Shown here piece after piece: positions 1-64,000 of a stretch of 64,000 bases of DNA. The position numbers were made by a program, and so were the translations under genes. Source of the stretch: Catenuloplanes niger (lineage in GTDB: Bacteria; Actinomycetota; Actinomycetes; Mycobacteriales; Micromonosporaceae); NCBI RefSeq assembly GCF_031458255.1, contig NZ_JAVDYC010000001.1, positions 2,861,001 through 2,925,000 on the forward strand, written 5' to 3'. Every line of letters begins with the position of its first letter. Within the stretch, counting starts at the first letter, position 1. A model generated the notes under the pieces. That model saw nothing but the letters and a program-made list of their open reading frames with translations, searched no databases and was not told the DNA's origin.

Positions 1-159
1 GGCACGCTGATCGACGAGGTCGTGGCCGCGCTGAACGCGGCCATCACCGAACAGCGCGAGGCACTCGGCGGCTCGACGACCGGTCAGGGCGACACCGAGC
101 AGCTCCGCGTCCTGGTCCGCCGCCAGCGCGACTTCCTGGACCGCATCCTCGGCCTCTGA
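1..159 (+). CDS. C-terminal end of an unrecognised protein (5' truncated)
   Basis: The open frame enters from the left edge and ends in TGA at 157-159, giving the last 52 residues of a protein. The tail is rich in Arg, Leu and acidic residues and looks helical (it ends DRILGL). There is no signal, membrane segment or motif that I can assign to a family. A perfect terminator hairpin follows 16 nt after the stop, which supports this being a genuine 3' end of a plus-strand unit. The function is not known from what is visible. Confidence 0.6.
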   Translation, partial: GTLIDEVVAALNAAITEQREALGGSTTGQGDTEQLRVLVRRQRDFLDRILGL

Positions 160-175
160 CCCCGACCACCCATCC

Positions 176-203
176 GCGGCCGCCCCGATTTCGGGGCGGC
201 CGC
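176..203 (+). terminator. Rho-independent terminator after the partial gene
   Basis: A perfect 12-bp stem (GCGGCCGCCCCG) with loop ATTT is followed by TTCTTCG. It lies 16 nt after the stop codon of the partial plus-strand gene. The stem is symmetrical, so it could also act on minus-strand transcripts, but the T-rich side faces the plus strand. Confidence 0.85.
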
Positions 204-311
204 TTCTTCGTCCGGAGACCTCCGCACGTCCCGAAGCACCACGCCATCCGAGGCCCATCTCGCTATCCGAGTCGAACGGAGTCCGAGGAGGCACTGTTCA
301 CGGCGCCGCGG

Positions 312-600
312 AGCCGCGGAGCGTTACGGACCGCAGGGCGCCGCAGACCCGCACGGCGCCACAGACCCGCACCGCGCACGGACCGCACCGCGCCGCGGAC
401 CCGCACGACGCCACAGACCCGCACGACGCCACAGACCCGCACGGCGCCACGGACCGCACCGCGCCGCGGACCCGCACGGCGCCACGGACCGCACCGCGCC
501 GCGGACCCGCACGGCGCCGCAGACCCGGGAAGTGCCGCGGACCCGGAAAGTGCCGCCGACCCGGAAAGTGCCGCGGAGCCGGAAAATGCTGCGGAGCTGG
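312..600. repeat. Degenerate GC-rich tandem array (copy A of composite element)
   Basis: Irregular repeats of roughly 17-19 bp built on ACCCGCAC-GGCGCCAC and ACCGCACCGCGCC, shifting near 520 to units like ACCCGGAAAGTGCCGCCG. Long open frames run through it on several frames only because repeats of this composition lack stops; their translations are low-complexity Ala/Arg/Gly and are not credible proteins. The array lies between the terminator at 176-203 and the conserved core at 632-698. It is non-coding as far as I can see. Confidence 0.7.
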
Positions 601-631
601 GAAGTGCCGCAGCGGCGACCGCGGGACCGGC

Positions 632-698
632 AGGGAGGCCGGCCAACGGCCGACCGGTGCCCGCGGGAGCACCGCGAAGCGACCACGCCGGAAGCGGG
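632..698 (+). repeat. Interspersed intergenic repeat core, copy A
   Basis: This is one of three copies in the window. It has an AGGGAGG box, then 11-12 variable bases, then CGACCGGTGCCCGCGGGAGCA (first 20 bases begin at 651), a variable stretch, and CGCCGGAAGCGGG ending at 698. The 21-bp left block is identical in all three copies and the right block nearly so, with no indels between them. It sits between a plus-strand gene end and the minus-strand LysM gene end at 751. The left and right blocks share complementary CCGG and CCCGC/GCGGG, so a hairpin is possible. Confidence 0.75.
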
Positions 699-750
699 AA
701 CAGCGGGTAAGGGTTTTCAGGCCGTTGGGTCCGGGTTTGCGGTGGTGTCG

Positions 751-2082
751 TCAGTGGCGTGGGCGGCGGCGGTCGCGGAGGCCGAGGAGCGCGCCGACCT
801 GGGCGCCGACCACCGCGGCCGCGGCCAGGACCGCGGAGACCGCGAGGGGCAGTGGGCCGCGGTCGTTGCCGTCCAGGCCCTTGGCGCCGTTGAGGCCGCC
901 GAGCGGGTCCTCGCCGTGGTGTGCCGGTGGTGGGGCCGGTGTGGCGTGGCCACCGGGCGCGGCGGCGCCGGGCGCGGGCGCGGTGGTGCTCGGTCCGGGC
1001 GCCGGCGTCCCGGGCGTGGTGCTGCCGGGCGTGGTGCTGCCGGGCGCGGCCGGTTCGGGTGCGGGCCGCTCGGGTGCGGGCTTCTCGGGGGCCGGTTTGT
1101 CGGGCGCGGGCGTCCCGGGGGTGGCAGTGCCGCCGGGGGCGGTGACCGGCGGTGGGGCGTCGACCAGGCCGGTCGCGTGCTCGCGTACGCCACGGTCGCG
1201 GGCGTTCTCCGGCAGGTGCAGGAAGTCGCCGACCTGGATCCGGTCCGGGTCGGAGATGCCGTTGAGCTGTGCCAGCTCCGGGTAGCGCTCGAAGTCACCG
1301 AGGTAGCGGTCCGCGATCGTGCCCAGGTAGTCGTCCTGTTCGACCCGGTAGACCGGGTCGCCGGGCTGTGCCTCCTTGGCCGGTGCCCGGTAGGACTGGC
1401 CGCCGGCCTCGCCCGCGGTGCTGTTCCCGGTGGCCGCGTGCATCGGGTCGGCACCCGGCGTGCCGCTCCAGGGGCCCTGGTCCCACGCGTTCGGGGCGCT
1501 GAAGCCGGCGCCGACCAGGTCCGGGGTGGCGGGCCGGGCCGGCGCGGCGCCGAACCCGGCGGTGTACGTCGGTGCCGCGCTCTGGTAGCCGACGTGCAGC
1601 GGCGTGTCGCCCGGGATGCCGATGCTCGGCGCCGCCGCGGGTGCGAAGCCGGTGGCCGGCGCGTGCGTGGCGCCGAGGCCGAGCGCGGACGCGGAGGCCG
1701 CGGCGCCGGTGGAGACGATCAGCGTTACGGACGCCAGCAGCGCGGTCGCCATCCGCTGCTGGGTGCGCATGCCGGGCAGGTGCGGCGCCGGCACCCGCAG
1801 GATCATCGCGACCAGCTCGACCAGCACGGACAGCGCGAACGTGAGCCAGCCGAGCCAGCCGACGAGCGCGAGCGCGCGCAGGAAGAGCTGCCCGTCGTCC
1901 GGGCTGGTCAGCGTGTTGATCGCCTGATCGAGCGTGGGCAGCTGGTCCGGGATCGGGTTGCCCGCGACCGCGTAGAGCGCGACCGGCGCGCCGCCCAGCA
2001 GGCCGACGAGCAGCACGAGCCCGGCCAGTCCGGTCGCGATTCGCGCGATCCTCCGCGGTACGGAGATCTGTGTGCTGGTCAT
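751..2082 (-). CDS. LysM-domain membrane protein, last gene of the Tad operon
   Basis: 443 aa. Two N-terminal membrane segments (about residues 15-40 and 70-95) and a third hydrophobic stretch near 110-135 precede an Ala/Gly-rich spacer. A LysM domain follows at about 245-290 (YRVEQDDYLGTIADRYLG ... NGISDPDRIQVGDFLHLP), then a Pro/Thr/Ala-rich wall-spanning linker and a final hydrophobic helix with a basic RDRRRPRH end. LysM domains bind peptidoglycan glycan chains. The gene lies 23 nt downstream of the TadG-like gene, so it probably helps anchor or space the pilus machine at the wall. That role is inferred from position only. Confidence 0.75.
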   Translation of the reverse strand: MTSTQISVPRRIARIATGLAGLVLLVGLLGGAPVALYAVAGNPIPDQLPTLDQAINTLTSPDDGQLFLRALALVGWLGWLTFALSVLVELVAMILRVPAPHLPGMRTQQRMATALLASVTLIVSTGAAASASALGLGATHAPATGFAPAAAPSIGIPGDTPLHVGYQSAAPTYTAGFGAAPARPATPDLVGAGFSAPNAWDQGPWSGTPGADPMHAATGNSTAGEAGGQSYRAPAKEAQPGDPVYRVEQDDYLGTIADRYLGDFERYPELAQLNGISDPDRIQVGDFLHLPENARDRGVREHATGLVDAPPPVTAPGGTATPGTPAPDKPAPEKPAPERPAPEPAAPGSTTPGSTTPGTPAPGPSTTAPAPGAAAPGGHATPAPPPAHHGEDPLGGLNGAKGLDGNDRGPLPLAVSAVLAAAAVVGAQVGALLGLRDRRRPRH

Positions 2083-2105
2083 GCCCCGTCGCCTTCTCTC
2101 GTGGG

Positions 2106-2546
2106 TCAGATGTCCTCGTCGGTCAGGAGTTCCGCGGTGGCGCTGCCGTTGACCGTGACCGTCTCCGGGAAGCCGAAGACCGGCAACATCACCATCTGGT
2201 ACGTCATCTGCACGTCGACCCGCAGACAGCGCGCGGTGTCGGCACAGCCGGCCCCCTGGGTGATCCAGGTGGCGTTGCCCGTCACGCCGGCCCGCCGCAG
2301 GTAGTCGACCGCGGCCGTGGCCGCGGCGCCCATGTCGACCACCTTGAGTCCCTGGCTCATGGCCAGCTCGATGTCGATCTCTTGTCCGCCGGCGCGGGCG
2401 GCCTCCGCGGCCAGGTTGTCCGCGCGCTGCTGGGTGCGCAGCCGGCCGGCCGCGTCGGCGGACAGGCCGATGATGGCGAGGACCGCGAAGAGCGCGATCG
2501 CCAGGAACAGGCTGACCCGGCCACGGTCCCGGTCCGCCCCGGTCAT
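2106..2546 (-). CDS. TadG-like pilus assembly protein
   Basis: 146 aa. The short basic-acidic N-terminus ends in RGRVSLFLAIALFAVLAIIGLSADAAG, a single hydrophobic helix followed by a RTQQRADNLAAEAARAG segment typical of TadE/TadG (Flp pilus minor protein) families. The start ATG overlaps the stop of the preceding gene (ATGA, 2543-2546), so translation is coupled. Position +5 after the predicted cleavage glycine is Phe rather than Glu, unlike its two upstream paralogues. The periplasm/cell-surface part carries two cysteines (C101, C107), possibly a disulphide. It is likely a minor pseudopilin or helicase-like spacer of the pilus; the exact role is unknown. Confidence 0.75.
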   Translation of the reverse strand: MTGADRDRGRVSLFLAIALFAVLAIIGLSADAAGRLRTQQRADNLAAEAARAGGQEIDIELAMSQGLKVVDMGAAATAAVDYLRRAGVTGNATWITQGAGCADTARCLRVDVQMTYQMVMLPVFGFPETVTVNGSATAELLTDEDI

Positions 2547-2986
2547 GACCGGCTCCGGTAGGTGTCCAGGACCGACTCGTACCGCGACTGGATGGTCCGG
2601 TCGCCGGGGACGCCGGGAAAGCCGAGATCCGTGAACGAGACGACGCACGTGACGGTCACGACGACCGAGGCCGGCTGGCCCACCCCGGTGTTGAACGCGA
2701 CCGCCAGCGAGTTCGGCGTGCCGTAGCTGATGACGTTGGTGTTCGTGCAGCGGATGCCCTGGTTGTTCATGGCCTTCTGGGCTGCGGCCCGGGCTGCGGC
2801 GTCGGCCGTGACGACGTCGCGTGAGATGGAGGCGGCGCGGGCCGCGTCGTGTGCGGCGAGGTCGACCGCGTTGGCGGTGGTGGCGGTGCGGCCGACGACG
2901 AACGCGGTCACGATCAGCACGATGAACACCGGCGTGAGGATCGCGACCTCGACGGAGACGGATCCGCGGTCGGCGCGGCGGATCAT
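2543..2986 (-). CDS. TadE-like minor pilin
   Basis: 147 aa. The N-terminus RRADRGSVSVEVAILTPVFIVLIV is a class III (Flp/TadE) signal: Gly at the cleavage point, Glu at +5 (SVSVE), then a hydrophobic helix. The C-terminal domain is extracellular and has two cysteines (C79, C113) likely to be bridged. The 4-nt ATGA overlaps at both ends link it to the TadE-like gene before it and the TadG-like gene after it. TadE proteins are processed by a prepilin peptidase and are needed for pilus assembly; no prepilin peptidase gene lies in the window. Confidence 0.8.
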   Translation of the reverse strand: MIRRADRGSVSVEVAILTPVFIVLIVTAFVVGRTATTANAVDLAAHDAARAASISRDVVTADAAARAAAQKAMNNQGIRCTNTNVISYGTPNSLAVAFNTGVGQPASVVVTVTCVVSFTDLGFPGVPGDRTIQSRYESVLDTYRSRS

Positions 2987-3363
2987 CCGCCACCGCCCGC
3001 GGTGACCCGCTCACGCGGTCCGGTCGCGGTCTGGGTGACCGGGATCGTCCAGCCGGGGATGATGGAGAGCGCGTTGCCGGTGACCACGCAGGTCACGTCG
3101 GTCCCGGTCTTGGTGACCGTGACCGTGGGCCCGGTCAGCCAGTCACCGGCGGCCCTGATGAACGCGTCGGCCCGCTGTTTGCCCGAGCCGTCCTTCGCCT
3201 GGAACAGGCGCTCGGCGCTGACCGCCTCCTGCGCCGCGGCGAGCGCGGTCGCCCGCGCCATGTAGACCGCGGCGACCTGGATGCCTCCGAAGAGCATGAA
3301 CAGGATCACCGGCATCAGGATGGCGAGCTCGACCGGCGAGGCGCCGCGCTGGGACCGGAGCAT
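2983..3363 (-). CDS. TadE-like minor pilin
   Basis: 126 aa from ATG at 3363: MLRSQRGASPVELAILMPV, with Gly, Glu at +5 (ASPVE) and a hydrophobic helix, the classical TadE start. An in-frame ATG at 3423 would add 20 Arg-rich residues. I prefer 3363 because the 14-bp hairpin at 3371-3402 then lies outside the coding region, GGCGAG precedes this ATG by 5 nt, and no ribosome-binding site precedes 3423. Its stop overlaps the start of the next TadE-like gene (ATGA). One cysteine (in VTCVV) is visible in the surface domain. The choice of start is uncertain; the family call is firm. Confidence 0.75.
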   Translation of the reverse strand: MLRSQRGASPVELAILMPVILFMLFGGIQVAAVYMARATALAAAQEAVSAERLFQAKDGSGKQRADAFIRAAGDWLTGPTVTVTKTGTDVTCVVTGNALSIIPGWTIPVTQTATGPRERVTAGGGG

Positions 3364-3370
3364 GCGGGCT

Positions 3371-3402
3371 CGCCGCGCACGGTCGGCGGACCGTGCGCGG
3401 CG
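3371..3402 (-). terminator. Perfect hairpin between small pilin-like gene and tadE genes
   Basis: The 14-bp stem CGCCGCGCACGGTC pairs with GACCGTGCGCGGCG across loop GGCG. It follows the stop of the small pilin-like gene (3435) by about 33 nt. No T-run follows on the minus strand, so it may be an attenuator, RNA processing point or 3'-end stabiliser rather than a full terminator. This placement would let the upstream small protein be made in excess over the TadE proteins. Confidence 0.6.
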
Positions 3403-3434
3403 AGGGCAGGCGAGCCGCGTCATCGTCGGACGGT

Positions 3435-3650
3435 CTAGTTGGGCACCGCGGGGATGGTGCCGAGGTCCCTGTTCATGTAGGCCTGCACCTCGGCGTAGGC
3501 CCAGATCATGACGCCGACCGCGAGCGCGGCCAGACCGGCGATGATGATCACGGTGGAGACCGGGCTCTCGCCACGGTCCCGCTTCTCGGGGCTGGTCAGG
3601 TCCGCCAGCCGGGTGCGGACGGAGACGTATGCGGTGAGGAGTAAGGCCAT
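3435..3650 (-). CDS. Small Tad-locus membrane protein, candidate pilin
   Basis: 71 aa, with GGGAGG 6 nt before the ATG. The sequence KRDRGESPVSTVIIIAGLAALAVGVMIWAYAEV has the same RG-[x]-SPV layout as the neighbouring TadE proteins, followed by one long hydrophobic helix and a short tail. In size and gene position (right after tadC, before tadE) it matches the major Flp pilin slot. The Glu+5 and adjacent Tyr of canonical Flp pilins are missing (the +5 residue is Ser). The 26-residue N-terminal leader is longer than the usual Flp leader. It could be the pilus subunit or a small inner-membrane accessory; sequence alone does not settle it. Confidence 0.6.
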   Translation of the reverse strand: MALLLTAYVSVRTRLADLTSPEKRDRGESPVSTVIIIAGLAALAVGVMIWAYAEVQAYMNRDLGTIPAVPN

Positions 3651-3676
3651 CGTGGGCCTCCCTTCGGGATCGGGTC

Positions 3677-4567
3677 TCAGACCCTGGCCATGAACGGGAA
3701 GAGGACGAAACCGAGCAGGACGAAGACGAGCAGGGCGCCGGGGATGTCGAGGCGACTGGTGACACCCTCGGCCCGGGCCAGAGCCTCGGTCCGGATCTGG
3801 TCGCGGAGGGCGTCCGCTCGACTGCGCAGGGTGTCGTGCACCTGCGCACCCTCGGTTCCGGAGGACTGCATGATCGCGCCGACGTCACCCAGTTCGGGTA
3901 CGCCGATGCGCTCGGACAGCTCACGCAGCTCCTCCCAGGGGGAACGCATCTGCAGCTGGGCGATGTGCAGCGCTTCCCGGATGCGGTCGAACACCCAGCC
4001 GTCGCAGATGTCGGCGGCCTGTTCGAGGGACTGGACCGGGCCGTGCGCCGCCGAGATCTGCAGCGCGACCAGGTCCAGGTAGGTGCAGACGGCACGCCGG
4101 AACTCGCGGCGCGCCCGCTCCGCCTTGGCGAGCACGTCACGGTGCGCGGTCCAGGCCGCGGCGGCCGCGAGCAGCAGGCTGGCGAAGACCGGCACCGCGA
4201 ACGGCGGCCGGACACCGCCCGCCGACATGATCATGACGGACAGGATCGGCGCGACCAGGCCGACCAGCGCGGAGAGCAGGATGGAGAGCGCGTACTGCTC
4301 CGGCGTGCGGCCGAGCAGATCCAGTTCCTGCTCCGGCGGGCGCAGCCAGCGGGCCAGACCGCCCAGCCAGTCGAGCCTCCGGCGGCGCCGGAACTCCCGG
4401 CCCGGCAGCCTCCGGTCCTGGTGCAGGCGGCGCAGCGCGGGCGCGAGCGCGGGAGTGGCCGGCAGCAGCTCGCGGACGACGAGGAACACGCCGGCGCCCA
4501 CGGCGGCGCCACCGCCGACCGCCATCGCCAGGTCGGTGTTGAGCAGCAGGCCGAACGGGGCGTTCAC
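3677..4567 (-). CDS. tadC: TadC-like inner-membrane platform protein (type II secretion F family)
   Basis: 296 aa from GTG at 4567, which overlaps the tadB stop by 4 nt (GTGA). It has an N-terminal helix (DLAMAVGGGAAVGAGVFLVV), two central helices near residues 98-150, a T2SS-F cytoplasmic helical domain (REFRRAVCTYLDLVALQISAAHG ... GWVFDRIREAL), and two C-terminal helices ending LFPFMARV. TadB and TadC form the membrane platform on which the TadA ATPase drives pilin extraction. The order tadA-tadB-tadC with coupled starts is standard for Tad loci. Confidence 0.85.
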   Translation of the reverse strand: MNAPFGLLLNTDLAMAVGGGAAVGAGVFLVVRELLPATPALAPALRRLHQDRRLPGREFRRRRRLDWLGGLARWLRPPEQELDLLGRTPEQYALSILLSALVGLVAPILSVMIMSAGGVRPPFAVPVFASLLLAAAAAWTAHRDVLAKAERARREFRRAVCTYLDLVALQISAAHGPVQSLEQAADICDGWVFDRIREALHIAQLQMRSPWEELRELSERIGVPELGDVGAIMQSSGTEGAQVHDTLRSRADALRDQIRTEALARAEGVTSRLDIPGALLVFVLLGFVLFPFMARV

Positions 4568-5469
4568 CGGGCCTCCTCGATCTGCGGCGAGTGCAGGAAG
4601 CGCGGCACCGGCGGCGGCGTGCTCATCCCGCGCACCCACGCCAGCAGCCCGACGAACATCGCGCCGAGTGCGGCCATCACGATCTGCCCGAGCGGCGAAC
4701 CGTACGGTCGCATGTAGCTGGGGTTGAACAGGCCCAGCAGCAGCACCAGCAGCGTGACGACGGTGAGGAACCGGACCGCGAACCGCGGCTGGGTACGCTT
4801 CGCCTCCACCTCGCGGCGGGTCGCCACGTCCGCGGCGGCGCCGGCCGCGATCGAGGCCAGCACGTCGCTCAGCCGCTCGCCGCGGTCCGTCAGGTGCAGG
4901 ATCAGCGCGGCCACGACCTGGTCCGCGACCGGGTCGCCCATCTCGTCCGCGAACTGCAGCAACGCGTCCCGCGGGCTCTCGCCGGCCCGGAGCCGGGAGG
5001 CGAGCGTCCGCACCTCCGTGTTGATCGTCTCGGGGGCGGTCGCGGCGGTGCTGACGATCGCCTGCTGGAGGCCCTGGCCGATGTTGGAGACGTCCTTCAG
5101 CCGCCGCGTCCACTCGCCGAGCGCCTCGACGCGCGCGATGCTGCGCTGCTCCGCCCGGCCCACGGTGAACAGCCACGGCGCGCCCGGGATCGCGATGCCG
5201 ACCAGCACACCGATCACCGGCAGGCCGGTGAGCAGCCAGGCGAGCGCGGCACCGGCGAACGCGGCGACGATCACCGCGTGGTGCCGCCGGCGGCCGGCCG
5301 CGCTGGGATCGGCGCCGTTCCAGAGCCGCCGCGCCCGCACCATCAGACGCGACTCGGGGCCGGCCGGGCCGGGGCGGCCGAGCAGCGCCACACCGGCCAG
5401 GATCAGGCCGCCGACGATCGCGGCCCCGGCCAGCGCCGCGATCAGCGAGAGGTTCACGGCCGGGTTCAT
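4564..5469 (-). CDS. tadB: TadB-like inner-membrane platform protein (type II secretion F family)
   Basis: 301 aa. ATG at 5469 overlaps the tadA stop (ATGA). A hydrophobic N-terminal helix (residues 6-30), a pair of helices at about 65-105, the T2SS-F domain (LGEWTRRLKDVSNIGQGLQQAIVSTA ... ADQVVAALILHLTDRGERLSDVL) and two C-terminal helices (FLTVVTLLVLLLGL; GQIVMAALGAMFVGLLAWV) give the usual TadB topology. It works with TadC as the platform of the pilus motor. Length is normal for the family. Confidence 0.85.
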   Translation of the reverse strand: MNPAVNLSLIAALAGAAIVGGLILAGVALLGRPGPAGPESRLMVRARRLWNGADPSAAGRRRHHAVIVAAFAGAALAWLLTGLPVIGVLVGIAIPGAPWLFTVGRAEQRSIARVEALGEWTRRLKDVSNIGQGLQQAIVSTAATAPETINTEVRTLASRLRAGESPRDALLQFADEMGDPVADQVVAALILHLTDRGERLSDVLASIAAGAAADVATRREVEAKRTQPRFAVRFLTVVTLLVLLLGLFNPSYMRPYGSPLGQIVMAALGAMFVGLLAWVRGMSTPPPVPRFLHSPQIEEAR

Positions 5470-7022
5470 GCGACCGGCCTCAGCAGGCTGACCCGGGGCC
5501 GGCGCCAGGCACCGGTCCGCGCGTCGATGTAGCGGCTGAGCAGACGCGGGTCGTAGCCGATGCGCAGCAGCTGGTCGCGGACCCGCTCGGGCAGGTGCAT
5601 CGGGATCGCGCGGCCGTCCCGGCCCGGGCCGAAGACCGTGGTGGTGGACAGCCGGCCGCCCTCGCCCATGCCGATGACCTCTTCGACGTGCGAGACGAAC
5701 CGGTGCTTGCGGCCGCCGATCGCGGTCTCGTCCTCGACCGTGACGTAGACGATCAGGTCGAGCGCGTTGCCGGCCATCCGGCGGGCCATCTCGACCGTCA
5801 TCTCGCGGCCGTGCGAGAGCGCCAGCTCGATGATGCGTTCCAGCACACCGCTCGACGTACGCGCGTGGATCGTGCACATCGAGCCGCGGCTCGTGGTCAT
5901 CGCCTGCAGCATCGGGACGATCTCCCGGGACCGGACCTCGCCGACGATGATCCGCAGCACGCCCATCCGCAGCGACAACGGGATCAGGTCCGCGATCGTC
6001 ACCTCACCGGCCGGGCGGCCGTCCGGACCGCGCTCGCCGTGCCCCTCGCGGGACTCGAAACTCATCACGGCCCGGTGGTAGCCGTTCTCGTCCCGGGCGG
6101 GCAGCAGCTCGCGGCTCTCCTCCAGCAGCACGAACGGCTCGTCCGGCGCGATCTCCCGCATCAGCGCGCGGATCACCGTGGTCTTACCGGCACCGGCCAG
6201 GCCCGCGACCATGATGTTCAGGCCGGCGTGCATGGAGGCGCGGAGGAAGTCGCGCAGCAGCGGGTCGAGCATCTCGTCCAGGTCGGCGCGACCGCCGGCG
6301 ATGTCGTCCAGCGTCACGTCCAGCGTGTTGTGCCGCCGGATCACCGCGTACGGGCGGCGGCTGACCAGATAGACCGCGGCGAGCCGGCTGCCGTCCGGCA
6401 GTTGCAGATCCAGCGTGGGCTTGGAGGTGGACAGCGACCGCTCGGTGGCACCGGCCCGGCGCGCGGCGGCCTGGATCGTCTCGATCATTTCCTCGTCGCT
6501 GTCCGCGATCGGCTCGCCCCAGTCCACGCCGCCACCGCGCCGGGTGATCCGCACCCGGTCGCAGCCGAGCACGTGCACCTCCTCGATGGACGGGTCGGTC
6601 AGCAGCCGCTGGAGCCGGCCCAGGCCGACCATCTCCGCGGTGACCAGGTCGAGCAGTACCCGTTCGTCGGCCGCGGAGATCGGCGTGCCGGTGCGGCGCT
6701 GGCCGTCCGCGTACTCGGCGACGATCCCGACCGCGAGCCGGTCACGCTCGCGCCGCTCCTCCTCGGGCGTGAGGTGCTGGCCGCGCTCCAGGACCGTGAT
6801 CCGCTCGCTCAGCCGCCGGCGCAGCTCCTTGACCACGGACCAGTCCCGGCGCGGCGCGCCGGTCGGGGCCGGGGAAACCGGTGGCGCCATGGCACCACCG
6901 GCCGGCTGCGGCGCGATGTTGAACGCCTGCGCGGGGAAGGCCGGGTGGCCGCCGTTGGCCGGCGGGTGTCCGTTGGCCGGCGGCACCGGCCGGGGGTCCT
7001 GGGAGAGTGGCTCAAACCGCAC
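5466..7022 (-). CDS. tadA: TadA/CpaF-type pilus assembly ATPase
   Basis: 518 aa. A Pro/Gly-rich N-terminal extension of about 60 residues precedes the conserved helical domain and the type II/IV secretion ATPase core. Walker A is GLAGAGKTT (Lys280); the Asp box (EESREL), Walker B-like RIIVGEVRSREIVPML and His box (CTIHARTSSG) are all present. It hydrolyses ATP in the cytoplasm to power assembly of the Tad pilus through TadB/TadC. The start overlaps the end of tadZ by 11 bp. All catalytic boxes are intact, so the locus should have a working motor. Confidence 0.92.
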   Translation of the reverse strand: MRFEPLSQDPRPVPPANGHPPANGGHPAFPAQAFNIAPQPAGGAMAPPVSPAPTGAPRRDWSVVKELRRRLSERITVLERGQHLTPEEERRERDRLAVGIVAEYADGQRRTGTPISAADERVLLDLVTAEMVGLGRLQRLLTDPSIEEVHVLGCDRVRITRRGGGVDWGEPIADSDEEMIETIQAAARRAGATERSLSTSKPTLDLQLPDGSRLAAVYLVSRRPYAVIRRHNTLDVTLDDIAGGRADLDEMLDPLLRDFLRASMHAGLNIMVAGLAGAGKTTVIRALMREIAPDEPFVLLEESRELLPARDENGYHRAVMSFESREGHGERGPDGRPAGEVTIADLIPLSLRMGVLRIIVGEVRSREIVPMLQAMTTSRGSMCTIHARTSSGVLERIIELALSHGREMTVEMARRMAGNALDLIVYVTVEDETAIGGRKHRFVSHVEEVIGMGEGGRLSTTTVFGPGRDGRAIPMHLPERVRDQLLRIGYDPRLLSRYIDARTGAWRRPRVSLLRPVA

Positions 7023-8598
7023 GTGGCAGCTCCTCCGTGATCGGGCCGTCCGGGAGGGGTCGCGATCCGTTCGGGGTGCCGTTCCTGGTGGGCGGCGGTG
7101 CCGGTTGGTCCGGTTGCGGCGGCACGTGCGGTGTCCGTTGCGCCTGGTGCGGGACCGTCGAGCCCTGCCACAGACTCGTCACCGGCTGCTGTACCGAAGG
7201 CGTCGCGGGCTGCTGTGCCGGAGGTACCGCGGGCTGCTGTGCCGGAGGTACCGCGGGCTGCTGTGCCGGAGGCGTCGCCGCCGTGGGTGAACCCTCCCGC
7301 GGCGCGGCCGAGGCCGGCCGCATGCCCGGCACCTGCGGCAACGCCGACGCCGGCGGAGCGGGCGTCGGCGCGGCCCACTGCGTGGAGACCGTCGCCGGGC
7401 TCGCGGCGGACTGGCCCTGCTGGGCCGGGTGTCCGGCCTGCGGGGCCGAGTGTCCGGCCTGCGGGGCCGAGTGTCCGGCCTGCGGGGCCGAGTGTCCGGC
7501 CTGCGGGGCCGAGTGTCCGGCCTGCGGGGCCGAGTGTCCGGCCTGCGGGGCCGAGTGTCCGGCCTGCGGGGCCGGATTCACGGCTCGGTGTGCGGGATTC
7601 GCGGCCTGACCTGCCGGAGCCGCTTCCTGATGGTGCGTCGCACCGGGAGACTGATGCGCCGATGATGCGACCGCCGACGCCTGATGCGCAGCCGGCTGCG
7701 TCGGCGGCGCATGATGCGCCGCGGACTGCGTCGACGGTGCCTGATGCGCCGCGGACTGGGCCGGTGGTGACTGCGGCGCCGCGGACTGGGCCGACTGGGG
7801 CATCGGTGGCATCGGCGTCGCCATGGCGTTCCACGTGGAGCGCGCCCGCCGCCGGTCCACCATGGACCGGACCGGCATCTCCAGCGCCGCCGCCGCGCGC
7901 ATCAGTGGCCGGCGCCCCCGGACCGTACCCCCGTAGCTGAGCACCTGCGCGGTCTGCCGGTCGATCGGCAGGTGCGCCGCGACCGGCACGCTCAGCGCCC
8001 GGCTGATCTCGCCCTTGCCGTGCCCGCCGCCGACCACCACGAGCCGCACGGTCCCCGGCGGTACGCCGTTGTCGCGCAGGTCGCGGCCGATCGCCTCGAT
8101 CGTGGCCGCCGCGTTGGACAGGTCCGGCAGCCGGGCCGACGTGACCACCAGCACCGCGGACGCGGCGCGCAGGATCGGCCACGGCGGGTTCGCCACGTGC
8201 AGCCGGCCACAGTCGGCCAGTACGTCGAAGCCCGGGTTCTCGTACTCCAGCCGGGTGAAGAAGTCCGCGAACCGGCCCCAGAGCGGCGTCAGGCTGCCGG
8301 CCTGCGCCGGGTTCGCCAGGCCGGGCAGCAGCAGGCGCTGCCGCTTCGGCGCGTCCAGGTCGACCAGCTGACCCCAGAAGTCCTGTTCCAGGCGGCCGTC
8401 GCGCAGCTCGGAGACGGCCAGCTCGCCGATGCCGCGCGGCCCCTCCAGCGCGCCGCCCAGGTATCCCGCCATCAGCGAGCCACCGGCCGGGTCGCACTCG
8501 GCCAGCACGACCCGGCTGTGCCAGGAAAGCGTGCAGGCCAGGGCCGTCGTGGTCACGCCGGGCGAGCCCTTGGGCGAGACGAACGCGATGATCGCCAC
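7012..8598 (-). CDS. tadZ: TadZ/CpaE-like ParA-family ATPase with long repetitive tail
   Basis: 528 aa. Residues 1 to about 250 are a MinD/ParA-type ATPase: deviant Walker A SPKGSPGVTTTA at the N-terminus, then LAECDPAGGSLMAGYLGG and a later DCGRL segment. The remaining half is low complexity, with His/Gln/Pro/Ala-rich blocks, seven tandem GHSAPQA units (about residues 340-388) and three PPAQQPAV units. TadZ places the pilus machine at the cell pole or specific sites. The long tail is unusual for the family and may be a flexible tether or self-associating segment. The signature lysine expected near the start of a deviant Walker A is present (PKG). Confidence 0.8.
   Translation of the reverse strand: MAIIAFVSPKGSPGVTTTALACTLSWHSRVVLAECDPAGGSLMAGYLGGALEGPRGIGELAVSELRDGRLEQDFWGQLVDLDAPKRQRLLLPGLANPAQAGSLTPLWGRFADFFTRLEYENPGFDVLADCGRLHVANPPWPILRAASAVLVVTSARLPDLSNAAATIEAIGRDLRDNGVPPGTVRLVVVGGGHGKGEISRALSVPVAAHLPIDRQTAQVLSYGGTVRGRRPLMRAAAALEMPVRSMVDRRRARSTWNAMATPMPPMPQSAQSAAPQSPPAQSAAHQAPSTQSAAHHAPPTQPAAHQASAVASSAHQSPGATHHQEAAPAGQAANPAHRAVNPAPQAGHSAPQAGHSAPQAGHSAPQAGHSAPQAGHSAPQAGHSAPQAGHPAQQGQSAASPATVSTQWAAPTPAPPASALPQVPGMRPASAAPREGSPTAATPPAQQPAVPPAQQPAVPPAQQPATPSVQQPVTSLWQGSTVPHQAQRTPHVPPQPDQPAPPPTRNGTPNGSRPLPDGPITEELPRAV
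7430..7576. repeat. Seven 21-bp tandem repeats inside tadZ
   Basis: Seven almost identical copies of a 21-bp unit (core TGTCCGGCCTGCGGGGCCGA) encode the heptapeptide GHSAPQA on the minus strand. A second, separate 24-bp repeat (three copies, 7205-7276) encodes PPAQQPAV in the same protein. The near-perfect identity at DNA level indicates recent expansion by slippage, so copy number probably varies between strains. The unit is a multiple of three, so the frame is kept. Confidence 0.9.
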
Positions 8599-8600
8599 TA

Positions 8601-9275
8601 TCAGGATCCGCTCTGCAGCACGACCGAGATGCGTCGCTGCGCGTGCAGCAGCACCACGGCGGCGGCGTCCTTCTCGGCCATGGACACGTAGACGACGGTC
8701 ATGTCGCTCGGGATCGCCGCCTCCTGGTCGGGTGTCACGGTGTCGACCACGACGCCCTGGAACCGGGTGGCCTCGGTCGCCGACGCGTTCTGGCTCGCCG
8801 GCGCGCCGACCAGCAGGATCTTGTCGCCGGGACGCAGCGCGCGGGCCGGGATCTCCTGCGGCGACAGGCCGAGCGCGATCTGCTGCTGGCCGGGGCCGAG
8901 CAGCTGCTTGTCGGTGATCTGGTCGGGGGTGAGCAGGCTGCCCGGTGAGAGCGCCACGGCGGCCCGCTTGCCGACCACGGCGGCCGCGTCCGACGCGGCG
9001 ATCGGCGTGAGGCCCTGACCGCCGCCGAGCTGCACGATCATCAGGTCCTCCGGCGCGATCTGCGCGCCGACCGCGACCGGCCGGGCGACCGCGAGGTACT
9101 CACCGGTCGCCCGCACCGAGTTCACCGCGTACGCGGCGGCGAGACCGCCCAGCGCCACCAGCAGAAGAGCAAGACCGAGCAGACCCGGACGGGTACGCCG
9201 TTGCCGCACCACCTTCGGCGGAGCGATCGGCGCGTCGGCCTGACCTGGGGCGGGACGCGTCTGCGCCATCGTCAT
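8601..9275 (-). CDS. CpaB/RcpC-like SAF-domain protein
   Basis: 224 aa. A basic cytoplasmic N-terminus, one membrane helix (GLLGLALLLVALGGLAAAYAV, residues 31-51), then a SAF domain (YLAVARPVAVGAQIAPEDLMIVQL ... VGKRAAVALSPGSLLTPDQI) and a beta-rich C-terminal part as in CpaB/RcpC. This family sits outside the membrane and is thought to interact with peptidoglycan or the pilus channel. ATG at 9275 overlaps the stop of the preceding gene (ATGA), and the stop lies 2 nt before tadZ. A second in-frame ATG at 9269 is possible. Confidence 0.8.
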   Translation of the reverse strand: MTMAQTRPAPGQADAPIAPPKVVRQRRTRPGLLGLALLLVALGGLAAAYAVNSVRATGEYLAVARPVAVGAQIAPEDLMIVQLGGGQGLTPIAASDAAAVVGKRAAVALSPGSLLTPDQITDKQLLGPGQQQIALGLSPQEIPARALRPGDKILLVGAPASQNASATEATRFQGVVVDTVTPDQEAAIPSDMTVVYVSMAEKDAAAVVLLHAQRRISVVLQSGS

Positions 9276-10183
9276 CGATTCACCACCTGGAGCTCGTTCA
9301 CGGTGTAGTCCACGGTCGTCTCCGGGCTCGCGACGTCGGCCAGCTCACCGCTGTCCGACGAGGTGGACCAGGTGATGTCGAAGAACGTCTGCACCGTCAC
9401 CCGGTAGTCACCCGCCTTCTGGTAACCGGCCACGCTCGCGCCGGCCATCGGGTATCCACAGGTCGTCGAGCGGGAGGTGCCGCTGCCACTGGTCCAGGCC
9501 TCGCCCCGGTGGGTGCAGACGACGGTGGTGCCGTCGCCCATCGTCCATCGCGCCTCGCTCGGCGTCGCGACCAGCGTCACGGTGAGGCCGGCCTCGGTCA
9601 CCGACGGCGGTGTCTGCGCGGTGAAGGCGTCATTGGTGATCTGCATCCAGACCGGCAGCCCGAGCACGCCGGGACTGGCCGGGGAGATTTTCACCGCAGG
9701 CCGCGCGATGACCAGGTTGGCCCGGATCCGGTTCGCGATCTCCACCGGGTCCGGCGGCACGAGAGCCGGCGGATCCACCAGATCGACCGACTCCTGCGCG
9801 TAGTTGTTGTCGATGCACGATCTCCAGTAGTTGGTCATGCCCTCGGGCGTTCCGCTGCCCTGCGGATCGGCGACCCGGTAGTAGCAGCCGTCGCTCGCGT
9901 TGAACGAGCCGGCGCCCTCGATGTAGCAGGCGACCGGCTCGCCGCCCCACGAACAGCTGCCCCCGCCGCCACCTCCACCGACGGGGCCACCGCCGGGGCC
10001 GCCCGGCTGGGTGGTGCTGTTGCCGTCGCCGAGGCCGCAGTCCGTGGAATCCGGCGTGTTCTCGCAGACGGGTGGCGCGGCGAGCACCTCGGGACCGCGG
10101 ATCGTCATGACGCCGGTGGCGGCGAGCACACCGGCCAGCAGCGTGGCGAGCGCGAGCCGGATGCGGGCCCGGCGGGTCAGCAC
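9272..10183 (-). CDS. Secreted protein of the Tad operon, function unknown
   Basis: 303 aa. The Sec-type signal peptide begins MLTRRARIRLALATLLAGVLAATGVM and probably ends near LAAPPVC. The mature part has an acidic Gly-rich region with a seven-Gly run (about residues 66-76), several cysteines (C39, C49, C77, C86, C99, C122, C229, C244) and a C-terminal beta-sandwich that includes WTMGDGTTVVCTHRG and ends with an FFDITWS strand. That half resembles PKD-like surface domains. It overlaps both neighbours (7 bp and 4 bp), so it is part of the pilus operon. It may be a surface or wall component of the apparatus, but I do not recognise a named family. Confidence 0.7.
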   Translation of the reverse strand: MLTRRARIRLALATLLAGVLAATGVMTIRGPEVLAAPPVCENTPDSTDCGLGDGNSTTQPGGPGGGPVGGGGGGGSCSWGGEPVACYIEGAGSFNASDGCYYRVADPQGSGTPEGMTNYWRSCIDNNYAQESVDLVDPPALVPPDPVEIANRIRANLVIARPAVKISPASPGVLGLPVWMQITNDAFTAQTPPSVTEAGLTVTLVATPSEARWTMGDGTTVVCTHRGEAWTSGSGTSRSTTCGYPMAGASVAGYQKAGDYRVTVQTFFDITWSTSSDSGELADVASPETTVDYTVNELQVVNR

Positions 10184-10749
10184 GGCTGGTCCTCGTGTGA
10201 CAGGCCCTGGGTGACCAGCCAGCCCTCGTCGAAGAGCGTCACGGTGGCGGTGGCGACATAGCGGACGTTCCGCTTGTCGGGCACCGGTGAACGCGTCGTT
10301 TGGTAGACCATTTTGTAATCCGTCCCGTCGACACAGTCCTGGATTTGAACCGTCTTCGGTGTGCTTTCTAGATCAACAACGGTGACCGTCGGATTGATCT
10401 TCAACTGCCCCTCGCGAACCGCGCCCTCACGCTCCAGGAGACCGATTCCGGCCTGCACCCGCGCATATAGCGGATCCCCCAGGTATTTGCGCAGATCCGG
10501 ATGGCGCGGATCCGGGATCGCCGATGCCTTTTGGGCGGCCTGCATATAACCGTTGTAGACGGCGAGCGCGGCGTCGGCCGCCTTCGACCGCGCGGTGTCG
10601 CCCGTCGCGGCCGGGGACGGCGCGGCGCCGACCGGGACCGCCCGGGGCCCCTCCATGCCGCCTCCGCAGGCGCCGGCGGCGGCCAGGATCGCCAGGCTCA
10701 CAAGGATCGCGAGGACCCTTCTCGTGGTGTGCTGCGGCACCCGGTGCAT
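10177..10749 (-). CDS. Putative lipoprotein, first gene of the Tad operon
   Basis: 190 aa. The signal peptide carries the lipobox LAAAGAC (Cys28), so the protein is predicted to be anchored on the outer face of the membrane. The mature domain starts with a disordered Pro/Ala stretch and then has DAALAVYNGYMQAAQKASAIPDPRHPDLRKY, a pattern seen in small secreted proteins with an NTF2-like fold; the C-terminus is beta-rich. GGGAGGAGGG lies 9 nt before the ATG. It heads the 12-gene operon, so the promoter must lie in 10750-11000. The role in the pilus is unknown. Confidence 0.7.
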   Translation of the reverse strand: MHRVPQHTTRRVLAILVSLAILAAAGACGGGMEGPRAVPVGAAPSPAATGDTARSKAADAALAVYNGYMQAAQKASAIPDPRHPDLRKYLGDPLYARVQAGIGLLEREGAVREGQLKINPTVTVVDLESTPKTVQIQDCVDGTDYKMVYQTTRSPVPDKRNVRYVATATVTLFDEGWLVTQGLSHEDQPC

Positions 10750-11492
10750 CGATGAAGGCCCTCCTCCCGTTCATCACAGGCGCGGATGGACGGACGTGCT
10801 CAGACGGCGCCCGATATGCGCAAGGCGCGCGTTTTCTTACGTGATCCCGATATCCGGTTGAGTAGCGTCGCGCTCCCGTTCCCGCGCGGCCCTCCCCATG
10901 GGCCGTCGATCTCCGCACCCCGCCGCCGGGGTGGGCCGCCGGTTGGAGTTGCACCGACAAAGGGGGAGCATAGGCTCAGCGACGCCGATAGAACAGAGGC
11001 AATCCGAGTCCGTACGAAGAGTGACGATCTCCAGCTCATGGCCTTGATCTTCTGCTCTCAGTGCCGTCAATGTGCCGGACATCTCCCGCCCGGGTGCGCG
11101 TCATTCGCCCCGCACGGTGCCGCGTGGAGCGGGATTCCCGATGGGAGCGCAAAAACGCTGAAGGCCCGGCGGCACCGCGCCCCGCCGGCGGCCGACCGCG
11201 ACGACCGCAATCGATCTACCGGCGCGCCGGGCCGCGGCGTCGCACCGGCCGCCGCAGCAGCCTCATGGATCACTTCCGCAACATGAAAAATACTCTGCGT
11301 AGTTAGAACAACGGACAGCTTCCGTACCCCCTATGGGGGTTTTGTCGCTTTGTCGCCTCAAGTTTCGCTTAAGTGCCGCCTGACCGTCTTTCCATGTCGC
11401 GACAAGATCGGCATCATGACAGCCGATCAACTCGAGGCTCGCCTTCACGCGTCGAGCGGGGTCGGCTGCCACCGGCTCCGCTCCGCAGCCGA
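10750..11492. other. 743-bp intergenic region upstream of the Tad operon
   Basis: The stretch is visibly less GC-rich than its neighbours (AT-rich runs near 10830-10860 and 11275-11400). It must contain the promoter of the Tad operon (minus strand). The octamer CCCGATAT occurs twice 36 bp apart (10810-10817 and 10846-10853), a possible operator pair near that promoter. Small frames present here on both strands have poor codon usage and no homology I recognise, so I leave them out. A terminator-like hairpin at 11326-11343 faces the plus strand. Confidence 0.5.
11326..11343 (+). terminator. Short intrinsic terminator-like hairpin facing the plus strand
   Basis: ACCCCC, loop TAT, GGGGGT, followed by TTTGTCGCTTTG. 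The T-tract is on the plus-strand side, yet no plus-strand gene precedes it; the nearest gene reading toward it is the minus-strand LigD-like gene. A second small hairpin (ACGGA/TCCGT) abuts it and would suit that minus-strand gene. Either this is a bidirectional terminator or it ends an unrecognised plus-strand RNA. Confidence 0.5.
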
Positions 11493-12557
11493 TCACACGG
11501 AAACCCGCAGCCAGGAGCCCGGACGGTAAGGGGCGTCGAGCCGCTTGGCGATGACCGCGGGCAGTTCGTGCGCACGCGCGGCGTCCACCGCGTAGGCGCC
11601 ACCACCGGAGAAGTACGGCGGCGTCTGCCACCACTCGCCGGAGACGTCCAGATCAGCCAGCAACGAGCGCCGGTCCGCATAGCCCAGGCTCTCCGTGGAC
11701 CGGCCCTCCAACCACAGCAGATCGAAGACCAGCAGCTGTACGGGGGCCCGCCCGGCCCGCCGCCGGGCCGCCCCCTCGATCCGTGACCGCAGCGCGGCCC
11801 GGCTCACGTGCCCCTCCCGGTCGAACGCGACCACCACGCCGTCCAGCACGCACTCGGTCGGCGCCAGCGACTCCGCCAGCCCGCGCAGCTCGCCGAACGC
11901 GCCGCTCAGGTCGTGCCCGCCCGCGTCCAGCAGGCGCAGCCGGCCGCCCTCCACACAGGCCAGCACGCGGATGCCGTCCCACTCCATCTCGTAGGCCCAG
12001 TCGGCGTCGCCGGCCGGCAGCCGCCCGGCCGGGATCGGGTGGACCGGCAGCAGGTGCTCGGGCATCGGGGTCCAGCCGGGGTCCGGCGGGTCCATCCGGT
12101 GGATCATCCAGTCCCGGTCCCGGGTCCGGAACAGCGCGTACCGCCCGGATATCCGGTCGCCGCGGAGCACCACGACGACCTCGTCGTCGCCCCACTTCTC
12201 CACCTCGTACCGGCCGCGGTCGAAGATCCGCATGGTGCCGCCGCCGTACTCGCCGCGCGGGATCTCGCCGGCGAACGTCGCGTACTCGATCGGGTGGTCC
12301 TCGGTGTGCACCGCGAGATGGTTGCGGTGCGGGTCGCGCGGCAGGCCACGCGGCACCGCCCAGCTGACCAGCACGCCGTCCCGCTCCAGCCGCAGGTCCC
12401 AGTGCAGGCGGCGAGCGTGGTGCTGGTGGATCACGAAGGAGTCGCCGGCCCCGAACCGGACCCGCCCCGGGATCGGCTCCGGGGTCCGCCGGGCGTCCCG
12501 CTTGCCACGATAAGCGTCGAGTCGGTCACCCATAGCCACATTGTGCGGCCGTTTCAC
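11493..12557 (-). CDS. LigD-like protein: 3'-phosphoesterase domain plus degenerate ligase domain
   Basis: 354 aa from GTG at 12557 (AGGG about 12 nt upstream; an alternative ATG at 12533 starts MGDRLDAYRGKRD). Residues 15-160 are a LigD-type phosphoesterase domain with the full active set H46, H52, D54, R56, H88 and Y92, which match P. aeruginosa LigD H42, H48, D50, R52, H84, Y88 at constant spacing. Residues 185-350 resemble the ATP-dependent ligase adenylation domain, but the lysine expected in the E-x-K-W-D-G motif is Glu192 (EMEWDGIR), so AMP transfer should be impossible. No OB-fold follows. It probably trims 3' DNA ends; the second domain may only bind DNA or nucleotide. Confidence 0.8.
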   Translation of the reverse strand: MKRPHNVAMGDRLDAYRGKRDARRTPEPIPGRVRFGAGDSFVIHQHHARRLHWDLRLERDGVLVSWAVPRGLPRDPHRNHLAVHTEDHPIEYATFAGEIPRGEYGGGTMRIFDRGRYEVEKWGDDEVVVVLRGDRISGRYALFRTRDRDWMIHRMDPPDPGWTPMPEHLLPVHPIPAGRLPAGDADWAYEMEWDGIRVLACVEGGRLRLLDAGGHDLSGAFGELRGLAESLAPTECVLDGVVVAFDREGHVSRAALRSRIEGAARRRAGRAPVQLLVFDLLWLEGRSTESLGYADRRSLLADLDVSGEWWQTPPYFSGGGAYAVDAARAHELPAVIAKRLDAPYRPGSWLRVSV

Positions 12558-12604
12558 CCAGATCGCCCTGTGATGGACGTGAATGAAAGGCTATCGTTAC
12601 GGCG

Positions 12605-14179
12605 TCAGTAGCGGAAGTGACCGGCGACCTGCACCAGCTCCTCGGCCACCTCGGTGAGCCGGTCCGCCTCCTCGCGGGTGGCCGCCGACTCCTCCAGCGT
12701 CACCCGCACCGACCGGGACACCTCGGCCATCGTGCCGGCGATCTCGTCGCCCCGGCCGGACGCCTCCGACATGTTCCGGTTCATCTCTCCGGTCGTCGCG
12801 GACTGCTCGTCCACCGCGCCCGCGATCGTGGTCTGGAACTCGTTGATCCGCGCGATGATGTCGGTGATCCGCGCGATCGCCTCGCGCGCGGCCGTGGTGT
12901 CCGCCTGGATCTCCTGCACCTGCCCGACGATGCCCTCGGTGGCTCGCGCGGTCTCCTGGGCCAGGTCCTTCACCTCGCCGGCCACCACCGCGAAGCCCTT
13001 GCCGAGCTCGCCGGCGCGGGCCGCCTCGATCGTCGCGTTCAGCGCCAGCAGGTTCGTCTGGCCCGCGATGGCCGTGATGCTGCGGACCACGTTGTCGATC
13101 TCCGCGCTGGACGCGCTCAGCTTCGCCATCGTGTCGTTCGTCCGGGCCGCCGCCTCGGACGCCTCCGACGCCACCCGGACCGCCTCGTTCGCGCTCTGCG
13201 AGATCTCCCGGATGGACGCGCCCATCTCGGTGCTGCCCTGCGCGATCGTCCCGATGTTCGCCGACATCCGCGCGGACGCCTCGGTGGCGCCGCCGGCCCG
13301 CTCGCTCGCACCCTCGGCCGCGGCGCTGATCCGGCCGGACGCGTCCGACATCCGGCGCGCGGTCGCGCCCACCCGCTGGGCCGAACCGGCGAACGCCGCG
13401 ACCGCGGTCCGCACGCTCTCGATCGCCTCGTTCGCCGCGGCCGCCATCCGGCCCAGCTCGTCCCGGGAGGTCACGGTCGCGCGGCGGGTCAGGTCGCCCC
13501 GGGCGAGCGCGCCCAGCACCTCGCTGACCTCGACCAGCGGACGCCGGATCGCCCGCAGCACGAACCAGGCGAGCAGCGACAGCAGCACCGCGCACGCGGC
13601 CTGCGACAGGCCGACCTGCCACTGTGCCGCGGACCGCTGATCGCTTACCGCCGCGGATGCCGCGGACGCGTCCGCGGCGAGTGCGTCGCTGACCGTCGGC
13701 AGACCCTCCTCGACCGCGCCGAAGCTCTCCAGGAAGGCGGCGTAGCCCGGTGGCACCTGACCCGGCGCGGTGATCTCGGCGAGCGTCCGCGCCGCCAGGC
13801 CCGTGTAGTTCTCGATCTCCGGGAGCACCGCGCGCGCAGCCGCCTGCACCTCGGCGCTCTCCTCCGTACCGGTCACGAAGTCCGAGACGTTCCGGGTGAT
13901 CACCTCGCTGTGCTCCGCCAGGTCGGCCGCCGCCTCCTGGCGCTCCGCCGCGGTGCCGGCGAGCAGCGCACGCTGGACGTCACCGCGGATGGCGTCGTGG
14001 GCCATGTCCGCCTCCAGCGCCTGCCGGGTGGAGACGGACGCCTGCTCGAGCTCGCGGGCCCGCTCCGCCACGCTGTCCAGTGCCGTCATCGCCATGCCCG
14101 CTGTCACCACGAGCGAGACGAGCGCGAACGCCACGATCGACCCGATCTTGATGCCCACCGAGCGGTCCTTGATCCCCAT
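12605..14179 (-). CDS. Methyl-accepting chemotaxis protein
   Basis: 524 aa from ATG at 14179. TM1 at about 10-32, an extracytoplasmic four-helix sensor region to about 185, TM2 at about 188-210, a HAMP domain, then a long signalling coiled coil with the conserved hairpin tip [21 protein letters not shown]. The extracytoplasmic part is Ala/Glu-rich and gives no ligand clue. Chemoreceptors suggest a motile life stage (for example flagellated spores of Actinoplanes relatives), but no che or flagellar gene is in this window, so it stands alone here. Only 47 nt separate it from the LigD-like gene downstream. Confidence 0.9.
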
Positions 14180-14287
14180 AGCCTCATGGTGCGCAGGCGA
14201 CCGCGGCCGATCGGGGGGAACGACGGAAATTGCCGGTCCGGCCACCCGGACCGGGCACCGGGAACGGGCGCCCGGGTGGGTGACGCG

Positions 14288-15583
14288 TCAGGTGAGCGGG
14301 ACCGACGCGACCACGGCGGCGGCCAGCGCCTGCATGCCCGCGTCGGTCAGGTGCAGGTGGTCGGTGTGTGCGTAGGCCGGCAGCAGCATGGTCGGGTTGG
14401 CCGGGTCGCGCAGGGCCGCGTCGAAGTCGATCACCGCGTCGAACGCGCCGGACGTACGGATCCAGCCGTTCAGCGCCGCCCGGGTCGCCTCCCGGGCCGG
14501 CGTGTGCACCGGTGTGCCGTCGGGCAGGGTGAAACCGGCGTACGGCAGGATCGTGCCGCCGTAGACAGCGACGCCCCGCGCGTGCGCCTGATTGATCAAC
14601 GTCTGGTACGCCGCCCGCAGGTCCCACGACGTGACCGGCAGGGAGTTGATCGTGCTGTTGATGTCGTTGACCCCCTCCAGCAGGATCACCGCGCGCACGT
14701 TCGGATGGCCGAGCAGTGCGTCGTGCGTGAACCGGTTGAGTGCGCTGAGCCCGTTCGTCGGGCCGGAGTCGAGCAACACCCGGTTGCCGGCGAGCCCCGC
14801 GTTCACCACCCCGAACCGGGGCGCGCCACCGGAGTCCGCGTGCAGGCGGCGGGCCAGGTAGTCGGGGTAGCGGCGGTTCGTCAGCGCCGTCGACGAGAAC
14901 CCGTCGGTGAGCGAGTCGCCGAACGCCACGATCGTCCCGGTCGCGCTCGCGCTGACCACGTCGACGCCGGCGAGGTAGTACGTCCGGAAGTGCCGGGTGT
15001 CGTCCGCCGAGGACGCCGGCGGGAAGTCGGTGCTCGCGTCGTCGGCCGCGTGGTCGCCGGGGACGGAGATGTACGTCCTCGTCAGCCCGAACGGATGCCA
15101 CACCGACGGTCCGGGTGCGTTCGCGATGTAGATGCTGACCAGCAGGTTCACGCCCGCGTTGATCGTCATGTCGACGGGGTCACTGATGATCTCCTGGCCG
15201 GCCGGCACCTCGATCCGGGGAAGCCCGCCGAAGGTGACCCGGTGGTGGGTGCCGGGCTTGACGACGCCGCCGATGCTCTGCTCGGCCAGGTCCACGTGAC
15301 CGAGCACCAGCGGCGCGGTCCCGAACCGGTTCGAGATGCGCAGCCGGGGGGCCGTGCCGGCGCTGGAGGCGTAGACGACGTGGCGGATCGTCTGGTTGGC
15401 GAAGCTCGGGCCGCCGCCGTTGAGGGCCGCACCCCAGATGCCGACGCGGGTGTCCGCCGCCGGCGACGGGGTCGTGACGGGGGCCGCGGACGCGGCACGC
15501 GGGTCGGTGAGCGCGGCGGCGGCGACCGCCGGAACGGTCGCGAGGACGGTGCGCCTGCTGATGGGACGTGCACTCCGGGACAT
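14288..15583 (-). CDS. Secreted SGNH/GDSL-type esterase
   Basis: 431 aa. The N-terminus SRRTVLATVPAVAAAALTDPRAASAAP is a twin-arginine-like signal peptide. The C-terminal half has the SGNH blocks: GDSLTDG (nucleophile Ser224), NAGLAGN, GVNDI, and HTDHLHLTDAGM for the Asp/His pair. Residues 45-200 form a beta-rich N-terminal domain. Proteins of this layout deacetylate or de-esterify polysaccharides or lipids outside the cell. Proximity to ara genes and a GH6 cellulase fits plant cell-wall degradation, but the substrate is not determined by sequence. Confidence 0.85.
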   Translation of the reverse strand: MSRSARPISRRTVLATVPAVAAAALTDPRAASAAPVTTPSPAADTRVGIWGAALNGGGPSFANQTIRHVVYASSAGTAPRLRISNRFGTAPLVLGHVDLAEQSIGGVVKPGTHHRVTFGGLPRIEVPAGQEIISDPVDMTINAGVNLLVSIYIANAPGPSVWHPFGLTRTYISVPGDHAADDASTDFPPASSADDTRHFRTYYLAGVDVVSASATGTIVAFGDSLTDGFSSTALTNRRYPDYLARRLHADSGGAPRFGVVNAGLAGNRVLLDSGPTNGLSALNRFTHDALLGHPNVRAVILLEGVNDINSTINSLPVTSWDLRAAYQTLINQAHARGVAVYGGTILPYAGFTLPDGTPVHTPAREATRAALNGWIRTSGAFDAVIDFDAALRDPANPTMLLPAYAHTDHLHLTDAGMQALAAAVVASVPLT

Positions 15584-15629
15584 CGGCTGATGATCTCACA
15601 TCTACCGATGCCCCGGGGGTACGCGCAGG

Positions 15630-16322
15630 TCAGGCGGCCGGCGTCGAACGCTGACCGTAGACGTTCTGGTAGCGGTCGTAGAGCGAGTCGATGTGGTGCT
15701 GCGGCAGCGGCTGGACCGGGCCGCGAAGCGTGGCGAAGTGCACGGTGCGCGCCACGTCCTCACACATCACCGCGGCCTTGACCGCGGCCTTCGCGTTCTT
15801 GCCGATGGTGAACGGCCCGTGGCTGCGCATCAGCACGGCCGGCGAGCGGTGGCCGGAGAGCGTCTCGACGATGCCCTTGCCGATGTCGTCGCTGCCGATC
15901 AGCGCGAACGGGCCGATCGGGATCGGGCCGCCGAACTCGTCGGCCATCGCGGTGATCACGCACGGGATCTCCTCGCCGCGCGCGGCCCAGGCGGTCGCGT
16001 ACGGGCTGTGCGTGTGCACCACGCCGCCGACCTCGGGCATCGCCCGGTAGACGTACGCGTGCGAGTCGGTGTCGCTGGACGGGCCGTGCGCGCCGTCGAC
16101 GACCGTGCCGTCCAGGTCGCAGACCACCATCGACTCCGGCGTCAGGTCGTCGTAGGAGAGACCACTCGGCTTGATCACCATGAGGTCGGCGCCGGGCACC
16201 CGGGCCGAGACGTTGCCGCTGGTCCACGTGACGAGGCCCCAGCGGGTCAGCTCGGAGTGCAGCAGGCACACCTCGGCCCGCAGCTTGGCCACGGTCTCGG
16301 TCAGCGAGGTCGGGATGGTCAT
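15630..16322 (-). CDS. araD: L-ribulose-5-phosphate 4-epimerase
   Basis: 230 aa, class II aldolase/AraD fold. The SGNVSAR phosphate-binding loop, KPSGLSYDDLTPESMVVCDLDG, zinc ligands HTHSPYAT and the later RSHGPFTIG are all present. It converts L-ribulose-5-phosphate to D-xylulose-5-phosphate in the last step of L-arabinose entry into the pentose phosphate pathway. ATG at 16322 overlaps the araB stop (ATGA), so it is translationally coupled to the kinase. L-arabinose isomerase (araA) is not present in the window. Confidence 0.93.
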   Translation of the reverse strand: MTIPTSLTETVAKLRAEVCLLHSELTRWGLVTWTSGNVSARVPGADLMVIKPSGLSYDDLTPESMVVCDLDGTVVDGAHGPSSDTDSHAYVYRAMPEVGGVVHTHSPYATAWAARGEEIPCVITAMADEFGGPIPIGPFALIGSDDIGKGIVETLSGHRSPAVLMRSHGPFTIGKNAKAAVKAAVMCEDVARTVHFATLRGPVQPLPQHHIDSLYDRYQNVYGQRSTPAA

Positions 16323-17980
16323 GAATTCACCGCCTGGTTACGGATGGCGCGAAGCCGGTGGAGGGACTTGCTGCTCCGGCCGAACTGTTCGTGGAGCTCG
16401 GTGTAGATCTCGTAGAGCGCGTCGTACGCGTCCGCGCGGGCCGGGTCCGGCGTGTAGACGTCCCGGCGGATCTTGCCCATCGCGGCGGCCGCGGCCCGGA
16501 TGTCCGGGTACGCGCCCGCGGCGACCGCGGCGTGGATCGCGGAGCCGAGCGCGGGCCCCTGGTCGGAGTCGATCAGGTGCAGCGGCCGGCGCAGCACGTC
16601 GGAGTAGATCTGCATCAGGAACTCGTTCTTCAGCAGGCCGCCCGCGACGATGAACTCGTTCACCGGCACGCCGGACGCCTCGAACGCGTCGACGATGGTG
16701 CGGGTGCCGAACGCCGTCGCCTCGATCAGCGCGCGGTAGACGTCCTCCGGCCGGGTGGCCAGCGTCTCGCCGATGATCACGCCGGACAGGTTGTGGTCGA
16801 CCAGCACGGACCGGTTGCCGTTGTGCCAGTCCAGCGCGACCAGGCCGTGCGCGCCGACGGCCTGCCGGGCGGCGAGCGACGTGAGGTATCCGTGCAGCGA
16901 GACGCCCGCCGCGGCGGCGGCCTGCGCGTAGGAGGCCGGGACGAAGTTGTCGACGAACCAGCCGAAGATGTCGCCGACGCCGCTCTGACCGGCCTCGTAG
17001 CCGTACAGACCGGGGATGATCCCGTCCTGGACGACGCCGCACATGCCCGGCACCTCGGCGAGCCGGTCGGAGCTCATGATGTGGCAGGTGCTGGTGCCCA
17101 TCACGGCGAGCATCTGGCCGGGCTCGACCGCGGCCGCGGCCGGCGCGGTGACGTGCGCGTCGACGTTGCCGACCGCGACCGCGATGCCCTCGGGCAGCCC
17201 GGTCCAGGCCGCGGCCTCCGCGGAGAGCGTGCCGGCCAGCCCGCCGAGCGGCGACAGGTCGAACCGGAGCTTGTCGACGAAACCGCCGAAGCTGGGGTTC
17301 AGCGCGGCCAGGAACTCGGTCGACGGCCAGTCGCCGTCCTGGTAGATGCCCTTGTAACCGGCGGTGCAGATGTTGCGCGACTCGACGCCGGTCAGCTGCC
17401 AGACGATCCAGTCCGCGGCCTCGATCCACCGGTCGGCCCGCGCGTAGACCTCCGGGTCCTCCTCCAGCACCTGGAGGCCCTTGGCGAACTCCCACTCCGA
17501 GGAGATCTTGCCGCCGTACCGGTTGATCCAGGGCTCCTTGCGCTCATGCGCGAGCGCGTTGATCCGGTCGGCCTGCGGCTGGGCCGCGTGGTGCTTCCAT
17601 AGCTTGACGTAGGCGTGCGGCCGGTCCGCGAACCCGTCGACCTCGTTCAGCGGCGTGCCGTCCGCGAGCGTGGGCAGCACGGTGCAGGCGGTGAAGTCGG
17701 TGGCGATGCCGATCACCGAGGAGGCGGGCACGCCGGCCGCGGCCAGCGCCGCCGGCACGGTGACGCGCAGCACCTCACGGTAGTCCTCCGGCACCTGCAG
17801 CGCGGTGTCCGGCGCGAGCCGCACGGTCGAGCCGGGCAGCGTGCGCTCCACGACCGCGTGCGGGTATTCGTGGACGGCGCTGGCCAACTCGGCGCCGTCG
17901 GAGACGCGGACCACGACGGCGCGCCCGGATAGCGTGCCGTAGTCGACACCGATCACCACGCGATCGCTGTTAGCGCTCAC
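16319..17980 (-). CDS. araB: Ribulokinase
   Basis: 553 aa, FGGY carbohydrate kinase. The N-terminal phosphate loop VIGVDYGTLSGRAVVV, substrate region DFTACTVLP and KLWKHHAAQPQADRIN, catalytic region YEAGQSGVGDIFGWFV and ATP-binding GGLLKNEFLMQIYSDVL are typical of AraB. It phosphorylates L-ribulose. The GTG start lies 10 nt after the lacI-type regulator stop, and an operator-like palindrome overlaps the start codon. It forms an operon with the regulator (upstream) and araD (downstream). Confidence 0.93.
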   Translation of the reverse strand: MSANSDRVVIGVDYGTLSGRAVVVRVSDGAELASAVHEYPHAVVERTLPGSTVRLAPDTALQVPEDYREVLRVTVPAALAAAGVPASSVIGIATDFTACTVLPTLADGTPLNEVDGFADRPHAYVKLWKHHAAQPQADRINALAHERKEPWINRYGGKISSEWEFAKGLQVLEEDPEVYARADRWIEAADWIVWQLTGVESRNICTAGYKGIYQDGDWPSTEFLAALNPSFGGFVDKLRFDLSPLGGLAGTLSAEAAAWTGLPEGIAVAVGNVDAHVTAPAAAAVEPGQMLAVMGTSTCHIMSSDRLAEVPGMCGVVQDGIIPGLYGYEAGQSGVGDIFGWFVDNFVPASYAQAAAAAGVSLHGYLTSLAARQAVGAHGLVALDWHNGNRSVLVDHNLSGVIIGETLATRPEDVYRALIEATAFGTRTIVDAFEASGVPVNEFIVAGGLLKNEFLMQIYSDVLRRPLHLIDSDQGPALGSAIHAAVAAGAYPDIRAAAAAMGKIRRDVYTPDPARADAYDALYEIYTELHEQFGRSSKSLHRLRAIRNQAVNS

Positions 17981-17982
17981 AA
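17967..17982. promoter_or_regulatory. LacI-type operator-like site over the araB start codon
   Basis: Read on the minus strand this is TTGTGAGCGCTAACAG, which keeps the GAGCGCT core of LacI-family operators and shares GAGCGCTAACA/TGTTAGCGCT with the perfect palindrome upstream of the regulator gene (19098-19111). It covers the GTG start of araB. It may give internal control of araBD, or may be a sequence constraint of the start region. The similarity is seen; binding is inferred. Confidence 0.5.
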
Positions 17983-17990
17983 CAAGTCCT

Positions 17991-19040
17991 TCACTGGTCG
18001 ATGAAACGGGCGGTGCTGGATCGGATCGCCAGCCGCGCGGGCACGATGTCGCGCAGCGCGTCCGGCGGGTGGTCCGGCCGGGCGGAGTCGAGCTGCGCCA
18101 GCAGCATACGCATGCTGCGCCGCCCGACTTCGGTGAAATCCTGGGTGACCGTGGTCAGCGGCGGCGGGAAGAACTCCGCCTCGGGTATGTCGTCGAAGCC
18201 GACCACGCTGACGTCCTCCGGCACCCGGATGTCGGCCTCGCGCAGTGCCCGGAGCGCGCCGAGCGCCATCTGGTCGTTGCCGACGAAGATCGCGGTTATC
18301 CGGCCCGGCTCCGCGCGTGCGAGCGCGGCCAGCTCCGCGCCGGCCTGGTAGCCGGAGCGCGGGCTCCAGTCGCCGCGGATCGGCGGCGGCACCGGCGCGC
18401 CGGCCGCGGTGAGCGCGGACCGCCAGCCGCGCACCCGGGCGTCCGCCTCCAGCCAGTCGGCCGGGCCGCCGATGTGCCAGACCGTGCGGTGGCCGAGGTC
18501 GAGCAGGTAACGGGTGGCGAGCGCGCCGCCGCCGGCCTGGTCGACCGCGACGATCGGCACGTCGCCCGCGTTCGGCCCCTCGACCGCGACGACCGGCAGC
18601 CCGAGCGGCATGTCGGTGATGGCCTCGATCGCGGCCTGCTGCGGCGCCAGCACGATGTAGCCGTCGACGGACTGGGCGGCCAGGTAGTCCAGCGCCTCCC
18701 GGACCGTCTCCCGGGTGATGCTCTTGAGGCTGACGATCGAGACGAAGTATCCGGCCTCGCGGGCCGCCTGCTCGATGCCGTAGAGCGTGCTGGCCGGGCC
18801 GAACAGCGTGGTGTCGAACGCGACCACGCCGAGCGTCTGGGTGCGGCTGGTGACGAGCGCGCGCGCCGAGAAGTTGCGCCGGTAGGCCAGCTCCTCGATC
18901 GCGGCGAGCACGCGGTCCCGCGTCTCCGGCCGGACGTTGGGGTGCTCGTTGAGCACCCGGGAGACCGTCTGGTGGGAGACGCCGGCGAGGCGCGCCACGT
19001 CGGCCATGATGGGCGGGCCGGAGGTCCGTCTGCGCGGCAT
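17991..19040 (-). CDS. LacI-family transcriptional regulator of the ara genes
   Basis: 349 aa from ATG at 19040 (GGTGA 7 nt upstream). The N-terminal helix-turn-helix reads IMADVARLAGVSHQTVSRVLNEHPNVRPETR, with the hinge helix following, then a periplasmic-binding-protein-like sensor domain (AYRRNFSARALVTSRTQTLG to VVGFDDIPEAEFFPPPLTTV). It precedes araB by 10 nt and has a perfect LacI-type palindrome about 60 nt before its start, so it most likely represses its own operon and responds to arabinose or a related sugar. Confidence 0.9.
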   Translation of the reverse strand: MPRRRTSGPPIMADVARLAGVSHQTVSRVLNEHPNVRPETRDRVLAAIEELAYRRNFSARALVTSRTQTLGVVAFDTTLFGPASTLYGIEQAAREAGYFVSIVSLKSITRETVREALDYLAAQSVDGYIVLAPQQAAIEAITDMPLGLPVVAVEGPNAGDVPIVAVDQAGGGALATRYLLDLGHRTVWHIGGPADWLEADARVRGWRSALTAAGAPVPPPIRGDWSPRSGYQAGAELAALARAEPGRITAIFVGNDQMALGALRALREADIRVPEDVSVVGFDDIPEAEFFPPPLTTVTQDFTEVGRRSMRMLLAQLDSARPDHPPDALRDIVPARLAIRSSTARFIDQ

Positions 19041-19097
19041 GCGCGGTTCACCGCCTCCCGAAATCCGCCGTTCACAGCGCCGTGATGTGGGGAACAT

Positions 19098-19111
19098 TGT
19101 TAGCGCTAACA
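19098..19111. promoter_or_regulatory. Perfect LacI-type operator upstream of lacI-araBD
   Basis: TGTTAGCGCTAACA is a 14-bp perfect palindrome with the central CG of LacI/GalR operators. It lies 57 nt before the start of the regulator gene and is the obvious autoregulatory site for the lacI-araB-araD operon. A related imperfect site overlaps the araB start. Confidence 0.85.
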
Positions 19112-19218
19112 TCCGAGGTCGTCAAGGGCTGGTTTTACGGATCGCGACGGCCGACACGCACCCTGCGAGAACAGAGCGGATTCACGATCATCAAAACCCC
19201 TCGGCGGTACGCGCAGAG

Positions 19219-19253
19219 GCCCCCGGCCCGGCGACGCGCGCCGGACCGGGGGC
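19219..19253 (-). terminator. Terminator hairpin after the GH6 cellulase gene
   Basis: GCCCCCGGCCCGGCG pairs with CGCCGGACCGGGGGC across loop ACGCG (15 positions, one mismatch). It begins 17 nt after the cellulase stop codon on the minus strand. There is no clear T-run, which is common for actinomycete terminators. Confidence 0.75.
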
Positions 19254-19269
19254 AACCCCAGCGGAAGGA

Positions 19270-21033
19270 CTACAGGGCCGGGTAGGCGTTGTTCATCAGC
19301 TCGGTCAGCTGCGCCGGGAAGAACGCGCCGGAGATCGGGGCGTTCGGCAGCGCGCCGCTCATGCTGTTGCCGTTCCGGGCGTTACCGGTGTAGGTCGGGT
19401 CGCACATCCGGTCGAAGCCCTTGCCCTCGGTGTTCGGGATGAGCTCGCTGGAGCCGTCCGACTCACCCGGCGGCTTGACCCAGACGTACGCGTCGATGCC
19501 CGGCTCCGGGGCCGCCTTCGGCCGCTCGCCCAGGCCCGCACCGGACTGGTTGCACCAGTTGCCGGCGTGGATGCGACGGTCGACGCGGGACTCGTTGACC
19601 CAGGTGTCCATCACGGTCGACGTGCTGGCCGCGGTCGGCCGGTTCGGGCCGCCCCAGCCGTTGCGGCTGGTGTCGATCAGCATGCCGATGTCCGAACGGA
19701 AGCCCTTGGCGATCAGCTCGTTGCGGAACGCCTGCGCGAACGACAGCTCGTCCGTGTAGAAGTTCCAGTCCACCCACTTCGACTGCCGCACGGACTGGCC
19801 GTTGACGGTGCTGGTGATGGTGACGAACGGCTCCTTCAGCGCGGAGTAGTTCGCCGTGTTCGTGATGAAGCCGTGCACGTTGGCCACGGTGCTGCCGGAG
19901 GCGTTGGCGGCCTGGGCGAACAGCGTCGCGGTCGGGCCGAAGTTGGTGTCCCAGCCGATCCAGCCGTGGTGCGCCGCGTCGATGTAGTTGTAGACGTTGC
20001 CGATCGGGCCCAGCTTGGCCAGCGCGTAACCGACGCCCTCGACGTACCCGTTGTTGGCCTTCATCGTGCGGCACATCTCGGTGCCGGCCGCGCCGTCGAC
20101 GTTCGTCACCAGGTTCGGCAGCGAGTCGATCTCGACGATGTTGATGATCCGCAGGTTCTTGTACTTCGGGTCCGCCTGGATCGCCGCGATCGGGTCGATG
20201 TACTGCGTCTTGTACCTCGGCAGCTCCGTCGGGCCGAGCTCACCGTTGGAGGCGAGCGCGGCACAGTCCCGGCCGGGCAGGTTGTAGATGACGAACTGGA
20301 TGTAGCCCGCGCCCTGCGCCAGCGCCGCGTCCAGGTGGTCACGCACGCCCATCGAGCCGTTCGAGCTGCTGCCCTCGGTGCCCTCGATGGCCGCGATCCG
20401 GTCGATCCAGACGGCCGTCGGGTTGCTGGAGATCCGGCTGCCGCCGGCGACCGACTCCGCCTTCGCCTTCCACTCCGGGTTCACGTAGCCCTGCGCGCCC
20501 ACGTAGGGGTTGTCGACCTTCTGGCCGGCCGGGGTCGACGGGCCGGGCGTGGTCGGGCCCGGCGTCGGCGTGCCCGGGTTGCCGGTCGGCGTCGAGGTCG
20601 GCGTGCCGGCGACCGCGCCGGTGCAGACCGTGCCGTTCAGCGAGAACGAGGTCGGCGCCGTGTTGGTGCCGGAGTAGGTGGCCTGGAAGCCGGGGTTCAC
20701 CGACGCGTTCGTGCCGAGCGACGCGGCCCAGGACGGGTTCCGCACCGTCACCGAGGTGCCGGACTGGCTGATCTCACCGTTCCAGCCCTGGGTCACCTGC
20801 TGGTTGCCGGCCCAGGTCCAGGTGATGTTCCACCCGCTGGTGATCGGGTCGCCGAGGTTGGTCACCGTCAGGTTGCCGGTGAAGCCGCTGTTCCACTGGT
20901 TCACGGTGTAACTGACCCGGCAGCCCGCGGCCGCGCTGGCCTGCGAGGCGGCCACGACGATGCCGGTGGTGCCGAGCGCGAGCGCGGTGACGGCGGTCAG
21001 GCCGCGGCGCCATCGCTGCGAAGAACTCGTCAT
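19270..21033 (-). CDS. Secreted GH6 cellulase (cellobiohydrolase-like) with CBM2
   Basis: 587 aa. Signal peptide to about residue 35 (ASAAAG); CBM2 at about 36-138 with surface Trp residues (VNQWNSGFTGNLTVTN, GWNITWTWAGNQQVTQGWNGE) and the two terminal cysteines; a Pro/Thr linker at about 140-172; then the GH6 catalytic domain. GH6 motifs are VIYNLPGRDCAALASNGE and NIVEIDSLPNLVTN, whose Asp matches T. reesei Cel6A D221 (acid), plus YIDAAHHGWIGW. The size and inserted loops resemble Thermobifida Cel6B, so it is probably an exo-acting cellobiohydrolase. A CebR/CelR-like palindrome lies about 240 nt upstream. Confidence 0.92.
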   Translation of the reverse strand: MTSSSQRWRRGLTAVTALALGTTGIVVAASQASAAAGCRVSYTVNQWNSGFTGNLTVTNLGDPITSGWNITWTWAGNQQVTQGWNGEISQSGTSVTVRNPSWAASLGTNASVNPGFQATYSGTNTAPTSFSLNGTVCTGAVAGTPTSTPTGNPGTPTPGPTTPGPSTPAGQKVDNPYVGAQGYVNPEWKAKAESVAGGSRISSNPTAVWIDRIAAIEGTEGSSSNGSMGVRDHLDAALAQGAGYIQFVIYNLPGRDCAALASNGELGPTELPRYKTQYIDPIAAIQADPKYKNLRIINIVEIDSLPNLVTNVDGAAGTEMCRTMKANNGYVEGVGYALAKLGPIGNVYNYIDAAHHGWIGWDTNFGPTATLFAQAANASGSTVANVHGFITNTANYSALKEPFVTITSTVNGQSVRQSKWVDWNFYTDELSFAQAFRNELIAKGFRSDIGMLIDTSRNGWGGPNRPTAASTSTVMDTWVNESRVDRRIHAGNWCNQSGAGLGERPKAAPEPGIDAYVWVKPPGESDGSSELIPNTEGKGFDRMCDPTYTGNARNGNSMSGALPNAPISGAFFPAQLTELMNNAYPAL

Positions 21034-21272
21034 GCTGATTTTCTCCTAGGTTGTCGCAGATAGCCGAGGGCGCACTGATTTCCGCTCGGCACGGCGTGAC
21101 GTCCGCGGGGTGCGAGAGACCGCGGGAGAAACACCGGTTGACCTGCCCGACCGACCCGGACGGCGAGCAACACACGAAGGGGGTCCGGCCCGCCTCGCGA
21201 TCGGTGAGACACCGCTCGCGTGCCCTGTGGCGGCCGTGCGCATCGGCTCCGGATGCGACTGCCGTGAGTTTT

Positions 21273-21292
21273 GCATGGGAGGGCTCCCATGC
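21273..21292. promoter_or_regulatory. CebR/CelR-like operator upstream of the cellulase
   Basis: GCATGGGAG-GG-CTCCCATGC has perfect 9-bp arms with a 2-bp centre. Its core TGGGAGGGCTCCCA differs at one position from the TGGGAGCGCTCCCA operator recognised by actinomycete cellulose regulators CebR/CelR. It lies 240 bp before the GH6 start and 200 bp before the small gene at 21493; a cellulase role is most likely. A promoter-like TTGACG on the minus strand lies just upstream of it. The region 21034-21492 holds no other gene that I can support. Confidence 0.75.
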
Positions 21293-21492
21293 ACAAGAGA
21301 TGACGAAACGATTACCGCATCGTTGCACGTCAACGTGTCGAAACAGACGAACGTCCATTTCAACTGGCCAGCGCGTCGCCGACACTGTGGACGGTCGATG
21401 TGCCAACCACCCGGACGAACCTTGTGACGCGCCGAAACCGTGCACTAACTTCGATGTTGGCCGGATCGTCGGCACGGCCGCAAGGGAGTGAC

Positions 21493-21711
21493 GTGCTTCC
21501 ACTCGTGATACCGCCGGGCACCGTGCTGCGGCTGGCCAGGGACGAGCAGCGCGCCGGCGTGTGGCCGATCTGGATCCGGATCGACCGGCTGGGCCTGCGG
21601 GACGACCGCTGGCAGCTCGTCGAGGGGCATCAGCTCGCGGACGACGGCACGCCGATGGGCAGCGTGCAGGTCTGGGCCGCCCTGGACGCACTCCGGAGAG
21701 GACTCGGATGA
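21493..21711 (+). CDS. Small protein coupled to a cytochrome P450
   Basis: 72 aa from GTG at 21493, chosen because AAGGGAG lies 4 nt before it; an upstream in-frame ATG (21454) has no ribosome-binding site. The protein is mixed alpha/beta with GVWPIWIRIDRLGLRDDRWQL and no signal or membrane helix. Its stop overlaps the P450 start (ATGA), so the two are translated together. I do not recognise the family. It could be a partner or stability factor of the P450; that is inference from coupling alone. Confidence 0.6.
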   Translation: MLPLVIPPGTVLRLARDEQRAGVWPIWIRIDRLGLRDDRWQLVEGHQLADDGTPMGSVQVWAALDALRRGLG

Positions 21712-22904
21712 CCACCACGCTGTACGGGCCCGTGTTCCGCGCCGACCCGCACGCGGTCTACCGCACCATGCGCGAGGAGGCGCCGGTGCACCGCGTCGAG
21801 CTGGCCGGCGGCGTGGAGGCGTGGCTGATCACGCGGTACGACGACGCGAAGGCCGCGCTCACCGACCCGCGCCTGGTCAAGGGCGTGCTGCACCCACCGA
21901 ACCGGATGGGCATCCCGGCGGACGTGCACTCCGCGATCACGCACCACATGCTCTCCGCGGACCCACCGGACCACACCCGGCTGCGGCGGCTGGTCTCGGC
22001 CACGTTCACGCCGCGCCGGATCGACGCGCTGCGGCCGCGGATCACGGAGCTGACCGGCGAGCTGCTGGACGCGATGCACGGGCTCGGCGAGGCGGACCTG
22101 ATCGAGACGTTCGCGTTCCCGCTGCCGATCGCGGTGATCTCCGAGCTGCTCGGCGTGCCGGTGGAGGACCGGGACTCGTTCCGCGACTGGTCGAACCTGG
22201 TCACCTCGCCCGGCGAGCGGCGCGCCGAGTCGCCCCGCGCGGTGCTCGCGCTGCACGGCTACGTCCAGGAGCTGATCGCGCGGAAGCGGAAGGCGCCCGG
22301 CGACGACCTGCTCTCCGGCATGCTCGCGGTGCGCGACGACGGCGACCGGCTGACCGAGGACGAGCTGGCCTCCACCGTCTTCCTGCTGCTCATCGCGGGG
22401 CACGAGACCACGGTCAACCTGATCGCGAACGGCGCCTACCGCCTGCTCGAGACGCGGGAGCGCTGGGTGGAGCTGCGGGCGCGGCGCGAACTGCTGCCGT
22501 CCGCGATCGAAGAATTCCTGCGCTTCGACAGCCCGGTGCAGACCAGCACGCACCGGGTCAGCACGGCGCCGCTGACGATCGGCGGCGTGGACGTCCCGGC
22601 CGGCGCGACGGTGCTGATCAGCCTGCTCTCGGCGAACATGGACGGCGCGCGCTACCCGGACCCGGAGCACCTCCGGCTGTCCCGGACCGGCACGCCGCAC
22701 CTCGCGTTCGGCCACGGCATCCACTACTGCCTGGGCGCGCCGCTGGCCCGGCTGGAGGCGCAGATCGCGTTCACCGGCCTGCTCGACCGCTTCCCGGAGC
22801 TGCGGATGGCGTTCTCCCCGGCGGAGCTGACCTGGCGGCCCGGCGCGCTGATCCACGGCCTGGAGGCACTGCCGGTGAGCGGCCTCGCCCCGCGTCACCC
22901 GTGA
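21708..22904 (+). CDS. Cytochrome P450
   Basis: 398 aa, the normal size for bacterial soluble P450s. The I-helix LLIAGHETTVNLIANG carries the oxygen-activating acid-Thr pair, the K-helix EEFLR supplies ExxR, and the heme loop FGHGIHYCLGAPLARLE places the ligand at Cys341. The pattern is CYP105/CYP107-like. There is no ferredoxin or ferredoxin reductase gene nearby, so electrons must come from elsewhere. It may oxidise a secondary metabolite or xenobiotic; substrate is unknown. It is coupled to the small gene upstream. Confidence 0.93.
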   Translation: MTTTLYGPVFRADPHAVYRTMREEAPVHRVELAGGVEAWLITRYDDAKAALTDPRLVKGVLHPPNRMGIPADVHSAITHHMLSADPPDHTRLRRLVSATFTPRRIDALRPRITELTGELLDAMHGLGEADLIETFAFPLPIAVISELLGVPVEDRDSFRDWSNLVTSPGERRAESPRAVLALHGYVQELIARKRKAPGDDLLSGMLAVRDDGDRLTEDELASTVFLLLIAGHETTVNLIANGAYRLLETRERWVELRARRELLPSAIEEFLRFDSPVQTSTHRVSTAPLTIGGVDVPAGATVLISLLSANMDGARYPDPEHLRLSRTGTPHLAFGHGIHYCLGAPLARLEAQIAFTGLLDRFPELRMAFSPAELTWRPGALIHGLEALPVSGLAPRHP

Positions 22905-23010
22905 CCGCCGGCCCGGTCGCCGGGCACGGGCGTGTCCCGGTGGCCGGCCGGGCCGAGCTGAGGGCGGGCCCGACCTTCGCGGAGTGGCTGGCCGGGCGAG
23001 ACAAATGACC

Positions 23011-23016
23011 TAGGGT
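23011..23016 (+). promoter_or_regulatory. Candidate -10 element for the purine operon
   Basis: TAGGGT fits the actinomycete -10 pattern TANNNT and lies 116 nt before the first start codon of the three-gene purine operon. No convincing -35 is seen. Confidence 0.35.
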
Positions 23017-23131
23017 GGATACGCCGGGCACGTAACAGGACGGCGACAACCGGTATATCGGGACGACACCTGCCCACGACAGCCTGAATCGCTCATTCCG
23101 TGGGCGGTGGGCGGACGGGAGCAGGGCGGGC

Positions 23132-23935
23132 GTGGATCTGAACACGATCTCCGAGGTCGTCACGGTGCGGGACGCGCCGGATCTCGCCGCGTGGCGGCCC
23201 GGCGACGCCTGGCTGGGCGGCGGCACCTGGCTCTTCTCCGAGCCGCAGCCGCACCTGCGCCGGCTGATCGACCTGCCGGGTCTGCGCTGGCCGGCGCTGA
23301 CCGTCACGGACGAGGGCCTGGAGATCGCCGCGACCTGCACGCTGGCGGAGCTGCACGCGTTCGCCGCGCCGGACGACTGGCCCGCCGCCCGGCTCTTCCC
23401 GCGGGCGTGCCGCGCGCTGCTGGGCAGCTTCAAGATCTGGAACGCGGCCACGGTCGGCGGCAATCTCTGTCTGGCGCTGCCGGCCGGGCCGATGATCTCG
23501 CTGACCGCCGCGCTGGACGGCGTCTGCACGGTCTGGGGCCCGTCCGGGCCGCGCACGCTCGACGTCCTCGACTTCGTCACCGGCCCGCAGCGGAACGCGC
23601 TGCGCCCCGGTGAGCTGCTGCGCTCGGTGCGGTTGCCGGTCGCGGCGCTGCGGGCACCGACCGCGTTCCGGCAGGTCTCGCTGAGCCCGGTGGGCCGGTC
23701 CGCCGCGCTGCTGATCGGGCGGCGCACGGCCGGGCTGGAGCTGACCGTGACCGCGTCCGTGGTCCGGCCGCTGCGCCTGTCGTTCGGGACGCCGCCGGCC
23801 GCGGCCGAGCTGCGCGAGGCGATCGCCGCGATCCCGGCCGAGAGCTACCACGACGACGTGCACGGCTCGCCCGCCTGGCGGCGGCACATGACGTTCGAGC
23901 TGGCCGAGGGGATCCGTCATGAGCTATTCGATTGA
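23132..23935 (+). CDS. FAD-binding subunit of a xanthine-dehydrogenase-type molybdoenzyme
   Basis: 267 aa from GTG at 23132. FAD-binding PCMH-type fold: DAWLGGGTWLFSEPQP matches the first FAD motif, and KIWNAATVGGNLCLALPAGP the second (ATxGGN). It passes electrons from the FeS centres to FAD and NAD+. It overlaps the next gene (FeS/Mo subunit) by 17 bp, and a guanine-deaminase-like gene follows, giving a guanine to xanthine to urate pathway. The C-terminal CODH flavoprotein domain is somewhat short. Confidence 0.88.
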   Translation: MDLNTISEVVTVRDAPDLAAWRPGDAWLGGGTWLFSEPQPHLRRLIDLPGLRWPALTVTDEGLEIAATCTLAELHAFAAPDDWPAARLFPRACRALLGSFKIWNAATVGGNLCLALPAGPMISLTAALDGVCTVWGPSGPRTLDVLDFVTGPQRNALRPGELLRSVRLPVAALRAPTAFRQVSLSPVGRSAALLIGRRTAGLELTVTASVVRPLRLSFGTPPAAAELREAIAAIPAESYHDDVHGSPAWRRHMTFELAEGIRHELFD

Positions 23936-26720
23936 CGGCACCGGGACCACCGCGACGCCGCGCCCCGGGCAGTGCCTGCGCACGTTCCTGCGCGAGCAGG
24001 GCGCGACCGGCGTGCGCAAGGGCTGCGACACGGGTGACTGCGGCGCCTGCACGGTGTGGCTGGACGGCACGCCGGTGCACAGCTGCGTGACGCCCGCGTT
24101 CCGGGCCCGGGGCCGCGAGGTGACCACGGTGGCGGGCCTGGCCGACGGTGACGACCTGCACCCGGTGCAGCGCGGGTTCCTGGAGGCGCAGGGCTTCCAG
24201 TGCGGGTTCTGCACCAGCGGCATGATCATGACGGCGGCCGCGCTGAGCGACGCCCAGCGCGCGGACCTGCCGCACGCGCTCAAGGGCAACCTGTGCCGGT
24301 GCACCGGGTACCGCGCGATCGAGGACTCGATCAACGGCGTACGGCACGTGGCGGAGCCGGAGCCGGGCCACGCCGCCGGCCACAACGCACCGGCGCCGGG
24401 CGGCCGCGCGATCGTCACCGGCAAGGCGCTGTTCACGCTGGACCTGCCGCCGAACGGGCTGTTGCACATGAAGCTGCTGCGCTCGCCGCACGCGCACGCC
24501 CGGATCGTGGCGATCGACACCAGCGCGGCGCTGGCCGTACCCGGGGTGCGCCTGGTCCTGACGCACGAGGACGCGCCGAAGCGGCTCTACTCCAGCGCGC
24601 GGCACGAGCACATGACGGACAACCCGGACGACACGCGCGTGCTGGACGACGTGGTCCGGCACGTCGGGCAGCGGGTGGCGGCCGTGGTGGCGGAGACCGT
24701 GGCCGCGGCCGAGGAGGGCGTGCGCGCGCTGGTCGTCGACTACGAGGTGCTGCCCGCCGTCCTCGACCCGGAGCTGGCGATGCGGCCCGGCGCGCCGGTG
24801 ATCCACGACAAGCCGGCCGAGGAGTCGCGGATCGCGTTCCCGGAGCGGAACACGGTCGCGGAGATCCACGGCAACCTGGGCGACGTCGCGGCCGGCTTCG
24901 ACGAGGCGGACGTGATCTACGAACAGATCTTTCACACCCAGCGGGTACAGCACGCGGCGCTGGAGACGCACGGCTGCGTGGCCTGGGTGGACGAGCACGG
25001 CGCGCTCACCGTGCGGACCAGCACGCAGGTGCCGTTCCTGACCCGGCAGGCGCTCTGCGCGGTGTTCAACCTGCCGCCGGAGCACGTGCGGGTGCTCACC
25101 GTGCGGGTCGGCGGCGGCTTCGGCGGCAAGCAGGAGATGCTGGTCGAGGACGTCGCCGCGCTCGCCGCGCTGCGGCTGGGCCGGCCGGTGCAGCTGGAGC
25201 TGACGCGCGAGGAACAGTTCACCGGCACGACCAGCCGGCACCCGATGGCCATCTGGGTACGGGCCGGTGCGCGCGAGGACGGCACGCTCACCGCGCTGCA
25301 GCTGCGGGTCGTCTCGGACACCGGCGCGTACGCGAACCACGCGGTCGGCGTGCTGCACCACGGCTGCGGCGAGTCGGTCGCGGTCTACCGCTGCCCGAAC
25401 AAGAAGGTCGACGCGTACGCGGTCTACACGAACACGGTGCCGGCCGGTGCGTTCCGCGGCTACGGGCTGAGCCAGACCGTCTTCGCCGTCGAGTCCGCGA
25501 TGGACGAGCTGGCCCGGTTGCTGCATATGGACCCGATCGCGTTCCGGGAGCGCAACGTGGTCCGGCCCGGCGATCCGATGGTCTCGGTCAGCAACGAGCT
25601 CGACGACGTGGAGTACGGCAGCTACGGGCTGGACCAGTGCCTGACGCTGGTCCGGGACGCGCTCGCGGACGCGCCCGAGCCGGCGCCCGAGCCGGGCTGG
25701 CTGACCGGCGACGGCGTGGCACTGTCGCTGATCAACACGATTCCGCCGCGCGGGCACCACGCGGAGGCGGACGTGCGGCTGCTGCCGGACGGCACGTACC
25801 AGCTGATGGTCGGCACCACGGAGTTCGGCAACGGCACCTCGACCGTGCACGTCCAGCTGGCCGCGACCGCGTTGCGGACCACGCCGGACCGGGTGGCGAT
25901 CGCGCAGTCGGACACCGCGCTGGTCGCGCACGACACCGGCGCGTACGGCTCGACCGGCATCGTGGTGGCCGGCAAGGCGACGCTCCTGGCCGCGGAGGCG
26001 TTGCGGGAGCGCCTCCAGGCCGCGGCCGCGGTGCTGACCACGTTGCCGCCCGAGGAGTGCGAGCTGACCGCGGACGGCGTGGTCTGCGGCGACGGGACGA
26101 TGCTGGGCCTGCCGGAGCTGCACCGGCGCGCGGCCGAGGGCGGGCTGCCGGTGGCGGCGCACGCGGTCACCGACGGCACGCCGCGCTCGGTCGCGTTCAA
26201 CGTGCACGGTTTCCGGGTCGCGGTGCGCCCGCGTACCGGCGAGATCAAGATCTTGAAGAGCGTGCAGTCGGCGGACGCGGGCGTGGTGCTGAACCCGATG
26301 CAACTGGTCGGGCAGATCGAGGGCGGCGTGGCGCAGGCGATCGGCGCGGCGGTCTACGAGGAGATGCGGATCGACGCGGGCGGCCACGTGGTGAACCCCG
26401 CGCTGCGCGGTTACCACCTGCCGCAGTTCGCGGACGTGCCGCACACCGAGGTGCTGGTCGCCAGGACCGAGGACGCGCTCGGCCCGCTGGGCGCGAAGTC
26501 GATGAGCGAGAGCCCGTTCAACCCGGTCGCGCCCGCGCTGGCGAACGCGGTCCGGGACGCGACCGGCGTGCGGCTGACGTCGCTGCCGCTCGGCCGGGAC
26601 CGGGTGTGGGAGGCGCTCGCGCTGGCCGGCGTGACCGCGGACGACCCGGCCGGCGGTCCGGCACACGCGGTCTCGGTGCTGGCCGGGCTGCCCGAGGAGA
26701 CGGCGGTGGAGCGACGATGA
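23919..26720 (+). CDS. Fused [2Fe-2S] and molybdopterin subunit of a xanthine-dehydrogenase-type enzyme
   Basis: 933 aa. Residues 1-142 hold two [2Fe-2S] domains: plant-type C36, C41, C44, C56 and helical C95, C98, C126, C128. After a short linker, residues about 155-905 form the molybdopterin domains with VGGGFGGKQEM, GAFRGYGLSQ and LGAKSMSESPFNP, where Glu aligns with the catalytic base of the family (usual form GAKGIGEPP). In most bacteria the FeS part is fused to FAD or is separate; here it is fused to the Mo part and FAD is a separate gene. Purine substrate is inferred from the neighbouring deaminase. Confidence 0.88.
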   Translation: MSYSIDGTGTTATPRPGQCLRTFLREQGATGVRKGCDTGDCGACTVWLDGTPVHSCVTPAFRARGREVTTVAGLADGDDLHPVQRGFLEAQGFQCGFCTSGMIMTAAALSDAQRADLPHALKGNLCRCTGYRAIEDSINGVRHVAEPEPGHAAGHNAPAPGGRAIVTGKALFTLDLPPNGLLHMKLLRSPHAHARIVAIDTSAALAVPGVRLVLTHEDAPKRLYSSARHEHMTDNPDDTRVLDDVVRHVGQRVAAVVAETVAAAEEGVRALVVDYEVLPAVLDPELAMRPGAPVIHDKPAEESRIAFPERNTVAEIHGNLGDVAAGFDEADVIYEQIFHTQRVQHAALETHGCVAWVDEHGALTVRTSTQVPFLTRQALCAVFNLPPEHVRVLTVRVGGGFGGKQEMLVEDVAALAALRLGRPVQLELTREEQFTGTTSRHPMAIWVRAGAREDGTLTALQLRVVSDTGAYANHAVGVLHHGCGESVAVYRCPNKKVDAYAVYTNTVPAGAFRGYGLSQTVFAVESAMDELARLLHMDPIAFRERNVVRPGDPMVSVSNELDDVEYGSYGLDQCLTLVRDALADAPEPAPEPGWLTGDGVALSLINTIPPRGHHAEADVRLLPDGTYQLMVGTTEFGNGTSTVHVQLAATALRTTPDRVAIAQSDTALVAHDTGAYGSTGIVVAGKATLLAAEALRERLQAAAAVLTTLPPEECELTADGVVCGDGTMLGLPELHRRAAEGGLPVAAHAVTDGTPRSVAFNVHGFRVAVRPRTGEIKILKSVQSADAGVVLNPMQLVGQIEGGVAQAIGAAVYEEMRIDAGGHVVNPALRGYHLPQFADVPHTEVLVARTEDALGPLGAKSMSESPFNPVAPALANAVRDATGVRLTSLPLGRDRVWEALALAGVTADDPAGGPAHAVSVLAGLPEETAVERR

Positions 26721-27184
26721 CGGATCGGCGGTTCCTGGACCAGGCGGTGGCGGCCGCGGTGGCGAACGTGGGCACCGGCGGCGGGCCGTTCGGCGCGCTG
26801 GTGGTACGCGCCGGCGAGGTGGTCGCGACCGGCGTCAACCAGGTCACCAGCACGCTCGACCCGACCGCGCACGCGGAGGTGGTGGCGATCCGGGGCGCCT
26901 GCCGCGCGCTCGGCACGTTCAAGCTGGACGGCTGCGTGCTGGTCAGCTCGTGCGAGCCGTGCCCGTTGTGCCTGGCCGCCGCGCTGTGGGCCCGGGTGGA
27001 CCGGGTGGTCTACGCGGCGGACCGGCACGACGCGGCGGAGGCGGGCTTCGACGACCGCGCGTTCTACGACCTGTTCGCCCGGCCGCGCGCGGAGTGGCCC
27101 GTGCCGGTGGTGCAGGCGGACGCGACCGACCGGGTGGCGCCTTTTACCGCGTGGACGAACCGGCCGGACCGGGTCGAGTACTGA
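26717..27184 (+). CDS. Guanine-deaminase-like zinc deaminase
   Basis: 155 aa, cytidine/deoxycytidylate deaminase fold. Zinc site: HAEVVAIRGAC (His and catalytic Glu) and SCEPCPLC (two Cys). The pattern GGPFGALVV near the N-terminus and FDDRAFYDLFARP near the C-terminus resemble bacterial GuaD. It probably hydrolyses guanine to xanthine, the substrate of the enzyme encoded just upstream; its start overlaps that stop (ATGA). tRNA adenosine deaminase is less likely because of the operon context and the C-terminal region. Confidence 0.82.
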   Translation: MTDRRFLDQAVAAAVANVGTGGGPFGALVVRAGEVVATGVNQVTSTLDPTAHAEVVAIRGACRALGTFKLDGCVLVSSCEPCPLCLAAALWARVDRVVYAADRHDAAEAGFDDRAFYDLFARPRAEWPVPVVQADATDRVAPFTAWTNRPDRVEY

Positions 27185-27234
27185 GCGCGTGTCCGGTGGG
27201 CCTCGCCGCCCGGCTCGGCGACGATCCGCGAACC

Positions 27235-28047
27235 CTAGGCGCGGGTGGAGAGCGACTCGCTGAGCGCCGGGCGCGGCCTGGCCGGGTCGCGGCGCAGCAC
27301 CACCACGTACTCGCTGCGGGCCGCGTCGAGCCGGCCCAGGCTGAGCGCGCGGACCAGGCCGCGGACCAGCGACCAGCGCCGGCCGGTGATGCCGAGCCGC
27401 CGGCGGAACCGGGCCTGCTTCTCGTCCTCGAAGTAGCCCTCGAAGACCGGGGCCAGACCGTGCCGGGCGACCAGTGCGGTGATCGCGGCCGGTGCGATGG
27501 TGCGGCGCAGCGTGGTCGGGTACGGGCCGTAGCCGGGCCGGCCCGCGTTCGGGAAGCCGAGCACCCGGCGGCGGAACCAGACGTGGAACGCGTGCGGCGT
27601 GAGCTTGGTGAACAGCGACTTCGGGCTCCACAGGTGCGGCACCGCGAGCACCACCAGGCCGCCCGGCGCGATCATCCGGGCGAACCGGGCGATCAGGTCC
27701 TCCGGCCGTTCGACGTGCTCCAGCACGTACCAACAGGTGATCAGGTCGAAGGAGTCCGGTGAGGCGACGTAGTCGTGCAGGTCGCCGACGACCCGTTCGT
27801 GCAGCCGCGGGTTCAGGTTCATCGCGGTGTCGTCGGTGTCCACGCCGACGATGTACGCGTCCTCCGGCACGTCGAGGCGGATACGCTTGCCGGCACCGGC
27901 CTCCAGCGCGCGCAACGGTGCCCCGGCGGGCGCCCGGAGCAGCGCCGTCACGACGTCCTGGAGCGCGGCCGTCACCTCACCGGGGGTGCCGAGGACTGGG
28001 CCGGCACCCCGGTCGACCTGAGGCCTATTGTCCGATTCTTCCGACAT
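27235..28047 (-). CDS. SAM-dependent methyltransferase
   Basis: 270 aa from ATG at 28047. Rossmann-type methyltransferase: motif I LEAGAGKRIRLDVPEDAYIVGVD, then DLITCWYVLEHVERPEDLIARF and the post-motif IAPGGLVVLAVPHLWSP. The C-terminal third is basic and helical. Ubiquinone/menaquinone- or small-molecule-type methyltransferases share this pattern; the substrate is not evident. It is convergent with the purine operon (50 bp between the stops) and 53 nt after the small gene at 28101. Confidence 0.8.
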   Translation of the reverse strand: MSEESDNRPQVDRGAGPVLGTPGEVTAALQDVVTALLRAPAGAPLRALEAGAGKRIRLDVPEDAYIVGVDTDDTAMNLNPRLHERVVGDLHDYVASPDSFDLITCWYVLEHVERPEDLIARFARMIAPGGLVVLAVPHLWSPKSLFTKLTPHAFHVWFRRRVLGFPNAGRPGYGPYPTTLRRTIAPAAITALVARHGLAPVFEGYFEDEKQARFRRRLGITGRRWSLVRGLVRALSLGRLDAARSEYVVVLRRDPARPRPALSESLSTRA

Positions 28048-28100
28048 AGAGGCATTATTCAGAGGTGGCGGGGAAGGGAGCGGCGTGCCGCGCCGGGATG

Positions 28101-28352
28101 TCAGTCGAGCGGGCGCTTGAAGTGGTAGCGGTGGACCTCGGTGGTGCCCTGCAGGTTGTTCACGTCCTCGGAGGCGGAGATCATTTCCCAGCCCGCCGCG
28201 CCCGCCTGGTTGAGCTGCGAGATCACGGCGGTGCCGTACATCGTCACGTCCTGCACCGTGCCGTCCGGCGCGTACCAGGCGAACGTGATGACCCACTGCC
28301 CGCCGTCCGGGACACGGCGGCGGATGAGCAAGGCGTACTCCCACTTGACCAT
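28101..28352 (-). CDS. Small DUF4177-like protein
   Basis: 83 aa. MVKWEYALLIRRRV and LNQAGAAGWEMIS follow the pattern of the DUF4177 family (a strand, then L-x-x-x-G-x-x-GWE). No signal or membrane segment. The function of the family is unknown. It lies upstream of the methyltransferase in the same direction and divergent from the large kinase gene. Confidence 0.65.
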   Translation of the reverse strand: MVKWEYALLIRRRVPDGGQWVITFAWYAPDGTVQDVTMYGTAVISQLNQAGAAGWEMISASEDVNNLQGTTEVHRYHFKRPLD

Positions 28353-28510
28353 GTGGACATTATGCGGACCGAATCACCCGTTCGGTGATACACGGCGCGG
28401 GCCGGATGTCCGCGAAACGAAAAGCTGAAGACGACCGGCCGGGTGCCGAATGGGAGCGTGACGGGTGCCTTCCGGTGCCCGGACGACGTGCTGCTGGAGG
28501 AACGGCCGCG

Positions 28511-31500
28511 ATGGTCCTGGTCGACGAGGTGCTCTACGAGAGCGAGCGCACCCTCGTGACGCGCCGGCCCACCGGTGGGGTGGTGAGCAAGCGGCTGCGC
28601 GGCCCCGGCGCGGAGGAACGGGCGCGGCACGAGCGCGCGATGCTGGAACGCGCGGCCGGCGTGCCCGGCGTGCCGGCGCTGGTCGCGACCGGCGAGGACG
28701 ACGTGGTGGCGCTGGTCGACCCGGTGGGCGGCCGGACGCTCGGCGCCGCGCTGGCGGACGGCCCGCTGCCGCTCGCGGACGCGCTCCGGCTCGCCACCGG
28801 GCTGGCCGGCACGCTGGCCGGGCTGCACCGGCGCGGGCTGCTGCACCGCGACATCACGCCGGCGAACGTGCTGCTCGGCCTGGACGGCACGGCCACCCTG
28901 ATCGACTTCGGGCTGGCCACCGCGCAGGTGGAGGGCCCGGACACCGGCCGGCTGATCGGCACGCTCGCCTACGTGGCACCGGAGCAGACCGGGCGCACCG
29001 GGCGCGGCGTGGACCAGCGCGCCGACCTGTACGGGCTGGGCGCCACGCTGTACGCCGCGCTGACCGGCCGGGCGCCGTTCGGCGACGACGTCGCGCCGGC
29101 CTCCGGGGCGGCACCGGGTCCCGACCCGCTGCGGCTGGTGCACGACATCCTGGTCGCGGTGCCGGAGGAACCGGCCGTGCTCAACGAGCGGGTGCCGATC
29201 GTGCTCTCCGCGATCGTGATGCGACTGCTGGAGAAGGAGCCGGACCACCGGTACCAGAGCGCGGAAGGGCTGGCGCACGACCTGGACCGGGTGGCGCAGC
29301 GCCGGCTGACCGGCTTCACGCTCGGCGAACGCGACTTCCCGGCGCGGCTGGTGGCACCGGCCCGCCCGGCCGGGCGGGCCGCGGAGCTGGCGGCGCTGCG
29401 CACGGCCGTCACCACCGGCGTGCCGCTGGTGACGATCGGCGGCCCGCCCGAGATCGGCCGGACCAGCCTGCTGGCCGAGGTCCGCCCGCTGGCGGAGGAC
29501 GCGGGCGCGCGGTTCGTCAGCGGGCGGTGCGATCCGCGGCGCGCGGACGGCGGCGCGGACGGGCTGCGCGAGGCGTTCCGGGTGCTCGGCGGGCTGCTGT
29601 TGACGGAGCCGGAGCCGGTGCTGGCCGCGACGCGGGACCGGCTGCGTGAGGCGCTGGGCGAGAACGCGGCGCTGGTCGCGGACGTGGTGCCGGAGTTCGG
29701 CCTGGTCCTGGGCCTGGCGCCGGCGCCGGACCCGACCGGCCCGGCGCCCGCGCCGCCGGATTCCGCGCAGCTGGAGAACCGGCTGGTGCAGACCGCGTCC
29801 GCGCTGTTGCGTGCGGTGGCCTCGCCCGCGTATCCCCTGGTGCTCGCGCTGGACGACTTCCATCTGGCGCCGCAGATCGCGGCCCGGTCGGTGGAGACGA
29901 TCGTGGCCGCGGACCCGGTCCCGGGCGTGACGCTGGTGGTCACGCACCGCGACCCGGCGCCGGTGCTGACCGAGCCCGCCGGTGAGACGGTCCGGCTGCG
30001 GCTCGGCGGTCTGCCACCGGACGCGGTCGCGGAGCTGATCGCGGAGGTGCTGCGCGCGCCGGTGGCGGACCCGGCCGGGCTCGCCGCCGCCGTGCACGAG
30101 CGCACCGGCGGCCACCCCGCGGAGACGCTGGCGCTGCTCAACGAGCTGCGCACGACCGGGACGCTGCGGATCGGCGCGGACGGCTGGACGTGGGACCCGG
30201 ACGCGTTGCGCCGGCACCTCGGCGAGGGCGACGCGGGCGAGCGGCTGGCGGCCCGGATCCGCGCGCTGCCGGAGCCCGCGCGCGAGGTGCTGACCGCCAC
30301 CGTCTGCCTGGGCGGGGACGCCGCGCCGGAGCTGCTCGGCGCCGCCGTCGGGCGGCCGGCCGGCGCGGTGCTGGAGGCGCTGGCGCCCGCGCTCGACGAC
30401 GGGCTGGCCGCGTTCGCCGGCGACCGCGTGCGGATCACCCACGAGCGGGTGCGGGACGCGCTGCGGCACGGCGCGGTCGCGGCCCGGACCGGCATCGCCC
30501 GGCGGCTGGCGGCCGATCCCACGCACCGGCGGATCGCCGCGGAGTTGCTGCTCGAGGCGGAGCCGTTGGCCGGCGCGGACGACCGCGCGCTGGCCGGGCC
30601 GCTGTTCGCGGAGGCGGCGGACGCGCTGCGGATCATGGATCCGGAACGCACCGAGCGGTTCCTCTCCGCGGCGCTGCGCGTCGACGACGGCACCGACCGG
30701 TACGCGTCGCTGGTGCTGCACGCCGAGCGGCACGCCGCGCTCTGCCGGCTGGGACGGCTGACCGAGGCCGACGAGGAGTACCGGTACATCGAGATCAACT
30801 GCCCGGACCCGGTCGGCCGGGTACCCAGCGCGTGCGTGCAGATCGGCTCGCTGAACAGCCGGGTCCGGTTCGCGGACGCGCTGGCCCTGGGCAGCGACCT
30901 GCTCGACCGGATCGGCGTGCCGGCCGTGCGGTCGCCGGAGGAACTGCCCGCGCTGGCCGAGGCCGGCATGCTGCGGCTGGTCGAGTGGGCGGCGGCGCTG
31001 CCGGCGGACGGCGACCCGCGACCGGAGAATTCGGATCGCGCCCACCAGGCGCGGGCCCGGCTGATCAACGCGCTCATGCCGAACGCGCTGATGGCCGGAC
31101 CGATCATCATGACGTGGCTGCAGACGACCGCGCACCGGCTGTGGGTGACGGACGGTCCGGCCGCGTGGCTGGCCGGGCCGGTCGCGGCGAGCGGGTTCGG
31201 GCTGATCTCCACGCGCGGTGACTACCACAGCGGCTATCGCATCGCCCGGCACCTGCTGGCCGAGGCCGAGCGGCGCGGCTGGGAGCGGTCGGCCGCGGAG
31301 CTGCGGTTCATCCTGGTGTCGTGGGCCGGGCACTGGCACGAACGGCTGGAGAACGTGCTGCCGGTCGCGCGCGCCGCGTTCACCGGGCTGGTCCGTGCGG
31401 GCGTCACCACCCAGGCCGGGCTCACGTGCAGCGGGCTGGCCGCATACCTGCTCGACATCGGTTCGCTCGGCGCGCTGGACGAGCAGGTCACGGACGCGCT

Positions 31501-33205
31501 CCGGTACGCGCGGCGCACCGGCCATGCACAGGCCGGGCTGATCCAGGGCGCGTACCGGCAGTTCGTGCGCGCGATGCGCGGCGAGACGCACGCACCTGGC
31601 GGCTTCACCGACGACGGGTTCGACGAGGCGGCGCACCTGGCCACGGTCGCCGCGAACGCGCCGGCCGCGCACACCGCCCACGCGCTGCGCGGGCTGGCCG
31701 CGCTGATCGCCGGCGACGAGGCGGCGGCGCGGGCCGCGACCGGGCAGGCCGCCGCGCTGGTCGACCGCAATCCCGGCTTCTACCTGGTCACCACGACCAT
31801 GCTGCTGTGCGCGCTGACCGGCGTCGACCTCGACCGGGCCGAGCGGTGGCTGGCCGGCCGGGCCGCGGACGCACCCGGCAACTTCTCGCACCTGGCGTCG
31901 CTGGCCGAGGCGGAGCGCGCCCGCGCGGACGGCGACCGGTGGGCCGCCACGGTCGCCTACGACCGCGCGCTGCGCGAGGTCAGCCGGCGGCGGCGCCCCT
32001 GGCACTACGCGGTCATCGCGGAGCGGGCGGCCGCGTTCCAGCTCGCCGAGGGCAACGAGTTCGCCGGCAACGGGCTGCTGCGGCTGGCCCGGGACGGGTA
32101 CGCGGCGTGGGGCGCGAGCGCGAAGGTCCGGGCGCTGGAGACCACGCACCGGTGGCTGCGCGGCCGGCCGGCCGAGCCGGACCGGGCGCGCAGCACCGGC
32201 GGACTGGACAACTCCGACATCGACCTGCTCGGCGTGCTGGACGCGGCGCGCACGCTCAGCTCGGAGACCCGCGTGCACGCGCTGCACGAACGCGTCGACG
32301 AGGTGCTGCGCGCGCTGACCGGCGCGACCGACGTGCTGCTGGTGGCCTCCGGCACGGACGCCGGCCCGCGGTCGGTGGTCCGCTACGTGCAGCGCACCCA
32401 CGCCGCCGTGGTGAGCGAGGACGCGGTGCGCGACGACCGGTTCGCGCGCGACGAGTATTTCGCGGGCGTGTCCCAGTGCGCGCTGCTCGCGCTGCCGGTG
32501 GTGGTGCGCGGCGAGGACCGCGCGGTGCTGATCCTGGAGAACCGGGGCAGCCGCAACGCGTTCACCGCGGACCGGCTGGACGCGGTGCGCCTGGTCACCG
32601 GCCAGCTCGCGGTGTCGCTGGAGAACGCGCAGCTCTACGCGTCGCTGGAGGCGAAGATCGCGGACCGGACGCGCGAGCTGGAGGAGGCGAACGCGCGGCT
32701 GGAGCAGCTCGCCGTCACCGACCCGCTGACCGGGCTGACGAACCGCCGCCGGCTGGACGCGCTGCTGGCGGCCGAGTGGCGGCGGGCGGCCCGGCCCCGG
32801 AACCCACTGTCGATCGCGATGATCGACATCGACCACTTCAAGGGGTACAACGACCACTACGGCCATCAGGGCGGCGACCGCTGCCTGGTCACGGTGGCCA
32901 CCACCGTGGCCGCGCACGTGCGTTCCACCGACCACGTGGCCCGCTACGGCGGCGAGGAGTTCTGCATCATCCTGCCGGAGACACCGCTCGCGGACGCACT
33001 GGTCGTGGCGGAACGGGTGCGGTCCGCGGTCGAGGCGCTGCGCGAGCCGCATGCACTCTCCCCGCACGGCATCGTCACGGTCAGCATCGGCGTCGCGGCC
33101 GCGTTCCCCCGCCCGAACCGGGACGTCGACACGCTGGTGAAGACGGCGGACGAATGTCTCTACGCCGCCAAACGAGCCGGCCGGAACCGGGTCTCCAGCG
33201 AGTGA
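28511..33205 (+). CDS. Kinase-AAA-GAF-diguanylate cyclase fusion protein
   Basis: 1564 aa from ATG at 28511 (GGAGG 11 nt upstream). Domains in order: Ser/Thr kinase, residues 1-270 (Lys27 in VVSKRL, HRDITPANVLL, DFG, APEQTG); AAA/STAND-type ATPase from about 285, with Walker A GGPPEIGRTSLL in which the lysine is Arg, and LVLALDDFHLAP as Walker B; a long helical repeat region to about 1200; GAF at about 1245-1385; coiled coil; GGDEF at about 1410-1560 with GGEEF intact and an RSTD I-site five residues before it. It should make c-di-GMP with product inhibition, coupled to kinase input. There are no membrane helices, so it is cytosolic. Confidence 0.88.
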   Translation: MVLVDEVLYESERTLVTRRPTGGVVSKRLRGPGAEERARHERAMLERAAGVPGVPALVATGEDDVVALVDPVGGRTLGAALADGPLPLADALRLATGLAGTLAGLHRRGLLHRDITPANVLLGLDGTATLIDFGLATAQVEGPDTGRLIGTLAYVAPEQTGRTGRGVDQRADLYGLGATLYAALTGRAPFGDDVAPASGAAPGPDPLRLVHDILVAVPEEPAVLNERVPIVLSAIVMRLLEKEPDHRYQSAEGLAHDLDRVAQRRLTGFTLGERDFPARLVAPARPAGRAAELAALRTAVTTGVPLVTIGGPPEIGRTSLLAEVRPLAEDAGARFVSGRCDPRRADGGADGLREAFRVLGGLLLTEPEPVLAATRDRLREALGENAALVADVVPEFGLVLGLAPAPDPTGPAPAPPDSAQLENRLVQTASALLRAVASPAYPLVLALDDFHLAPQIAARSVETIVAADPVPGVTLVVTHRDPAPVLTEPAGETVRLRLGGLPPDAVAELIAEVLRAPVADPAGLAAAVHERTGGHPAETLALLNELRTTGTLRIGADGWTWDPDALRRHLGEGDAGERLAARIRALPEPAREVLTATVCLGGDAAPELLGAAVGRPAGAVLEALAPALDDGLAAFAGDRVRITHERVRDALRHGAVAARTGIARRLAADPTHRRIAAELLLEAEPLAGADDRALAGPLFAEAADALRIMDPERTERFLSAALRVDDGTDRYASLVLHAERHAALCRLGRLTEADEEYRYIEINCPDPVGRVPSACVQIGSLNSRVRFADALALGSDLLDRIGVPAVRSPEELPALAEAGMLRLVEWAAALPADGDPRPENSDRAHQARARLINALMPNALMAGPIIMTWLQTTAHRLWVTDGPAAWLAGPVAASGFGLISTRGDYHSGYRIARHLLAEAERRGWERSAAELRFILVSWAGHWHERLENVLPVARAAFTGLVRAGVTTQAGLTCSGLAAYLLDIGSLGALDEQVTDALRYARRTGHAQAGLIQGAYRQFVRAMRGETHAPGGFTDDGFDEAAHLATVAANAPAAHTAHALRGLAALIAGDEAAARAATGQAAALVDRNPGFYLVTTTMLLCALTGVDLDRAERWLAGRAADAPGNFSHLASLAEAERARADGDRWAATVAYDRALREVSRRRRPWHYAVIAERAAAFQLAEGNEFAGNGLLRLARDGYAAWGASAKVRALETTHRWLRGRPAEPDRARSTGGLDNSDIDLLGVLDAARTLSSETRVHALHERVDEVLRALTGATDVLLVASGTDAGPRSVVRYVQRTHAAVVSEDAVRDDRFARDEYFAGVSQCALLALPVVVRGEDRAVLILENRGSRNAFTADRLDAVRLVTGQLAVSLENAQLYASLEAKIADRTRELEEANARLEQLAVTDPLTGLTNRRRLDALLAAEWRRAARPRNPLSIAMIDIDHFKGYNDHYGHQGGDRCLVTVATTVAAHVRSTDHVARYGGEEFCIILPETPLADALVVAERVRSAVEALREPHALSPHGIVTVSIGVAAAFPRPNRDVDTLVKTADECLYAAKRAGRNRVSSE

Positions 33206-33351
33206 GACCATCACCGGCACATCCGGTGCCCGGCCCGGAGCGAGTGGCGAAGAGTTCAGTGACAGAGATCCGATAGTGGGGTAAGGGCCGGTAGCGGCCA
33301 TGTGTGACGAGGTTTGACGCACCGGGTATCAACTCACTGGTTTCGTCCGGG

Positions 33352-33357
33352 TACGGT
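33352..33357 (+). promoter_or_regulatory. -10 element for leaderless kinase transcript
   Basis: TACGGT followed by 7 nt and the GTG start codon. The same TANNNT-N6/7-start layout recurs at four other genes in this window. Confidence 0.5.
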
Positions 33358-33364
33358 CCACTTC

Positions 33365-35107
33365 GTGTCCGACACCCCGCAGCGCGAGATCGCCGGCCGC
33401 TATCGACTCCTCCGCCCCCTCGGCCAGGGCGCCATGGGCCGTGTCTGGCTGGCACGCGACGAGATGCTGCAACGCGACGTCGCGCTGAAGGAGATCGTGC
33501 CCCCGGCCGGGCTGACCGGCGACGAGGTGCAGGAGCTCCGGGAGCGCGCGCTGCGCGAGGCACGCGCGATCGCGAAGGTCAGCCAGAGCAACGTGGTCCG
33601 CATCTTCGACGTGCTCCGCACGGGCGAGGAGCCGTGGATCGTGATGGAGTACGTCAACTCCACCTCGCTGCAGAAGGAGATCGCGACGAACGGGCCGATC
33701 ACACCGGCCCGTGCCGCGGAGATCGGGCTCCGGGTCCTCGGCGCGCTGCGGGCCGCCCACGCGGTCGGCGTGCTGCACCGCGACATCAAGCCGGCCAACG
33801 TGCTGCTCGGCGCGGACGGCCGGGTGGTGCTCACCGACTTCGGCCTGGCCACCGCGACCGACGACCCGGGCATGACCCGCACCGGCGTGGTGATGGGCTC
33901 ACCGGCCTACCTCGCGCCGGAGCGGGCCACCGGCGGTCAGGTCGGCGCGTCCGCGGACCTGTGGTCGCTGGGTGCCTCGCTCTACGCGGCCGTGGAGGGC
34001 CGCGCGCCGTACACCCGGCCGTCCTCGATCGCCACGCTGGCCGCGCTCGCCACCGAACTGCCGCCGATGCCGCAGAACGCCGGCCCGCTGCTGCCGGCGC
34101 TGGAGGGCCTGCTGCGCCGCGACCCGGCGCGCCGGGTGGACGCGTTCGAGGCGGAACGGCTGCTGCGGCACGCGCTGTCCGGGGCGCCCGCGCACGCCGG
34201 CGCCGGCATGCTGTCCGGCACCTGGGCCAACCCGGACGCGGCCGCGTCCGGCGGCAACAGCGCGGCACATTCCGCGCACCAGCAGGCGGTGCCGGTCGGC
34301 ACGCTGTCGCAGGCCCGGCACCGGCACGTGGTCGGCGGCCCGACCACGATGCTGCCGGCCGCGACCACCCGCCCGGACGGCGGCCCGACCGTGGAGATCC
34401 CGCCGGCGCCGTCCGTGCCGCTGCCGCCGTACGGTGGACCGCCACCGCGCTCGCGCGGCGAGAACGGCTCGCTCTATCTGCTGGTCGGTGCGCTCGTGGT
34501 GGTGCTGATCCTGGCGGTCGTGCTCGGCATGCGGGTGTTCAACCCGTCGACCAGCGGCGGCAACATCACGAACGAGCCGGACTTCACGCTGCCGACCGTC
34601 ACCACGTCCGCGCCCCGGACGCCCGCGGCCGCGCCGACGCCCACACCGTCCCGGACCCGGGTCACGCCGCCGTCGCCGACCCCGGCCGCGCCCACCTCGG
34701 CCGCGCCGCAGGTGATAACGCCGGTCGTGGCGGACCGGTCGCTGGTCAACCTGGGCAGCAACCGGTGCTTCGCGGTCGCGGGCAGCAACCCGGCCGCCAC
34801 CGAGCCGATCCACATCTGGGACTGCGACGGCACGCCGGGCACGAAGTTCACACTGCCCGGCACCGGCGCGCTGCAGGTGCTCGGCAACTGCATACAGGCG
34901 GACAGCCCGACCGTCGGCAGCCAGCTGCACATAGCGCCGTGCACCGGCGAGCTGTCGCAGACGTTCGGCCTCAGCGACGGCGGCGATCTGATCAGCATCC
35001 AGAGCGGCAAGTGCGTGGACGTGACCGGCGGCATCTTCGCCAACGGCACACCGGTCCAGCTCTACGACTGCAACGGCACGCCGGCGCAGAAGTGGGTGCT
35101 CAGCTGA
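33365..35107 (+). CDS. Membrane Ser/Thr kinase with ricin-type lectin ectodomain
   Basis: 580 aa from GTG at 33365; TACGGT lies 7 nt before it, suggesting a leaderless mRNA. The kinase domain (residues 10-275) has LGQGAMGRVW, ALKEIV, HRDIKPANVLL, DFG and APE, all intact. A Pro-rich juxtamembrane region, one TM helix (about 373-393) and a Thr/Pro/Ala stalk lead to a ricin B-type beta-trefoil (about 458-580) with repeated CFAVAGS/CIQAD/CVDVTGG and QKWVLS motifs. The lectin domain should bind sugar outside the cell and signal inward. It follows the kinase-cyclase gene by 159 nt. Confidence 0.92.
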   Translation: MSDTPQREIAGRYRLLRPLGQGAMGRVWLARDEMLQRDVALKEIVPPAGLTGDEVQELRERALREARAIAKVSQSNVVRIFDVLRTGEEPWIVMEYVNSTSLQKEIATNGPITPARAAEIGLRVLGALRAAHAVGVLHRDIKPANVLLGADGRVVLTDFGLATATDDPGMTRTGVVMGSPAYLAPERATGGQVGASADLWSLGASLYAAVEGRAPYTRPSSIATLAALATELPPMPQNAGPLLPALEGLLRRDPARRVDAFEAERLLRHALSGAPAHAGAGMLSGTWANPDAAASGGNSAAHSAHQQAVPVGTLSQARHRHVVGGPTTMLPAATTRPDGGPTVEIPPAPSVPLPPYGGPPPRSRGENGSLYLLVGALVVVLILAVVLGMRVFNPSTSGGNITNEPDFTLPTVTTSAPRTPAAAPTPTPSRTRVTPPSPTPAAPTSAAPQVITPVVADRSLVNLGSNRCFAVAGSNPAATEPIHIWDCDGTPGTKFTLPGTGALQVLGNCIQADSPTVGSQLHIAPCTGELSQTFGLSDGGDLISIQSGKCVDVTGGIFANGTPVQLYDCNGTPAQKWVLS

Positions 35108-35861
35108 GCGGCTCGTCCGCCCGCCACCGCCGCTCGAAGACGATGCGGTGGCGGTCGCCGGGCAGCACGTTGACCGTGCACTGCACCGGGCGGTCGTCCG
35201 CGGTGTAACCGGTGTCGTAGTGCAGCGCGACCGGCGTGCCCGGCCCGAGCCCGAGCCGGCGGATCTCGTCCGGCGTGGGCATGCGCACGAAGATCTCGTC
35301 GACCGCGCGCTCCTGCCGGTGACCGAGGTCGGCCAGCACCTCGTCCGTGCCGCGCGGGATGTAGGCCGGCGACATGATCTCCGAGTCCTTGACCAGGTCG
35401 AGCGGGAAGTGCGAGTCGTTGATGTTGACCGGCTCGCCGTTGATGAACCGCACCCGCCGCCGGATCACGACGGTGGCGCCCGTCTCGACCCGCAGCCGCT
35501 CCGCCAGGTCCGGCGCGGCCTGCACCAGCGCGACCTCGATGTGCATGCTCGGCACCCGGCCCTCGTCGCTGATCTGCTGCGAGAACCGGTCCATCGTGGA
35601 CCGGGACGGCATCGGCCGGGACTTCTCCTGCGGGCGGTAGAGCATCCGCTCCCACTCGCGCACGAAGTAACCGTACGGCCGCCGGGCCACGATCAACCCC
35701 TCGGAGACGAGCACGCCGAGCCCGCTGCGCACGGTCTGCCGCACCACCCCGAACTCCTCGGCGATCTCGTGCTCCGTGGGCAGCCGCACGCCCGGCGCCA
35801 GCTCGCCGGACGCGATCTTGTCCCGGTAGACGGCGGCGATCCGCCGATAGGCCGGCTCCAT
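35100..35861 (-). CDS. GntR-family (HutC/UTRA) transcriptional regulator
   Basis: 253 aa from ATG at 35861 (AGGAGG just upstream). The N-terminal winged helix reads YRRIAAVYRDKIASGELAPGVRLPTEHEIAEEFGVVRQTVRSGL, followed by a UTRA ligand-binding domain (VIRRRVRFINGEPVNINDSHFPLDL, AVDEIFVRMPTPDEIRRLGL). It is divergent from the M20 peptidase gene with two matching operator-like sites between them, so it most likely represses that gene and itself. Its 3' end overlaps the 3' end of the plus-strand kinase by 8 bp. Confidence 0.88.
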   Translation of the reverse strand: MEPAYRRIAAVYRDKIASGELAPGVRLPTEHEIAEEFGVVRQTVRSGLGVLVSEGLIVARRPYGYFVREWERMLYRPQEKSRPMPSRSTMDRFSQQISDEGRVPSMHIEVALVQAAPDLAERLRVETGATVVIRRRVRFINGEPVNINDSHFPLDLVKDSEIMSPAYIPRGTDEVLADLGHRQERAVDEIFVRMPTPDEIRRLGLGPGTPVALHYDTGYTADDRPVQCTVNVLPGDRHRIVFERRWRADEPLS

Positions 35862-35874
35862 ACCCCTCCTCAGA

Positions 35875-35963
35875 TCGTCCAGACAATTTAGGCCACGGAG
35901 CGGAAGGCCACCCCGCGCCCTTGACGGCTTGCTTCGCCTCCTCACATCATATTGTCTAGTCAA
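35875..35963. promoter_or_regulatory. Two GntR operator-like sites in the divergent promoter region
   Basis: TCGTCCAGACAA (35875-35886) and TTGTCTAGTCAA (35952-35963) are two near-palindromes sharing the pattern T-x-GTCYAG-x-CAA, 65 bp between their ends. TTGACG at 35921-35926 is a possible -35 element for the plus-strand peptidase gene, with the second site at the expected start of transcription. Such placement fits repression by the adjacent GntR protein. Confidence 0.6.
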
Positions 35964-35982
35964 TCTGACATGGAGGCGTGCG

Positions 35983-37059
35983 GTGACGGTGCGAGAGATG
36001 ACGGACGACCTGGCCACGCTGGTGACGGTGGAGTCGCCGTCGACGGACGACGATGCCCTGGCGGCCAGCGCGCAGGTGGTCGCGGCGCTCGGGACGCGGC
36101 TGCTCGGCAGCGCGCCGGAGCGGCACGGCCCGCACCTGATCTGGCGGCACGGGCCGACGAAGGTGCTGGTGGCCGGGCACCACGACACGGTGTGGCCGGT
36201 CGGCACGCTGGCCCGGTGGCCGTTCACGGTCGACGGGGACCGGGCGACCGGCCCCGGCTGCTTCGACATGAAGGCCGGCCTGGTGCAGCTGTTCCACGGC
36301 CTGGCCACGCTGCCGTCACCGGACGGCGTCACGGTGCTCGTCAACGCGGACGAGGAGATCGGCTCGGCCGGGTCGCGCGGTCTCATCGACGCGGCCGCGG
36401 CCGACGCCCGGGCCGCGCTGATCTGCGAGCCGAGCGCGACCGGGGGTGCGTTGAAGACCGCGCGCAAGGGCATCGCGCGCTGGCGGGTGGCGGTCACCGG
36501 GCGCGCGGCGCACGCGGGACTGGAACCGCATCTCGGCGTGAACGCGGCCGTCGAACTGGCCCATCAGACGCTCGCGGTGGCCGGGCTCGGCCGCGGCGAC
36601 ACCACGGTCACGCCGACCCTGGCCGGCGCCGGGACCAGCGACAACACGGTACCGGCGAGCGCGGCGCTGACGATCGACATGCGCGGGTTCGACCCGGCGG
36701 AGTTCGACCGGGTGGAGGCGGCGCTGCGCGGGCTGCGGCCGGTGCTGCCGGGCGCGGCGATCACGGTGACCGGCGGGGTGTCGCGGCCGCCGATGCCGCC
36801 GAGCGCGTCGGCGGCACTGCACCGGCTGGCGCACGGCGCGGCGGCGCGGCTCGGTCAGCCGGTGCTGCCGGGCGTGGCGGTCGGCGGCGCGTCGGACGGC
36901 AACCTGACCGCCGCGCGCGGCGTGCCGACGCTGGACGGGCTGGGCGCGGTCGGCGGCAACGCGCACGCGGAGGGCGAGTGGGTCGACCTCGCGGCGATGC
37001 CGGACCGGGCCGCCCTGCTGGCCGCGTTGATCTCCGACGTGCTCACGGCCGCCCGGTAG
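35983..37059 (+). CDS. M20-family metallopeptidase (glutamate carboxypeptidase-like)
   Basis: 358 aa from GTG at 35983 (GGAGG with 6-nt spacing). Zinc-peptidase motifs in order: GHHDTVWPVG (His and Asp), CFDMKAGLV (bridging Asp), ADEEIGSAGSRG (catalytic Glu and Glu ligand), CEPSATGGALKTARKG, and a dimerisation domain; the final zinc His is in GGNAHAEGEW. It resembles carboxypeptidase G2-like enzymes that remove C-terminal glutamate or cleave related amides. Control by the divergent GntR protein suggests a role in using an external substrate. Confidence 0.88.
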   Translation: MTVREMTDDLATLVTVESPSTDDDALAASAQVVAALGTRLLGSAPERHGPHLIWRHGPTKVLVAGHHDTVWPVGTLARWPFTVDGDRATGPGCFDMKAGLVQLFHGLATLPSPDGVTVLVNADEEIGSAGSRGLIDAAAADARAALICEPSATGGALKTARKGIARWRVAVTGRAAHAGLEPHLGVNAAVELAHQTLAVAGLGRGDTTVTPTLAGAGTSDNTVPASAALTIDMRGFDPAEFDRVEAALRGLRPVLPGAAITVTGGVSRPPMPPSASAALHRLAHGAAARLGQPVLPGVAVGGASDGNLTAARGVPTLDGLGAVGGNAHAEGEWVDLAAMPDRAALLAALISDVLTAAR

Positions 37060-37090
37060 AGATCCGGCGGCCGGCGCCGACCGGTCCATC

Positions 37091-37129
37091 CACTGTGCCG
37101 CCGCCGTCACGGACGGTGGCGGCACAGTG
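37091..37129 (+). terminator. Terminator after the M20 peptidase gene
   Basis: CACTGTGCCGCCGCCGTC pairs with GACGGTGGCGGCACAGTG (18 bp, one G-T) across loop ACG, followed by CTTTCC. It starts 32 nt after the peptidase stop. Confidence 0.85.
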
Positions 37130-37229
37130 CTTTCCGGTCGGCGGGCGCATTCTTTTCGGCCGGTGATTGAACTAAGGCACGCCCGTTTCCGTTTTCCTGG
37201 CGGATTCGGCCTAGAGAGGGTTCCACGCT

Positions 37230-39092
37230 GTGCCACAGATGAGCCTCCGGCAATTGACCGATGTCGGCCGCGGCGCGACCGGCATCGTCCTCACGGGACT
37301 TGCGATCGTCACGCTGGTCGCCGCCACCATCAGTTGGGGCGTAGCGATCGCCGCCGACGACGACCTCACCGGCCGCACGGTCGACGACCGGCAGCTCGCC
37401 GCCGTCCTCACCGCCGCGCACTCCTGCCCGATGCTGTCCGCCCACCGGCTGGCCGGGCAGCTGATGGCGGAGTCGGGCCTGGACGCGGCGGCCGCCCGCA
37501 CCGAGTCCGGCGGCTCCGGGCTGGCCGGCCTCGACGACGAGGACTGGAAGAAGTGGGCGCCGTGGCCCGGTGCGGCCCGCACCGACACGTACGCGGCCGT
37601 GCTCGCGATGGCTCACAAGATGTGCTCGCTCAGCGGCGAGCTGCGGCTGGCCGGCCTCTCCGGCGACACGTGGCGGCTGTCGCTCGCCGCGTACCGGTCC
37701 GGCCAGGCCGCGGTCGTGGCGGCGAAGGACGTGCCCGAGGAGGCCACCGGCTACGTCGACCGTGCCGCCGGATACGCGTCCTACTACGAGAAGCTCCCCC
37801 AGTTCGGCCGCGCCGGCGCACCGCTCGCCGAGGACACCTCGGGCGCGCCGGAGGCCAAGCCGCTGCCCGAGGAGTACGTCAAGCTGGTCGCCACCGCGGG
37901 CACCCGCTGCCCGGAGATCTCCGCCGCGACCGTGGCCGCCCAGCTGATGGCCGGCTCCGGGTTCGACCCGAACCACCTCGGCGCCGCCGGTCGGGAGGGC
38001 ATCGCCCAGTTCCGCGGCGACGTCTGGGAGCGGTACGGCCCACGCGGCTCCGTGTGGGACCCGGCCGTCGCCATCCCCGCGGTCGGCACCGCGCTGTGCA
38101 TCCTGACGGCCGAGCTGGACGGCGTCGAGGGCGACCCGTACATGCTGGCGCTCGCCGCGTTCAACTCCGGTCCGGACACGGTCCGCCGCGCCGGTGGCAT
38201 CCCGGACGCGGTGACCCGCTCCCACCTGCAGAAGGTCACGGACTACACGTCGTACTACCGGCTCGACACCCGGATCGGCGGCACGCCCGCGTCCCCCGGC
38301 CCGTCCGGGTCCGCGTCACCGTCCCCCGGCCCGTCCGGCTCGGCGAGCCCGGGCCCGTCCGGCTCCGCGTCCCCGTCCGGCTCCGCGGGCGCACCCGCTC
38401 CCGGTGGGTCCGCCGCGGCACCGAAGCCTGCCGGACCGGTCACGTTCAGCCACCCGAGCTTCACCGGCACCGGCGGGCTGCGGCTCAACGGCGCCGCGAA
38501 GGTCAGCGGCGGCAAGCTGGCCCTGACCAGCGCCACCAGCCAGGTCGGCAGCGCGTACTCGACCACCGCGATCGACCCGACCCGGTCGTTCAGCACCTCG
38601 TTCACCGCGGTGATCAGCCAGCCCACCGACGGCATGGCGTTCCTGCTGCAGAGCGCCGGGGCGGGAGCCATCGCGGCCGGCACCGGCGAGTCGATGGGGT
38701 ACAGCGGCATCAGCCCCAGCGTCGCGGTCGAGTTCGACACCTGGGACAACAGCGGCAACGGGCACGGTGACCCGGCCGGGCAGCAGCACATCGGCATCAT
38801 GTCCAACGGCAACGTCAAGAACCACCTGGCCTGGGCCGACCCGCGCTTCGACATGCGCTTCGGCCAGGCGTTCCACGTGTGGGTCGACTACGACGCCGGC
38901 GCGAAGCGGCTCTCCGTCTTCGCCAGCCAGAGCACGGCCAAGCCGGGGTCCGCGCTGGTCAGTCACTCCATCGACCTGGGCGCGAAGTTCGGTGGCGCCA
39001 AGGTCTACGCCGGATTCGCCGGCGCGACCGGCAACACCAACCTGACCGACTCCAGCGAGTCGATCACGAAGTGGACGTTCACCGGAAAGTAG
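37230..39092 (+). CDS. Secreted protein with two transglycosylase-like domains and an L-type lectin domain
   Basis: 620 aa. N-terminal signal/anchor helix (residues 16-40). Two lysozyme-like repeats follow at about 55-170 and 212-330. The first has the ESG glutamate (Glu81) but lacks the GA-x-GLMQ element; the second has GAAGREGIAQF but Gly242 in place of Glu. A Pro/Ser/Gly linker leads to a legume-lectin-like domain at about 390-620 (FSHPSFTGTGGLRLNG, AVEFDTWDNSGNGHGDP, DYDAGAKRLSVF). It probably binds or trims cell-wall or environmental glycans. GTG at 37230 is used; ATG at 37239 is an alternative. Confidence 0.75.
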   Translation: MPQMSLRQLTDVGRGATGIVLTGLAIVTLVAATISWGVAIAADDDLTGRTVDDRQLAAVLTAAHSCPMLSAHRLAGQLMAESGLDAAAARTESGGSGLAGLDDEDWKKWAPWPGAARTDTYAAVLAMAHKMCSLSGELRLAGLSGDTWRLSLAAYRSGQAAVVAAKDVPEEATGYVDRAAGYASYYEKLPQFGRAGAPLAEDTSGAPEAKPLPEEYVKLVATAGTRCPEISAATVAAQLMAGSGFDPNHLGAAGREGIAQFRGDVWERYGPRGSVWDPAVAIPAVGTALCILTAELDGVEGDPYMLALAAFNSGPDTVRRAGGIPDAVTRSHLQKVTDYTSYYRLDTRIGGTPASPGPSGSASPSPGPSGSASPGPSGSASPSGSAGAPAPGGSAAAPKPAGPVTFSHPSFTGTGGLRLNGAAKVSGGKLALTSATSQVGSAYSTTAIDPTRSFSTSFTAVISQPTDGMAFLLQSAGAGAIAAGTGESMGYSGISPSVAVEFDTWDNSGNGHGDPAGQQHIGIMSNGNVKNHLAWADPRFDMRFGQAFHVWVDYDAGAKRLSVFASQSTAKPGSALVSHSIDLGAKFGGAKVYAGFAGATGNTNLTDSSESITKWTFTGK

Positions 39093-39130
39093 GGCAGTGA
39101 CCGGCCCGTCGGCGTGCCATCATCGTCGAC

Positions 39131-40423
39131 GTGCCGGTCACCCGCCGTACCGTCGTCCGATCCGCTCTTCTGGCGGGCGCAGCCGCCCTCGGTGGCTGCG
39201 CCCGGCCGGACGCGTCGGCGGCCCCGGGCAGGTGGGTGGTGCCGTCCGCCTCCCCCGCCGGCTCGCCCGGTCCCGCCGCGCCCGGTCCCGCCGCGCCCGG
39301 TCCCGCCACCTCCGATCCCGCGGCCTCCGATCCCGCGGCCGATGCCGCGCTCGAAGCGGTCCTGACCACGCACCTCTCGCCGACCCGCGACAACCCACGC
39401 CATCCCGGGTACGCCGGGGCGGTCGCGCTGGCCTGGCGGGACGGGCTGCCGCTGGCGGGTGCCACGGTCGGTGACGCGCTCCGGTACCGCGCCGGCCCGG
39501 TCGAACTGCCCGCCGAGGACCGCGTCCCGATGCGCCCGGACTCGGTCTTCGACCTCGCGTCGATCACCAAGATCTTCACCGCGGTCCTGACGCTGCGCCT
39601 GGCCGACGCCGGCACGCTGGACCTGGACGCGCCGCTGAGCCGGTTCCTGCCGGAGTTCACCGCGCCCGGCGTGACCGCCGCGATGCTGCTCACCCACACC
39701 GGCGGGCTACCGGTGTCGCCGCCCAGCCCGCGCGGCTTCCTGAGCACGCCGCCGGTGGCCGCGCCCGGCACCGTGTTCCGCTACTCCGGCGTCGGCCCGA
39801 TGGTGCTCGGCCGGCTGGTCGAGAAGCAGACCGGGATGCGGCTGGACCGGGCGCTGCGCGAGCACGTCACCGGCCCGCTCGGCCTCGACGACACCGGCTA
39901 CCTGCCGCTCGACTGGGTCGCCGACGTGGACCGGATCGCGGCCACCGACGCGCGCTCGTCCCGCGGCCTGCTGCGCGGCCGGGTCCACGACGACATCTGC
40001 GACACGCTCGGCGGCGTGGCCGGCCACGCCGGCATCTTCGCGACCGCCGCGGACGTCGCCGTGCTCGGGCAGCTGCTGCTGGACGGCGGCACGTACCGCG
40101 GCACCCGGCTGCTCTCCACGTCGATCGTCACGCGCATGCTGACGAACGCGAACGCGGGGATCCCGCTCGCCCCGGGCGAGCGCCCGGGCCGCACCGCCGA
40201 CTACGGGCTCGGCGTGGTGATGCACCAGCCGTGGTTCATGGGCGCGCTGTCGTCCCCCGGCGCGTTCGGCCACACCGGCTTCAGCGGCACGTCGCTGCTG
40301 GTCGACCCGGTCCGCCGGCTGGTGGTCGTGCTGCTCACCAACCGCGCCCATCCGAACTGGAACTGGGCCGAGCCGGACCCCTACCGCGTCGCGATCCACG
40401 ACGCGGTGGCCGCGCTCGTCTAG
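39131..40423 (+). CDS. Serine hydrolase, beta-lactamase class C family, lipoprotein
   Basis: 430 aa. The N-terminus RRTVVRSALLAGAAALGGC combines a twin-arginine-like motif with a lipobox (Cys23). After a Pro/Ala linker the class C/esterase fold has SITK (Ser nucleophile and Lys), YSG (Tyr) and GHTGFSGT, the KTG-equivalent triad. Family members include penicillin-binding esterases, D-aminopeptidases and beta-lactamases; true resistance activity cannot be assumed. It lies 38 nt after the lectin protein in the same direction and may be co-transcribed with it. Confidence 0.85.
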   Translation: MPVTRRTVVRSALLAGAAALGGCARPDASAAPGRWVVPSASPAGSPGPAAPGPAAPGPATSDPAASDPAADAALEAVLTTHLSPTRDNPRHPGYAGAVALAWRDGLPLAGATVGDALRYRAGPVELPAEDRVPMRPDSVFDLASITKIFTAVLTLRLADAGTLDLDAPLSRFLPEFTAPGVTAAMLLTHTGGLPVSPPSPRGFLSTPPVAAPGTVFRYSGVGPMVLGRLVEKQTGMRLDRALREHVTGPLGLDDTGYLPLDWVADVDRIAATDARSSRGLLRGRVHDDICDTLGGVAGHAGIFATAADVAVLGQLLLDGGTYRGTRLLSTSIVTRMLTNANAGIPLAPGERPGRTADYGLGVVMHQPWFMGALSSPGAFGHTGFSGTSLLVDPVRRLVVVLLTNRAHPNWNWAEPDPYRVAIHDAVAALV

Positions 40424-40476
40424 CGGCTTCGCAGCCGGCCCGCGGCGCGTCCTGGCCGCTCGTCGATGCCGACTCG

Positions 40477-40502
40477 GGTTTCAGCCACTTAATCACGGGT
40501 AC
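40477..40502 (+). promoter_or_regulatory. SigB-like stress promoter
   Basis: GGTTT, a 15-nt spacer, then GGGTAC: this matches the actinomycete SigB/SigH consensus (GNNTN14-16GGGTAY). It lies 54 nt before the ATG of the small duplicated-motif protein, which also has a strong ribosome-binding site (GGAGGAG). Confidence 0.6.
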
Positions 40503-40555
40503 GTATATGCAGGTAGACAGATGAACGTGACGATGCCGGAGGAGTGAGTTTTTCG

Positions 40556-40777
40556 ATGGCAGGCAACGAGCACGAGGTCAACCGCAGCACCAAGAGCGGC
40601 CGTTTCGTCAAGCAGAGCACGGCCGAGCGTTCCCCCGACACGACGGTGACCGAGCACGTCGGCGGCTCCGACAACGACGGCGACCGCGAGGTCAACCGCA
40701 GCGCCGCGACCGGCCGTTTCGTCCGCGAGACGACCGCGGAGCTGCACCCCGCCACCACCGAGACCCAGCGAGTCTAG
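40556..40777 (+). CDS. Small hydrophilic protein with an internally duplicated 30-residue motif
   Basis: 73 aa from ATG at 40556 (GGAGGAG 11 nt upstream; GTG at 40544 is too close to that site). Two copies of EVNRS-x-x-x-GRFV-x-x-x-TAE-x-x-P-x-TT-x-T-E-x-V occupy residues 6-36 and 43-73, joined by an acidic GGSDNDGD. Single copies of a similar GRFV/GRYV...A-x-x-P-x-T-x-x-E motif occur in many short bacterial proteins of unknown function. It has a SigB-like promoter. No signal or membrane helix, so it is cytosolic; possibly a stress or nucleoid-binding protein, unproven. Confidence 0.7.
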   Translation: MAGNEHEVNRSTKSGRFVKQSTAERSPDTTVTEHVGGSDNDGDREVNRSAATGRFVRETTAELHPATTETQRV

Positions 40778-40823
40778 CTCCGCTCGGGAGCAGGGCGCGG
40801 GCCGGATCTCGGCCCGCGCCCTT

Positions 40824-41036
40824 TCGCGTCTCCCGGCCCGCACCGCGACACCCGCCCGCACCGCGTCTCCCGGCCCGCACCGCGACACCCGCCCGCACCG
40901 CGTCTCCCGGCCCGCACCGCGACACCCGCCCGCACCGCGTCTCCCGGCCCGCACCACGACACCGGACCGCACCACGACACCAGGCCGCACGGCGGCACCG
41001 GACCGCCACAGCGGTCTTCGCTCGTGCGGCCACGGA
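40824..41036. repeat. 37-bp tandem array (copy B of composite element)
   Basis: Three near-perfect 37-bp units (40824-40934), each made of a 19-bp half (CCGCGTCTCCCGGCCCGCA) and an 18-bp half (CCGCGACACCCGCCCGCA), followed by decaying copies to about 41036. There are no spacers of differing sequence, so this is not CRISPR. It is non-coding and precedes repeat core B. The whole gap 40778-41169 contains only this array, the core and the tRNA terminator. Confidence 0.85.
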
Positions 41037-41042
41037 TCGTGC

Positions 41043-41108
41043 AGGGAGGAGCGCCAGCGACGACCGGTGCCCGCGGGAGCATGCGGAACGGAACCCGCCG
41101 GAAGCGGG
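41043..41108 (+). repeat. Interspersed intergenic repeat core, copy B
   Basis: AGGGAGG, 11 nt, then the 21-bp block beginning CGACCGGTGCCCGCGGGAGC at 41061, and CGCCGGAAGCGGG ending at 41108. It lies between the small-protein gene (plus) and the tRNA-Lys gene (minus), that is, again between convergent units. Confidence 0.75.
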
Positions 41109-41135
41109 TCGATGAATGGCACCGGAAAAAGCGAA

Positions 41136-41160
41136 TCCCCCGAGCGAATCGCTCAGGGGA
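41136..41160 (-). terminator. Intrinsic terminator of tRNA-Lys (minus copy)
   Basis: TCCCC-C-GAGCG / CGCTC-A-GGGGA with loop AAT (one mismatch). On the minus strand it is followed by TTCGCTTTTT. It starts 9 nt after the tRNA 3' end. Confidence 0.85.
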
Positions 41161-41169
41161 TTTCAGAGG

Positions 41170-41242
41170 TGCGCCGCGTAGGACTTGAACCTACAACCCG
41201 CGGATTAAGAGTCCGCTGCTCTGCCAGTTGAGCTAGCGGCGC
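41170..41242 (-). tRNA. tRNA-Lys (anticodon CTT)
   Basis: 73 nt cloverleaf: acceptor GCGCCGC/GCGGCGC with discriminator A, D-arm AGCTCAACTGGCAGAGC, anticodon loop CTCTTAA, T-arm GTAGGTTCAAGTCCTAC. CCA is not encoded. It is identical to the plus-strand copy at 44409-44481. About 60 bp of upstream sequence is also shared, including TTGGAA and TAGTGT elements 19 nt apart (plus-strand 41286-41291 and 41261-41266), probably the promoter. Confidence 0.97.
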
Positions 41243-41450
41243 TCGTCGGCAACGGAGAGAACACTAGCACGGTGCTCCGGCGGACTTCCAATCGGTTGGC
41301 GGGGTGTGGTCTACGCAACGTGACGGAACGCGGCGACGGTGCGGGGGTGGCGTTCGTCGGGCAGGATGGTGCCGTATCTCGGCAGGTCAGCGGATAAACC
41401 GCCCCGAGACACACCCATGGCGGGACAAATATGCATAAAGGACGGGTCGG

Positions 41451-42707
41451 ATGAGGCGTACCGCGTTGGTGGCGGCGCTGGCGATCATGATGCCCCTGGC
41501 GCTGGCGGCGTGCGGCAGCGACGACGAGACGGTGGCGGAGGCCGCGCTGCCGTCCGCCGCGCCACCGCCGCCGGTCGCGACGTCGAGCGCGCCGGTGGTG
41601 CCGCTGGCGCTGGAGATCACGCCGAAGGACAAGGCGAAGAACCAGCCGGCGAGCGTGGAGATCGGGACGGCCGTGGCCGGCGGCACGGTGGAGAAGGTCG
41701 CGGTCGTCGACGGCGCCGGCCGGGCGGTCGCGGGCGCGATGCGGGCGGACGGCACCTCCTGGGTGCCGGCGAAGACGCTGGCGTTCAACGCGTCCTACAC
41801 CGCGACCGTGACCGCGAGGAGCGCGGCCGGTGAGTCGATCACGCGGACCACGAGCTTCTCGACGATGGGCCGGCCCGGCAAGGAGGCCGGGACCGGGCTG
41901 TACCTGTTCGACGACCGCGAGTACGGCGTGGCGATGCCGGTCGTGGTCGAGTTCATCCCGGGCGTGCCGGAGAGTCACCGGGCCGCGGTGGAGAAGCGGC
42001 TGTTCGTGCAGACCGACCCGCCGCAGCCGGGCGTCTGGTCCTGGGTCAAGGGCGGCAGCCAGGCGTACTACCGGGCGCCGGAGTACTGGCAGCCGGGCAC
42101 GAAACTGACCGTGCGGATAGGGATCGGCGGCCTGGAGACGGCGCCGGGCACCTACGGCAACCAGGACCGGACCGCGACCGCGGAGATCGGGCGCAAGCTC
42201 GAGATGCGGGTCGACAACTCGGACAAGCAGATGAAGATCTACGAGGACGGCAAGCTGACCCGGACGCTGCCGGTGAGCCTCGGCAAGCCGAAGATGCCGT
42301 CGGCCAGCGGCGTGATGGTCGTGATGGAGAAGAAGGAAGCGACCGTCTTCGACACGTTCGAGCAGTTCGGCCCGGTCGAGGGGTACCGGGTGGACGTGGA
42401 GTTCGCACAGCGGCTGACCTGGAGCGGCCAGTTCATCCACGCCGCGCCCTGGTCCAACGCGTCGCAGGGCCGGGAGAACGTCTCGCACGGCTGCGTGAAC
42501 GTGTCGCAGGACGGCGGTCAGTGGCTGTTCGGCAAGACGCTGATCGGCGACCCGGTGACCGTGACCGGGACCGGGGTGGAGCTGGAGGAGGGCAACGGCT
42601 GGACCGCGTGGAACGTCAGCTGGGCGCAGTTCATCAAGGGCTCCGCACTGCCGATTCCGGACAATCTGACAAACGTCACACCGTCCCCCACGAATAGTCC
42701 GTCGTAA
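41451..42707 (+). CDS. L,D-transpeptidase lipoprotein
   Basis: 418 aa. Signal peptide with lipobox LALAAC (Cys21). Two Ig-like domains (about 50-145 and 150-255) precede the YkuD catalytic domain (about 258-385) with QFIHAAPWS and NVSHGCVNVS; the nucleophile is Cys348. It forms 3-3 cross-links in peptidoglycan outside the membrane, in the style of mycobacterial LdtMt2. The C-terminal tail is Ser/Pro-rich. It is a paralogue of the next gene and ends in a perfect hairpin. Confidence 0.93.
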   Translation: MRRTALVAALAIMMPLALAACGSDDETVAEAALPSAAPPPPVATSSAPVVPLALEITPKDKAKNQPASVEIGTAVAGGTVEKVAVVDGAGRAVAGAMRADGTSWVPAKTLAFNASYTATVTARSAAGESITRTTSFSTMGRPGKEAGTGLYLFDDREYGVAMPVVVEFIPGVPESHRAAVEKRLFVQTDPPQPGVWSWVKGGSQAYYRAPEYWQPGTKLTVRIGIGGLETAPGTYGNQDRTATAEIGRKLEMRVDNSDKQMKIYEDGKLTRTLPVSLGKPKMPSASGVMVVMEKKEATVFDTFEQFGPVEGYRVDVEFAQRLTWSGQFIHAAPWSNASQGRENVSHGCVNVSQDGGQWLFGKTLIGDPVTVTGTGVELEEGNGWTAWNVSWAQFIKGSALPIPDNLTNVTPSPTNSPS

Positions 42708-42712
42708 CTCGC

Positions 42713-42759
42713 GGCGAGGCGACCAGCGAACATGACCATGTGTAACTGGTCGCCTCGCC
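42713..42759 (+). terminator. Terminator hairpin after the first L,D-transpeptidase
   Basis: GGCGAGGCGACCAG pairs perfectly with CTGGTCGCCTCGCC (14 bp) around a 19-nt loop that holds a smaller ACATG/CATGT hairpin. It starts 6 nt after the stop. The remaining 260 bp before the next gene should hold its promoter; I see no riboswitch there. Confidence 0.8.
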
Positions 42760-43019
42760 ATTACGTTGCTGTTACGACGATCGGTTCGTCCTTTCGGCTG
42801 TGTGTGATCATGTCGCCGACGGGTACCGTTACGGGCCTGGCGGGCAGTGCGATCGCGCACTCCGGCCACCCGAGGGGTCCCGGACGCCTTCGCGCGTCTC
42901 CTCTGCGCGGAGTGCAACCAGGACCCGCCGTTCCACGTGTGCAGGGCAGCAGCACCGGCACGCTCGCACACGCACCGACGGATCAGTGCTTCGGGATCGA
43001 GACCTGGGGTTAGGGGACA

Positions 43020-44270
43020 ATGCACGCTACCCGTTCCGAGCAGGCACCCTGGGGTGTGCCGGGCTCACGCATACGTCGGCGCGCGATCGGCGCGCTCCTT
43101 CTCGCCGGAGTCATCGGCTTCGGCAGTGCCTGCAGCGGCGGCGACTCGTCGCCCACCTGGCAGAGCAACGACGCCGGGGCGTCCGCGGGCCCGGCCGCCA
43201 CGACGGAGAGCCCGGCGCCGATCGGCGCGACGCTCAAGTCGCCCGCCGAGGGCAGCAAGAACGCACCGATCACCACGGACATCTCGTTCGACCTGGTCAA
43301 CGCGGTGTCCGGCGCGGTCGTGGTGAAGAACGCGAAGGGCGAGCCGGTCCCGGGCAAGCTGTCCGAGGACGGCAAGACCTGGGTGCCGGACAAGAAGCTG
43401 TCGTACGGCACGACGTACACCACGGAGTACACCGGCACCGACGCGTCCGGGCGGACCGGCACGACGACCGGCACGTTCACCACCATGGGCGAGCCGAAGA
43501 ACACGGTGCGCACGGTCAGCTTCATGGGTGAGGGGGCGACCGTCGGCGTGGGCATGCCGCTGATGCTGTCGTTCAGCCGGGAGATCCCGGAGGAGTACCG
43601 CGCCGAGGTGGAGAAGCACCTGACGGTCGTCTCCGACCCGCCGCAGGAGGGCACCTGGGGCTGGCTCAGCGCCGACTCCATCCAGTTCCGGCCCGCGGAG
43701 TACTGGAAGGCCGGCACGAAGATCACTTACGGCGTCGACCACGCCGGCGTGGAGATGGGCAAGGGCTGGTACGGCAAGACCGACTACGAGGTCAACGTCA
43801 CGATCGGCTCCCAGCTCATCATGGAGGTCGACAACAAGACCAAGCACATGACGGTCATCAAGGACGGCAAGAAGGTCAAGGACTTCCCGGTCAGCCTCGG
43901 CCAGCCGAAGTTCCCCTCCGTCAGCGGCACCATGCTGATCATGGAGAAGCTCCGCAAGACGACCTTCGACACGTACGGGCAGTTCAGCGACGAGGACGCG
44001 TACCGGGTCGACGTCGAGTACGCCCAGCGCGTCACCTGGGGCGGCCAGTTCATCCACGCCGCACCCTGGTCCAACGCCTCGCAGGGCCGGGAGAACGTCT
44101 CGCACGGCTGCGTCAACGTCTCCCAGGATGCCGGCAAGTGGCTCTTCGAGCAGACCAAGCTCGGCGACCCGCTGATCGTCAAGAACACCGGTGTCCCGCT
44201 GGTCAACGGTGACGGCTGGACCGTCTGGAACATGAGCTACGACGACTTCAAGAGCCTCAGCGCGCTCTGA
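43020..44270 (+). CDS. L,D-transpeptidase lipoprotein (paralogue)
   Basis: 416 aa from ATG at 43020 (AGGGGA upstream). Lipobox FGSAC (Cys38) after an extended basic N-region. The same layout as its neighbour: two Ig-like domains, then YkuD with SHGCVN (Cys364). QFIHAAPWSNASQGRENVSH is identical in the two proteins, while signal peptides and Ig domains have diverged strongly, so the duplication is old. It makes 3-3 peptidoglycan cross-links. The N-terminal lengthening (37-residue leader) is longer than usual for a lipoprotein. Confidence 0.93.
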   Translation: MHATRSEQAPWGVPGSRIRRRAIGALLLAGVIGFGSACSGGDSSPTWQSNDAGASAGPAATTESPAPIGATLKSPAEGSKNAPITTDISFDLVNAVSGAVVVKNAKGEPVPGKLSEDGKTWVPDKKLSYGTTYTTEYTGTDASGRTGTTTGTFTTMGEPKNTVRTVSFMGEGATVGVGMPLMLSFSREIPEEYRAEVEKHLTVVSDPPQEGTWGWLSADSIQFRPAEYWKAGTKITYGVDHAGVEMGKGWYGKTDYEVNVTIGSQLIMEVDNKTKHMTVIKDGKKVKDFPVSLGQPKFPSVSGTMLIMEKLRKTTFDTYGQFSDEDAYRVDVEYAQRVTWGGQFIHAAPWSNASQGRENVSHGCVNVSQDAGKWLFEQTKLGDPLIVKNTGVPLVNGDGWTVWNMSYDDFKSLSAL

Positions 44271-44282
44271 TCGCTCGTCCCG

Positions 44283-44316
44283 GAAGGCCCCGTCACGGAT
44301 CCGTGACGGGGCCTTC
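44283..44316 (+). terminator. Perfect 34-bp palindromic terminator
   Basis: GAAGGCCCCGTCACGGA and its exact reverse complement form a 34-bp palindrome centred on GGATCC, followed by TCGTC. It lies 12 nt after the second L,D-transpeptidase stop. Confidence 0.85.
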
Positions 44317-44408
44317 TCGTCACCGCCGGCGGCCCCGGTCCCGCACGGGCCAAACCGATTGGAGCCGCGGCCGGAGCCCGTGCTAACGTTCCCTCCGTTG
44401 CCGAACGA

Positions 44409-44481
44409 GCGCCGCTAGCTCAACTGGCAGAGCAGCGGACTCTTAATCCGCGGGTTGTAGGTTCAAGTCCTACGCGGCGCA
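44409..44481 (+). tRNA. tRNA-Lys (anticodon CTT), second copy
   Basis: Identical over all 73 nt to the minus-strand copy at 41170-41242, in inverted orientation. The upstream 60 bp is conserved as well: TTGGAG at 44359-44364 and TAACGT at 44384-44389 with the same 19-nt spacing. CCA is not encoded. A strong terminator follows 10 nt later. Confidence 0.97.
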
Positions 44482-44490
44482 CTCCTCACA

Positions 44491-44529
44491 AGAAAGCCCC
44501 GGCCGGGAGACATCCCGCCGGGGCTTTCT
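44491..44529 (+). terminator. Terminator of tRNA-Lys (plus copy), probably bidirectional
   Basis: AGAAAGCCCCGGC pairs with GCCGGGGCTTTCT (13 bp), with an inner CGGGA/TCCC extension. The symmetrical AAAG/CTTT ends suit both the tRNA and the convergent DUF1996 gene that ends at 44548. Confidence 0.85.
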
Positions 44530-44547
44530 CGTACCACGTGCCGCCCG

Positions 44548-45747
44548 CTACTTCAGGTAGCCGTAGTTGTCGCAGGTGCGGCGCTGCTCGACGCAGTTCT
44601 TGGTGCGCTTGTTCATGGTGTCGACGTCCCACATCACGAACGCGTCGCCGTGCATCGAGGACGAGCTGCGGACGTCCTTGTCGGAGGCGAGGTAGTAGCC
44701 GGCCTGGCTGCCCTGCACGCCGTACTGGATGTCGAACGTGATCGCCGGGATCTTCACCGGGTGGCTGGCCGGGCAGGCGTTGTTCCAGCCGTACGCGACG
44801 TGGTCCTTGTGGTTCGGGCTGTCCAGGTGCTTGCCGTCCCAGCAGTCCGGGAACTGCAGGATGAAGTGCAGGTAGGCCTGCTTCTCGCAGATCGGCCAGT
44901 TGCCGTTCGTGCTGCGCGCGACGCCGTCCGCGTCGTGGCCGGGCTCCCAGTAGGCGCAGTAGAACTGGCCGGTGGCGCCGCGCGGGGTCGGCACCTTCTT
45001 CTTCGCGTCACCGGCGATCATGCGCAGGCCGTTCGGCATCGGCAGCTGCTTCGCGGAGTCGCTCATCAGCGAGCGGTAGTAGACCCGGAACCCGGTCGGC
45101 TCGGCCGCCTTGTTCGTCGCGGCGTCGTAGAGCGTCGGCACCCAGTACGACGAGTGGTCCTGCTTCGGCTCGCAGGTGGTCGCGGTGAACCGCACCAGGT
45201 CGTCCGCGACCGTACCCGCGTCGACGCCCTCGTTGCCGAAGAACGAGTGCATGTGCGACGCGCCGGGCAGACCGGGCGCGACGATCGGGTCGTCCGGCAG
45301 CGAGTGGCTGTACTCGCAGTCGGCCCGGAACTCCGGCAGGTTGCCGACGCTGGCCGGCGCGGGCTCGAACGACAGCGCCCGATAGGCATCCACCTGCGCC
45401 TTCCACGCGGCCGAGTCGACCGCGATCCAGCCGGTCCTCGGGACCACCGGCTCCGGCGCGACCGGCGCGGGCTTCGACACCGCCGCCGAGGGCGACGCGG
45501 ACGCGGACGCCGAGGGCGACGCGGACGGCGACGCACTGGGCGACCCGGGCGCGCTCACCACGGCCGACGGCGGGACCGCGGCCGCGACGCCCGCCGGGTC
45601 CGGCTCGGCCGACGCGTCCGCCAGGGACACGGCGGCGGCCGCGACCGCGATCACGACGACGGCGACACCGGCACCGCTGGCGGCCAGGTTCCGCTTGTTC
45701 ACGGCGAGCCGCCGCAGGAGGCCGGGGCGCGGCGCAATGTCAGACAC
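44548..45747 (-). CDS. DUF1996-domain surface protein
   Basis: 399 aa from GTG at 45747 (GGGAG, 5-nt spacing). Cytoplasmic RLAVNKRNLAASG, one TM helix (about 21-43), a long Ser/Pro/Ala repeat stalk (SPSASPSASPSASAS) and a C-terminal DUF1996 domain from about 140: FRADCEYSHSLPDDPIVAPG, HMHSFFGNEGVDAG, YCAYWEPGHDADG, FPDCWDGKHLDSPNHKDH. The domain is rich in conserved Cys, His and Asp/Asn and occurs in fungal and actinobacterial secreted proteins. Its biochemical role is unknown; metal or carbohydrate binding is plausible. Confidence 0.85.
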   Translation of the reverse strand: MSDIAPRPGLLRRLAVNKRNLAASGAGVAVVVIAVAAAAVSLADASAEPDPAGVAAAVPPSAVVSAPGSPSASPSASPSASASASPSAAVSKPAPVAPEPVVPRTGWIAVDSAAWKAQVDAYRALSFEPAPASVGNLPEFRADCEYSHSLPDDPIVAPGLPGASHMHSFFGNEGVDAGTVADDLVRFTATTCEPKQDHSSYWVPTLYDAATNKAAEPTGFRVYYRSLMSDSAKQLPMPNGLRMIAGDAKKKVPTPRGATGQFYCAYWEPGHDADGVARSTNGNWPICEKQAYLHFILQFPDCWDGKHLDSPNHKDHVAYGWNNACPASHPVKIPAITFDIQYGVQGSQAGYYLASDKDVRSSSSMHGDAFVMWDVDTMNKRTKNCVEQRRTCDNYGYLK

Positions 45748-45908
45748 GGGAACTCCCACCGGAGGGACAGGACGAGCTGTCGCGGATGGTAGGCGGTTCC
45801 GGCCCGGAGCCGTTAGGCCTTTAGGCCCAGAAGGCCCGGCCGCGGGGTCCCGCTCCCGATTCGCTCCCAGTTCGCTCCCGGTCAGCTCTCCGGCGCCGGC
45901 TGCCGAAA

Positions 45909-45948
45909 CGGCGAAAGGCCCGACCGCTTTCGCGATCAGGCCTTCGGC
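45909..45948 (-). terminator. Imperfect terminator hairpin after tRNA-His
   Basis: On the minus strand GAAGGCC-TGATCGC, loop GAAA, GCGGTC-GGGCCTTTC, then GCCGTTTCGG. It contains mismatches and a bulge. It begins a few nt after the tRNA. Confidence 0.5.
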
Positions 45949-45952
45949 GTGG

Positions 45953-46026
45953 GGTGATCGACGGGACTTGAACCCGCGACCCCCGGGACCACAACCCGGT
46001 GCTCTACCAGCTGAGCTACGACCACC
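45953..46026 (-). tRNA. tRNA-His (anticodon GTG)
   Basis: The acceptor GTGGTCG pairs with CGATCAC (one G-U), with the extra G at -1 (46026) opposite C73, the hallmark of tRNA-His. The anticodon loop TTGTGGT gives GTG; the T-arm is GCGGGTTCAAGTCCCGT. CCA appears to be encoded (45950-45952). Confidence 0.95.
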
Positions 46027-46110
46027 ATGTACTCCACCGAACCGGCCGGCCCGTGTGGGGTGCTGACCAATAATAGCCACACCCCTCGGGGGCCGGTCGA
46101 GCGGGTTACC

Positions 46111-46701
46111 TCAAAGCTGTGCGGCGATGGCCTTGGCGGTCTCGACGTCCGGGCCGGGGGCCGGGACGAAGATCGCGCGGCGGTAGTACTCCAGCTCGCG
46201 GATGCTCTCCCGGATGTCGGCGAGCGCGCGGTGGGAGAGGCCCTTGGCGGGCTGCCCGAAATAGGTGCGCGGGAACCAGCGGCGGGCCAGCTCCTTGATC
46301 GAGGAGACGTCGATCATGCGGTAGTGCAGGTGGGCGTCGAGGCGGCGCATGTCGCGGGCGAGGAAGCCGCGGTCGGTCGCGATCGAGTTGCCGCACAGCG
46401 GCGCGGATCGCGGGTCCGGCACGAACTGCGTGACGTAATCCATGATCATGTCCTCGGCCTCGGCCATCGTGACCGTGGAGGCGCGGACCTCCTCGGTGAG
46501 GCCCGACTTCGCGTGCATGTCGCGGACCACGTCCGGCATGCTCGCCAGCGCGGCGTCGTCGGCGTGGATCACCACGTCGACGCCCTCGCCGAGCACCTGA
46601 AGGTTGGGGTCGGTCACCAGGGCCGCCACCTCGATCAGGGCGTCCTTGCCCAGATCCAGCCCGGTCATCTCGCAGTCCACCCACACCAGAAGATCAGCCA
46701 C
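46111..46701 (-). CDS. orn: Oligoribonuclease
   Basis: 196 aa from GTG at 46701. DEDDh exonuclease: [10 protein letters not shown] (Asp and Glu), [15 protein letters not shown] (Asp), and [11 protein letters not shown] (His and Asp). It degrades 2-5-nt RNAs and the c-di-GMP product pGpG; relevant because a diguanylate cyclase is encoded in this window. TAGGCT lies 6 nt before the start codon, so the transcript is probably leaderless. Confidence 0.95.
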
Positions 46702-46707
46702 GACGAC

Positions 46708-46713
46708 AGCCTA
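46708..46713 (-). promoter_or_regulatory. -10 element for leaderless orn
   Basis: On the minus strand TAGGCT, 6 nt, then GTG start. Fits the TANNNT-N6/7-start layout. Confidence 0.5.
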
Positions 46714-46878
46714 CGCGCAGCGCTGCGTCGTGGGCGCTGCGTGAGGCAGAGATTCCGGCTCCCCGCACGGCGCTCACGTTATAGCAGATCACCGCCTAGA
46801 TGGACAGATCTGGTCGAATACCGCGCAAATCCGTAAACTCGCTCTTAACCCCGCAATACCGCACCGTTCCCCCGGTGA

Positions 46879-46908
46879 AGCGGCCCTCCACCCCCGTGGA
46901 GGGCCGCT
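46879..46908 (-). terminator. Terminator after the long-tailed membrane protein gene
   Basis: AGCGGCCCTCCAC pairs perfectly with GTGGAGGGCCGCT across loop CCCC (13-bp stem). It starts 12 nt after the minus-strand stop at 46920. Confidence 0.85.
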
Positions 46909-46919
46909 CGACGTGCCGG

Positions 46920-48890
46920 CTAGCGAGTCGGCCGGACCTCACCGTCGGCCGCCTTCCGGCGCCGCCCGGCCCGCGGCGCGGGAGCCGCACCATCACGATC
47001 AAGAGCACCATCCGGGGGTACGGTCGACGACTCCCCCGCCCCGGCCACCGAGGGCCCGGCCACGACACCGTCGCGTTCCCCGGCCGCCCGGGCCGCCGGC
47101 GTACCGCCGCTCCCCCGCCCCGGGCTCCGGTCCGCGTCGGCACCGACCGGCTCGCCGCCCTTCGGCTGCGCCTTCCGCCGCGGCTGCCGCTTGACCGGCG
47201 CCCCACCATCCGGCGCCGCACCGCCCGGCGCTTCCTCCGCCGACGCCGCGCTTGCCTGCGCGGCCGACCGGGTGACCACCGCGCCGGCATTCGTGGCCCG
47301 CCTGGCGGGCGCCTTCGCCGCCGGAGGGGGCGCCTTCGCCGCATTCGCCGCCGACGACTTGGCCGCACCCGAGGTACGCACCTTCGCGGTCTCGGCGGGC
47401 GCCACGTTCGCCCGCCGCCGCGGCGCGACGATCTCCGCGGTGTCGGGCTCGGCAGACTCGCCGGCCGTCGCAGTGCTCGCGTCAGCCGCGGCCGGCACCG
47501 CCGTGTCCGTCGCCGGAACCGCGGCCACCGTCCCAGCCGGAACCGGCGAGGCCGGAACCGGAGTAGCGCCGGCCGGGACGGTCGCCGGCTGCCCGGCCAC
47601 GGCGCGATCGAGGGTGCCGGCCGGGACGGTCGCCGGCTGCCCGACCACGGCGCGATCGAGGGCGCCGGCCGGGATCGGCGGCCTGGTGTCCGCGGCCGGG
47701 TCCCGGGTCAGCGGCGGCCAGGTCAGCTGTGGCGTGACCGGCGGTCGCGATCCGGTCCGGGTCTTCGGCTGCGCCACGGCGCCGGCACTGTGCTCGTCCA
47801 CCGCGGCCCCGGGCACCGCGGCCCCGGGCACCGCATCCACCGGCATCGGTGAGCCCGCGGGCGTCGGCGCGTTCACAAGGGCCGACGGGTCCACAGGCGC
47901 GTTCGCGGAGGCCGGCGCGTCCACAGGCGTCGGCGCGTTCACAAGAGCCGACGGGTCCGCAGGCGCGTTCGGGGAGGCCGGCGCGTCCGCGGGCGCCGGC
48001 GTGTGCATCGGGGCGGTCTCGGCCGCGGGTGGGGACGTGTCCGCGAGTGTGGCCGGCCGTGCGGTGGCCGTGTCGGGGCGGGACCGGGCGCCGGTGAGCG
48101 ACCGGTCCGTGCGGCGGGGGCGGCTGGTGATCCGGGTGGCCGGCCGGCCGCCGTCGCCGGCGTGGATGACCGAGGCGCGGGGGCCGAGCCGGGCCGCGAC
48201 GTCCGGCAGGCGGTCCGGCTCGACGACGTAGACGAGTTCGCGGGGGCGGGCCGGCCAGGCGAGCAGGAGCATGCCGCCGATGATCAGGAGCAGGCCGCCG
48301 CCGAGACCGCCCCACGTCGTGGCCGTGAGCCAGCGGGCGCGGAGTTCCGCCGTGATCGCGACCGTGCCGGCGGGCCGGCCGTTCGGGGTCATCACGACCA
48401 GTGCCAGGTCACGGTCCCGGATCTCGTCGGCGGTCCAGGTGAGCGCGCCGGTGCCGGAGCGGGTCCAGAAGGTCTGGCGCGCCGGGTCCGCGACCGGGGT
48501 GCGGGAGCCGGCGACCGTGCCGGCCCGGACCGGCAGCGGGCCCCGGGCGAGCGCGAGCTGCTCGACCCAGGTGTGGCGGGCGGAGCGCAGGTAGGACGTG
48601 GCTTCGGCGGTGGGTGCCAGCCCGACGAACGCGGGCCCCTCGTCGGTCACGGCGGCGATCCGGATGCGGGTGTCGCCGGCCCGGGCGAAGGCGGCGTCGC
48701 GCCGGAGCAGGCCGTCGAGGTTCGCGACGAGCAGCGCCTGGCCGGGCACGTCGACCGGTTCCAGGGTGGCCCGGAACGCCCCGTCCGGGTCGCGGTGCTG
48801 GCCCGCGGTCCACAGTCCGCCGGCGGTGAGCAGGATCGGCAGTCCCGCGGTGAGCAGCAGTATTCCGACGATCAGACGGATGATGCGCAT
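46920..48890 (-). CDS. Two-TM membrane protein with long Ala/Pro repeat tail, function unknown
   Basis: 656 aa. TM1 at residues 5-28 and TM2 at about 188-212 flank an extracytoplasmic domain of about 155 residues (AFRATLEPVDVPGQALLVANLDGLLRR, AFVGLAPTAEATSYL). The region after TM2 has a short folded part (VYVVEPDRLPDVAARLGPRAS) and then about 400 residues of Ala/Pro/Arg-rich sequence with two internal repeats (DPSALVNAPTP-VDAPAS and DRAV-x-GQPATVPAG). The tail becomes strongly basic, ending RKAADGEVRPTR. It could bind DNA, RNA or acidic polymers inside the cell. No family recognised. Confidence 0.75.
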   Translation of the reverse strand: MRIIRLIVGILLLTAGLPILLTAGGLWTAGQHRDPDGAFRATLEPVDVPGQALLVANLDGLLRRDAAFARAGDTRIRIAAVTDEGPAFVGLAPTAEATSYLRSARHTWVEQLALARGPLPVRAGTVAGSRTPVADPARQTFWTRSGTGALTWTADEIRDRDLALVVMTPNGRPAGTVAITAELRARWLTATTWGGLGGGLLLIIGGMLLLAWPARPRELVYVVEPDRLPDVAARLGPRASVIHAGDGGRPATRITSRPRRTDRSLTGARSRPDTATARPATLADTSPPAAETAPMHTPAPADAPASPNAPADPSALVNAPTPVDAPASANAPVDPSALVNAPTPAGSPMPVDAVPGAAVPGAAVDEHSAGAVAQPKTRTGSRPPVTPQLTWPPLTRDPAADTRPPIPAGALDRAVVGQPATVPAGTLDRAVAGQPATVPAGATPVPASPVPAGTVAAVPATDTAVPAAADASTATAGESAEPDTAEIVAPRRRANVAPAETAKVRTSGAAKSSAANAAKAPPPAAKAPARRATNAGAVVTRSAAQASAASAEEAPGGAAPDGGAPVKRQPRRKAQPKGGEPVGADADRSPGRGSGGTPAARAAGERDGVVAGPSVAGAGESSTVPPDGALDRDGAAPAPRAGRRRKAADGEVRPTR

Positions 48891-49025
48891 CGGCTCCCCC
48901 TTTGCCCGTTATCGGACCATACAGACGGAAACGTCGGTATCAGTCGCATCGACACGGCTCAGGGGGTGGGGAAAACGCGGCGGCCCGACCCCACAACGGG
49001 ATCGGGCCGCCGGAACGCGTGCGGG

Positions 49026-49760
49026 TCAGGCGTTCTTCGTACCCTCGGGGGTGGCCGGCGTCGCCGGGCGCGCGCCGCTGCGGGTGAACGCCAGCCCGCC
49101 GAGCACCAGCCCGACCAGGCCGGCGACCAGCGCCGCGATCGCGATGCCCAGCGCCGGGCCGGAGTCCGACGCGGACTCGGACGAGGCCACCGGCGCGGCC
49201 GACGGTGCCTCCTCCGCGGCGGCGGTCAGCGTGAGCACCGGCGCCGGGCTCTCCGGCTCCTCGCCGCCGGCGGCCGGCTCGTCGATCCAGCGCACGACCT
49301 CGCCGTCCGAGTACGTCTGCAGCGCCTTGAAGACCAGCTGGCCGGTCTCCGGCAGCGGGCCGAGCGAGACCGGGAACTCCTGGAACGTGCCGGGCGTGAT
49401 CCGCGCGTTCTCGTCCGCGGTCCAGGTGATCTTCTTGACCACCTCGGTGATCTCCGCGCCGTGCGCCGTCACCGGGATGGCGGGCGCGCCCTTCTCGATC
49501 GCGACGGTCCAGCCGGGCACCGGCTTCGTCGAGACGGAGCCGATCGGCGCGTCCTCCGGCAGGAAGATCTCCACCTTGGTGGTGGACTCGGTGTCGCTCT
49601 CGTTCGGCACCCGGAAGTCCACCTTGGCGTACCCGCCCTGGGTGGCCTCCCGGGGGTTGACCGTGACGTGCGCGGACGCCGGACCGGCGACGGCGAGCAC
49701 GCCGACGACCGTGGCGCCGAGGCTGAGCAGTGCCGCGCGGGCGGCGGTACGGGGAGACAT
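49026..49760 (-). CDS. YcnI-like (DUF1775) copper-associated surface protein
   Basis: 244 aa. The signal peptide ends at ASA, so the mature protein begins HVTVNPREATQGGYAKVDFRVPNES, placing His1 as a copper ligand as in B. subtilis YcnI. The beta-sandwich DUF1775 domain covers about 30-170; an acidic Ala/Ser stalk and a C-terminal TM helix (about 205-228) anchor it. It lies 14 nt downstream of the copC-copD fusion gene, the standard ycnJ-ycnI pairing, and probably helps deliver or scavenge copper. Confidence 0.9.
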   Translation of the reverse strand: MSPRTAARAALLSLGATVVGVLAVAGPASAHVTVNPREATQGGYAKVDFRVPNESDTESTTKVEIFLPEDAPIGSVSTKPVPGWTVAIEKGAPAIPVTAHGAEITEVVKKITWTADENARITPGTFQEFPVSLGPLPETGQLVFKALQTYSDGEVVRWIDEPAAGGEEPESPAPVLTLTAAAEEAPSAAPVASSESASDSGPALGIAIAALVAGLVGLVLGGLAFTRSGARPATPATPEGTKNA

Positions 49761-49774
49761 GGCTGTCCCTTCAG

Positions 49775-51445
49775 TCAGGAGGCGACGTCCACCGTGACGG
49801 TGACGGTGGCCTGATCGATCTCGGTGGTGCGGAGGGTGAACTTGAACTCCCAGGTGCCGGCCGCCGGCAGCTGGAACTCGCTGATCGCGTGGTTGTCGGC
49901 GACGCGGAGCATGGGTACGTCGATCGGCTCGATCCCGGCGGCCGGGAGCGCCGCGGTGGTGGTCCACTCCTCCGCCTTGAGCAGGTTCGTGGTGCCGGGC
50001 TCGTACGCGTACAGGTGCATCGAGTTACTGCCGACCTTGGCCGGGTCCAGCTCGACCTGCAGCGTGTAGAGCGGGCTGTCGACCAGCACGGAGAAGTAGC
50101 CCTGGTCGGTCAGCGCCGCGTTCTCCGACTCGGTGCGCGCCGGCGTCTGCTGGACCAGCACGGACGTGAGGCCGAGCACGACCACGGTGATCGCCAGTTC
50201 GGCCCAGACCGCGGTCCGGATCCGCCCGGGGTTCTCCGTGGTGACCCGCTTGCGGACCAGCGACCGGGAGTACGCGGCGATGCCGACCACGGCCGCGAAC
50301 AACGCGGTCTTGGCGAGGATGAACCGGCCGTAGGTGGTGCCGGTGAGCGCGGCCGGCGTGCCGATCTCGATGAGCGCGTTGACCACGCCGGCCAGCAGCA
50401 GCGCGCTGACCGCGAGCGCGGCCCACCGGGACCAGATCGGCAGGATCGCGCCGAGCTCGCGCTCGCTGGCCTGGCGCAGCAGGAAGCCGACCAGCATGAC
50501 CAGGCCGCCGAGCCAGACCGCCATGCTGACCAGGTGCACCGCGTCGACCACCACGGAGACGGCTGCGACCGGTGAGGCGGACGGGTGGCCGGTGAGCGGC
50601 CAGGTGAAGACCGCGGCGGTGCCGAGCGCGGCGAGCACGATCAGGTCGACCATGTTCTCGCCGCTGCGGCCGCCGTCGCCGCGCTCCGCGAGGATCGGCC
50701 GGAGCATGATGGCGATCGCGGCGAGCAGGCCGAGCCGCACCAGCAGCGCGGTGCCGAACGCGCTGGCGACCACGTCGCCGAGACCGCCGGCGTCCAGGAT
50801 GTTCCCGCCGCTGGTGTACGGCGCCTGTAGGTAGAGCGCGGCGAGCGTACTGAACGCGACCAGGCCGAGGCCGGCGCGCACCAGCCGGGCCGGTACGCGG
50901 CGGCTGAGCCGGGCCGGCCAGAGGAACAGCAGCACCAGGACCGGGCCGACGACCAGGACGAGTCCGGCGTACCCGAGGAACTTGACGACCGGGATGGTGT
51001 TCTTCACCACCGGGTCGGTCTCGTCGCCGTCGTCGGTGAGCGCGGGCACCGCGGACGTGGCGCCGACCGAGAACGTGAACGCGCCGCTCACCGGGTGACT
51101 GTCCGCCGAGATGACCCGATAGCTGACCAGGTACGTACCGCGCTGGTCCGCGGTGATCGGGATGATCAGCGTCGAGCCCTCCGCGCGCGGGTCACCGCCG
51201 ACCCGGTCGCCGTTCGGCGCGATCACCTGGATCTTGCCGCTGACCGGGCTGACCCCCTCGCTGAAGGTGAGCTTCACGTCACCCGGTGCGGTCTGGACCA
51301 CGGACTGGGTGGCGGGCGTGGTGCGCTGCAGGACGGCGTGCGCGCTGGCCGGGCTCGCCGGTCCGACGAACACCGCGAGCGCGCCCAGGACGAGCGCGGC
51401 GAGCACGGCCCAGCGACGTCTTCTCTCGGCAGTCATGCCGGACAT
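49775..51445 (-). CDS. CopC-CopD fusion (YcnJ-like) copper transport protein
   Basis: 556 aa. The signal peptide ends SASA and the mature N-terminus HAVLQRTTPATQSV starts a CopC domain, with a second copper ligand region SADSHPVSGAFTF. From about 150 to 440 a CopD-type domain gives eight or so TM helices, and a C-terminal beta-rich YtkA-like domain (about 455-556) faces outside. The fusion imports copper across the membrane in YcnJ-type systems. Two starts are possible (ATG 51445 or 51436); GGGAG lies just before the first. It is co-transcribed with the YcnI-like gene. Confidence 0.9.
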   Translation of the reverse strand: MSGMTAERRRRWAVLAALVLGALAVFVGPASPASAHAVLQRTTPATQSVVQTAPGDVKLTFSEGVSPVSGKIQVIAPNGDRVGGDPRAEGSTLIIPITADQRGTYLVSYRVISADSHPVSGAFTFSVGATSAVPALTDDGDETDPVVKNTIPVVKFLGYAGLVLVVGPVLVLLFLWPARLSRRVPARLVRAGLGLVAFSTLAALYLQAPYTSGGNILDAGGLGDVVASAFGTALLVRLGLLAAIAIMLRPILAERGDGGRSGENMVDLIVLAALGTAAVFTWPLTGHPSASPVAAVSVVVDAVHLVSMAVWLGGLVMLVGFLLRQASERELGAILPIWSRWAALAVSALLLAGVVNALIEIGTPAALTGTTYGRFILAKTALFAAVVGIAAYSRSLVRKRVTTENPGRIRTAVWAELAITVVVLGLTSVLVQQTPARTESENAALTDQGYFSVLVDSPLYTLQVELDPAKVGSNSMHLYAYEPGTTNLLKAEEWTTTAALPAAGIEPIDVPMLRVADNHAISEFQLPAAGTWEFKFTLRTTEIDQATVTVTVDVAS

Positions 51446-51701
51446 GCTCTCCCACGGATGTGGCAGTGATCGCCGGTGGTCGGCGTGGCGTGTTTCGCAC
51501 CTACCGTTCCGGCCCCAAATATAGGACCAAAACCGGCAAATCGCGGGGGGCGGAGGGGCATGCCGAGTTGGTCGGGCGACCGGCCCGGATAGTTCCCGGC
51601 GATCACGGGACCTTCGCCCGTACCCGTGCGGTCCCCGCCGCGTCACCGTGAGCACGGAACCGGGCGACGGCTCGGACCGACCAAGGGAGGTGGACTTCTC
51701 T

Positions 51702-52166
51702 GTGCAGGATCGAGCCGGACCCTGGGCCGGACTCGTCGCCCGGCTCGGGCTGGCGGCCGTCTGGCTCTACGCCGGCGGCGCCAAGGTCGGTGATCTGGCC
51801 GGGTCGGCGCGCGCCGTCAACGCGTACCAGCTGCTGCCCTTCGACGTCGCCCAGGTGATCGGTGCGATGCTGCCGTTCGTCGAGGTCGCGGTTGGGCTGC
51901 TGCTGCTGGCCGGGCTCGCGACCCGGGTCTCGGCCGTGGTGTCCGCGCTGCTGCTGATGGTCTTCGTCGCCGGCATCGCCAGCGCGTGGGCACGCGGCCT
52001 GCAGATCGACTGCGGATGCTTCGGCAGCGGCGGGCAGCTCGCCGCCGGGGAGAGCCCCACCTACGGCTGGGAGATCGCGCGGGACGTCGGGTTCGTGCTC
52101 CTGGCCGGCTACCTGATCGTCCGTCCCGACTCCAGATTCTCCGTCGACCGCTACCTGACGAGGTAA
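51702..52166 (+). CDS. MauE/DoxX-like membrane protein
   Basis: 154 aa from GTG at 51702, preceded by AAGGGAGG; GTG at 51648 would add 18 residues without a ribosome-binding site. Four TM helices and the IDCGCFGSGG motif are typical of the MauE family, thought to pass reducing equivalents for disulphide formation across the membrane. It lies 6 nt before the DsbA-like gene, which supports a thiol-redox pair. It is divergent from the copper genes (256-bp intergenic region, no other gene seen). Confidence 0.85.
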   Translation: MQDRAGPWAGLVARLGLAAVWLYAGGAKVGDLAGSARAVNAYQLLPFDVAQVIGAMLPFVEVAVGLLLLAGLATRVSAVVSALLLMVFVAGIASAWARGLQIDCGCFGSGGQLAAGESPTYGWEIARDVGFVLLAGYLIVRPDSRFSVDRYLTR

Positions 52167-52172
52167 ACGCGC

Positions 52173-52889
52173 ATGAGCTCACGAAAAGACCAGAAGCAGG
52201 CGAACCGGATGGTACGCGAGCAGCTCGCCAAGGAGCAGCGCCGCCGGACCACGCTGTGGACCTCGGTGGCCGCCGCCGCGGTGCTGCTCGTCGCCGGCAT
52301 CGCCGGGTACGGCATCTTCGCCGCCCAGCGCTCCGGCGAGGTGGTCACGCCGGCCGCCGCGACCGCGGACGGCACCGGCTTCGCCATCGGCAACGGGTCC
52401 GTCACCATCGACATCTACGAGGACTTCATGTGCCCGGCCTGCGGCCAGTTCGAGAGCGAGGCCGCCTCGACCGTCGACCGGCTGGTGGACGAGGGCAAGG
52501 TCACGGTGGTCTACCACCCGATCTCGATCCTGGACCGCTACTCCAACGGCACGAACTACTCCACCCGCGCGTCCGGCGCCGCGGCCTGCGCGGCCGACGG
52601 GGGCAAGTTCACCGAATACCACAAGACGCTCTTCGACAACCGGCCCGAGGAGGGCACCTCCGGCCTCGACGACGCGAAGCTGATCTCACTCGGCACCACG
52701 CTGGGTCTGGGGGACGACTTCACGCGGTGCGTCGAGGACGGAAGATACAAGACGTGGAGCGCACAGATCACGGACCGGGCGAGCGAGCGCGGGGTCACCG
52801 GCACGCCCACCGTCTACGTCGCCGGAACCGTGCTCAAGGACCGTTCCGCGGCCGGCCTGACCAGCGCGGTCGAGGCGGCCGTCAAGTAG
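52173..52889 (+). CDS. DsbA-family membrane-anchored thiol oxidoreductase
   Basis: 238 aa. Basic N-terminus (RKDQKQANRMVREQLAKEQRRR), one TM helix (about 28-50), then a thioredoxin-fold domain with active site CPAC in YEDFMCPACGQFES and the cis-Pro loop GVTGTPTVYV. Domain order is that of actinobacterial DsbA-like proteins (thioredoxin_4). It forms or reshuffles disulphides in exported proteins and probably works with the MauE-like protein encoded 6 nt upstream. Confidence 0.92.
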   Translation: MSSRKDQKQANRMVREQLAKEQRRRTTLWTSVAAAAVLLVAGIAGYGIFAAQRSGEVVTPAAATADGTGFAIGNGSVTIDIYEDFMCPACGQFESEAASTVDRLVDEGKVTVVYHPISILDRYSNGTNYSTRASGAAACAADGGKFTEYHKTLFDNRPEEGTSGLDDAKLISLGTTLGLGDDFTRCVEDGRYKTWSAQITDRASERGVTGTPTVYVAGTVLKDRSAAGLTSAVEAAVK

Positions 52890-52924
52890 GCCGGCCGGCG
52901 GCGGGCCGGCTGGCGGCCGCGGTC

Positions 52925-54145
52925 GTGGCCGGCGTGCTGCTCGCGCCGGTCCCGGCCGGACCCGCGCTCGCGCACGGGGCGGACGCGCCGGCCGGCACGA
53001 ACTACCGCGCCCGGCTCACCGGCGTCTCACCGGCCGTGCCGGGCGTCCGGCTGCGCGTCATCGAGGCCGGCGCCCGGCTCGAGCTGACCAACACCGGCCG
53101 CCGCGAGATCGAGGTGCTCGGCTACCAGGGCGAGCCCTACCTGCGGATCGGGCCGGACGGGGTCTGGGAGAACGTCAACTCCGCGGCCACCTACCTCAAC
53201 GCCAGCATCGCCACCTCCGCGACCGTGCCGGCCACCGCCGGGCCCACCGTGCCGCCGTCGTGGCGCCGCGTCTCCGACCGGCCGGCCGCCCGCTGGCACG
53301 ACCACCGCACGTACTGGATGAGCGAGGAGCAACCGCCCGCGGTCGCCGCGGACCCCACCCGGACCCAGCGGGTACGGGACTGGACCGTCGACCTCCGCGA
53401 CGGCGTCACACCGATCACCGCGACCGGCACGCTCGACTGGGTGCCGCCGCCCTACGCCGGCGGCTGGTGGGCCGCGGTGGTCCTGGTCGCGGCCGCGGTG
53501 GCCGCGCTCGGCCTGCTGCACGGCCGGGCGGCACGGTGGCCGATGGCCGCGGTGTCCGCGCTCGCCGGGGTGGCCGCGCTCGCCTACACCGTCGGGCGCG
53601 AGATCGACGCGGGCAACGACACGCTCGGCACCGCGCTCCCCGCGCTGCTGTCCACCCAGCTGTGGCCCGCGCTCACCGGCGCCGGCGCGCTGGCCGCCGC
53701 GGCCGTCGCCGTCGCCCGGCGACCGGCCGCGGACTTCGCGCTCGCGCTGGCCGGCGTCTGCACCGGCGTCTTCGTCGGCCTCGCGAACGCGGGCGCCCTG
53801 CTCAACTCCGTCGTGCCGGCCCCGTGGCCGCCGACCGTGGCCCGGGTGCTGGCCGTGGTCGCGCTCGCGGGCGGCTTCGGTCTCACCGCCGCCGCCGTGC
53901 TGCGCATGCGCGCCACCGCGCTCGCCGCCACCGCCGATCCCGCCGGCTCCGGCGACGCTCCCGACGGCTCCTCCCCCGCCGGCGGTTCCGCTCCCGACGG
54001 CGGCCGCTCCGCCGCCCAAAACCAGTCCGCCACCGGGGGCCGGGACGCCACCGGGGGCCGGGACGCGGCCCGCCCACGCCCGCGCCGCGCACCGCTGACC
54101 CTCAAGGCGGCGCTGGAAGAGCAGCCCGACGACGACCGACCATGA
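52925..54145 (+). CDS. Five-TM membrane protein of the copper/thiol cluster, function unknown
   Basis: About 406 aa. The frame is open far upstream inside dsbA, and the only near start codons are GTG at 52925 (used here) or a CTG at about 52910; neither has a good ribosome-binding site, so the start is uncertain. A signal peptide (VLLAPVPAGPALAHG) precedes a beta-rich domain of about 150 residues with ARLELTNTGRREIEVLGYQGEPYLRIG and a HDHRTYW His-rich stretch, then five TM helices (from about residue 180) and a disordered Gly/Ser/Asp tail. The mature N-terminus would begin with HG. A link to copper is inferred only from the neighbours. Confidence 0.65.
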   Translation: MAGVLLAPVPAGPALAHGADAPAGTNYRARLTGVSPAVPGVRLRVIEAGARLELTNTGRREIEVLGYQGEPYLRIGPDGVWENVNSAATYLNASIATSATVPATAGPTVPPSWRRVSDRPAARWHDHRTYWMSEEQPPAVAADPTRTQRVRDWTVDLRDGVTPITATGTLDWVPPPYAGGWWAAVVLVAAAVAALGLLHGRAARWPMAAVSALAGVAALAYTVGREIDAGNDTLGTALPALLSTQLWPALTGAGALAAAAVAVARRPAADFALALAGVCTGVFVGLANAGALLNSVVPAPWPPTVARVLAVVALAGGFGLTAAAVLRMRATALAATADPAGSGDAPDGSSPAGGSAPDGGRSAAQNQSATGGRDATGGRDAARPRPRRAPLTLKAALEEQPDDDRP

Positions 54146-54322
54146 CGTAGCCGGCGTGGGCCTCGGCCGCGAGGACGGATCTCCGGCACCCCGGCGACCG
54201 GCGCCGCCTCCGAGAGACCTCGGGCGCGAAGCCCGCGACCGGCGGTGTGCGGGACCGGAGGCGCGCGGCCGGCGTGCGGGACGCGGGACGCGCGGTTCGT
54301 GGTGACCGCCCACCCGACCGGA

Positions 54323-54388
54323 AGGGAGGCCGCCCGCGGCCGACCGGTGCCCGCGGGAGCATGCGGGCCGCACCACGCCGGAAGCGGG
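54323..54388 (+). repeat. Interspersed intergenic repeat core, copy C
   Basis: AGGGAGG, 11 nt, the 21-bp block from 54341, variable bases, and CGCCGGAAGCGGG ending at 54388. It lies between the plus-strand membrane-protein gene (ends 54145) and the minus-strand cbiO-like gene (ends 54406), the third convergent setting. The 170 bp before it contain loose GTGCGGGAC-type repeats, weaker than arrays A and B. Confidence 0.75.
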
Positions 54389-54405
54389 AAGATCCGCATC
54401 TGCTC

Positions 54406-55155
54406 TCAGGGTGCGGGCACCGAGAAGCCGTAGGGCAGTTCGAGGCGGTGGGCGGCCAGGAGCGCGGTGTCGGCGAGGAGCGTGCGGGTCGGCGCGTCCG
54501 CGGTGATGCGGCCGGCGTCGAGGATGACCGCGCGGTCGCAGAGTTCGAGCGCGTACGGCAGGTCGTGGGTGACCATCAGGACCGTGACCGGCAGGCTCCG
54601 CAGGATGTCCGCGAGTTCGCGGCGGGAGGCCGGGTCGAGGTTGGAGCTGGGCTCGTCGAGCACCAGGATCTCCGGGCGCATGGCGAGGACCGTGGCGACC
54701 GCGACCCGGCGGCGCTGGCCGAAGCTCAGGTGGTGCGGGATGCGGTCGCGGTGCTCACGCATGCCGACCGCGTCCAGCGCCTCGTCGACGCGCCGCTGGA
54801 GGTCGGCGCCGCGCAGGCCGAGGTTCGCCGGGCCGAACGCGACGTCCTCCGCGACCGTGGGCAGGAACAACTGGTCGTCCGGGTCCTGGAAGACCACGCC
54901 GACCCGGCGGCGGATCTCGGTGAGCGTGGTGCGGTCGCGGGTGACGGTCAGGCCGCCGACCGTGACCGTGCCGGTGCCACCGCCGAGGATGCCGTTGAGG
55001 TGCAGCACCAGCGTGGTCTTGCCGGCGCCGTTCGGGCCGAGCAGCGCGACCCGTTCACCGCGTGCGACGCGCAGCGTGACGCCGTCCAGCGCGCGGTGGC
55101 CGTCGGGGTAGGCGAACGTGACGTCGCGGACGTCCAGGCTCGGGGCTTCGGTCAT
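54406..55155 (-). CDS. cbiO: ECF transporter ATPase, CbiO type
   Basis: 249 aa. Walker A LLGPNGAGKTTL, Q-loop VFQDPDDQLFLP, signature LSFGQRRRVA, Walker B EILVLDEPSSNLDP and switch His in VTHDLPYAL. It energises uptake of nickel or cobalt with CbiM, CbiN and CbiQ. ATG at 55155 overlaps the cbiQ stop (ATGA). All motifs are intact. Confidence 0.93.
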   Translation of the reverse strand: MTEAPSLDVRDVTFAYPDGHRALDGVTLRVARGERVALLGPNGAGKTTLVLHLNGILGGGTGTVTVGGLTVTRDRTTLTEIRRRVGVVFQDPDDQLFLPTVAEDVAFGPANLGLRGADLQRRVDEALDAVGMREHRDRIPHHLSFGQRRRVAVATVLAMRPEILVLDEPSSNLDPASRRELADILRSLPVTVLMVTHDLPYALELCDRAVILDAGRITADAPTRTLLADTALLAAHRLELPYGFSVPAP

Positions 55156-55877
55156 AGGAGGATGGTCGCGCCGACCGCGATCCCGGCCGCCACCAGGGGT
55201 ACGGTCGCGGCCGCCGCCCACTGCGCCACGCTCGCACCGCCGCCGTCGGCCTGCGGCAGGCTGCCGGTGTATCCGCGGGACAGCATCGCCAGGTAGACCC
55301 GCTCGCCGCGCTCGAACGCGCGCAGGAACAGCGCGCCCACGCCGGACGCGAAGCCGCGCAACTGCCACAGGAACCGGGGGTCGTCGCCGCGGGCCAGCCG
55401 GGCGGTGCGCATGCGCCGCGCCTCGTCCACGAGCACGTCCAGGTAGCGCAGCATGAACGTGGCGATCTGGGTGAGCACCGGCGGGCAGCGCAGCCGGTCC
55501 AGGCCGACGATGATGTCCCGGGTGCTGGTGGTCGCGGCCAGGATCAGCGCGACCAGCACGCCGAGCGTGCCCTTGACCAGCAGGTTGAAGCCGCCGTAGA
55601 GCCCTTCCACGGACAGCTGCAGGCCGTGCCACTCGATCCGGTCACCCGCGACCACGAACGGCATCAGCACGGCCAGCAGCACGAACGGTGCCTCCACCAG
55701 ACTGCGCCGGGCCAGCCAGCCGGCCGGGACCCGCGCGGTCGCCGCGAGCGCGACCACGACCAGCGCGTGGACCGCGAACGCCCAGACCGCCTCGCGCGGC
55801 GTCGCCACCACCGCGACCGTGATCGCGACGGTCGCGGCGATCTTCACCTCGGGCGCGAGGCGGTGGATCGGGCTCAC
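55152..55877 (-). CDS. cbiQ: ECF transporter transmembrane component, CbiQ type
   Basis: 241 aa from GTG at 55877, overlapping the cbiN-like stop (GTGA). Four to five TM helices and the two Ala-Arg-Gly coupling motifs of CbiQ/EcfT proteins: ARLARGDDP and LSRGYTGSLP, which contact the ATPase. It scaffolds the substrate-binding CbiM unit onto CbiO. Confidence 0.9.
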   Translation of the reverse strand: MSPIHRLAPEVKIAATVAITVAVVATPREAVWAFAVHALVVVALAATARVPAGWLARRSLVEAPFVLLAVLMPFVVAGDRIEWHGLQLSVEGLYGGFNLLVKGTLGVLVALILAATTSTRDIIVGLDRLRCPPVLTQIATFMLRYLDVLVDEARRMRTARLARGDDPRFLWQLRGFASGVGALFLRAFERGERVYLAMLSRGYTGSLPQADGGGASVAQWAAAATVPLVAAGIAVGATILL

Positions 55878-56200
55878 CGCCGGCTGCGCCTCAGCGCCCA
55901 GAAGATGCCGCCGGTGACGGCGAAGACCAGCAGCACGCCGACGACGCCGGACAGGCCGGTCGACAGGTACGCGTTGTCGATCCCCGCGACGCCGTAGTCG
56001 GCCAGCGGGCTGTCCGCCAGCTCGTGCTCCTTGGCGCCCTGGGCCATGCACGTACCGCCGGTGATCTCGCCGTCCGCGTTCGTCGTGCACCCGCGGGTCG
56101 AGGCGGAGTCCAGACCGTCCGGCGCGGACGACGCGAAACTGCTCACCACGCCGGCCAGCAACAGCGCGGTCAGCAGACCGGCCAGGACGAACTTCCTCAT
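55874..56200 (-). CDS. CbiN-like (PDGLE) subunit of the Ni/Co ECF transporter
   Basis: 108 aa. N-terminal signal/TM helix, a short external loop with APDGLDSAS (the PDGLE motif) and two cysteines, then a C-terminal TM helix ending ALRRSRR. Subunits with this topology load metal onto CbiM. Coupled by ATGA/GTGA overlaps on both sides. Confidence 0.85.
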   Translation of the reverse strand: MRKFVLAGLLTALLLAGVVSSFASSAPDGLDSASTRGCTTNADGEITGGTCMAQGAKEHELADSPLADYGVAGIDNAYLSTGLSGVVGVLLVFAVTGGIFWALRRSRR

Positions 56201-56892
56201 GCCACCGCTCCGATCCTCGGCTTGACCGAACGCAGCGCGTAGACCAGGTCGGGGCGGACCCGGGCGACCGTCGCGACCGTGGCCGCGCTGATCAGTCCCT
56301 CGCCGACGCCGATCAGCACGTGCGTGCCGGCCATCGCCGCGGCCACGCCGGTCAGCCCGACGCCGGACAGCTCGGTCGCGCCGCCCAGCGCGTACTGCAG
56401 CACGAAGCTCTGCGACGCCGCCACCACGCTCACCACGGACGCGACGAACACCGAGACCGACAACCCGGTGGGGGTACGCGGCAGCACGCGCAGCAGCAGC
56501 ACGGTGACCCCGAACGCGACCGCGGTGGAGACCAGCCCCATGTTCGTGATGTTCGGTCCCAGCGCCGTGATGCCACCGTCCGCGAAGAACAGCGCCTGCG
56601 CCGTGATCACGATCGTCACGCACAGCGCACCCACCCACGGCCCGACCAGGATCGCCGCGAGCGCGCCGCCGAGCAGGTGCCCGCTCACGCCCGGCAGCAC
56701 CGGGAAGTTGAGCATCTGCACCGCGAAGATGAACGCCGCGACCAGCCCGGCCATCGGCACCAGCCGGTCCTCGAGATCGCGCCGGCCGTTGGCCAGGCAC
56801 ACCGCGATCGCGACGGCGGCCAGCACGGCATAGGCGACGGAGACGGGCCCGTTGAGGACACCGTTCGATATGTGCAGGGCCTCAACGTCCAT
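56197..56892 (-). CDS. cbiM: ECF transporter substrate-binding component, CbiM type
   Basis: 231 aa. Seven TM helices with FAVQMLNFPVLPGVSGHLLGGALAAILVGP and QALFFADGGITALGPNITNM, the metal-site regions of CbiM/NikM. The annotated start gives MDVEALHISNG, whereas the metal site of the family uses the N-terminal Met-His-Ile; a CTG codon at 56877 would start exactly at MHISNG. The true start may therefore be five codons downstream. A Nur-like box upstream suggests nickel as the substrate. Confidence 0.9.
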   Translation of the reverse strand: MDVEALHISNGVLNGPVSVAYAVLAAVAIAVCLANGRRDLEDRLVPMAGLVAAFIFAVQMLNFPVLPGVSGHLLGGALAAILVGPWVGALCVTIVITAQALFFADGGITALGPNITNMGLVSTAVAFGVTVLLLRVLPRTPTGLSVSVFVASVVSVVAASQSFVLQYALGGATELSGVGLTGVAAAMAGTHVLIGVGEGLISAATVATVARVRPDLVYALRSVKPRIGAVA

Positions 56893-56945
56893 GAGTGCCG
56901 CTTCCCTCCTCGGGTCGCGCTCAGACTATTGGCCACCACCTCTAG

Positions 56946-56962
56946 TTGCCAAGAAGTTGCAA
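56946..56962. promoter_or_regulatory. Nur-like nickel box
   Basis: On the minus strand TTGCAA-CTTCT-TGGCAA, matching the S. coelicolor Nur consensus tTGCaa-N5-ttGCAA except for one base. It lies 54 nt before cbiM and 35 nt before bcp on the other strand. Nur is a Fur-family repressor that acts when nickel is plentiful. Confidence 0.75.
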
Positions 56963-56984
56963 CTGTCACGTTCGGCACCGCCGG

Positions 56985-56990
56985 TAGGGT
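56985..56990 (+). promoter_or_regulatory. -10 element for leaderless bcp
   Basis: TAGGGT, 7 nt, then the ATG start of the peroxiredoxin. The Nur-like box ends 22 bp upstream of this element, so metal control of bcp is also possible. Confidence 0.5.
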
Positions 56991-56997
56991 TGACCCC

Positions 56998-57474
56998 ATG
57001 ACCGAAGCCATCCGCCTCACCGCCGGTGACCCCGCACCCACGTTCACCCTGCCGACCGACACCGGCGACCAGCTGTCCCTGGCGGACCTGCGCGGACGCA
57101 AGGTCATCCTGTACGTCTACCCCAGCGCCATGACCCCCGGCTGCACCAAGCAGGCCTGCGACTTCCGCGACTCGCTGGCCTCACTCACCGCCGCCGGATA
57201 CGAGGTCGTCGGCATCTCCCCCGACACCCCCGCGAAGCTGGCGAAGTTCCGCGAGCACGACGCGCTGACCTTCCCGCTGGTCTCCGACCCGGACAAGCAG
57301 GTGCTGACCGCGTACGGCGCCTACGGCGAGAAGAAGCTCTACGGCAAGACCGTCGTCGGCGTCATCCGCTCCACCTTCGTCATCGACGAGGAGGGCCGCA
57401 TCGACCGCGCCCTCTACAACGTCAAGGCCACCGGCCACGTCGCCAAGCTCCGCAAGGACCTGGGCCTGGACTGA
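56998..57474 (+). CDS. bcp: Thioredoxin-dependent peroxiredoxin, Bcp type
   Basis: 158 aa. The peroxidatic region is YVYPSAMTPGCTKQACDFRDS, where the first Cys is the peroxidatic one and the second, five residues on, the resolving one. It reduces hydrogen peroxide and alkyl hydroperoxides in the cytosol. It is divergent from the nickel importer, and its stop lies 4 nt before the HNH gene start, so the two are probably co-transcribed. Confidence 0.93.
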   Translation: MTEAIRLTAGDPAPTFTLPTDTGDQLSLADLRGRKVILYVYPSAMTPGCTKQACDFRDSLASLTAAGYEVVGISPDTPAKLAKFREHDALTFPLVSDPDKQVLTAYGAYGEKKLYGKTVVGVIRSTFVIDEEGRIDRALYNVKATGHVAKLRKDLGLD

Positions 57475-57478
57475 GCCG

Positions 57479-58381
57479 GTGAAGTACACGGAGGACGTGC
57501 TGCGGGAGGCGGTGCGCGGCGCCCGCAGCATGGCCGACGTGCTCCGGCACCTCGGCCTCCCGCTCAACGGCGGCGCGCACGCCCATCTGCGCCGGCGCAT
57601 CGACGCGATCGGCATCGACACGTCGCACTTCCTCGGGCGGGCGCACCAGCGGGGGCGGGTCTCCCGGCGCCGGCGCACGCCCGAGGAGATCCTGGTACGC
57701 CGGGCCGTGGGCGCTCGACGCGCGCACCCGGACATGTTGCGGCGCGCGCTCGTCGAGACCGGCGCGGCCTACCGGTGCGCGGCCTGCGGGACCGGCGGCG
57801 AATGGCAGGGCAACCCGCTCACGCTGCACGTCGACCACGTCAACGGCGACTCCGCCGACTGCCGGCGGGAGAATCTGCGCTTCCTCTGCCCGAACTGCCA
57901 CAGCCAGACCGGTACCTACGCCGGCCGCAACCGCCGGATCTTCGCGCCGGCCGTACCCGTCCCGCCCGGCACCACGCGTTTCCGCCTCGCGGACACCGGT
58001 GCGGTCACGGACGTGCTGACCCGGGTGGACCGCGGCGAGCTGACCGTGACCGCGGCCGCGCGACTGATCGGATGCCACCGCAACCACGTCTACCGGCCGC
58101 GGCGCCGCCTGCGGGACGAGGGCACCATGGCACCCACGGCCCGCCGCCGCCCGCGTGCCGAGGAGCACGCCGACCGGGTGATCGCCCACGCGCTGGCCCA
58201 TCCCGACCTCGGACCGAAGTCGATCGCCCGGGAGCTGCGGGATCAGGGCTGCCCGGTGGCTCACGGCACGATATCCACCATTCTGCGGCGCGCCGGTCTC
58301 GCCACGATCAGGGACCGCCGACGGGCCGCGGCGTCGGTCTCCGGTGGGACCGAGCACCCGTTTCCGCCGGGCAGCCCGTAG
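57479..58381 (+). CDS. HNH endonuclease with C-terminal helix-turn-helix region
   Basis: 300 aa from GTG at 57479. Residues 1-50 look like a small DNA-binding domain (DVLRHLGLPLNGGAHAHLRRRI). The HNH core at about 98-145 has CAACG and CPNCH zinc pairs around LHVDHVNGDSADCRRENLRFL. Two HTH-like segments follow (VTAAARLIGCHRNHVYRPRRRL; GPKSIARELRDQGCPVAHGTI). The combination of HNH with flanking DNA-binding segments is like free-standing homing or phage-type nucleases. It sits between bcp and tRNA-Leu; no intron or partner methylase is seen. Confidence 0.8.
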   Translation: MKYTEDVLREAVRGARSMADVLRHLGLPLNGGAHAHLRRRIDAIGIDTSHFLGRAHQRGRVSRRRRTPEEILVRRAVGARRAHPDMLRRALVETGAAYRCAACGTGGEWQGNPLTLHVDHVNGDSADCRRENLRFLCPNCHSQTGTYAGRNRRIFAPAVPVPPGTTRFRLADTGAVTDVLTRVDRGELTVTAAARLIGCHRNHVYRPRRRLRDEGTMAPTARRRPRAEEHADRVIAHALAHPDLGPKSIARELRDQGCPVAHGTISTILRRAGLATIRDRRRAAASVSGGTEHPFPPGSP

Positions 58382-58395
58382 ACTCGCACCAGCCA

Positions 58396-58477
58396 GCGGG
58401 AGTGGCGGAATAGGCAGACGCGCGGGATTTAGGTTCCCGTGCCTTCGGGCGTAGGGGTTCAAGTCCCCTCTTCCGCA
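58396..58477 (+). tRNA. tRNA-Leu (anticodon TAG)
   Basis: Class II tRNA: acceptor GCGGGAG/CTTCCGC, anticodon stem-loop CGGGA-TTTAGGT-TCCCG giving TAG, a variable arm GTGCCTTCGGGCGT, T-arm GGGGTTCAAGTCCCC. Discriminator A is followed by an encoded CCA (58478-58480). Confidence 0.95.
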
Positions 58478-58662
58478 CCATGTCTTCCGGCGCCATGTCT
58501 TCCGGCGCGACCGCTCTGGGTGCGCCCCCATTTCTCCTCCCGGCGCAGCAGGCCGGCCTGCCACTTCGGAGCGTCGGGCGGTGCTGACGCGCCGCCGTCG
58601 GCAGCGGCCAGAATGTTGAGGTGCTCCGGGGCGGGTTGCCGGGCGCGCCTAGCGTGGCGGGG

Positions 58663-59055
58663 GTGGAGCGGGAGGGGCTGCGGGCTCGGTTGGCGGAGCG
58701 GCTGCGGGCGTGGCGTGAGGAGATCATGACGAAGCCGGACCGGGAGGCGGTCCGGGACTTCATGAGCGAGTTCGTCCACGACTGGGGTGGCGAGGACGAG
58801 TTCCGGGCCGAGCTGCGGCGGGCGATGCGGCCCGATCCGTGGCGGATGGGCTATGTGTTGCGGTCGTTCGAGGCGTTCATGGCGGACCCGCCGCGGGACG
58901 GCACGCTGGCGTGGCTGGTGGAGGGCTACGGCAACTGGGGTGTCGACCACGGCACGGACGAGAAGTATCTCGAGATCCTCGACCGCCTCCTACGGATCCT
59001 GCGCGAGGAGTACGCCGGGGTGGCCTCGCCGCCCGGACCCGCGGCGGCGGGCTAG
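58663..59055 (+). CDS. Conserved small helical protein, function unknown
   Basis: 130 aa from GTG at 58663, chosen because TAGCGT lies 7 nt before it (leaderless layout). GTG at 58621 is an alternative. The protein is helical and charged (REGLRARLAERLRAWREEIM, FMSEFVHDWGGEDEF, GTDEKYLEILDRLLRILREEY) with several Trp. No signal or membrane helix. I do not recognise a family. It lies downstream of tRNA-Leu and is convergent with glnR. Confidence 0.65.
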   Translation: MEREGLRARLAERLRAWREEIMTKPDREAVRDFMSEFVHDWGGEDEFRAELRRAMRPDPWRMGYVLRSFEAFMADPPRDGTLAWLVEGYGNWGVDHGTDEKYLEILDRLLRILREEYAGVASPPGPAAAG

Positions 59056-59172
59056 CGCCTGCGAGACGGCGTGCGGCCGGTTCGGCACCGCCGGGGAGGC
59101 GGCACGGCGCCTTCGGCTCGTGGAGCGGGACTCCGGCGGCGCGTTCGGTCGCCGGAGCCCGGTCGGGTTCGC

Positions 59173-59910
59173 CTAGGCGAGGACGTGCTCGATCTCCGGG
59201 GCCAGGAGCTGGTGGTCCGGGCGGGGTGGGAGGACGAGCTTGTAGCCGACCTGGCGGACCGTGCCGATCATGGATTCGTATTCGGAGCCGAGTTTGGCGC
59301 GGAGGCGGCGGACGTGCACGTCGACGGTGCGGTGGCCGCCGAAGTAGTCGTAGCCCCAGACCTCGCGCAGCAGCTGGTCGCGGGTGAACACCCGGCCGGG
59401 GTGCTGGGCGAGGAACTTGAGCAGCTCGAACTCCTTGTACGTGAGGTCGAGCGGCGCGCCCTTGAGCTTGGCGGCGTAGGTGGCCGGGTCGATGAGCAGT
59501 TCGCCGGCGGTGACCATGCCGTTGGTGCCGGCGGCCTGGGCGGTGCGGCGGGCGGTGACCAGCCGGAGGCGCGCCTCGATCTCGGCGGGGCCGGCGGTGA
59601 CGAGCACCACGTCGTCGACGGCCCATTCGGCGGAGACCGCGGCGAGGCCGGCTTCGTCGACGATCGCGACGAGCGGGCTGGAGAGGCCGGTGGCGCGCAG
59701 CAGGCGGCAGGTGTCGCGGGCCTCGGCGAGGCCGGATCGGGTGCCGAGCCCGTGTGCGCCGTCGACCAGCACGACGTCCGGGTTGGGGCCGGTGATCAGC
59801 GCGGACACGTCGCGGGGTGCGACCCGCAGCGTGTGCGGGAGCAGGTCGAGCCCGGGGAGGACGCGCCGGGCGCGCTCGCCGGCGATGGCGGTCATCAGAA
59901 GGATCTCCAC
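59173..59910 (-). CDS. glnR: GlnR-type orphan response regulator
   Basis: 245 aa from GTG at 59910 (GGTAGGG upstream). The N-terminal receiver-like domain keeps ADVVLVDG-type [10 protein letters not shown] (Asp50 equivalent) but lacks a normal acidic pocket, as in actinomycete GlnR. The C-terminal OmpR-type winged helix is [47 protein letters not shown] (shown in parts), nearly as in Streptomyces GlnR. It governs nitrogen assimilation genes (glnA, amtB, nir) without a partner kinase. None of its usual targets lies in the window. Confidence 0.85.
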
Positions 59911-60085
59911 GGTGCCCTACCCCCGATGTTGTGCGGTCGGAAAGGCCAGATTCCAGCAGATTTGTTTCCGGGTGGATTCCGGGTGGGGAACACCACGTTT
60001 ACCAGCCGAGATCACATCTGACGTGCGGTTGAGTCGTAACCGAACCGATCAAGATCAAGATATTCGGTATCGCCGCGACCTGGGG

Positions 60086-60091
60086 TACGGT
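60086..60091 (+). promoter_or_regulatory. -10 element for a leaderless small gene
   Basis: TACGGT, 6 nt, then GTG at 60098. Confidence 0.5.
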
Positions 60092-60097
60092 CCGGTA

Positions 60098-60337
60098 GTG
60101 AGAGTCGAATGCCACTGGTGGAACGGGAACCGCACCCCGAAGGGTCGTCGCGACGTCTACATCCGGACGGACGGTTCCCGCTGGGAGGTCGAGGCGCAGA
60201 TCGGCGGCGCTTCCGGCAAATCCAAGGTCCAGGAGTGCCCCAGCCAGGCCTCGGCCGTGATCCTCGCCAACGCCTGGCGGGGCTCCAACCCGAGCTGGTT
60301 GGAGGTGCCTCAGCCGCGCACCCCCGCGCACAGCTGA
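60098..60337 (+). CDS. Small conserved protein, function unknown
   Basis: 79 aa from GTG at 60098. VRVECHWWNGNRTPKGRRDVYIRTDGSRWEVEAQIGG forms a Trp-rich beta segment, followed by a helix (QASAVILANAWRG) and a Pro-rich tail. Small proteins of this type occur near glnR in actinomycetes in my impression, but I cannot name the family. TACGGT 6 nt before the GTG suggests a leaderless transcript. Convergent with the large ATPase gene. Confidence 0.65.
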   Translation: MRVECHWWNGNRTPKGRRDVYIRTDGSRWEVEAQIGGASGKSKVQECPSQASAVILANAWRGSNPSWLEVPQPRTPAHS

Positions 60338-60402
60338 GACACCGGCGCCGTGGCAGCGGCGCCCGGAAGATCCCACACAACCCTCAACCGGTACGGATGA
60401 TG

Positions 60403-63400
60403 TCAGGGCGCCATCGACCGCGTCGCAGCGGCGCGGTCGATGGCTTCCGACACCCGGTCCGCGAGCAGTCCGACCGCACCGACCGCCCGGCCCAGCGGGT
60501 CGTCGCCGGCCCCGCCCAGCGCGGCTTGCCGGAGGAACGCGGCCTTCACCTCGTCCCACCGGGCGGCCTGCGCCGGCGTGAGCCGCCCGCGCAGTTCCGC
60601 GAGTTTCAGCAGGTTCGCCTCCGCGCCGCCGGTGAGCGTCTGGGCCTCGCCGAGGTAGTGGTCGTCGAGCACCAGGTCGAGTTCCGCGTCGTTCATCACC
60701 GGCACGATCCGTTCCGCGAGCTTGTTCATGTTGCGGTACGAGCCCTGCAGCTTGAACGGCGGCTCGGTGCGTGACTCCTCCGCCTGCGCCGCGGACGCGA
60801 TGTAGGCGCGGTTGACGGTGAGCACGACCTCCTGGACCCGCAGCAGCTTGCGCAGCACCGCGAGGATGCCGTCCAGCTCGACCGCGGAGTACGGGTGGGC
60901 GAGCTTGTCCGCCTGCGCGGTCTCGTCGCCGCGGGCCAGCCGGACCAGCAGCTCAATGTCGCCGCGTTCGCGGGTGGACAGCGGTGCGAGCACCGCGTTC
61001 GAGGTGAGCGCGTTCTCGATGTAGGAGAGCGCGAACAGGTCGTCCCGCCCGGAGAGCACGTCGCCGAGGTTCCACACGTCCGCGCGGTTGGCCAGCATGT
61101 CCGGGATCCGGAAGCGCTGCCCGGTCTCGGTGTACGGGTTGCCGGCCATGCACACCGCGAACCGCTTGCCGCGCAGGTCGTAGGTGCGGGTCTGCCCGGC
61201 CCAGACGCCCTCCATCCGGCGCTGCGCGTCACAGAGCGAGATGAACTTCTGCAGCAGCTCCGGGTTGGTGTGCTGGATGTCGTCCAGGTAGAGCAGCACG
61301 TTGTTGCCCATCTCCAGCGCGAACGAGATCTTCTCCACCTCCTGCCGCGCGGTCGCGTTCGGTGCCTCGGCCGGGTCCAGCGAGGTCACGCCGTGCCCGA
61401 GGGCCGGGCCGTTGACCTTGACGAACACCAGGCCGAGCCGGCTGGCCACGTACTCCATCAGCGTGGTCTTGCCGTATCCGGGCGGCGAGATGAGCAGCAG
61501 CAGGCCCATCTGGTCGGTGCGTTTCGCGTCGCCGGCCGCGCCGAGCTGCCGGGCCAGGTTGTCACCGATCAGCGGCAGGTAGATCTCGTCGAGCAGCCGG
61601 TTGCGGACGAACGCGCTCATCACCCGCGGTGTGAACTCGTCCAGCCGCAGCCGGGCGCGTTCGGCCGCCGCGAGCGCGGTGCGCTGCCGCTGGTACTCGC
61701 GGTAGGCGGGCATGCGCTGTTCCCGGAACCGGCGGGTGCGCGGCAGGAACTCGTCGAGCCGCACGGTCAGCGACCGGTCCGAGATCCGCGGGTGCGCGCC
61801 GAGCAGGCCGGTCACGTCGAGCGACAGCGCGGCGGACGAGTCGTGCCGGGGCAGGTCCGCGGTCAGCAGCAGCGCGACCGCCTCCGGGAACTCCGGCGGG
61901 ACCGGAGCGGAGGAGGCGGCCAGGTACGCGCCGAGCCACGCGGACGCGAGCTGGTGCCGGGCCGCGAGGTCGTCGAGCGCGCGCAGGTCCTCGTCGAAGT
62001 CGCGGCCGGAGGGCGCCGCGGCGCCGCCGAGCGCGCGGCGGAACCGGTCCAGCAGGGTACGGGCCTCCGCGCTGGTGACGAACCCGAACGGCTCGCCGCC
62101 CAGCTCCTCGACCAGGTACTCCCCGACCTGTTCCGGCTCGAGGACCGGCAGCCCGGCCTCGCCCAGGAAGACGGCGGCGTCGGCACCGAGCGACGACGCG
62201 AGTTCGCCGAGGGCCGGCCCGGCCGTGCCGAACACCGCACGCGCCCGGATCAGCGACGACGCCCGGCGGGCCCACACCACGCGGTCCGTCTCGGCGACGC
62301 CGTAGGCCCAGAACAGCTGCGCGGCCGACCGCACCGCCGCCGGGTAGCGCAGCAGCCCGGCGCCGGCGTGCAGGCGCAGCAGCGCGTCCAGGATCAGCGC
62401 CGCGTCGACGTCGTGGACGCCGCGTTCGTACCCCTCGTCGTACCGTGTCTCGGCCTCCCGGCGGGCGAGTTCCCGCAGGTCGGCGGCGTGAAGTTCGTCC
62501 GGGGAGCGGCCCGCCAGCAGCGTGGCCGCGAGATGCTCGGACCGGTAGACCTCCGGGGACTCGGAGACGAGCAGTTGCTCCCAGAACGGCTTGGTGGCCG
62601 CGAACGCGGGGTCGCGGACCGGCGAGCGGAAGTCGGTCGCGGTGACCGCGAACGTCATCTCGCCGTCGTGCGGGACCATGGTCAGGTCCACGGTCTGCGT
62701 GTTGACGGCGAACCGGTGCTTGCCGAGCCGGATCGTGTCGCCGCCGTCGGCGAACAGGTCGAGGCGGTCGCGCAGGGACCGGCCGGCCTCCTGGCGGGCG
62801 GCCTTGACCCGGCCGGTCAGCTCCTCCGCGCGCACGCTGTCGCCGAGTGCGCGCAGCTCGTCCGCGACGGAGTGGAGCTTCGCGACCATCGGGTCGGTGG
62901 CGAAGTACGTGTTGACGTCGTCGAGCGTGTCGAGCGTGGCGACCCGGCGGCCGACGCTGCCGAGGATCCGCTCGGCGGAGTCGACGAGCCGGTCCGCGCG
63001 CCGGGACCGGTCGTCCAGCAGCGCCTGCTTGCGCGACGAGAACGCCTCGTAGACGTCGGTGCGCTTGGTGGACAGCTGGGCCAGGAAGTCGTCGAACTCG
63101 GCGAACCGGGACTCCAGGTTCTCCAGTTGCAGCATCAGCCGGCCGAGTTGCTCGTCGCAGCGCGCGGGCGTGTCCGCGGCCGCGAGCGCGCCGGTGATCG
63201 CCTGCCCGAGCAGCGCGAACTCGGCGGAGAACTCGGCCCGGCCCTCGCGGTCGAGCAGCTGCCGACGGCGGCCGTCGAGCACGGCACGGGCCCGGTTGAG
63301 CCCGCCGAGCACCTCGCCGACCCGTTCCAGGATGCCGACCCGGACCGTGGCGTCCGCGATGTCCAGCGAACCGATCACCTCGGTGACCGTCTGCAGCCCG

Positions 63401-64000
63401 GTGGCCTGCTCGTCGATCTTCTGCTGCACGCCGGCCGCGGACGCCACCGTCTCGATCTTGCCGGCGTCGACCTCGAGGTCCGCGACGACCGCATGGTACG
63501 AGGAGAAGGCGTCCGCGTCGCTGAGGAACGTGACCGCGCGCTGCGCGAAGGCGGACGTCTCCGCGGCCAGCTCGGTCAGCAGCGCCTCGAGGGCGTCGAG
63601 GTCGACGTAGCGCAGTTCACGCAGCGAGACGAGCCGGCCCTGTGCCGCGCGCAGGGCGGCCAGGCGCGTGATCCACTCCGGGGTGGAGGTCGGCGTCTCG
63701 CCGCGGGACCGCCGGATCATGGCGGTGATCTCGGTGGACGCGGTGCCGAGCGCGGTCGCGGCCTGCGCCGTGAGCGCCTGCACCTTCTCGAACTCGTCGA
63801 GCACCTGCGACGCGGTCGCGCGCACCTCGGCCAGCGGCGTGGCCAGGTCGCCCAGTTCCTGCTCGCCGAGCCAGTGGTAGTGGTCGAACGCGCGCGTGCA
63901 GGCCGAGATCAGCCCCTCGTAGACGGCCTGCGACGGGGACATCTCGCCGACCATCCGGGCCACCGAGACCGCCTCGGAGATGCCGCGGACCAGCTCCGCG
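60403..64000 (-). CDS. Large DNA-repair-type AAA ATPase (N-terminus outside the window)
   Basis: The frame runs through the right edge: 1186 residues from the first internal Met (63963), with 12 further in-frame codons to the edge and the true start beyond. The visible part has coiled-coil segments (about residues 40-400), a beta-rich domain with LGKHRFAVNTQTVDLTMVPHDGEMTF, a helical region, then an AAA core near residues 830-1010: ISPPGYGKTTLMEYVA (Walker A), NVLLYLDDIQHTN (Walker B) and a NPYTETGQRFRIPDMLANRADVW segment. The pattern matches the DUF3686-type 'DNA repair ATPase' family. Substrate and partners are not known. The gene is intact within the window. Confidence 0.8.
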   Translation of the reverse strand, partial: AELVRGISEAVSVARMVGEMSPSQAVYEGLISACTRAFDHYHWLGEQELGDLATPLAEVRATASQVLDEFEKVQALTAQAATALGTASTEITAMIRRSRGETPTSTPEWITRLAALRAAQGRLVSLRELRYVDLDALEALLTELAAETSAFAQRAVTFLSDADAFSSYHAVVADLEVDAGKIETVASAAGVQQKIDEQATGLQTVTEVIGSLDIADATVRVGILERVGEVLGGLNRARAVLDGRRRQLLDREGRAEFSAEFALLGQAITGALAAADTPARCDEQLGRLMLQLENLESRFAEFDDFLAQLSTKRTDVYEAFSSRKQALLDDRSRRADRLVDSAERILGSVGRRVATLDTLDDVNTYFATDPMVAKLHSVADELRALGDSVRAEELTGRVKAARQEAGRSLRDRLDLFADGGDTIRLGKHRFAVNTQTVDLTMVPHDGEMTFAVTATDFRSPVRDPAFAATKPFWEQLLVSESPEVYRSEHLAATLLAGRSPDELHAADLRELARREAETRYDEGYERGVHDVDAALILDALLRLHAGAGLLRYPAAVRSAAQLFWAYGVAETDRVVWARRASSLIRARAVFGTAGPALGELASSLGADAAVFLGEAGLPVLEPEQVGEYLVEELGGEPFGFVTSAEARTLLDRFRRALGGAAAPSGRDFDEDLRALDDLAARHQLASAWLGAYLAASSAPVPPEFPEAVALLLTADLPRHDSSAALSLDVTGLLGAHPRISDRSLTVRLDEFLPRTRRFREQRMPAYREYQRQRTALAAAERARLRLDEFTPRVMSAFVRNRLLDEIYLPLIGDNLARQLGAAGDAKRTDQMGLLLLISPPGYGKTTLMEYVASRLGLVFVKVNGPALGHGVTSLDPAEAPNATARQEVEKISFALEMGNNVLLYLDDIQHTNPELLQKFISLCDAQRRMEGVWAGQTRTYDLRGKRFAVCMAGNPYTETGQRFRIPDMLANRADVWNLGDVLSGRDDLFALSYIENALTSNAVLAPLSTRERGDIELLVRLARGDETAQADKLAHPYSAVELDGILAVLRKLLRVQEVVLTVNRAYIASAAQAEESRTEPPFKLQGSYRNMNKLAERIVPVMNDAELDLVLDDHYLGEAQTLTGGAEANLLKLAELRGRLTPAQAARWDEVKAAFLRQAALGGAGDDPLGRAVGAVGLLADRVSEAIDRAAATRSMAP
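60410..60444 (-). terminator. Hairpin at the 3' end of the ATPase gene
   Basis: GCCATCGACCGCG pairs perfectly with CGCGGTCGATGGC across a 9-nt loop. It overlaps the last codons of the ATPase gene (stop at 60403), so it may terminate or stabilise the transcript only after translation stops. Confidence 0.4.

Follow-up and report, generated by a model that had tools for sequence, protein, structure and literature searches.

Does a sequence that recurs between converging genes in Catenuloplanes niger act as a gene-end signal, or did it arrive there as a dispersed repeat? In the window, the whole 64,000-nt stretch of DNA analysed here, a first-pass annotation had described three cores of 66-67 bp, always between convergent transcription units and with no indels between their blocks. 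It had proposed a transcription-end or chromosome-structure function rather than a promoter.

Three copies in the window

The shared core is real. The 20-mer CGACCGGTGCCCGCGGGAGC was exact in all three copies on the + strand, with AGGGAGG on its 5' side and CGCCGGAAGCGGG on its 3' side (Table 1). The spacing is not free of indels, as copy 1 has a 13-mer hairpin with one extra loop base and copies 2 and 3 have 12-mers. The full repeat is also longer than the cores described, at about 130-146 bp. A hairpin is present as proposed, formed mainly by the segment before the core and by the tail, and less so by the suggested CCGG and CCCGC/GCGGG pairing. A closing stem of GCGGG on the left and CCCGC on the right found no support; by eye, its left side varies and its right side is constant.

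Copy 1 lies between a + strand call ending at 159 and a LysM-domain gene on the - strand (751-2082). Copy 2 is flanked by a weak + call without a Pfam match (40556-40777) and tRNA-Lys on the - strand (41168-41242), and copy 3 by a + call without a Pfam match (52925-54145) and an ABC-transporter gene on the - strand (54406-55155). All three window copies are convergent, as had been claimed. The outer limits of the units were placed where family conservation and the T-tracts end; copy 1 has no clear left T-tract.

Table 1. Features of the three repeat copies, in window coordinates
Feature	Position	Strand	Details
Copy 1, approximate full unit	595-726	+	65 nt before right arm, 39-nt right arm, 28 nt T-rich 3' flank
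Copy 1, conserved block	632-698	+	AGGGAGG 632-638, core 651-670, tail 686-698
Copy 1, hairpin	638-650	+	Watson-Crick class, GCCG-GCCAA-CGGC; read directly from sequence
Copy 2, approximate full unit	41005-41136	+	Outer limits inferred
Copy 2, conserved block	41043-41108	+	AGGGAGG 41043-41049, core 41061-41080, tail 41096-41108
Copy 2, hairpin	41049-41060	+	Tandem G-A class, GAGC-GCCA-GCGA; read directly from sequence
Ordinary terminator-like hairpin, then TTTTT, of tRNA-Lys	41109-41165	-	Between tRNA and copy 2; read from sequence
Copy 3, approximate full unit	54285-54416	+	Limits inferred; 3' flank extends to stop of - strand gene 54406-55155
Copy 3, conserved block	54323-54388	+	AGGGAGG 54323-54329, core 54341-54360, tail 54376-54388
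Copy 3, hairpin	54329-54340	+	Watson-Crick class, GCCG-CCCG-CGGC; read directly from sequence

Copy number and distribution

The count of three holds for the window, but the genome carries about 220-230 copies. As the first-pass annotation had suggested, we searched the genome and related Micromonosporaceae. The core had 233 matches at no more than 2 mismatches in the 9.74-Mb genome, compared to 3 for a reversed control, and the longer right-arm pattern had 222 exact matches compared to 0. All five Catenuloplanes genomes contained the exact right arm, at 173-292 copies each, and the 295 other sampled Micromonosporaceae genomes had no copy; its reversed control gave 2 matches across all 300. 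A related version of the repeat was found in another genus (g31), and a single core-bearing copy, without nearby gene calls, came from Dactylosporangium fulvum.

Window copy 2 had no match at E 0.01 in phage and plasmid collections, and the exact 20-mer had none in viral contigs; presence on plasmids, phages or viral contigs was rejected on these searches. No description of this repeat, nor any such Micromonosporaceae family, was found in the literature searched. Together with the Rfam result below, this agrees with the earlier remark that no named element was known to have this sequence.

In this genome (G000), all 13 copies within a 464-kb block had an exact core beside diverged flanks, a pattern of sequence that could mean selection for protein binding. 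Among the matches listed, 6 of 15 cores in G003 and 6 of 20 in G004 were exact, an observation that speaks against core selection.

Unit architecture

The unit is modular and consists of one constant right arm and exchangeable hairpin modules. The right arm reads CCCGCGGGAGC, about 15 nt, and then CGCCGGAAGCGGG. A single right arm is common to modules A, B, D, E and F placed upstream of it, as in BOX-like mosaic repeats; the A-F labels were assigned by loose patterns and include errors, such as the B label on G003 266374, which bears an IS end. The edges of the unit were examined in 217 copies, after 45 of 262 right-arm matches without a clear tail were left out. On the + strand, 55 of 217 copies had TTTT within the 0-29 nt that follow the tail, compared to 1 of 217 further out, and 39 of 217 had it at -70 to -51, again compared to 1 of 217.

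Taken together, these and the following results suggest that the element is probably a dispersed mosaic repeat of REP/BOX-like type, genus-specific and non-autonomous, about 130-146 bp long and tolerated at gene 3' ends. It looks like a new repeat family of a kind already known, and not like a new gene-end signal.

Position relative to genes

Copies were classified by their neighbouring genes in two samples that have the three window copies in common. The first sample of 146 copies was fetched by exact core or AGGGAGG plus core, so that nearly all are module A and core conservation is overstated in it; three matches with 3 mismatches were left out. In this sample 124 copies were classified, 21 were too close to a locus end, and 1 lay within a called gene. 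The second sample came from four orthologous blocks with 70 right-arm matches, one of which (in G004, within a called gene) was left out. Genes were called by a codon-usage script that ignores tRNAs, and window copy 2 was scored as tandem although it is convergent with tRNA-Lys.

Convergent copies made up 70 of 123 classified in the genus (71 of 124 including the Dactylosporangium copy) and 47 of 69 in the four blocks. The tabulated orientations therefore uphold a convergent excess, and the word "always" applies to the window and not elsewhere. Only 5 of the 124 copies were in divergent gaps, which, with the single copy inside a called gene, supports the view that this is not a promoter element. 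Among gaps of at least 60 bp, the element occupied 44 of the 146 between convergent genes, 14 of the 402 between tandem genes and 7 of the 240 between divergent genes. The excess in convergent gaps over all others (44/146 vs 21/642) had an odds ratio of 12.8 (Fisher p 4e-20). The neighbouring genes sampled were diverse, with 94 proteins, 166 Pfam families and the commonest family in 4.

The element also showed a moderate polar tendency, with its 3' end towards a stop codon. The gene facing the 3' end ran towards the element in 99 of 124 copies (98 of 123 without the Dactylosporangium copy) and in 56 of 69, compared to expectations of 48% and 44% calculated over all gaps. In 42 convergent gaps with a single element, the 3' end was closer to a stop in 29 (p 0.02; Wilcoxon on distances, p 1e-4), on the assumption that the left end lies at 65 or 95 nt. 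Polarity was weak in tandem gaps, where 37 copies had the 3' end and 26 the 5' end towards a gene end in the two samples together; window copy 2 is counted twice among the 26, though it faces a tRNA end. Position alone is not proof of function, because the same bias is described for BOX/RUP/SPRITE (PMC3049150) and REPs (PMC3733652), which are mobile and possibly parasitic repeats.

Transcription ends and RNA structure

A module that stops or processes transcripts on either or both strands of a convergent gene pair would account for the 3'-end position and polarity, the hairpins, and the + strand T-tracts at both unit edges. However, terminator-like hairpin-plus-T sites were scarce at the element ends, at 11 of 217 on the + strand and 9 of 217 on the - strand compared to 3 and 8 in one shuffle. 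An intrinsic terminator, with a GC hairpin directly before a T-run, was rejected on these counts, and the transcription-end function first proposed finds no support in that form. By eye, a separate ordinary terminator hairpin often already stands between gene and element, as seen at several sites (tRNA-Lys in the window, site 309024), and 102 of the 146 convergent gaps have no element. We therefore consider a transcription-end module unlikely.

We also investigated whether the + strand might encode a structured RNA, as a 3'-UTR or a small RNA. The hairpin of module D showed compensatory changes (33 both-side cells compared to 10.2 after shuffling, a value that none of 500 shuffles reached), and for 28 of its 34 distinct stems the + strand gave the more stable fold (mean -21.1 vs -19.1). 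By eye, the module A hairpin has tandem G-A pairs in some copies and Watson-Crick pairs in others, and does so likewise in the related genus. Such covariation would, however, equally be produced by hairpins of single-stranded DNA, and the folds of the two strands contained G-U pairs at about the same frequency (21 and 22). Across 40 module-A copies there was no excess of global folding stability (z -0.33 on the + and -0.36 on the - strand), and modules differ at one and the same site. Rfam matches at the gathering score were confined to the window's four tRNAs. Sub-threshold matches were weak and far under their cut-offs, the best on window copy 2 being RsmZ (19.8 bits vs 44, E 0.008), and a known RNA family was rejected. 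A structured RNA is thus quite unlikely.

The RsmZ match, an excess of GGA (6.83 vs 4.41 per shuffled copy, over 161 non-independent copies) and the presence of one csrA gene in each of the five Catenuloplanes genomes had prompted the idea of a CsrA-binding decoy RNA. We found csrA in 29 of the 111 family genomes; of these 29, 21 belong to eight genera with at most single repeat matches, and g31, which bears the related repeat, was absent among the csrA matches listed. On these two grounds the decoy idea was abandoned.

Orthologous sites across species

In the four orthologous blocks, 19 of 36 sites were occupied in at least two species and 17 in one species only, some of the latter without an orthologue for comparison. 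Only one really clean empty site was found, where G003 has a 146-bp stretch with the unit and the corresponding gaps in G001 and G004 span only 13 bp and 11 bp, respectively. MITEs are marked by terminal inverted repeats and target-site duplications; no duplication was obvious at this site, and, by eye only, TTTTCC and GGAAAA stand at the two ends of the unit.

Module labels differed at 14 of the 19 shared sites, at three of these solely through the residual class "o". One explanation is cassette exchange at gene 3' ends, in which the right arm would stay fixed and the hairpin module (A, B, D, E) in front of it would be swapped by an enzyme working on folded single-stranded DNA, with no HUH/Y1 transposase; we regard this as very unlikely. 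Right-arm similarity at orthologous sites was slightly above random (0.31 vs 0.19, p 0.008), and in 34 orthologous-site pairs of different type it was 0.28 (p 0.03). Since it barely exceeds random, sites shared between species could have come to differ in module by renewed insertion at a hot spot and not by exchange.

Some E. coli BIMEs have been proposed as gyrase or nucleoid-protein sites that relieve supercoils between convergent genes. A chromosome-structure site of this type would fit the strong enrichment in convergent gaps and the exact core throughout the block of this genome. It is nevertheless highly improbable, as the right arm is lacking in the other sampled family genomes, presence varies among close species, and the core is less exact in G003 and G004. 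The presence/absence differences among close species, together with the lack of the repeat in most sampled sister genera, also speak against an essential role.

Probable mobility and comparison with known repeats

We next turn to how the dispersed repeat may move. The RAYT (Y1) transposase domain PF01797 was found in none of the five Catenuloplanes genomes, with 5 of 14 controls positive, and REP/RAYT membership was rejected on this basis. No autonomous parent was found in a search made for the repeat and for the miniature IS nested in it. The repeat probably spreads, or once spread, as a small mobile element, mobilised by an enzyme that would act in trans on the hairpin DNA. Its build-up downstream of genes would reflect the lowest cost of insertion at such places, probably combined with a preference for targets where a terminator or stop region ends. 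For the host it would be mostly neutral, and any role in 3'-UTRs or supercoiling would be secondary.

BOX of Streptococcus pneumoniae (PMC3049150) is similarly composite; its end modules are constant and its internal ones vary. It also has predicted stem-loops, is over-represented between convergent genes, and varies in length at one site between genomes through its internal modules. Whereas BOX has tandem boxB units, the Catenuloplanes repeat has one constant right arm and exchangeable hairpins, is much higher in G+C, and tends to face a stop codon with one end; BOX-like here denotes the kind of repeat and not the pneumococcal sequence family. REPs of the GTAG and CGTC families (PMC3733652) are likewise palindromic and extragenic, number in the hundreds and lie mainly beside gene 3' ends and between convergent genes. 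The Catenuloplanes repeat differs from them in being far longer than their 20-40 bp and in lacking RAYT. By eye, it has no constant GTAG, and reverse-strand CGTC occurs only in some A copies. Head-to-head pairs (3 of 4 close pairs) recall REP/BIME arrangements.

The family is an abundant, modular addition in Micromonosporaceae, a group for which the literature searched yielded none of this kind. The five close genomes are well suited to distinguishing a preference of such repeats for gene ends from mere survival there, and to asking how modules are changed in place without a known transposase.

The repeat is itself the landing site for a miniature IS. This second mobile element was inserted specifically in the repeat, with 35 junctions in G004 and 14 in G003. 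It measured 166-741 bp at the 5 of 20 loci where both ends were found, one of them doubtful, and showed no evident transposase gene. REPs are described as IS targets in the same manner (PMC1525189), from which the Catenuloplanes case differs in the small size of the inserted element and its lack of an evident transposase gene. Here, too, one can ask how a mobile element turns into the landing pad of another.

Copy Number and Distribution of the Repeat

The core 20-mer CGACCGGTGCCCGCGGGAGC, together with the flanking blocks described in the first-pass annotation, was found exactly at three positions of the window. The annotation had counted three copies. Across the 9.74-Mb genome of Catenuloplanes niger, however, the core gave 233 matches at up to two mismatches compared with 3 for the reversed control, and 265 compared with 48 at three mismatches. 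The right arm was searched with an exact pattern running from within the core as far as the tail. This pattern matched 222 times in the same genome and 174, 233, 173, and 292 times in four other Catenuloplanes genomes. It was absent from the 295 other sampled Micromonosporaceae genomes, and the reversed control matched twice over all 300 family genomes. A scan of named species genomes for the AGGGAGG box and core, which may not have included the window's own record or those closest to it, returned 112 stretches, 111 in Catenuloplanes japonicus and one in Dactylosporangium fulvum. The D. fulvum copy had an exact box and core without the right arm; no gene was called within 1.6 kb of it by the codon-usage script.

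Positions of the repeat cores and of other features
Feature	Sequence	Position	Strand
Core CGACCGGTGCCCGCGGGAGC	window	651	
Core CGACCGGTGCCCGCGGGAGC	window	41061	
Core CGACCGGTGCCCGCGGGAGC	window	54341	
Box and core, D. fulvum	L145	4191-4210	-
tRNA-Lys (CTT)	window	41168-41242	-
tRNA-Lys (CTT)	window	44409-44482	+
csrA	G000:C1	4834874-4835029	

The Repeat Lies Mostly at Gene Ends

Genes were called by a codon-usage script, and 146 copies from the window's genome and the named-species scan were examined. Of these, 124 could be classified; among the remainder, 21 were close to a locus end and 1 was within a gene. Convergent placement, which the annotation had reported for every copy, held for many (71/124), and the rest were otherwise placed: 28 had a gene ending at the element on the 3' side only, 20 on the 5' side only, and 5 were divergent. 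For the genus alone, without the convergent D. fulvum copy, 70/123 were convergent. In a second sample of 69 elements from four orthologous blocks of 400-464 kb, 47 were convergent, 9 had only the 3'-side gene ending, 6 only the 5'-side gene, and 7 were divergent. Among gaps of at least 60 bp in these blocks, an element occupied 44/146 convergent, 14/402 tandem, and 7/240 divergent ones (convergent versus the rest, odds ratio 12.8, p = 4e-20). Where a convergent gap contained one element only, the 3' end of the element was closer to the facing stop codon in 29/42 (p = 0.02), and a stop lay within 30 nt of the 3' end in 24 and of the 5' end in 14. Polarity in tandem gaps was weak (37 versus 26, both samples together). 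The genes next to a sampled set of positions were diverse. Complete genes of 60-500 aa taken from the window and from L039-L099, 94 in all, had matches to 166 Pfam families, and the most frequent family occurred in 4 of them. A-rich last codons were frequent where the element starts 7-20 nt past the stop codon (L155-L234); one example is GAAAAACCCTGA, seen at site 89727 in both G000 and G003. The repeat flank may supply the C-terminal codons of adjoining genes.

A related family, marked by GGAGCGGTGCCCGCGGGAGC, had 101, 50, 26, and 19 matches in four genomes of another Micromonosporaceae genus (g31) and none in two further g31 genomes. One genome of a third genus (G027) had 16 near-matches, and of 395 further genomes sampled across the phylum, two showed single near-matches and the rest none. 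In g31 genomes G059 and G171 (L235-L284), this family had a hairpin of the same kind and lay at gene ends. We examined 28 and 20 copies, respectively (near a locus end, 9 and 3; inside a gene call, 1 and 1), and 12/18 and 11/16 of the classified copies were convergent. The related family behaves like the Catenuloplanes repeat in its gene context.

Modular Units and Differences between Species

Conservation ended on the left near a T-tract about 60 nt upstream of the right arm and on the right at a T-rich stretch past the tail. TTTT was present at -70 to -51 in 39/217 copies compared with 1/217 at -150 to -131, and at 0-29 nt past the tail in 55/217 compared with 1/217 at 60-89 nt. At one site, the gene gap measures 13 bp in G001 and 11 bp in G004, and G003 has there a 146-bp stretch with the unit, consistent with a unit length of about 146 bp. 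The right arm was common to copies with quite different preceding parts, modules A, B, D, E, and F. Module A is the window type, B is 26 bp shorter, and D has a long hairpin; class C comprises copies with another element inserted. Some D-type units were directly followed by an F-type unit and so formed tandem composites (L097, L111, L123, L136, and the G001 block L215-L234).

In the four orthologous blocks, 19/36 sites were occupied in at least two species. The module label differed between species at 14 of these 19, at three solely through the residual class; at site 89727 the labels were A, A, B, and D. At orthologous sites, the right arm was slightly more similar in its variable part than at other sites (0.31 versus 0.19, p = 0.008). 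Some shared sites are therefore likely to descend from a common ancestor and to have changed module since, and re-insertion is possible at others.

Hairpins and the Proposed Terminator Role

In module A, the 12-13 nt immediately upstream of the core form a small hairpin. By eye it fell into two classes, one with two G-A pairs (GAGC-N4-GCGA) and one with Watson-Crick pairs (GCCG-N4/5-CGGC), both present in the window. Compared with shuffled sequence, whole module-A units showed no excess stability (40 copies; z = -0.33 and -0.36), and in RNAalifold the covariation term was unfavourable on both strands. In the module D stem, changes on both sides occurred in 33 cells versus 10.2 in shuffles (21 distinct sequences), and the covariation score was 0.272 versus at most 0.113 for shifted pairings. 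The plus strand of D hairpins folded better in 28/34 distinct cases; the number of G-U pairs was similar for the two strands (21 and 22). The annotation had suggested a function in transcription end. Terminator sites were predicted in 11 and 9 of 217 ends versus 3 and 8 in one shuffle, and these predictions do not support a role as a terminator.

The Core as an Insertion Target

The core is the target of a second element, whose end, like GCTNAGTGGCATT, abuts it. With up to one mismatch, the copies with this end at the core numbered 35 in G004, 14 in G003, 2 in G001, 1 in G002, and 0 in the window's genome; the reversed control gave 0. The opposite end, like AATGCCACTYAGC, was found 166-741 bp away in 5/20 loci, L290 being doubtful. 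About 10 bp of core flanked the inserted element on both sides in three of these five (L287, L295, and L299), the flanks being alike and not always identical. This small insertion element, with ends AATGCCACTYAGC.. / ..GCTNAGTGGCATT, was seen in L285-L304 and in G004 blocks L195-L214, and no transposase gene was evident in L285-L304.

The copy number, gene-end position, modular anatomy, and site differences between species are those of a mosaic interspersed repeat. No earlier description was found in the literature searched. Published work places REPs mostly in convergent and unidirectional gaps, near gene 3' ends (PMC3733652). REPs are also known as IS targets (PMC1525189), and the core is likewise targeted here. 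A strict REP was ruled out by the lack of a tag, the wrong size, and the absence of a Y1 transposase in 5/5 genomes.

Each of the five Catenuloplanes genomes had one csrA gene, which was present in 29/111 sampled family genomes. The two tRNA-Lys genes of the window are on opposite strands, with 3.2 kb between them, and have equal Rfam scores.
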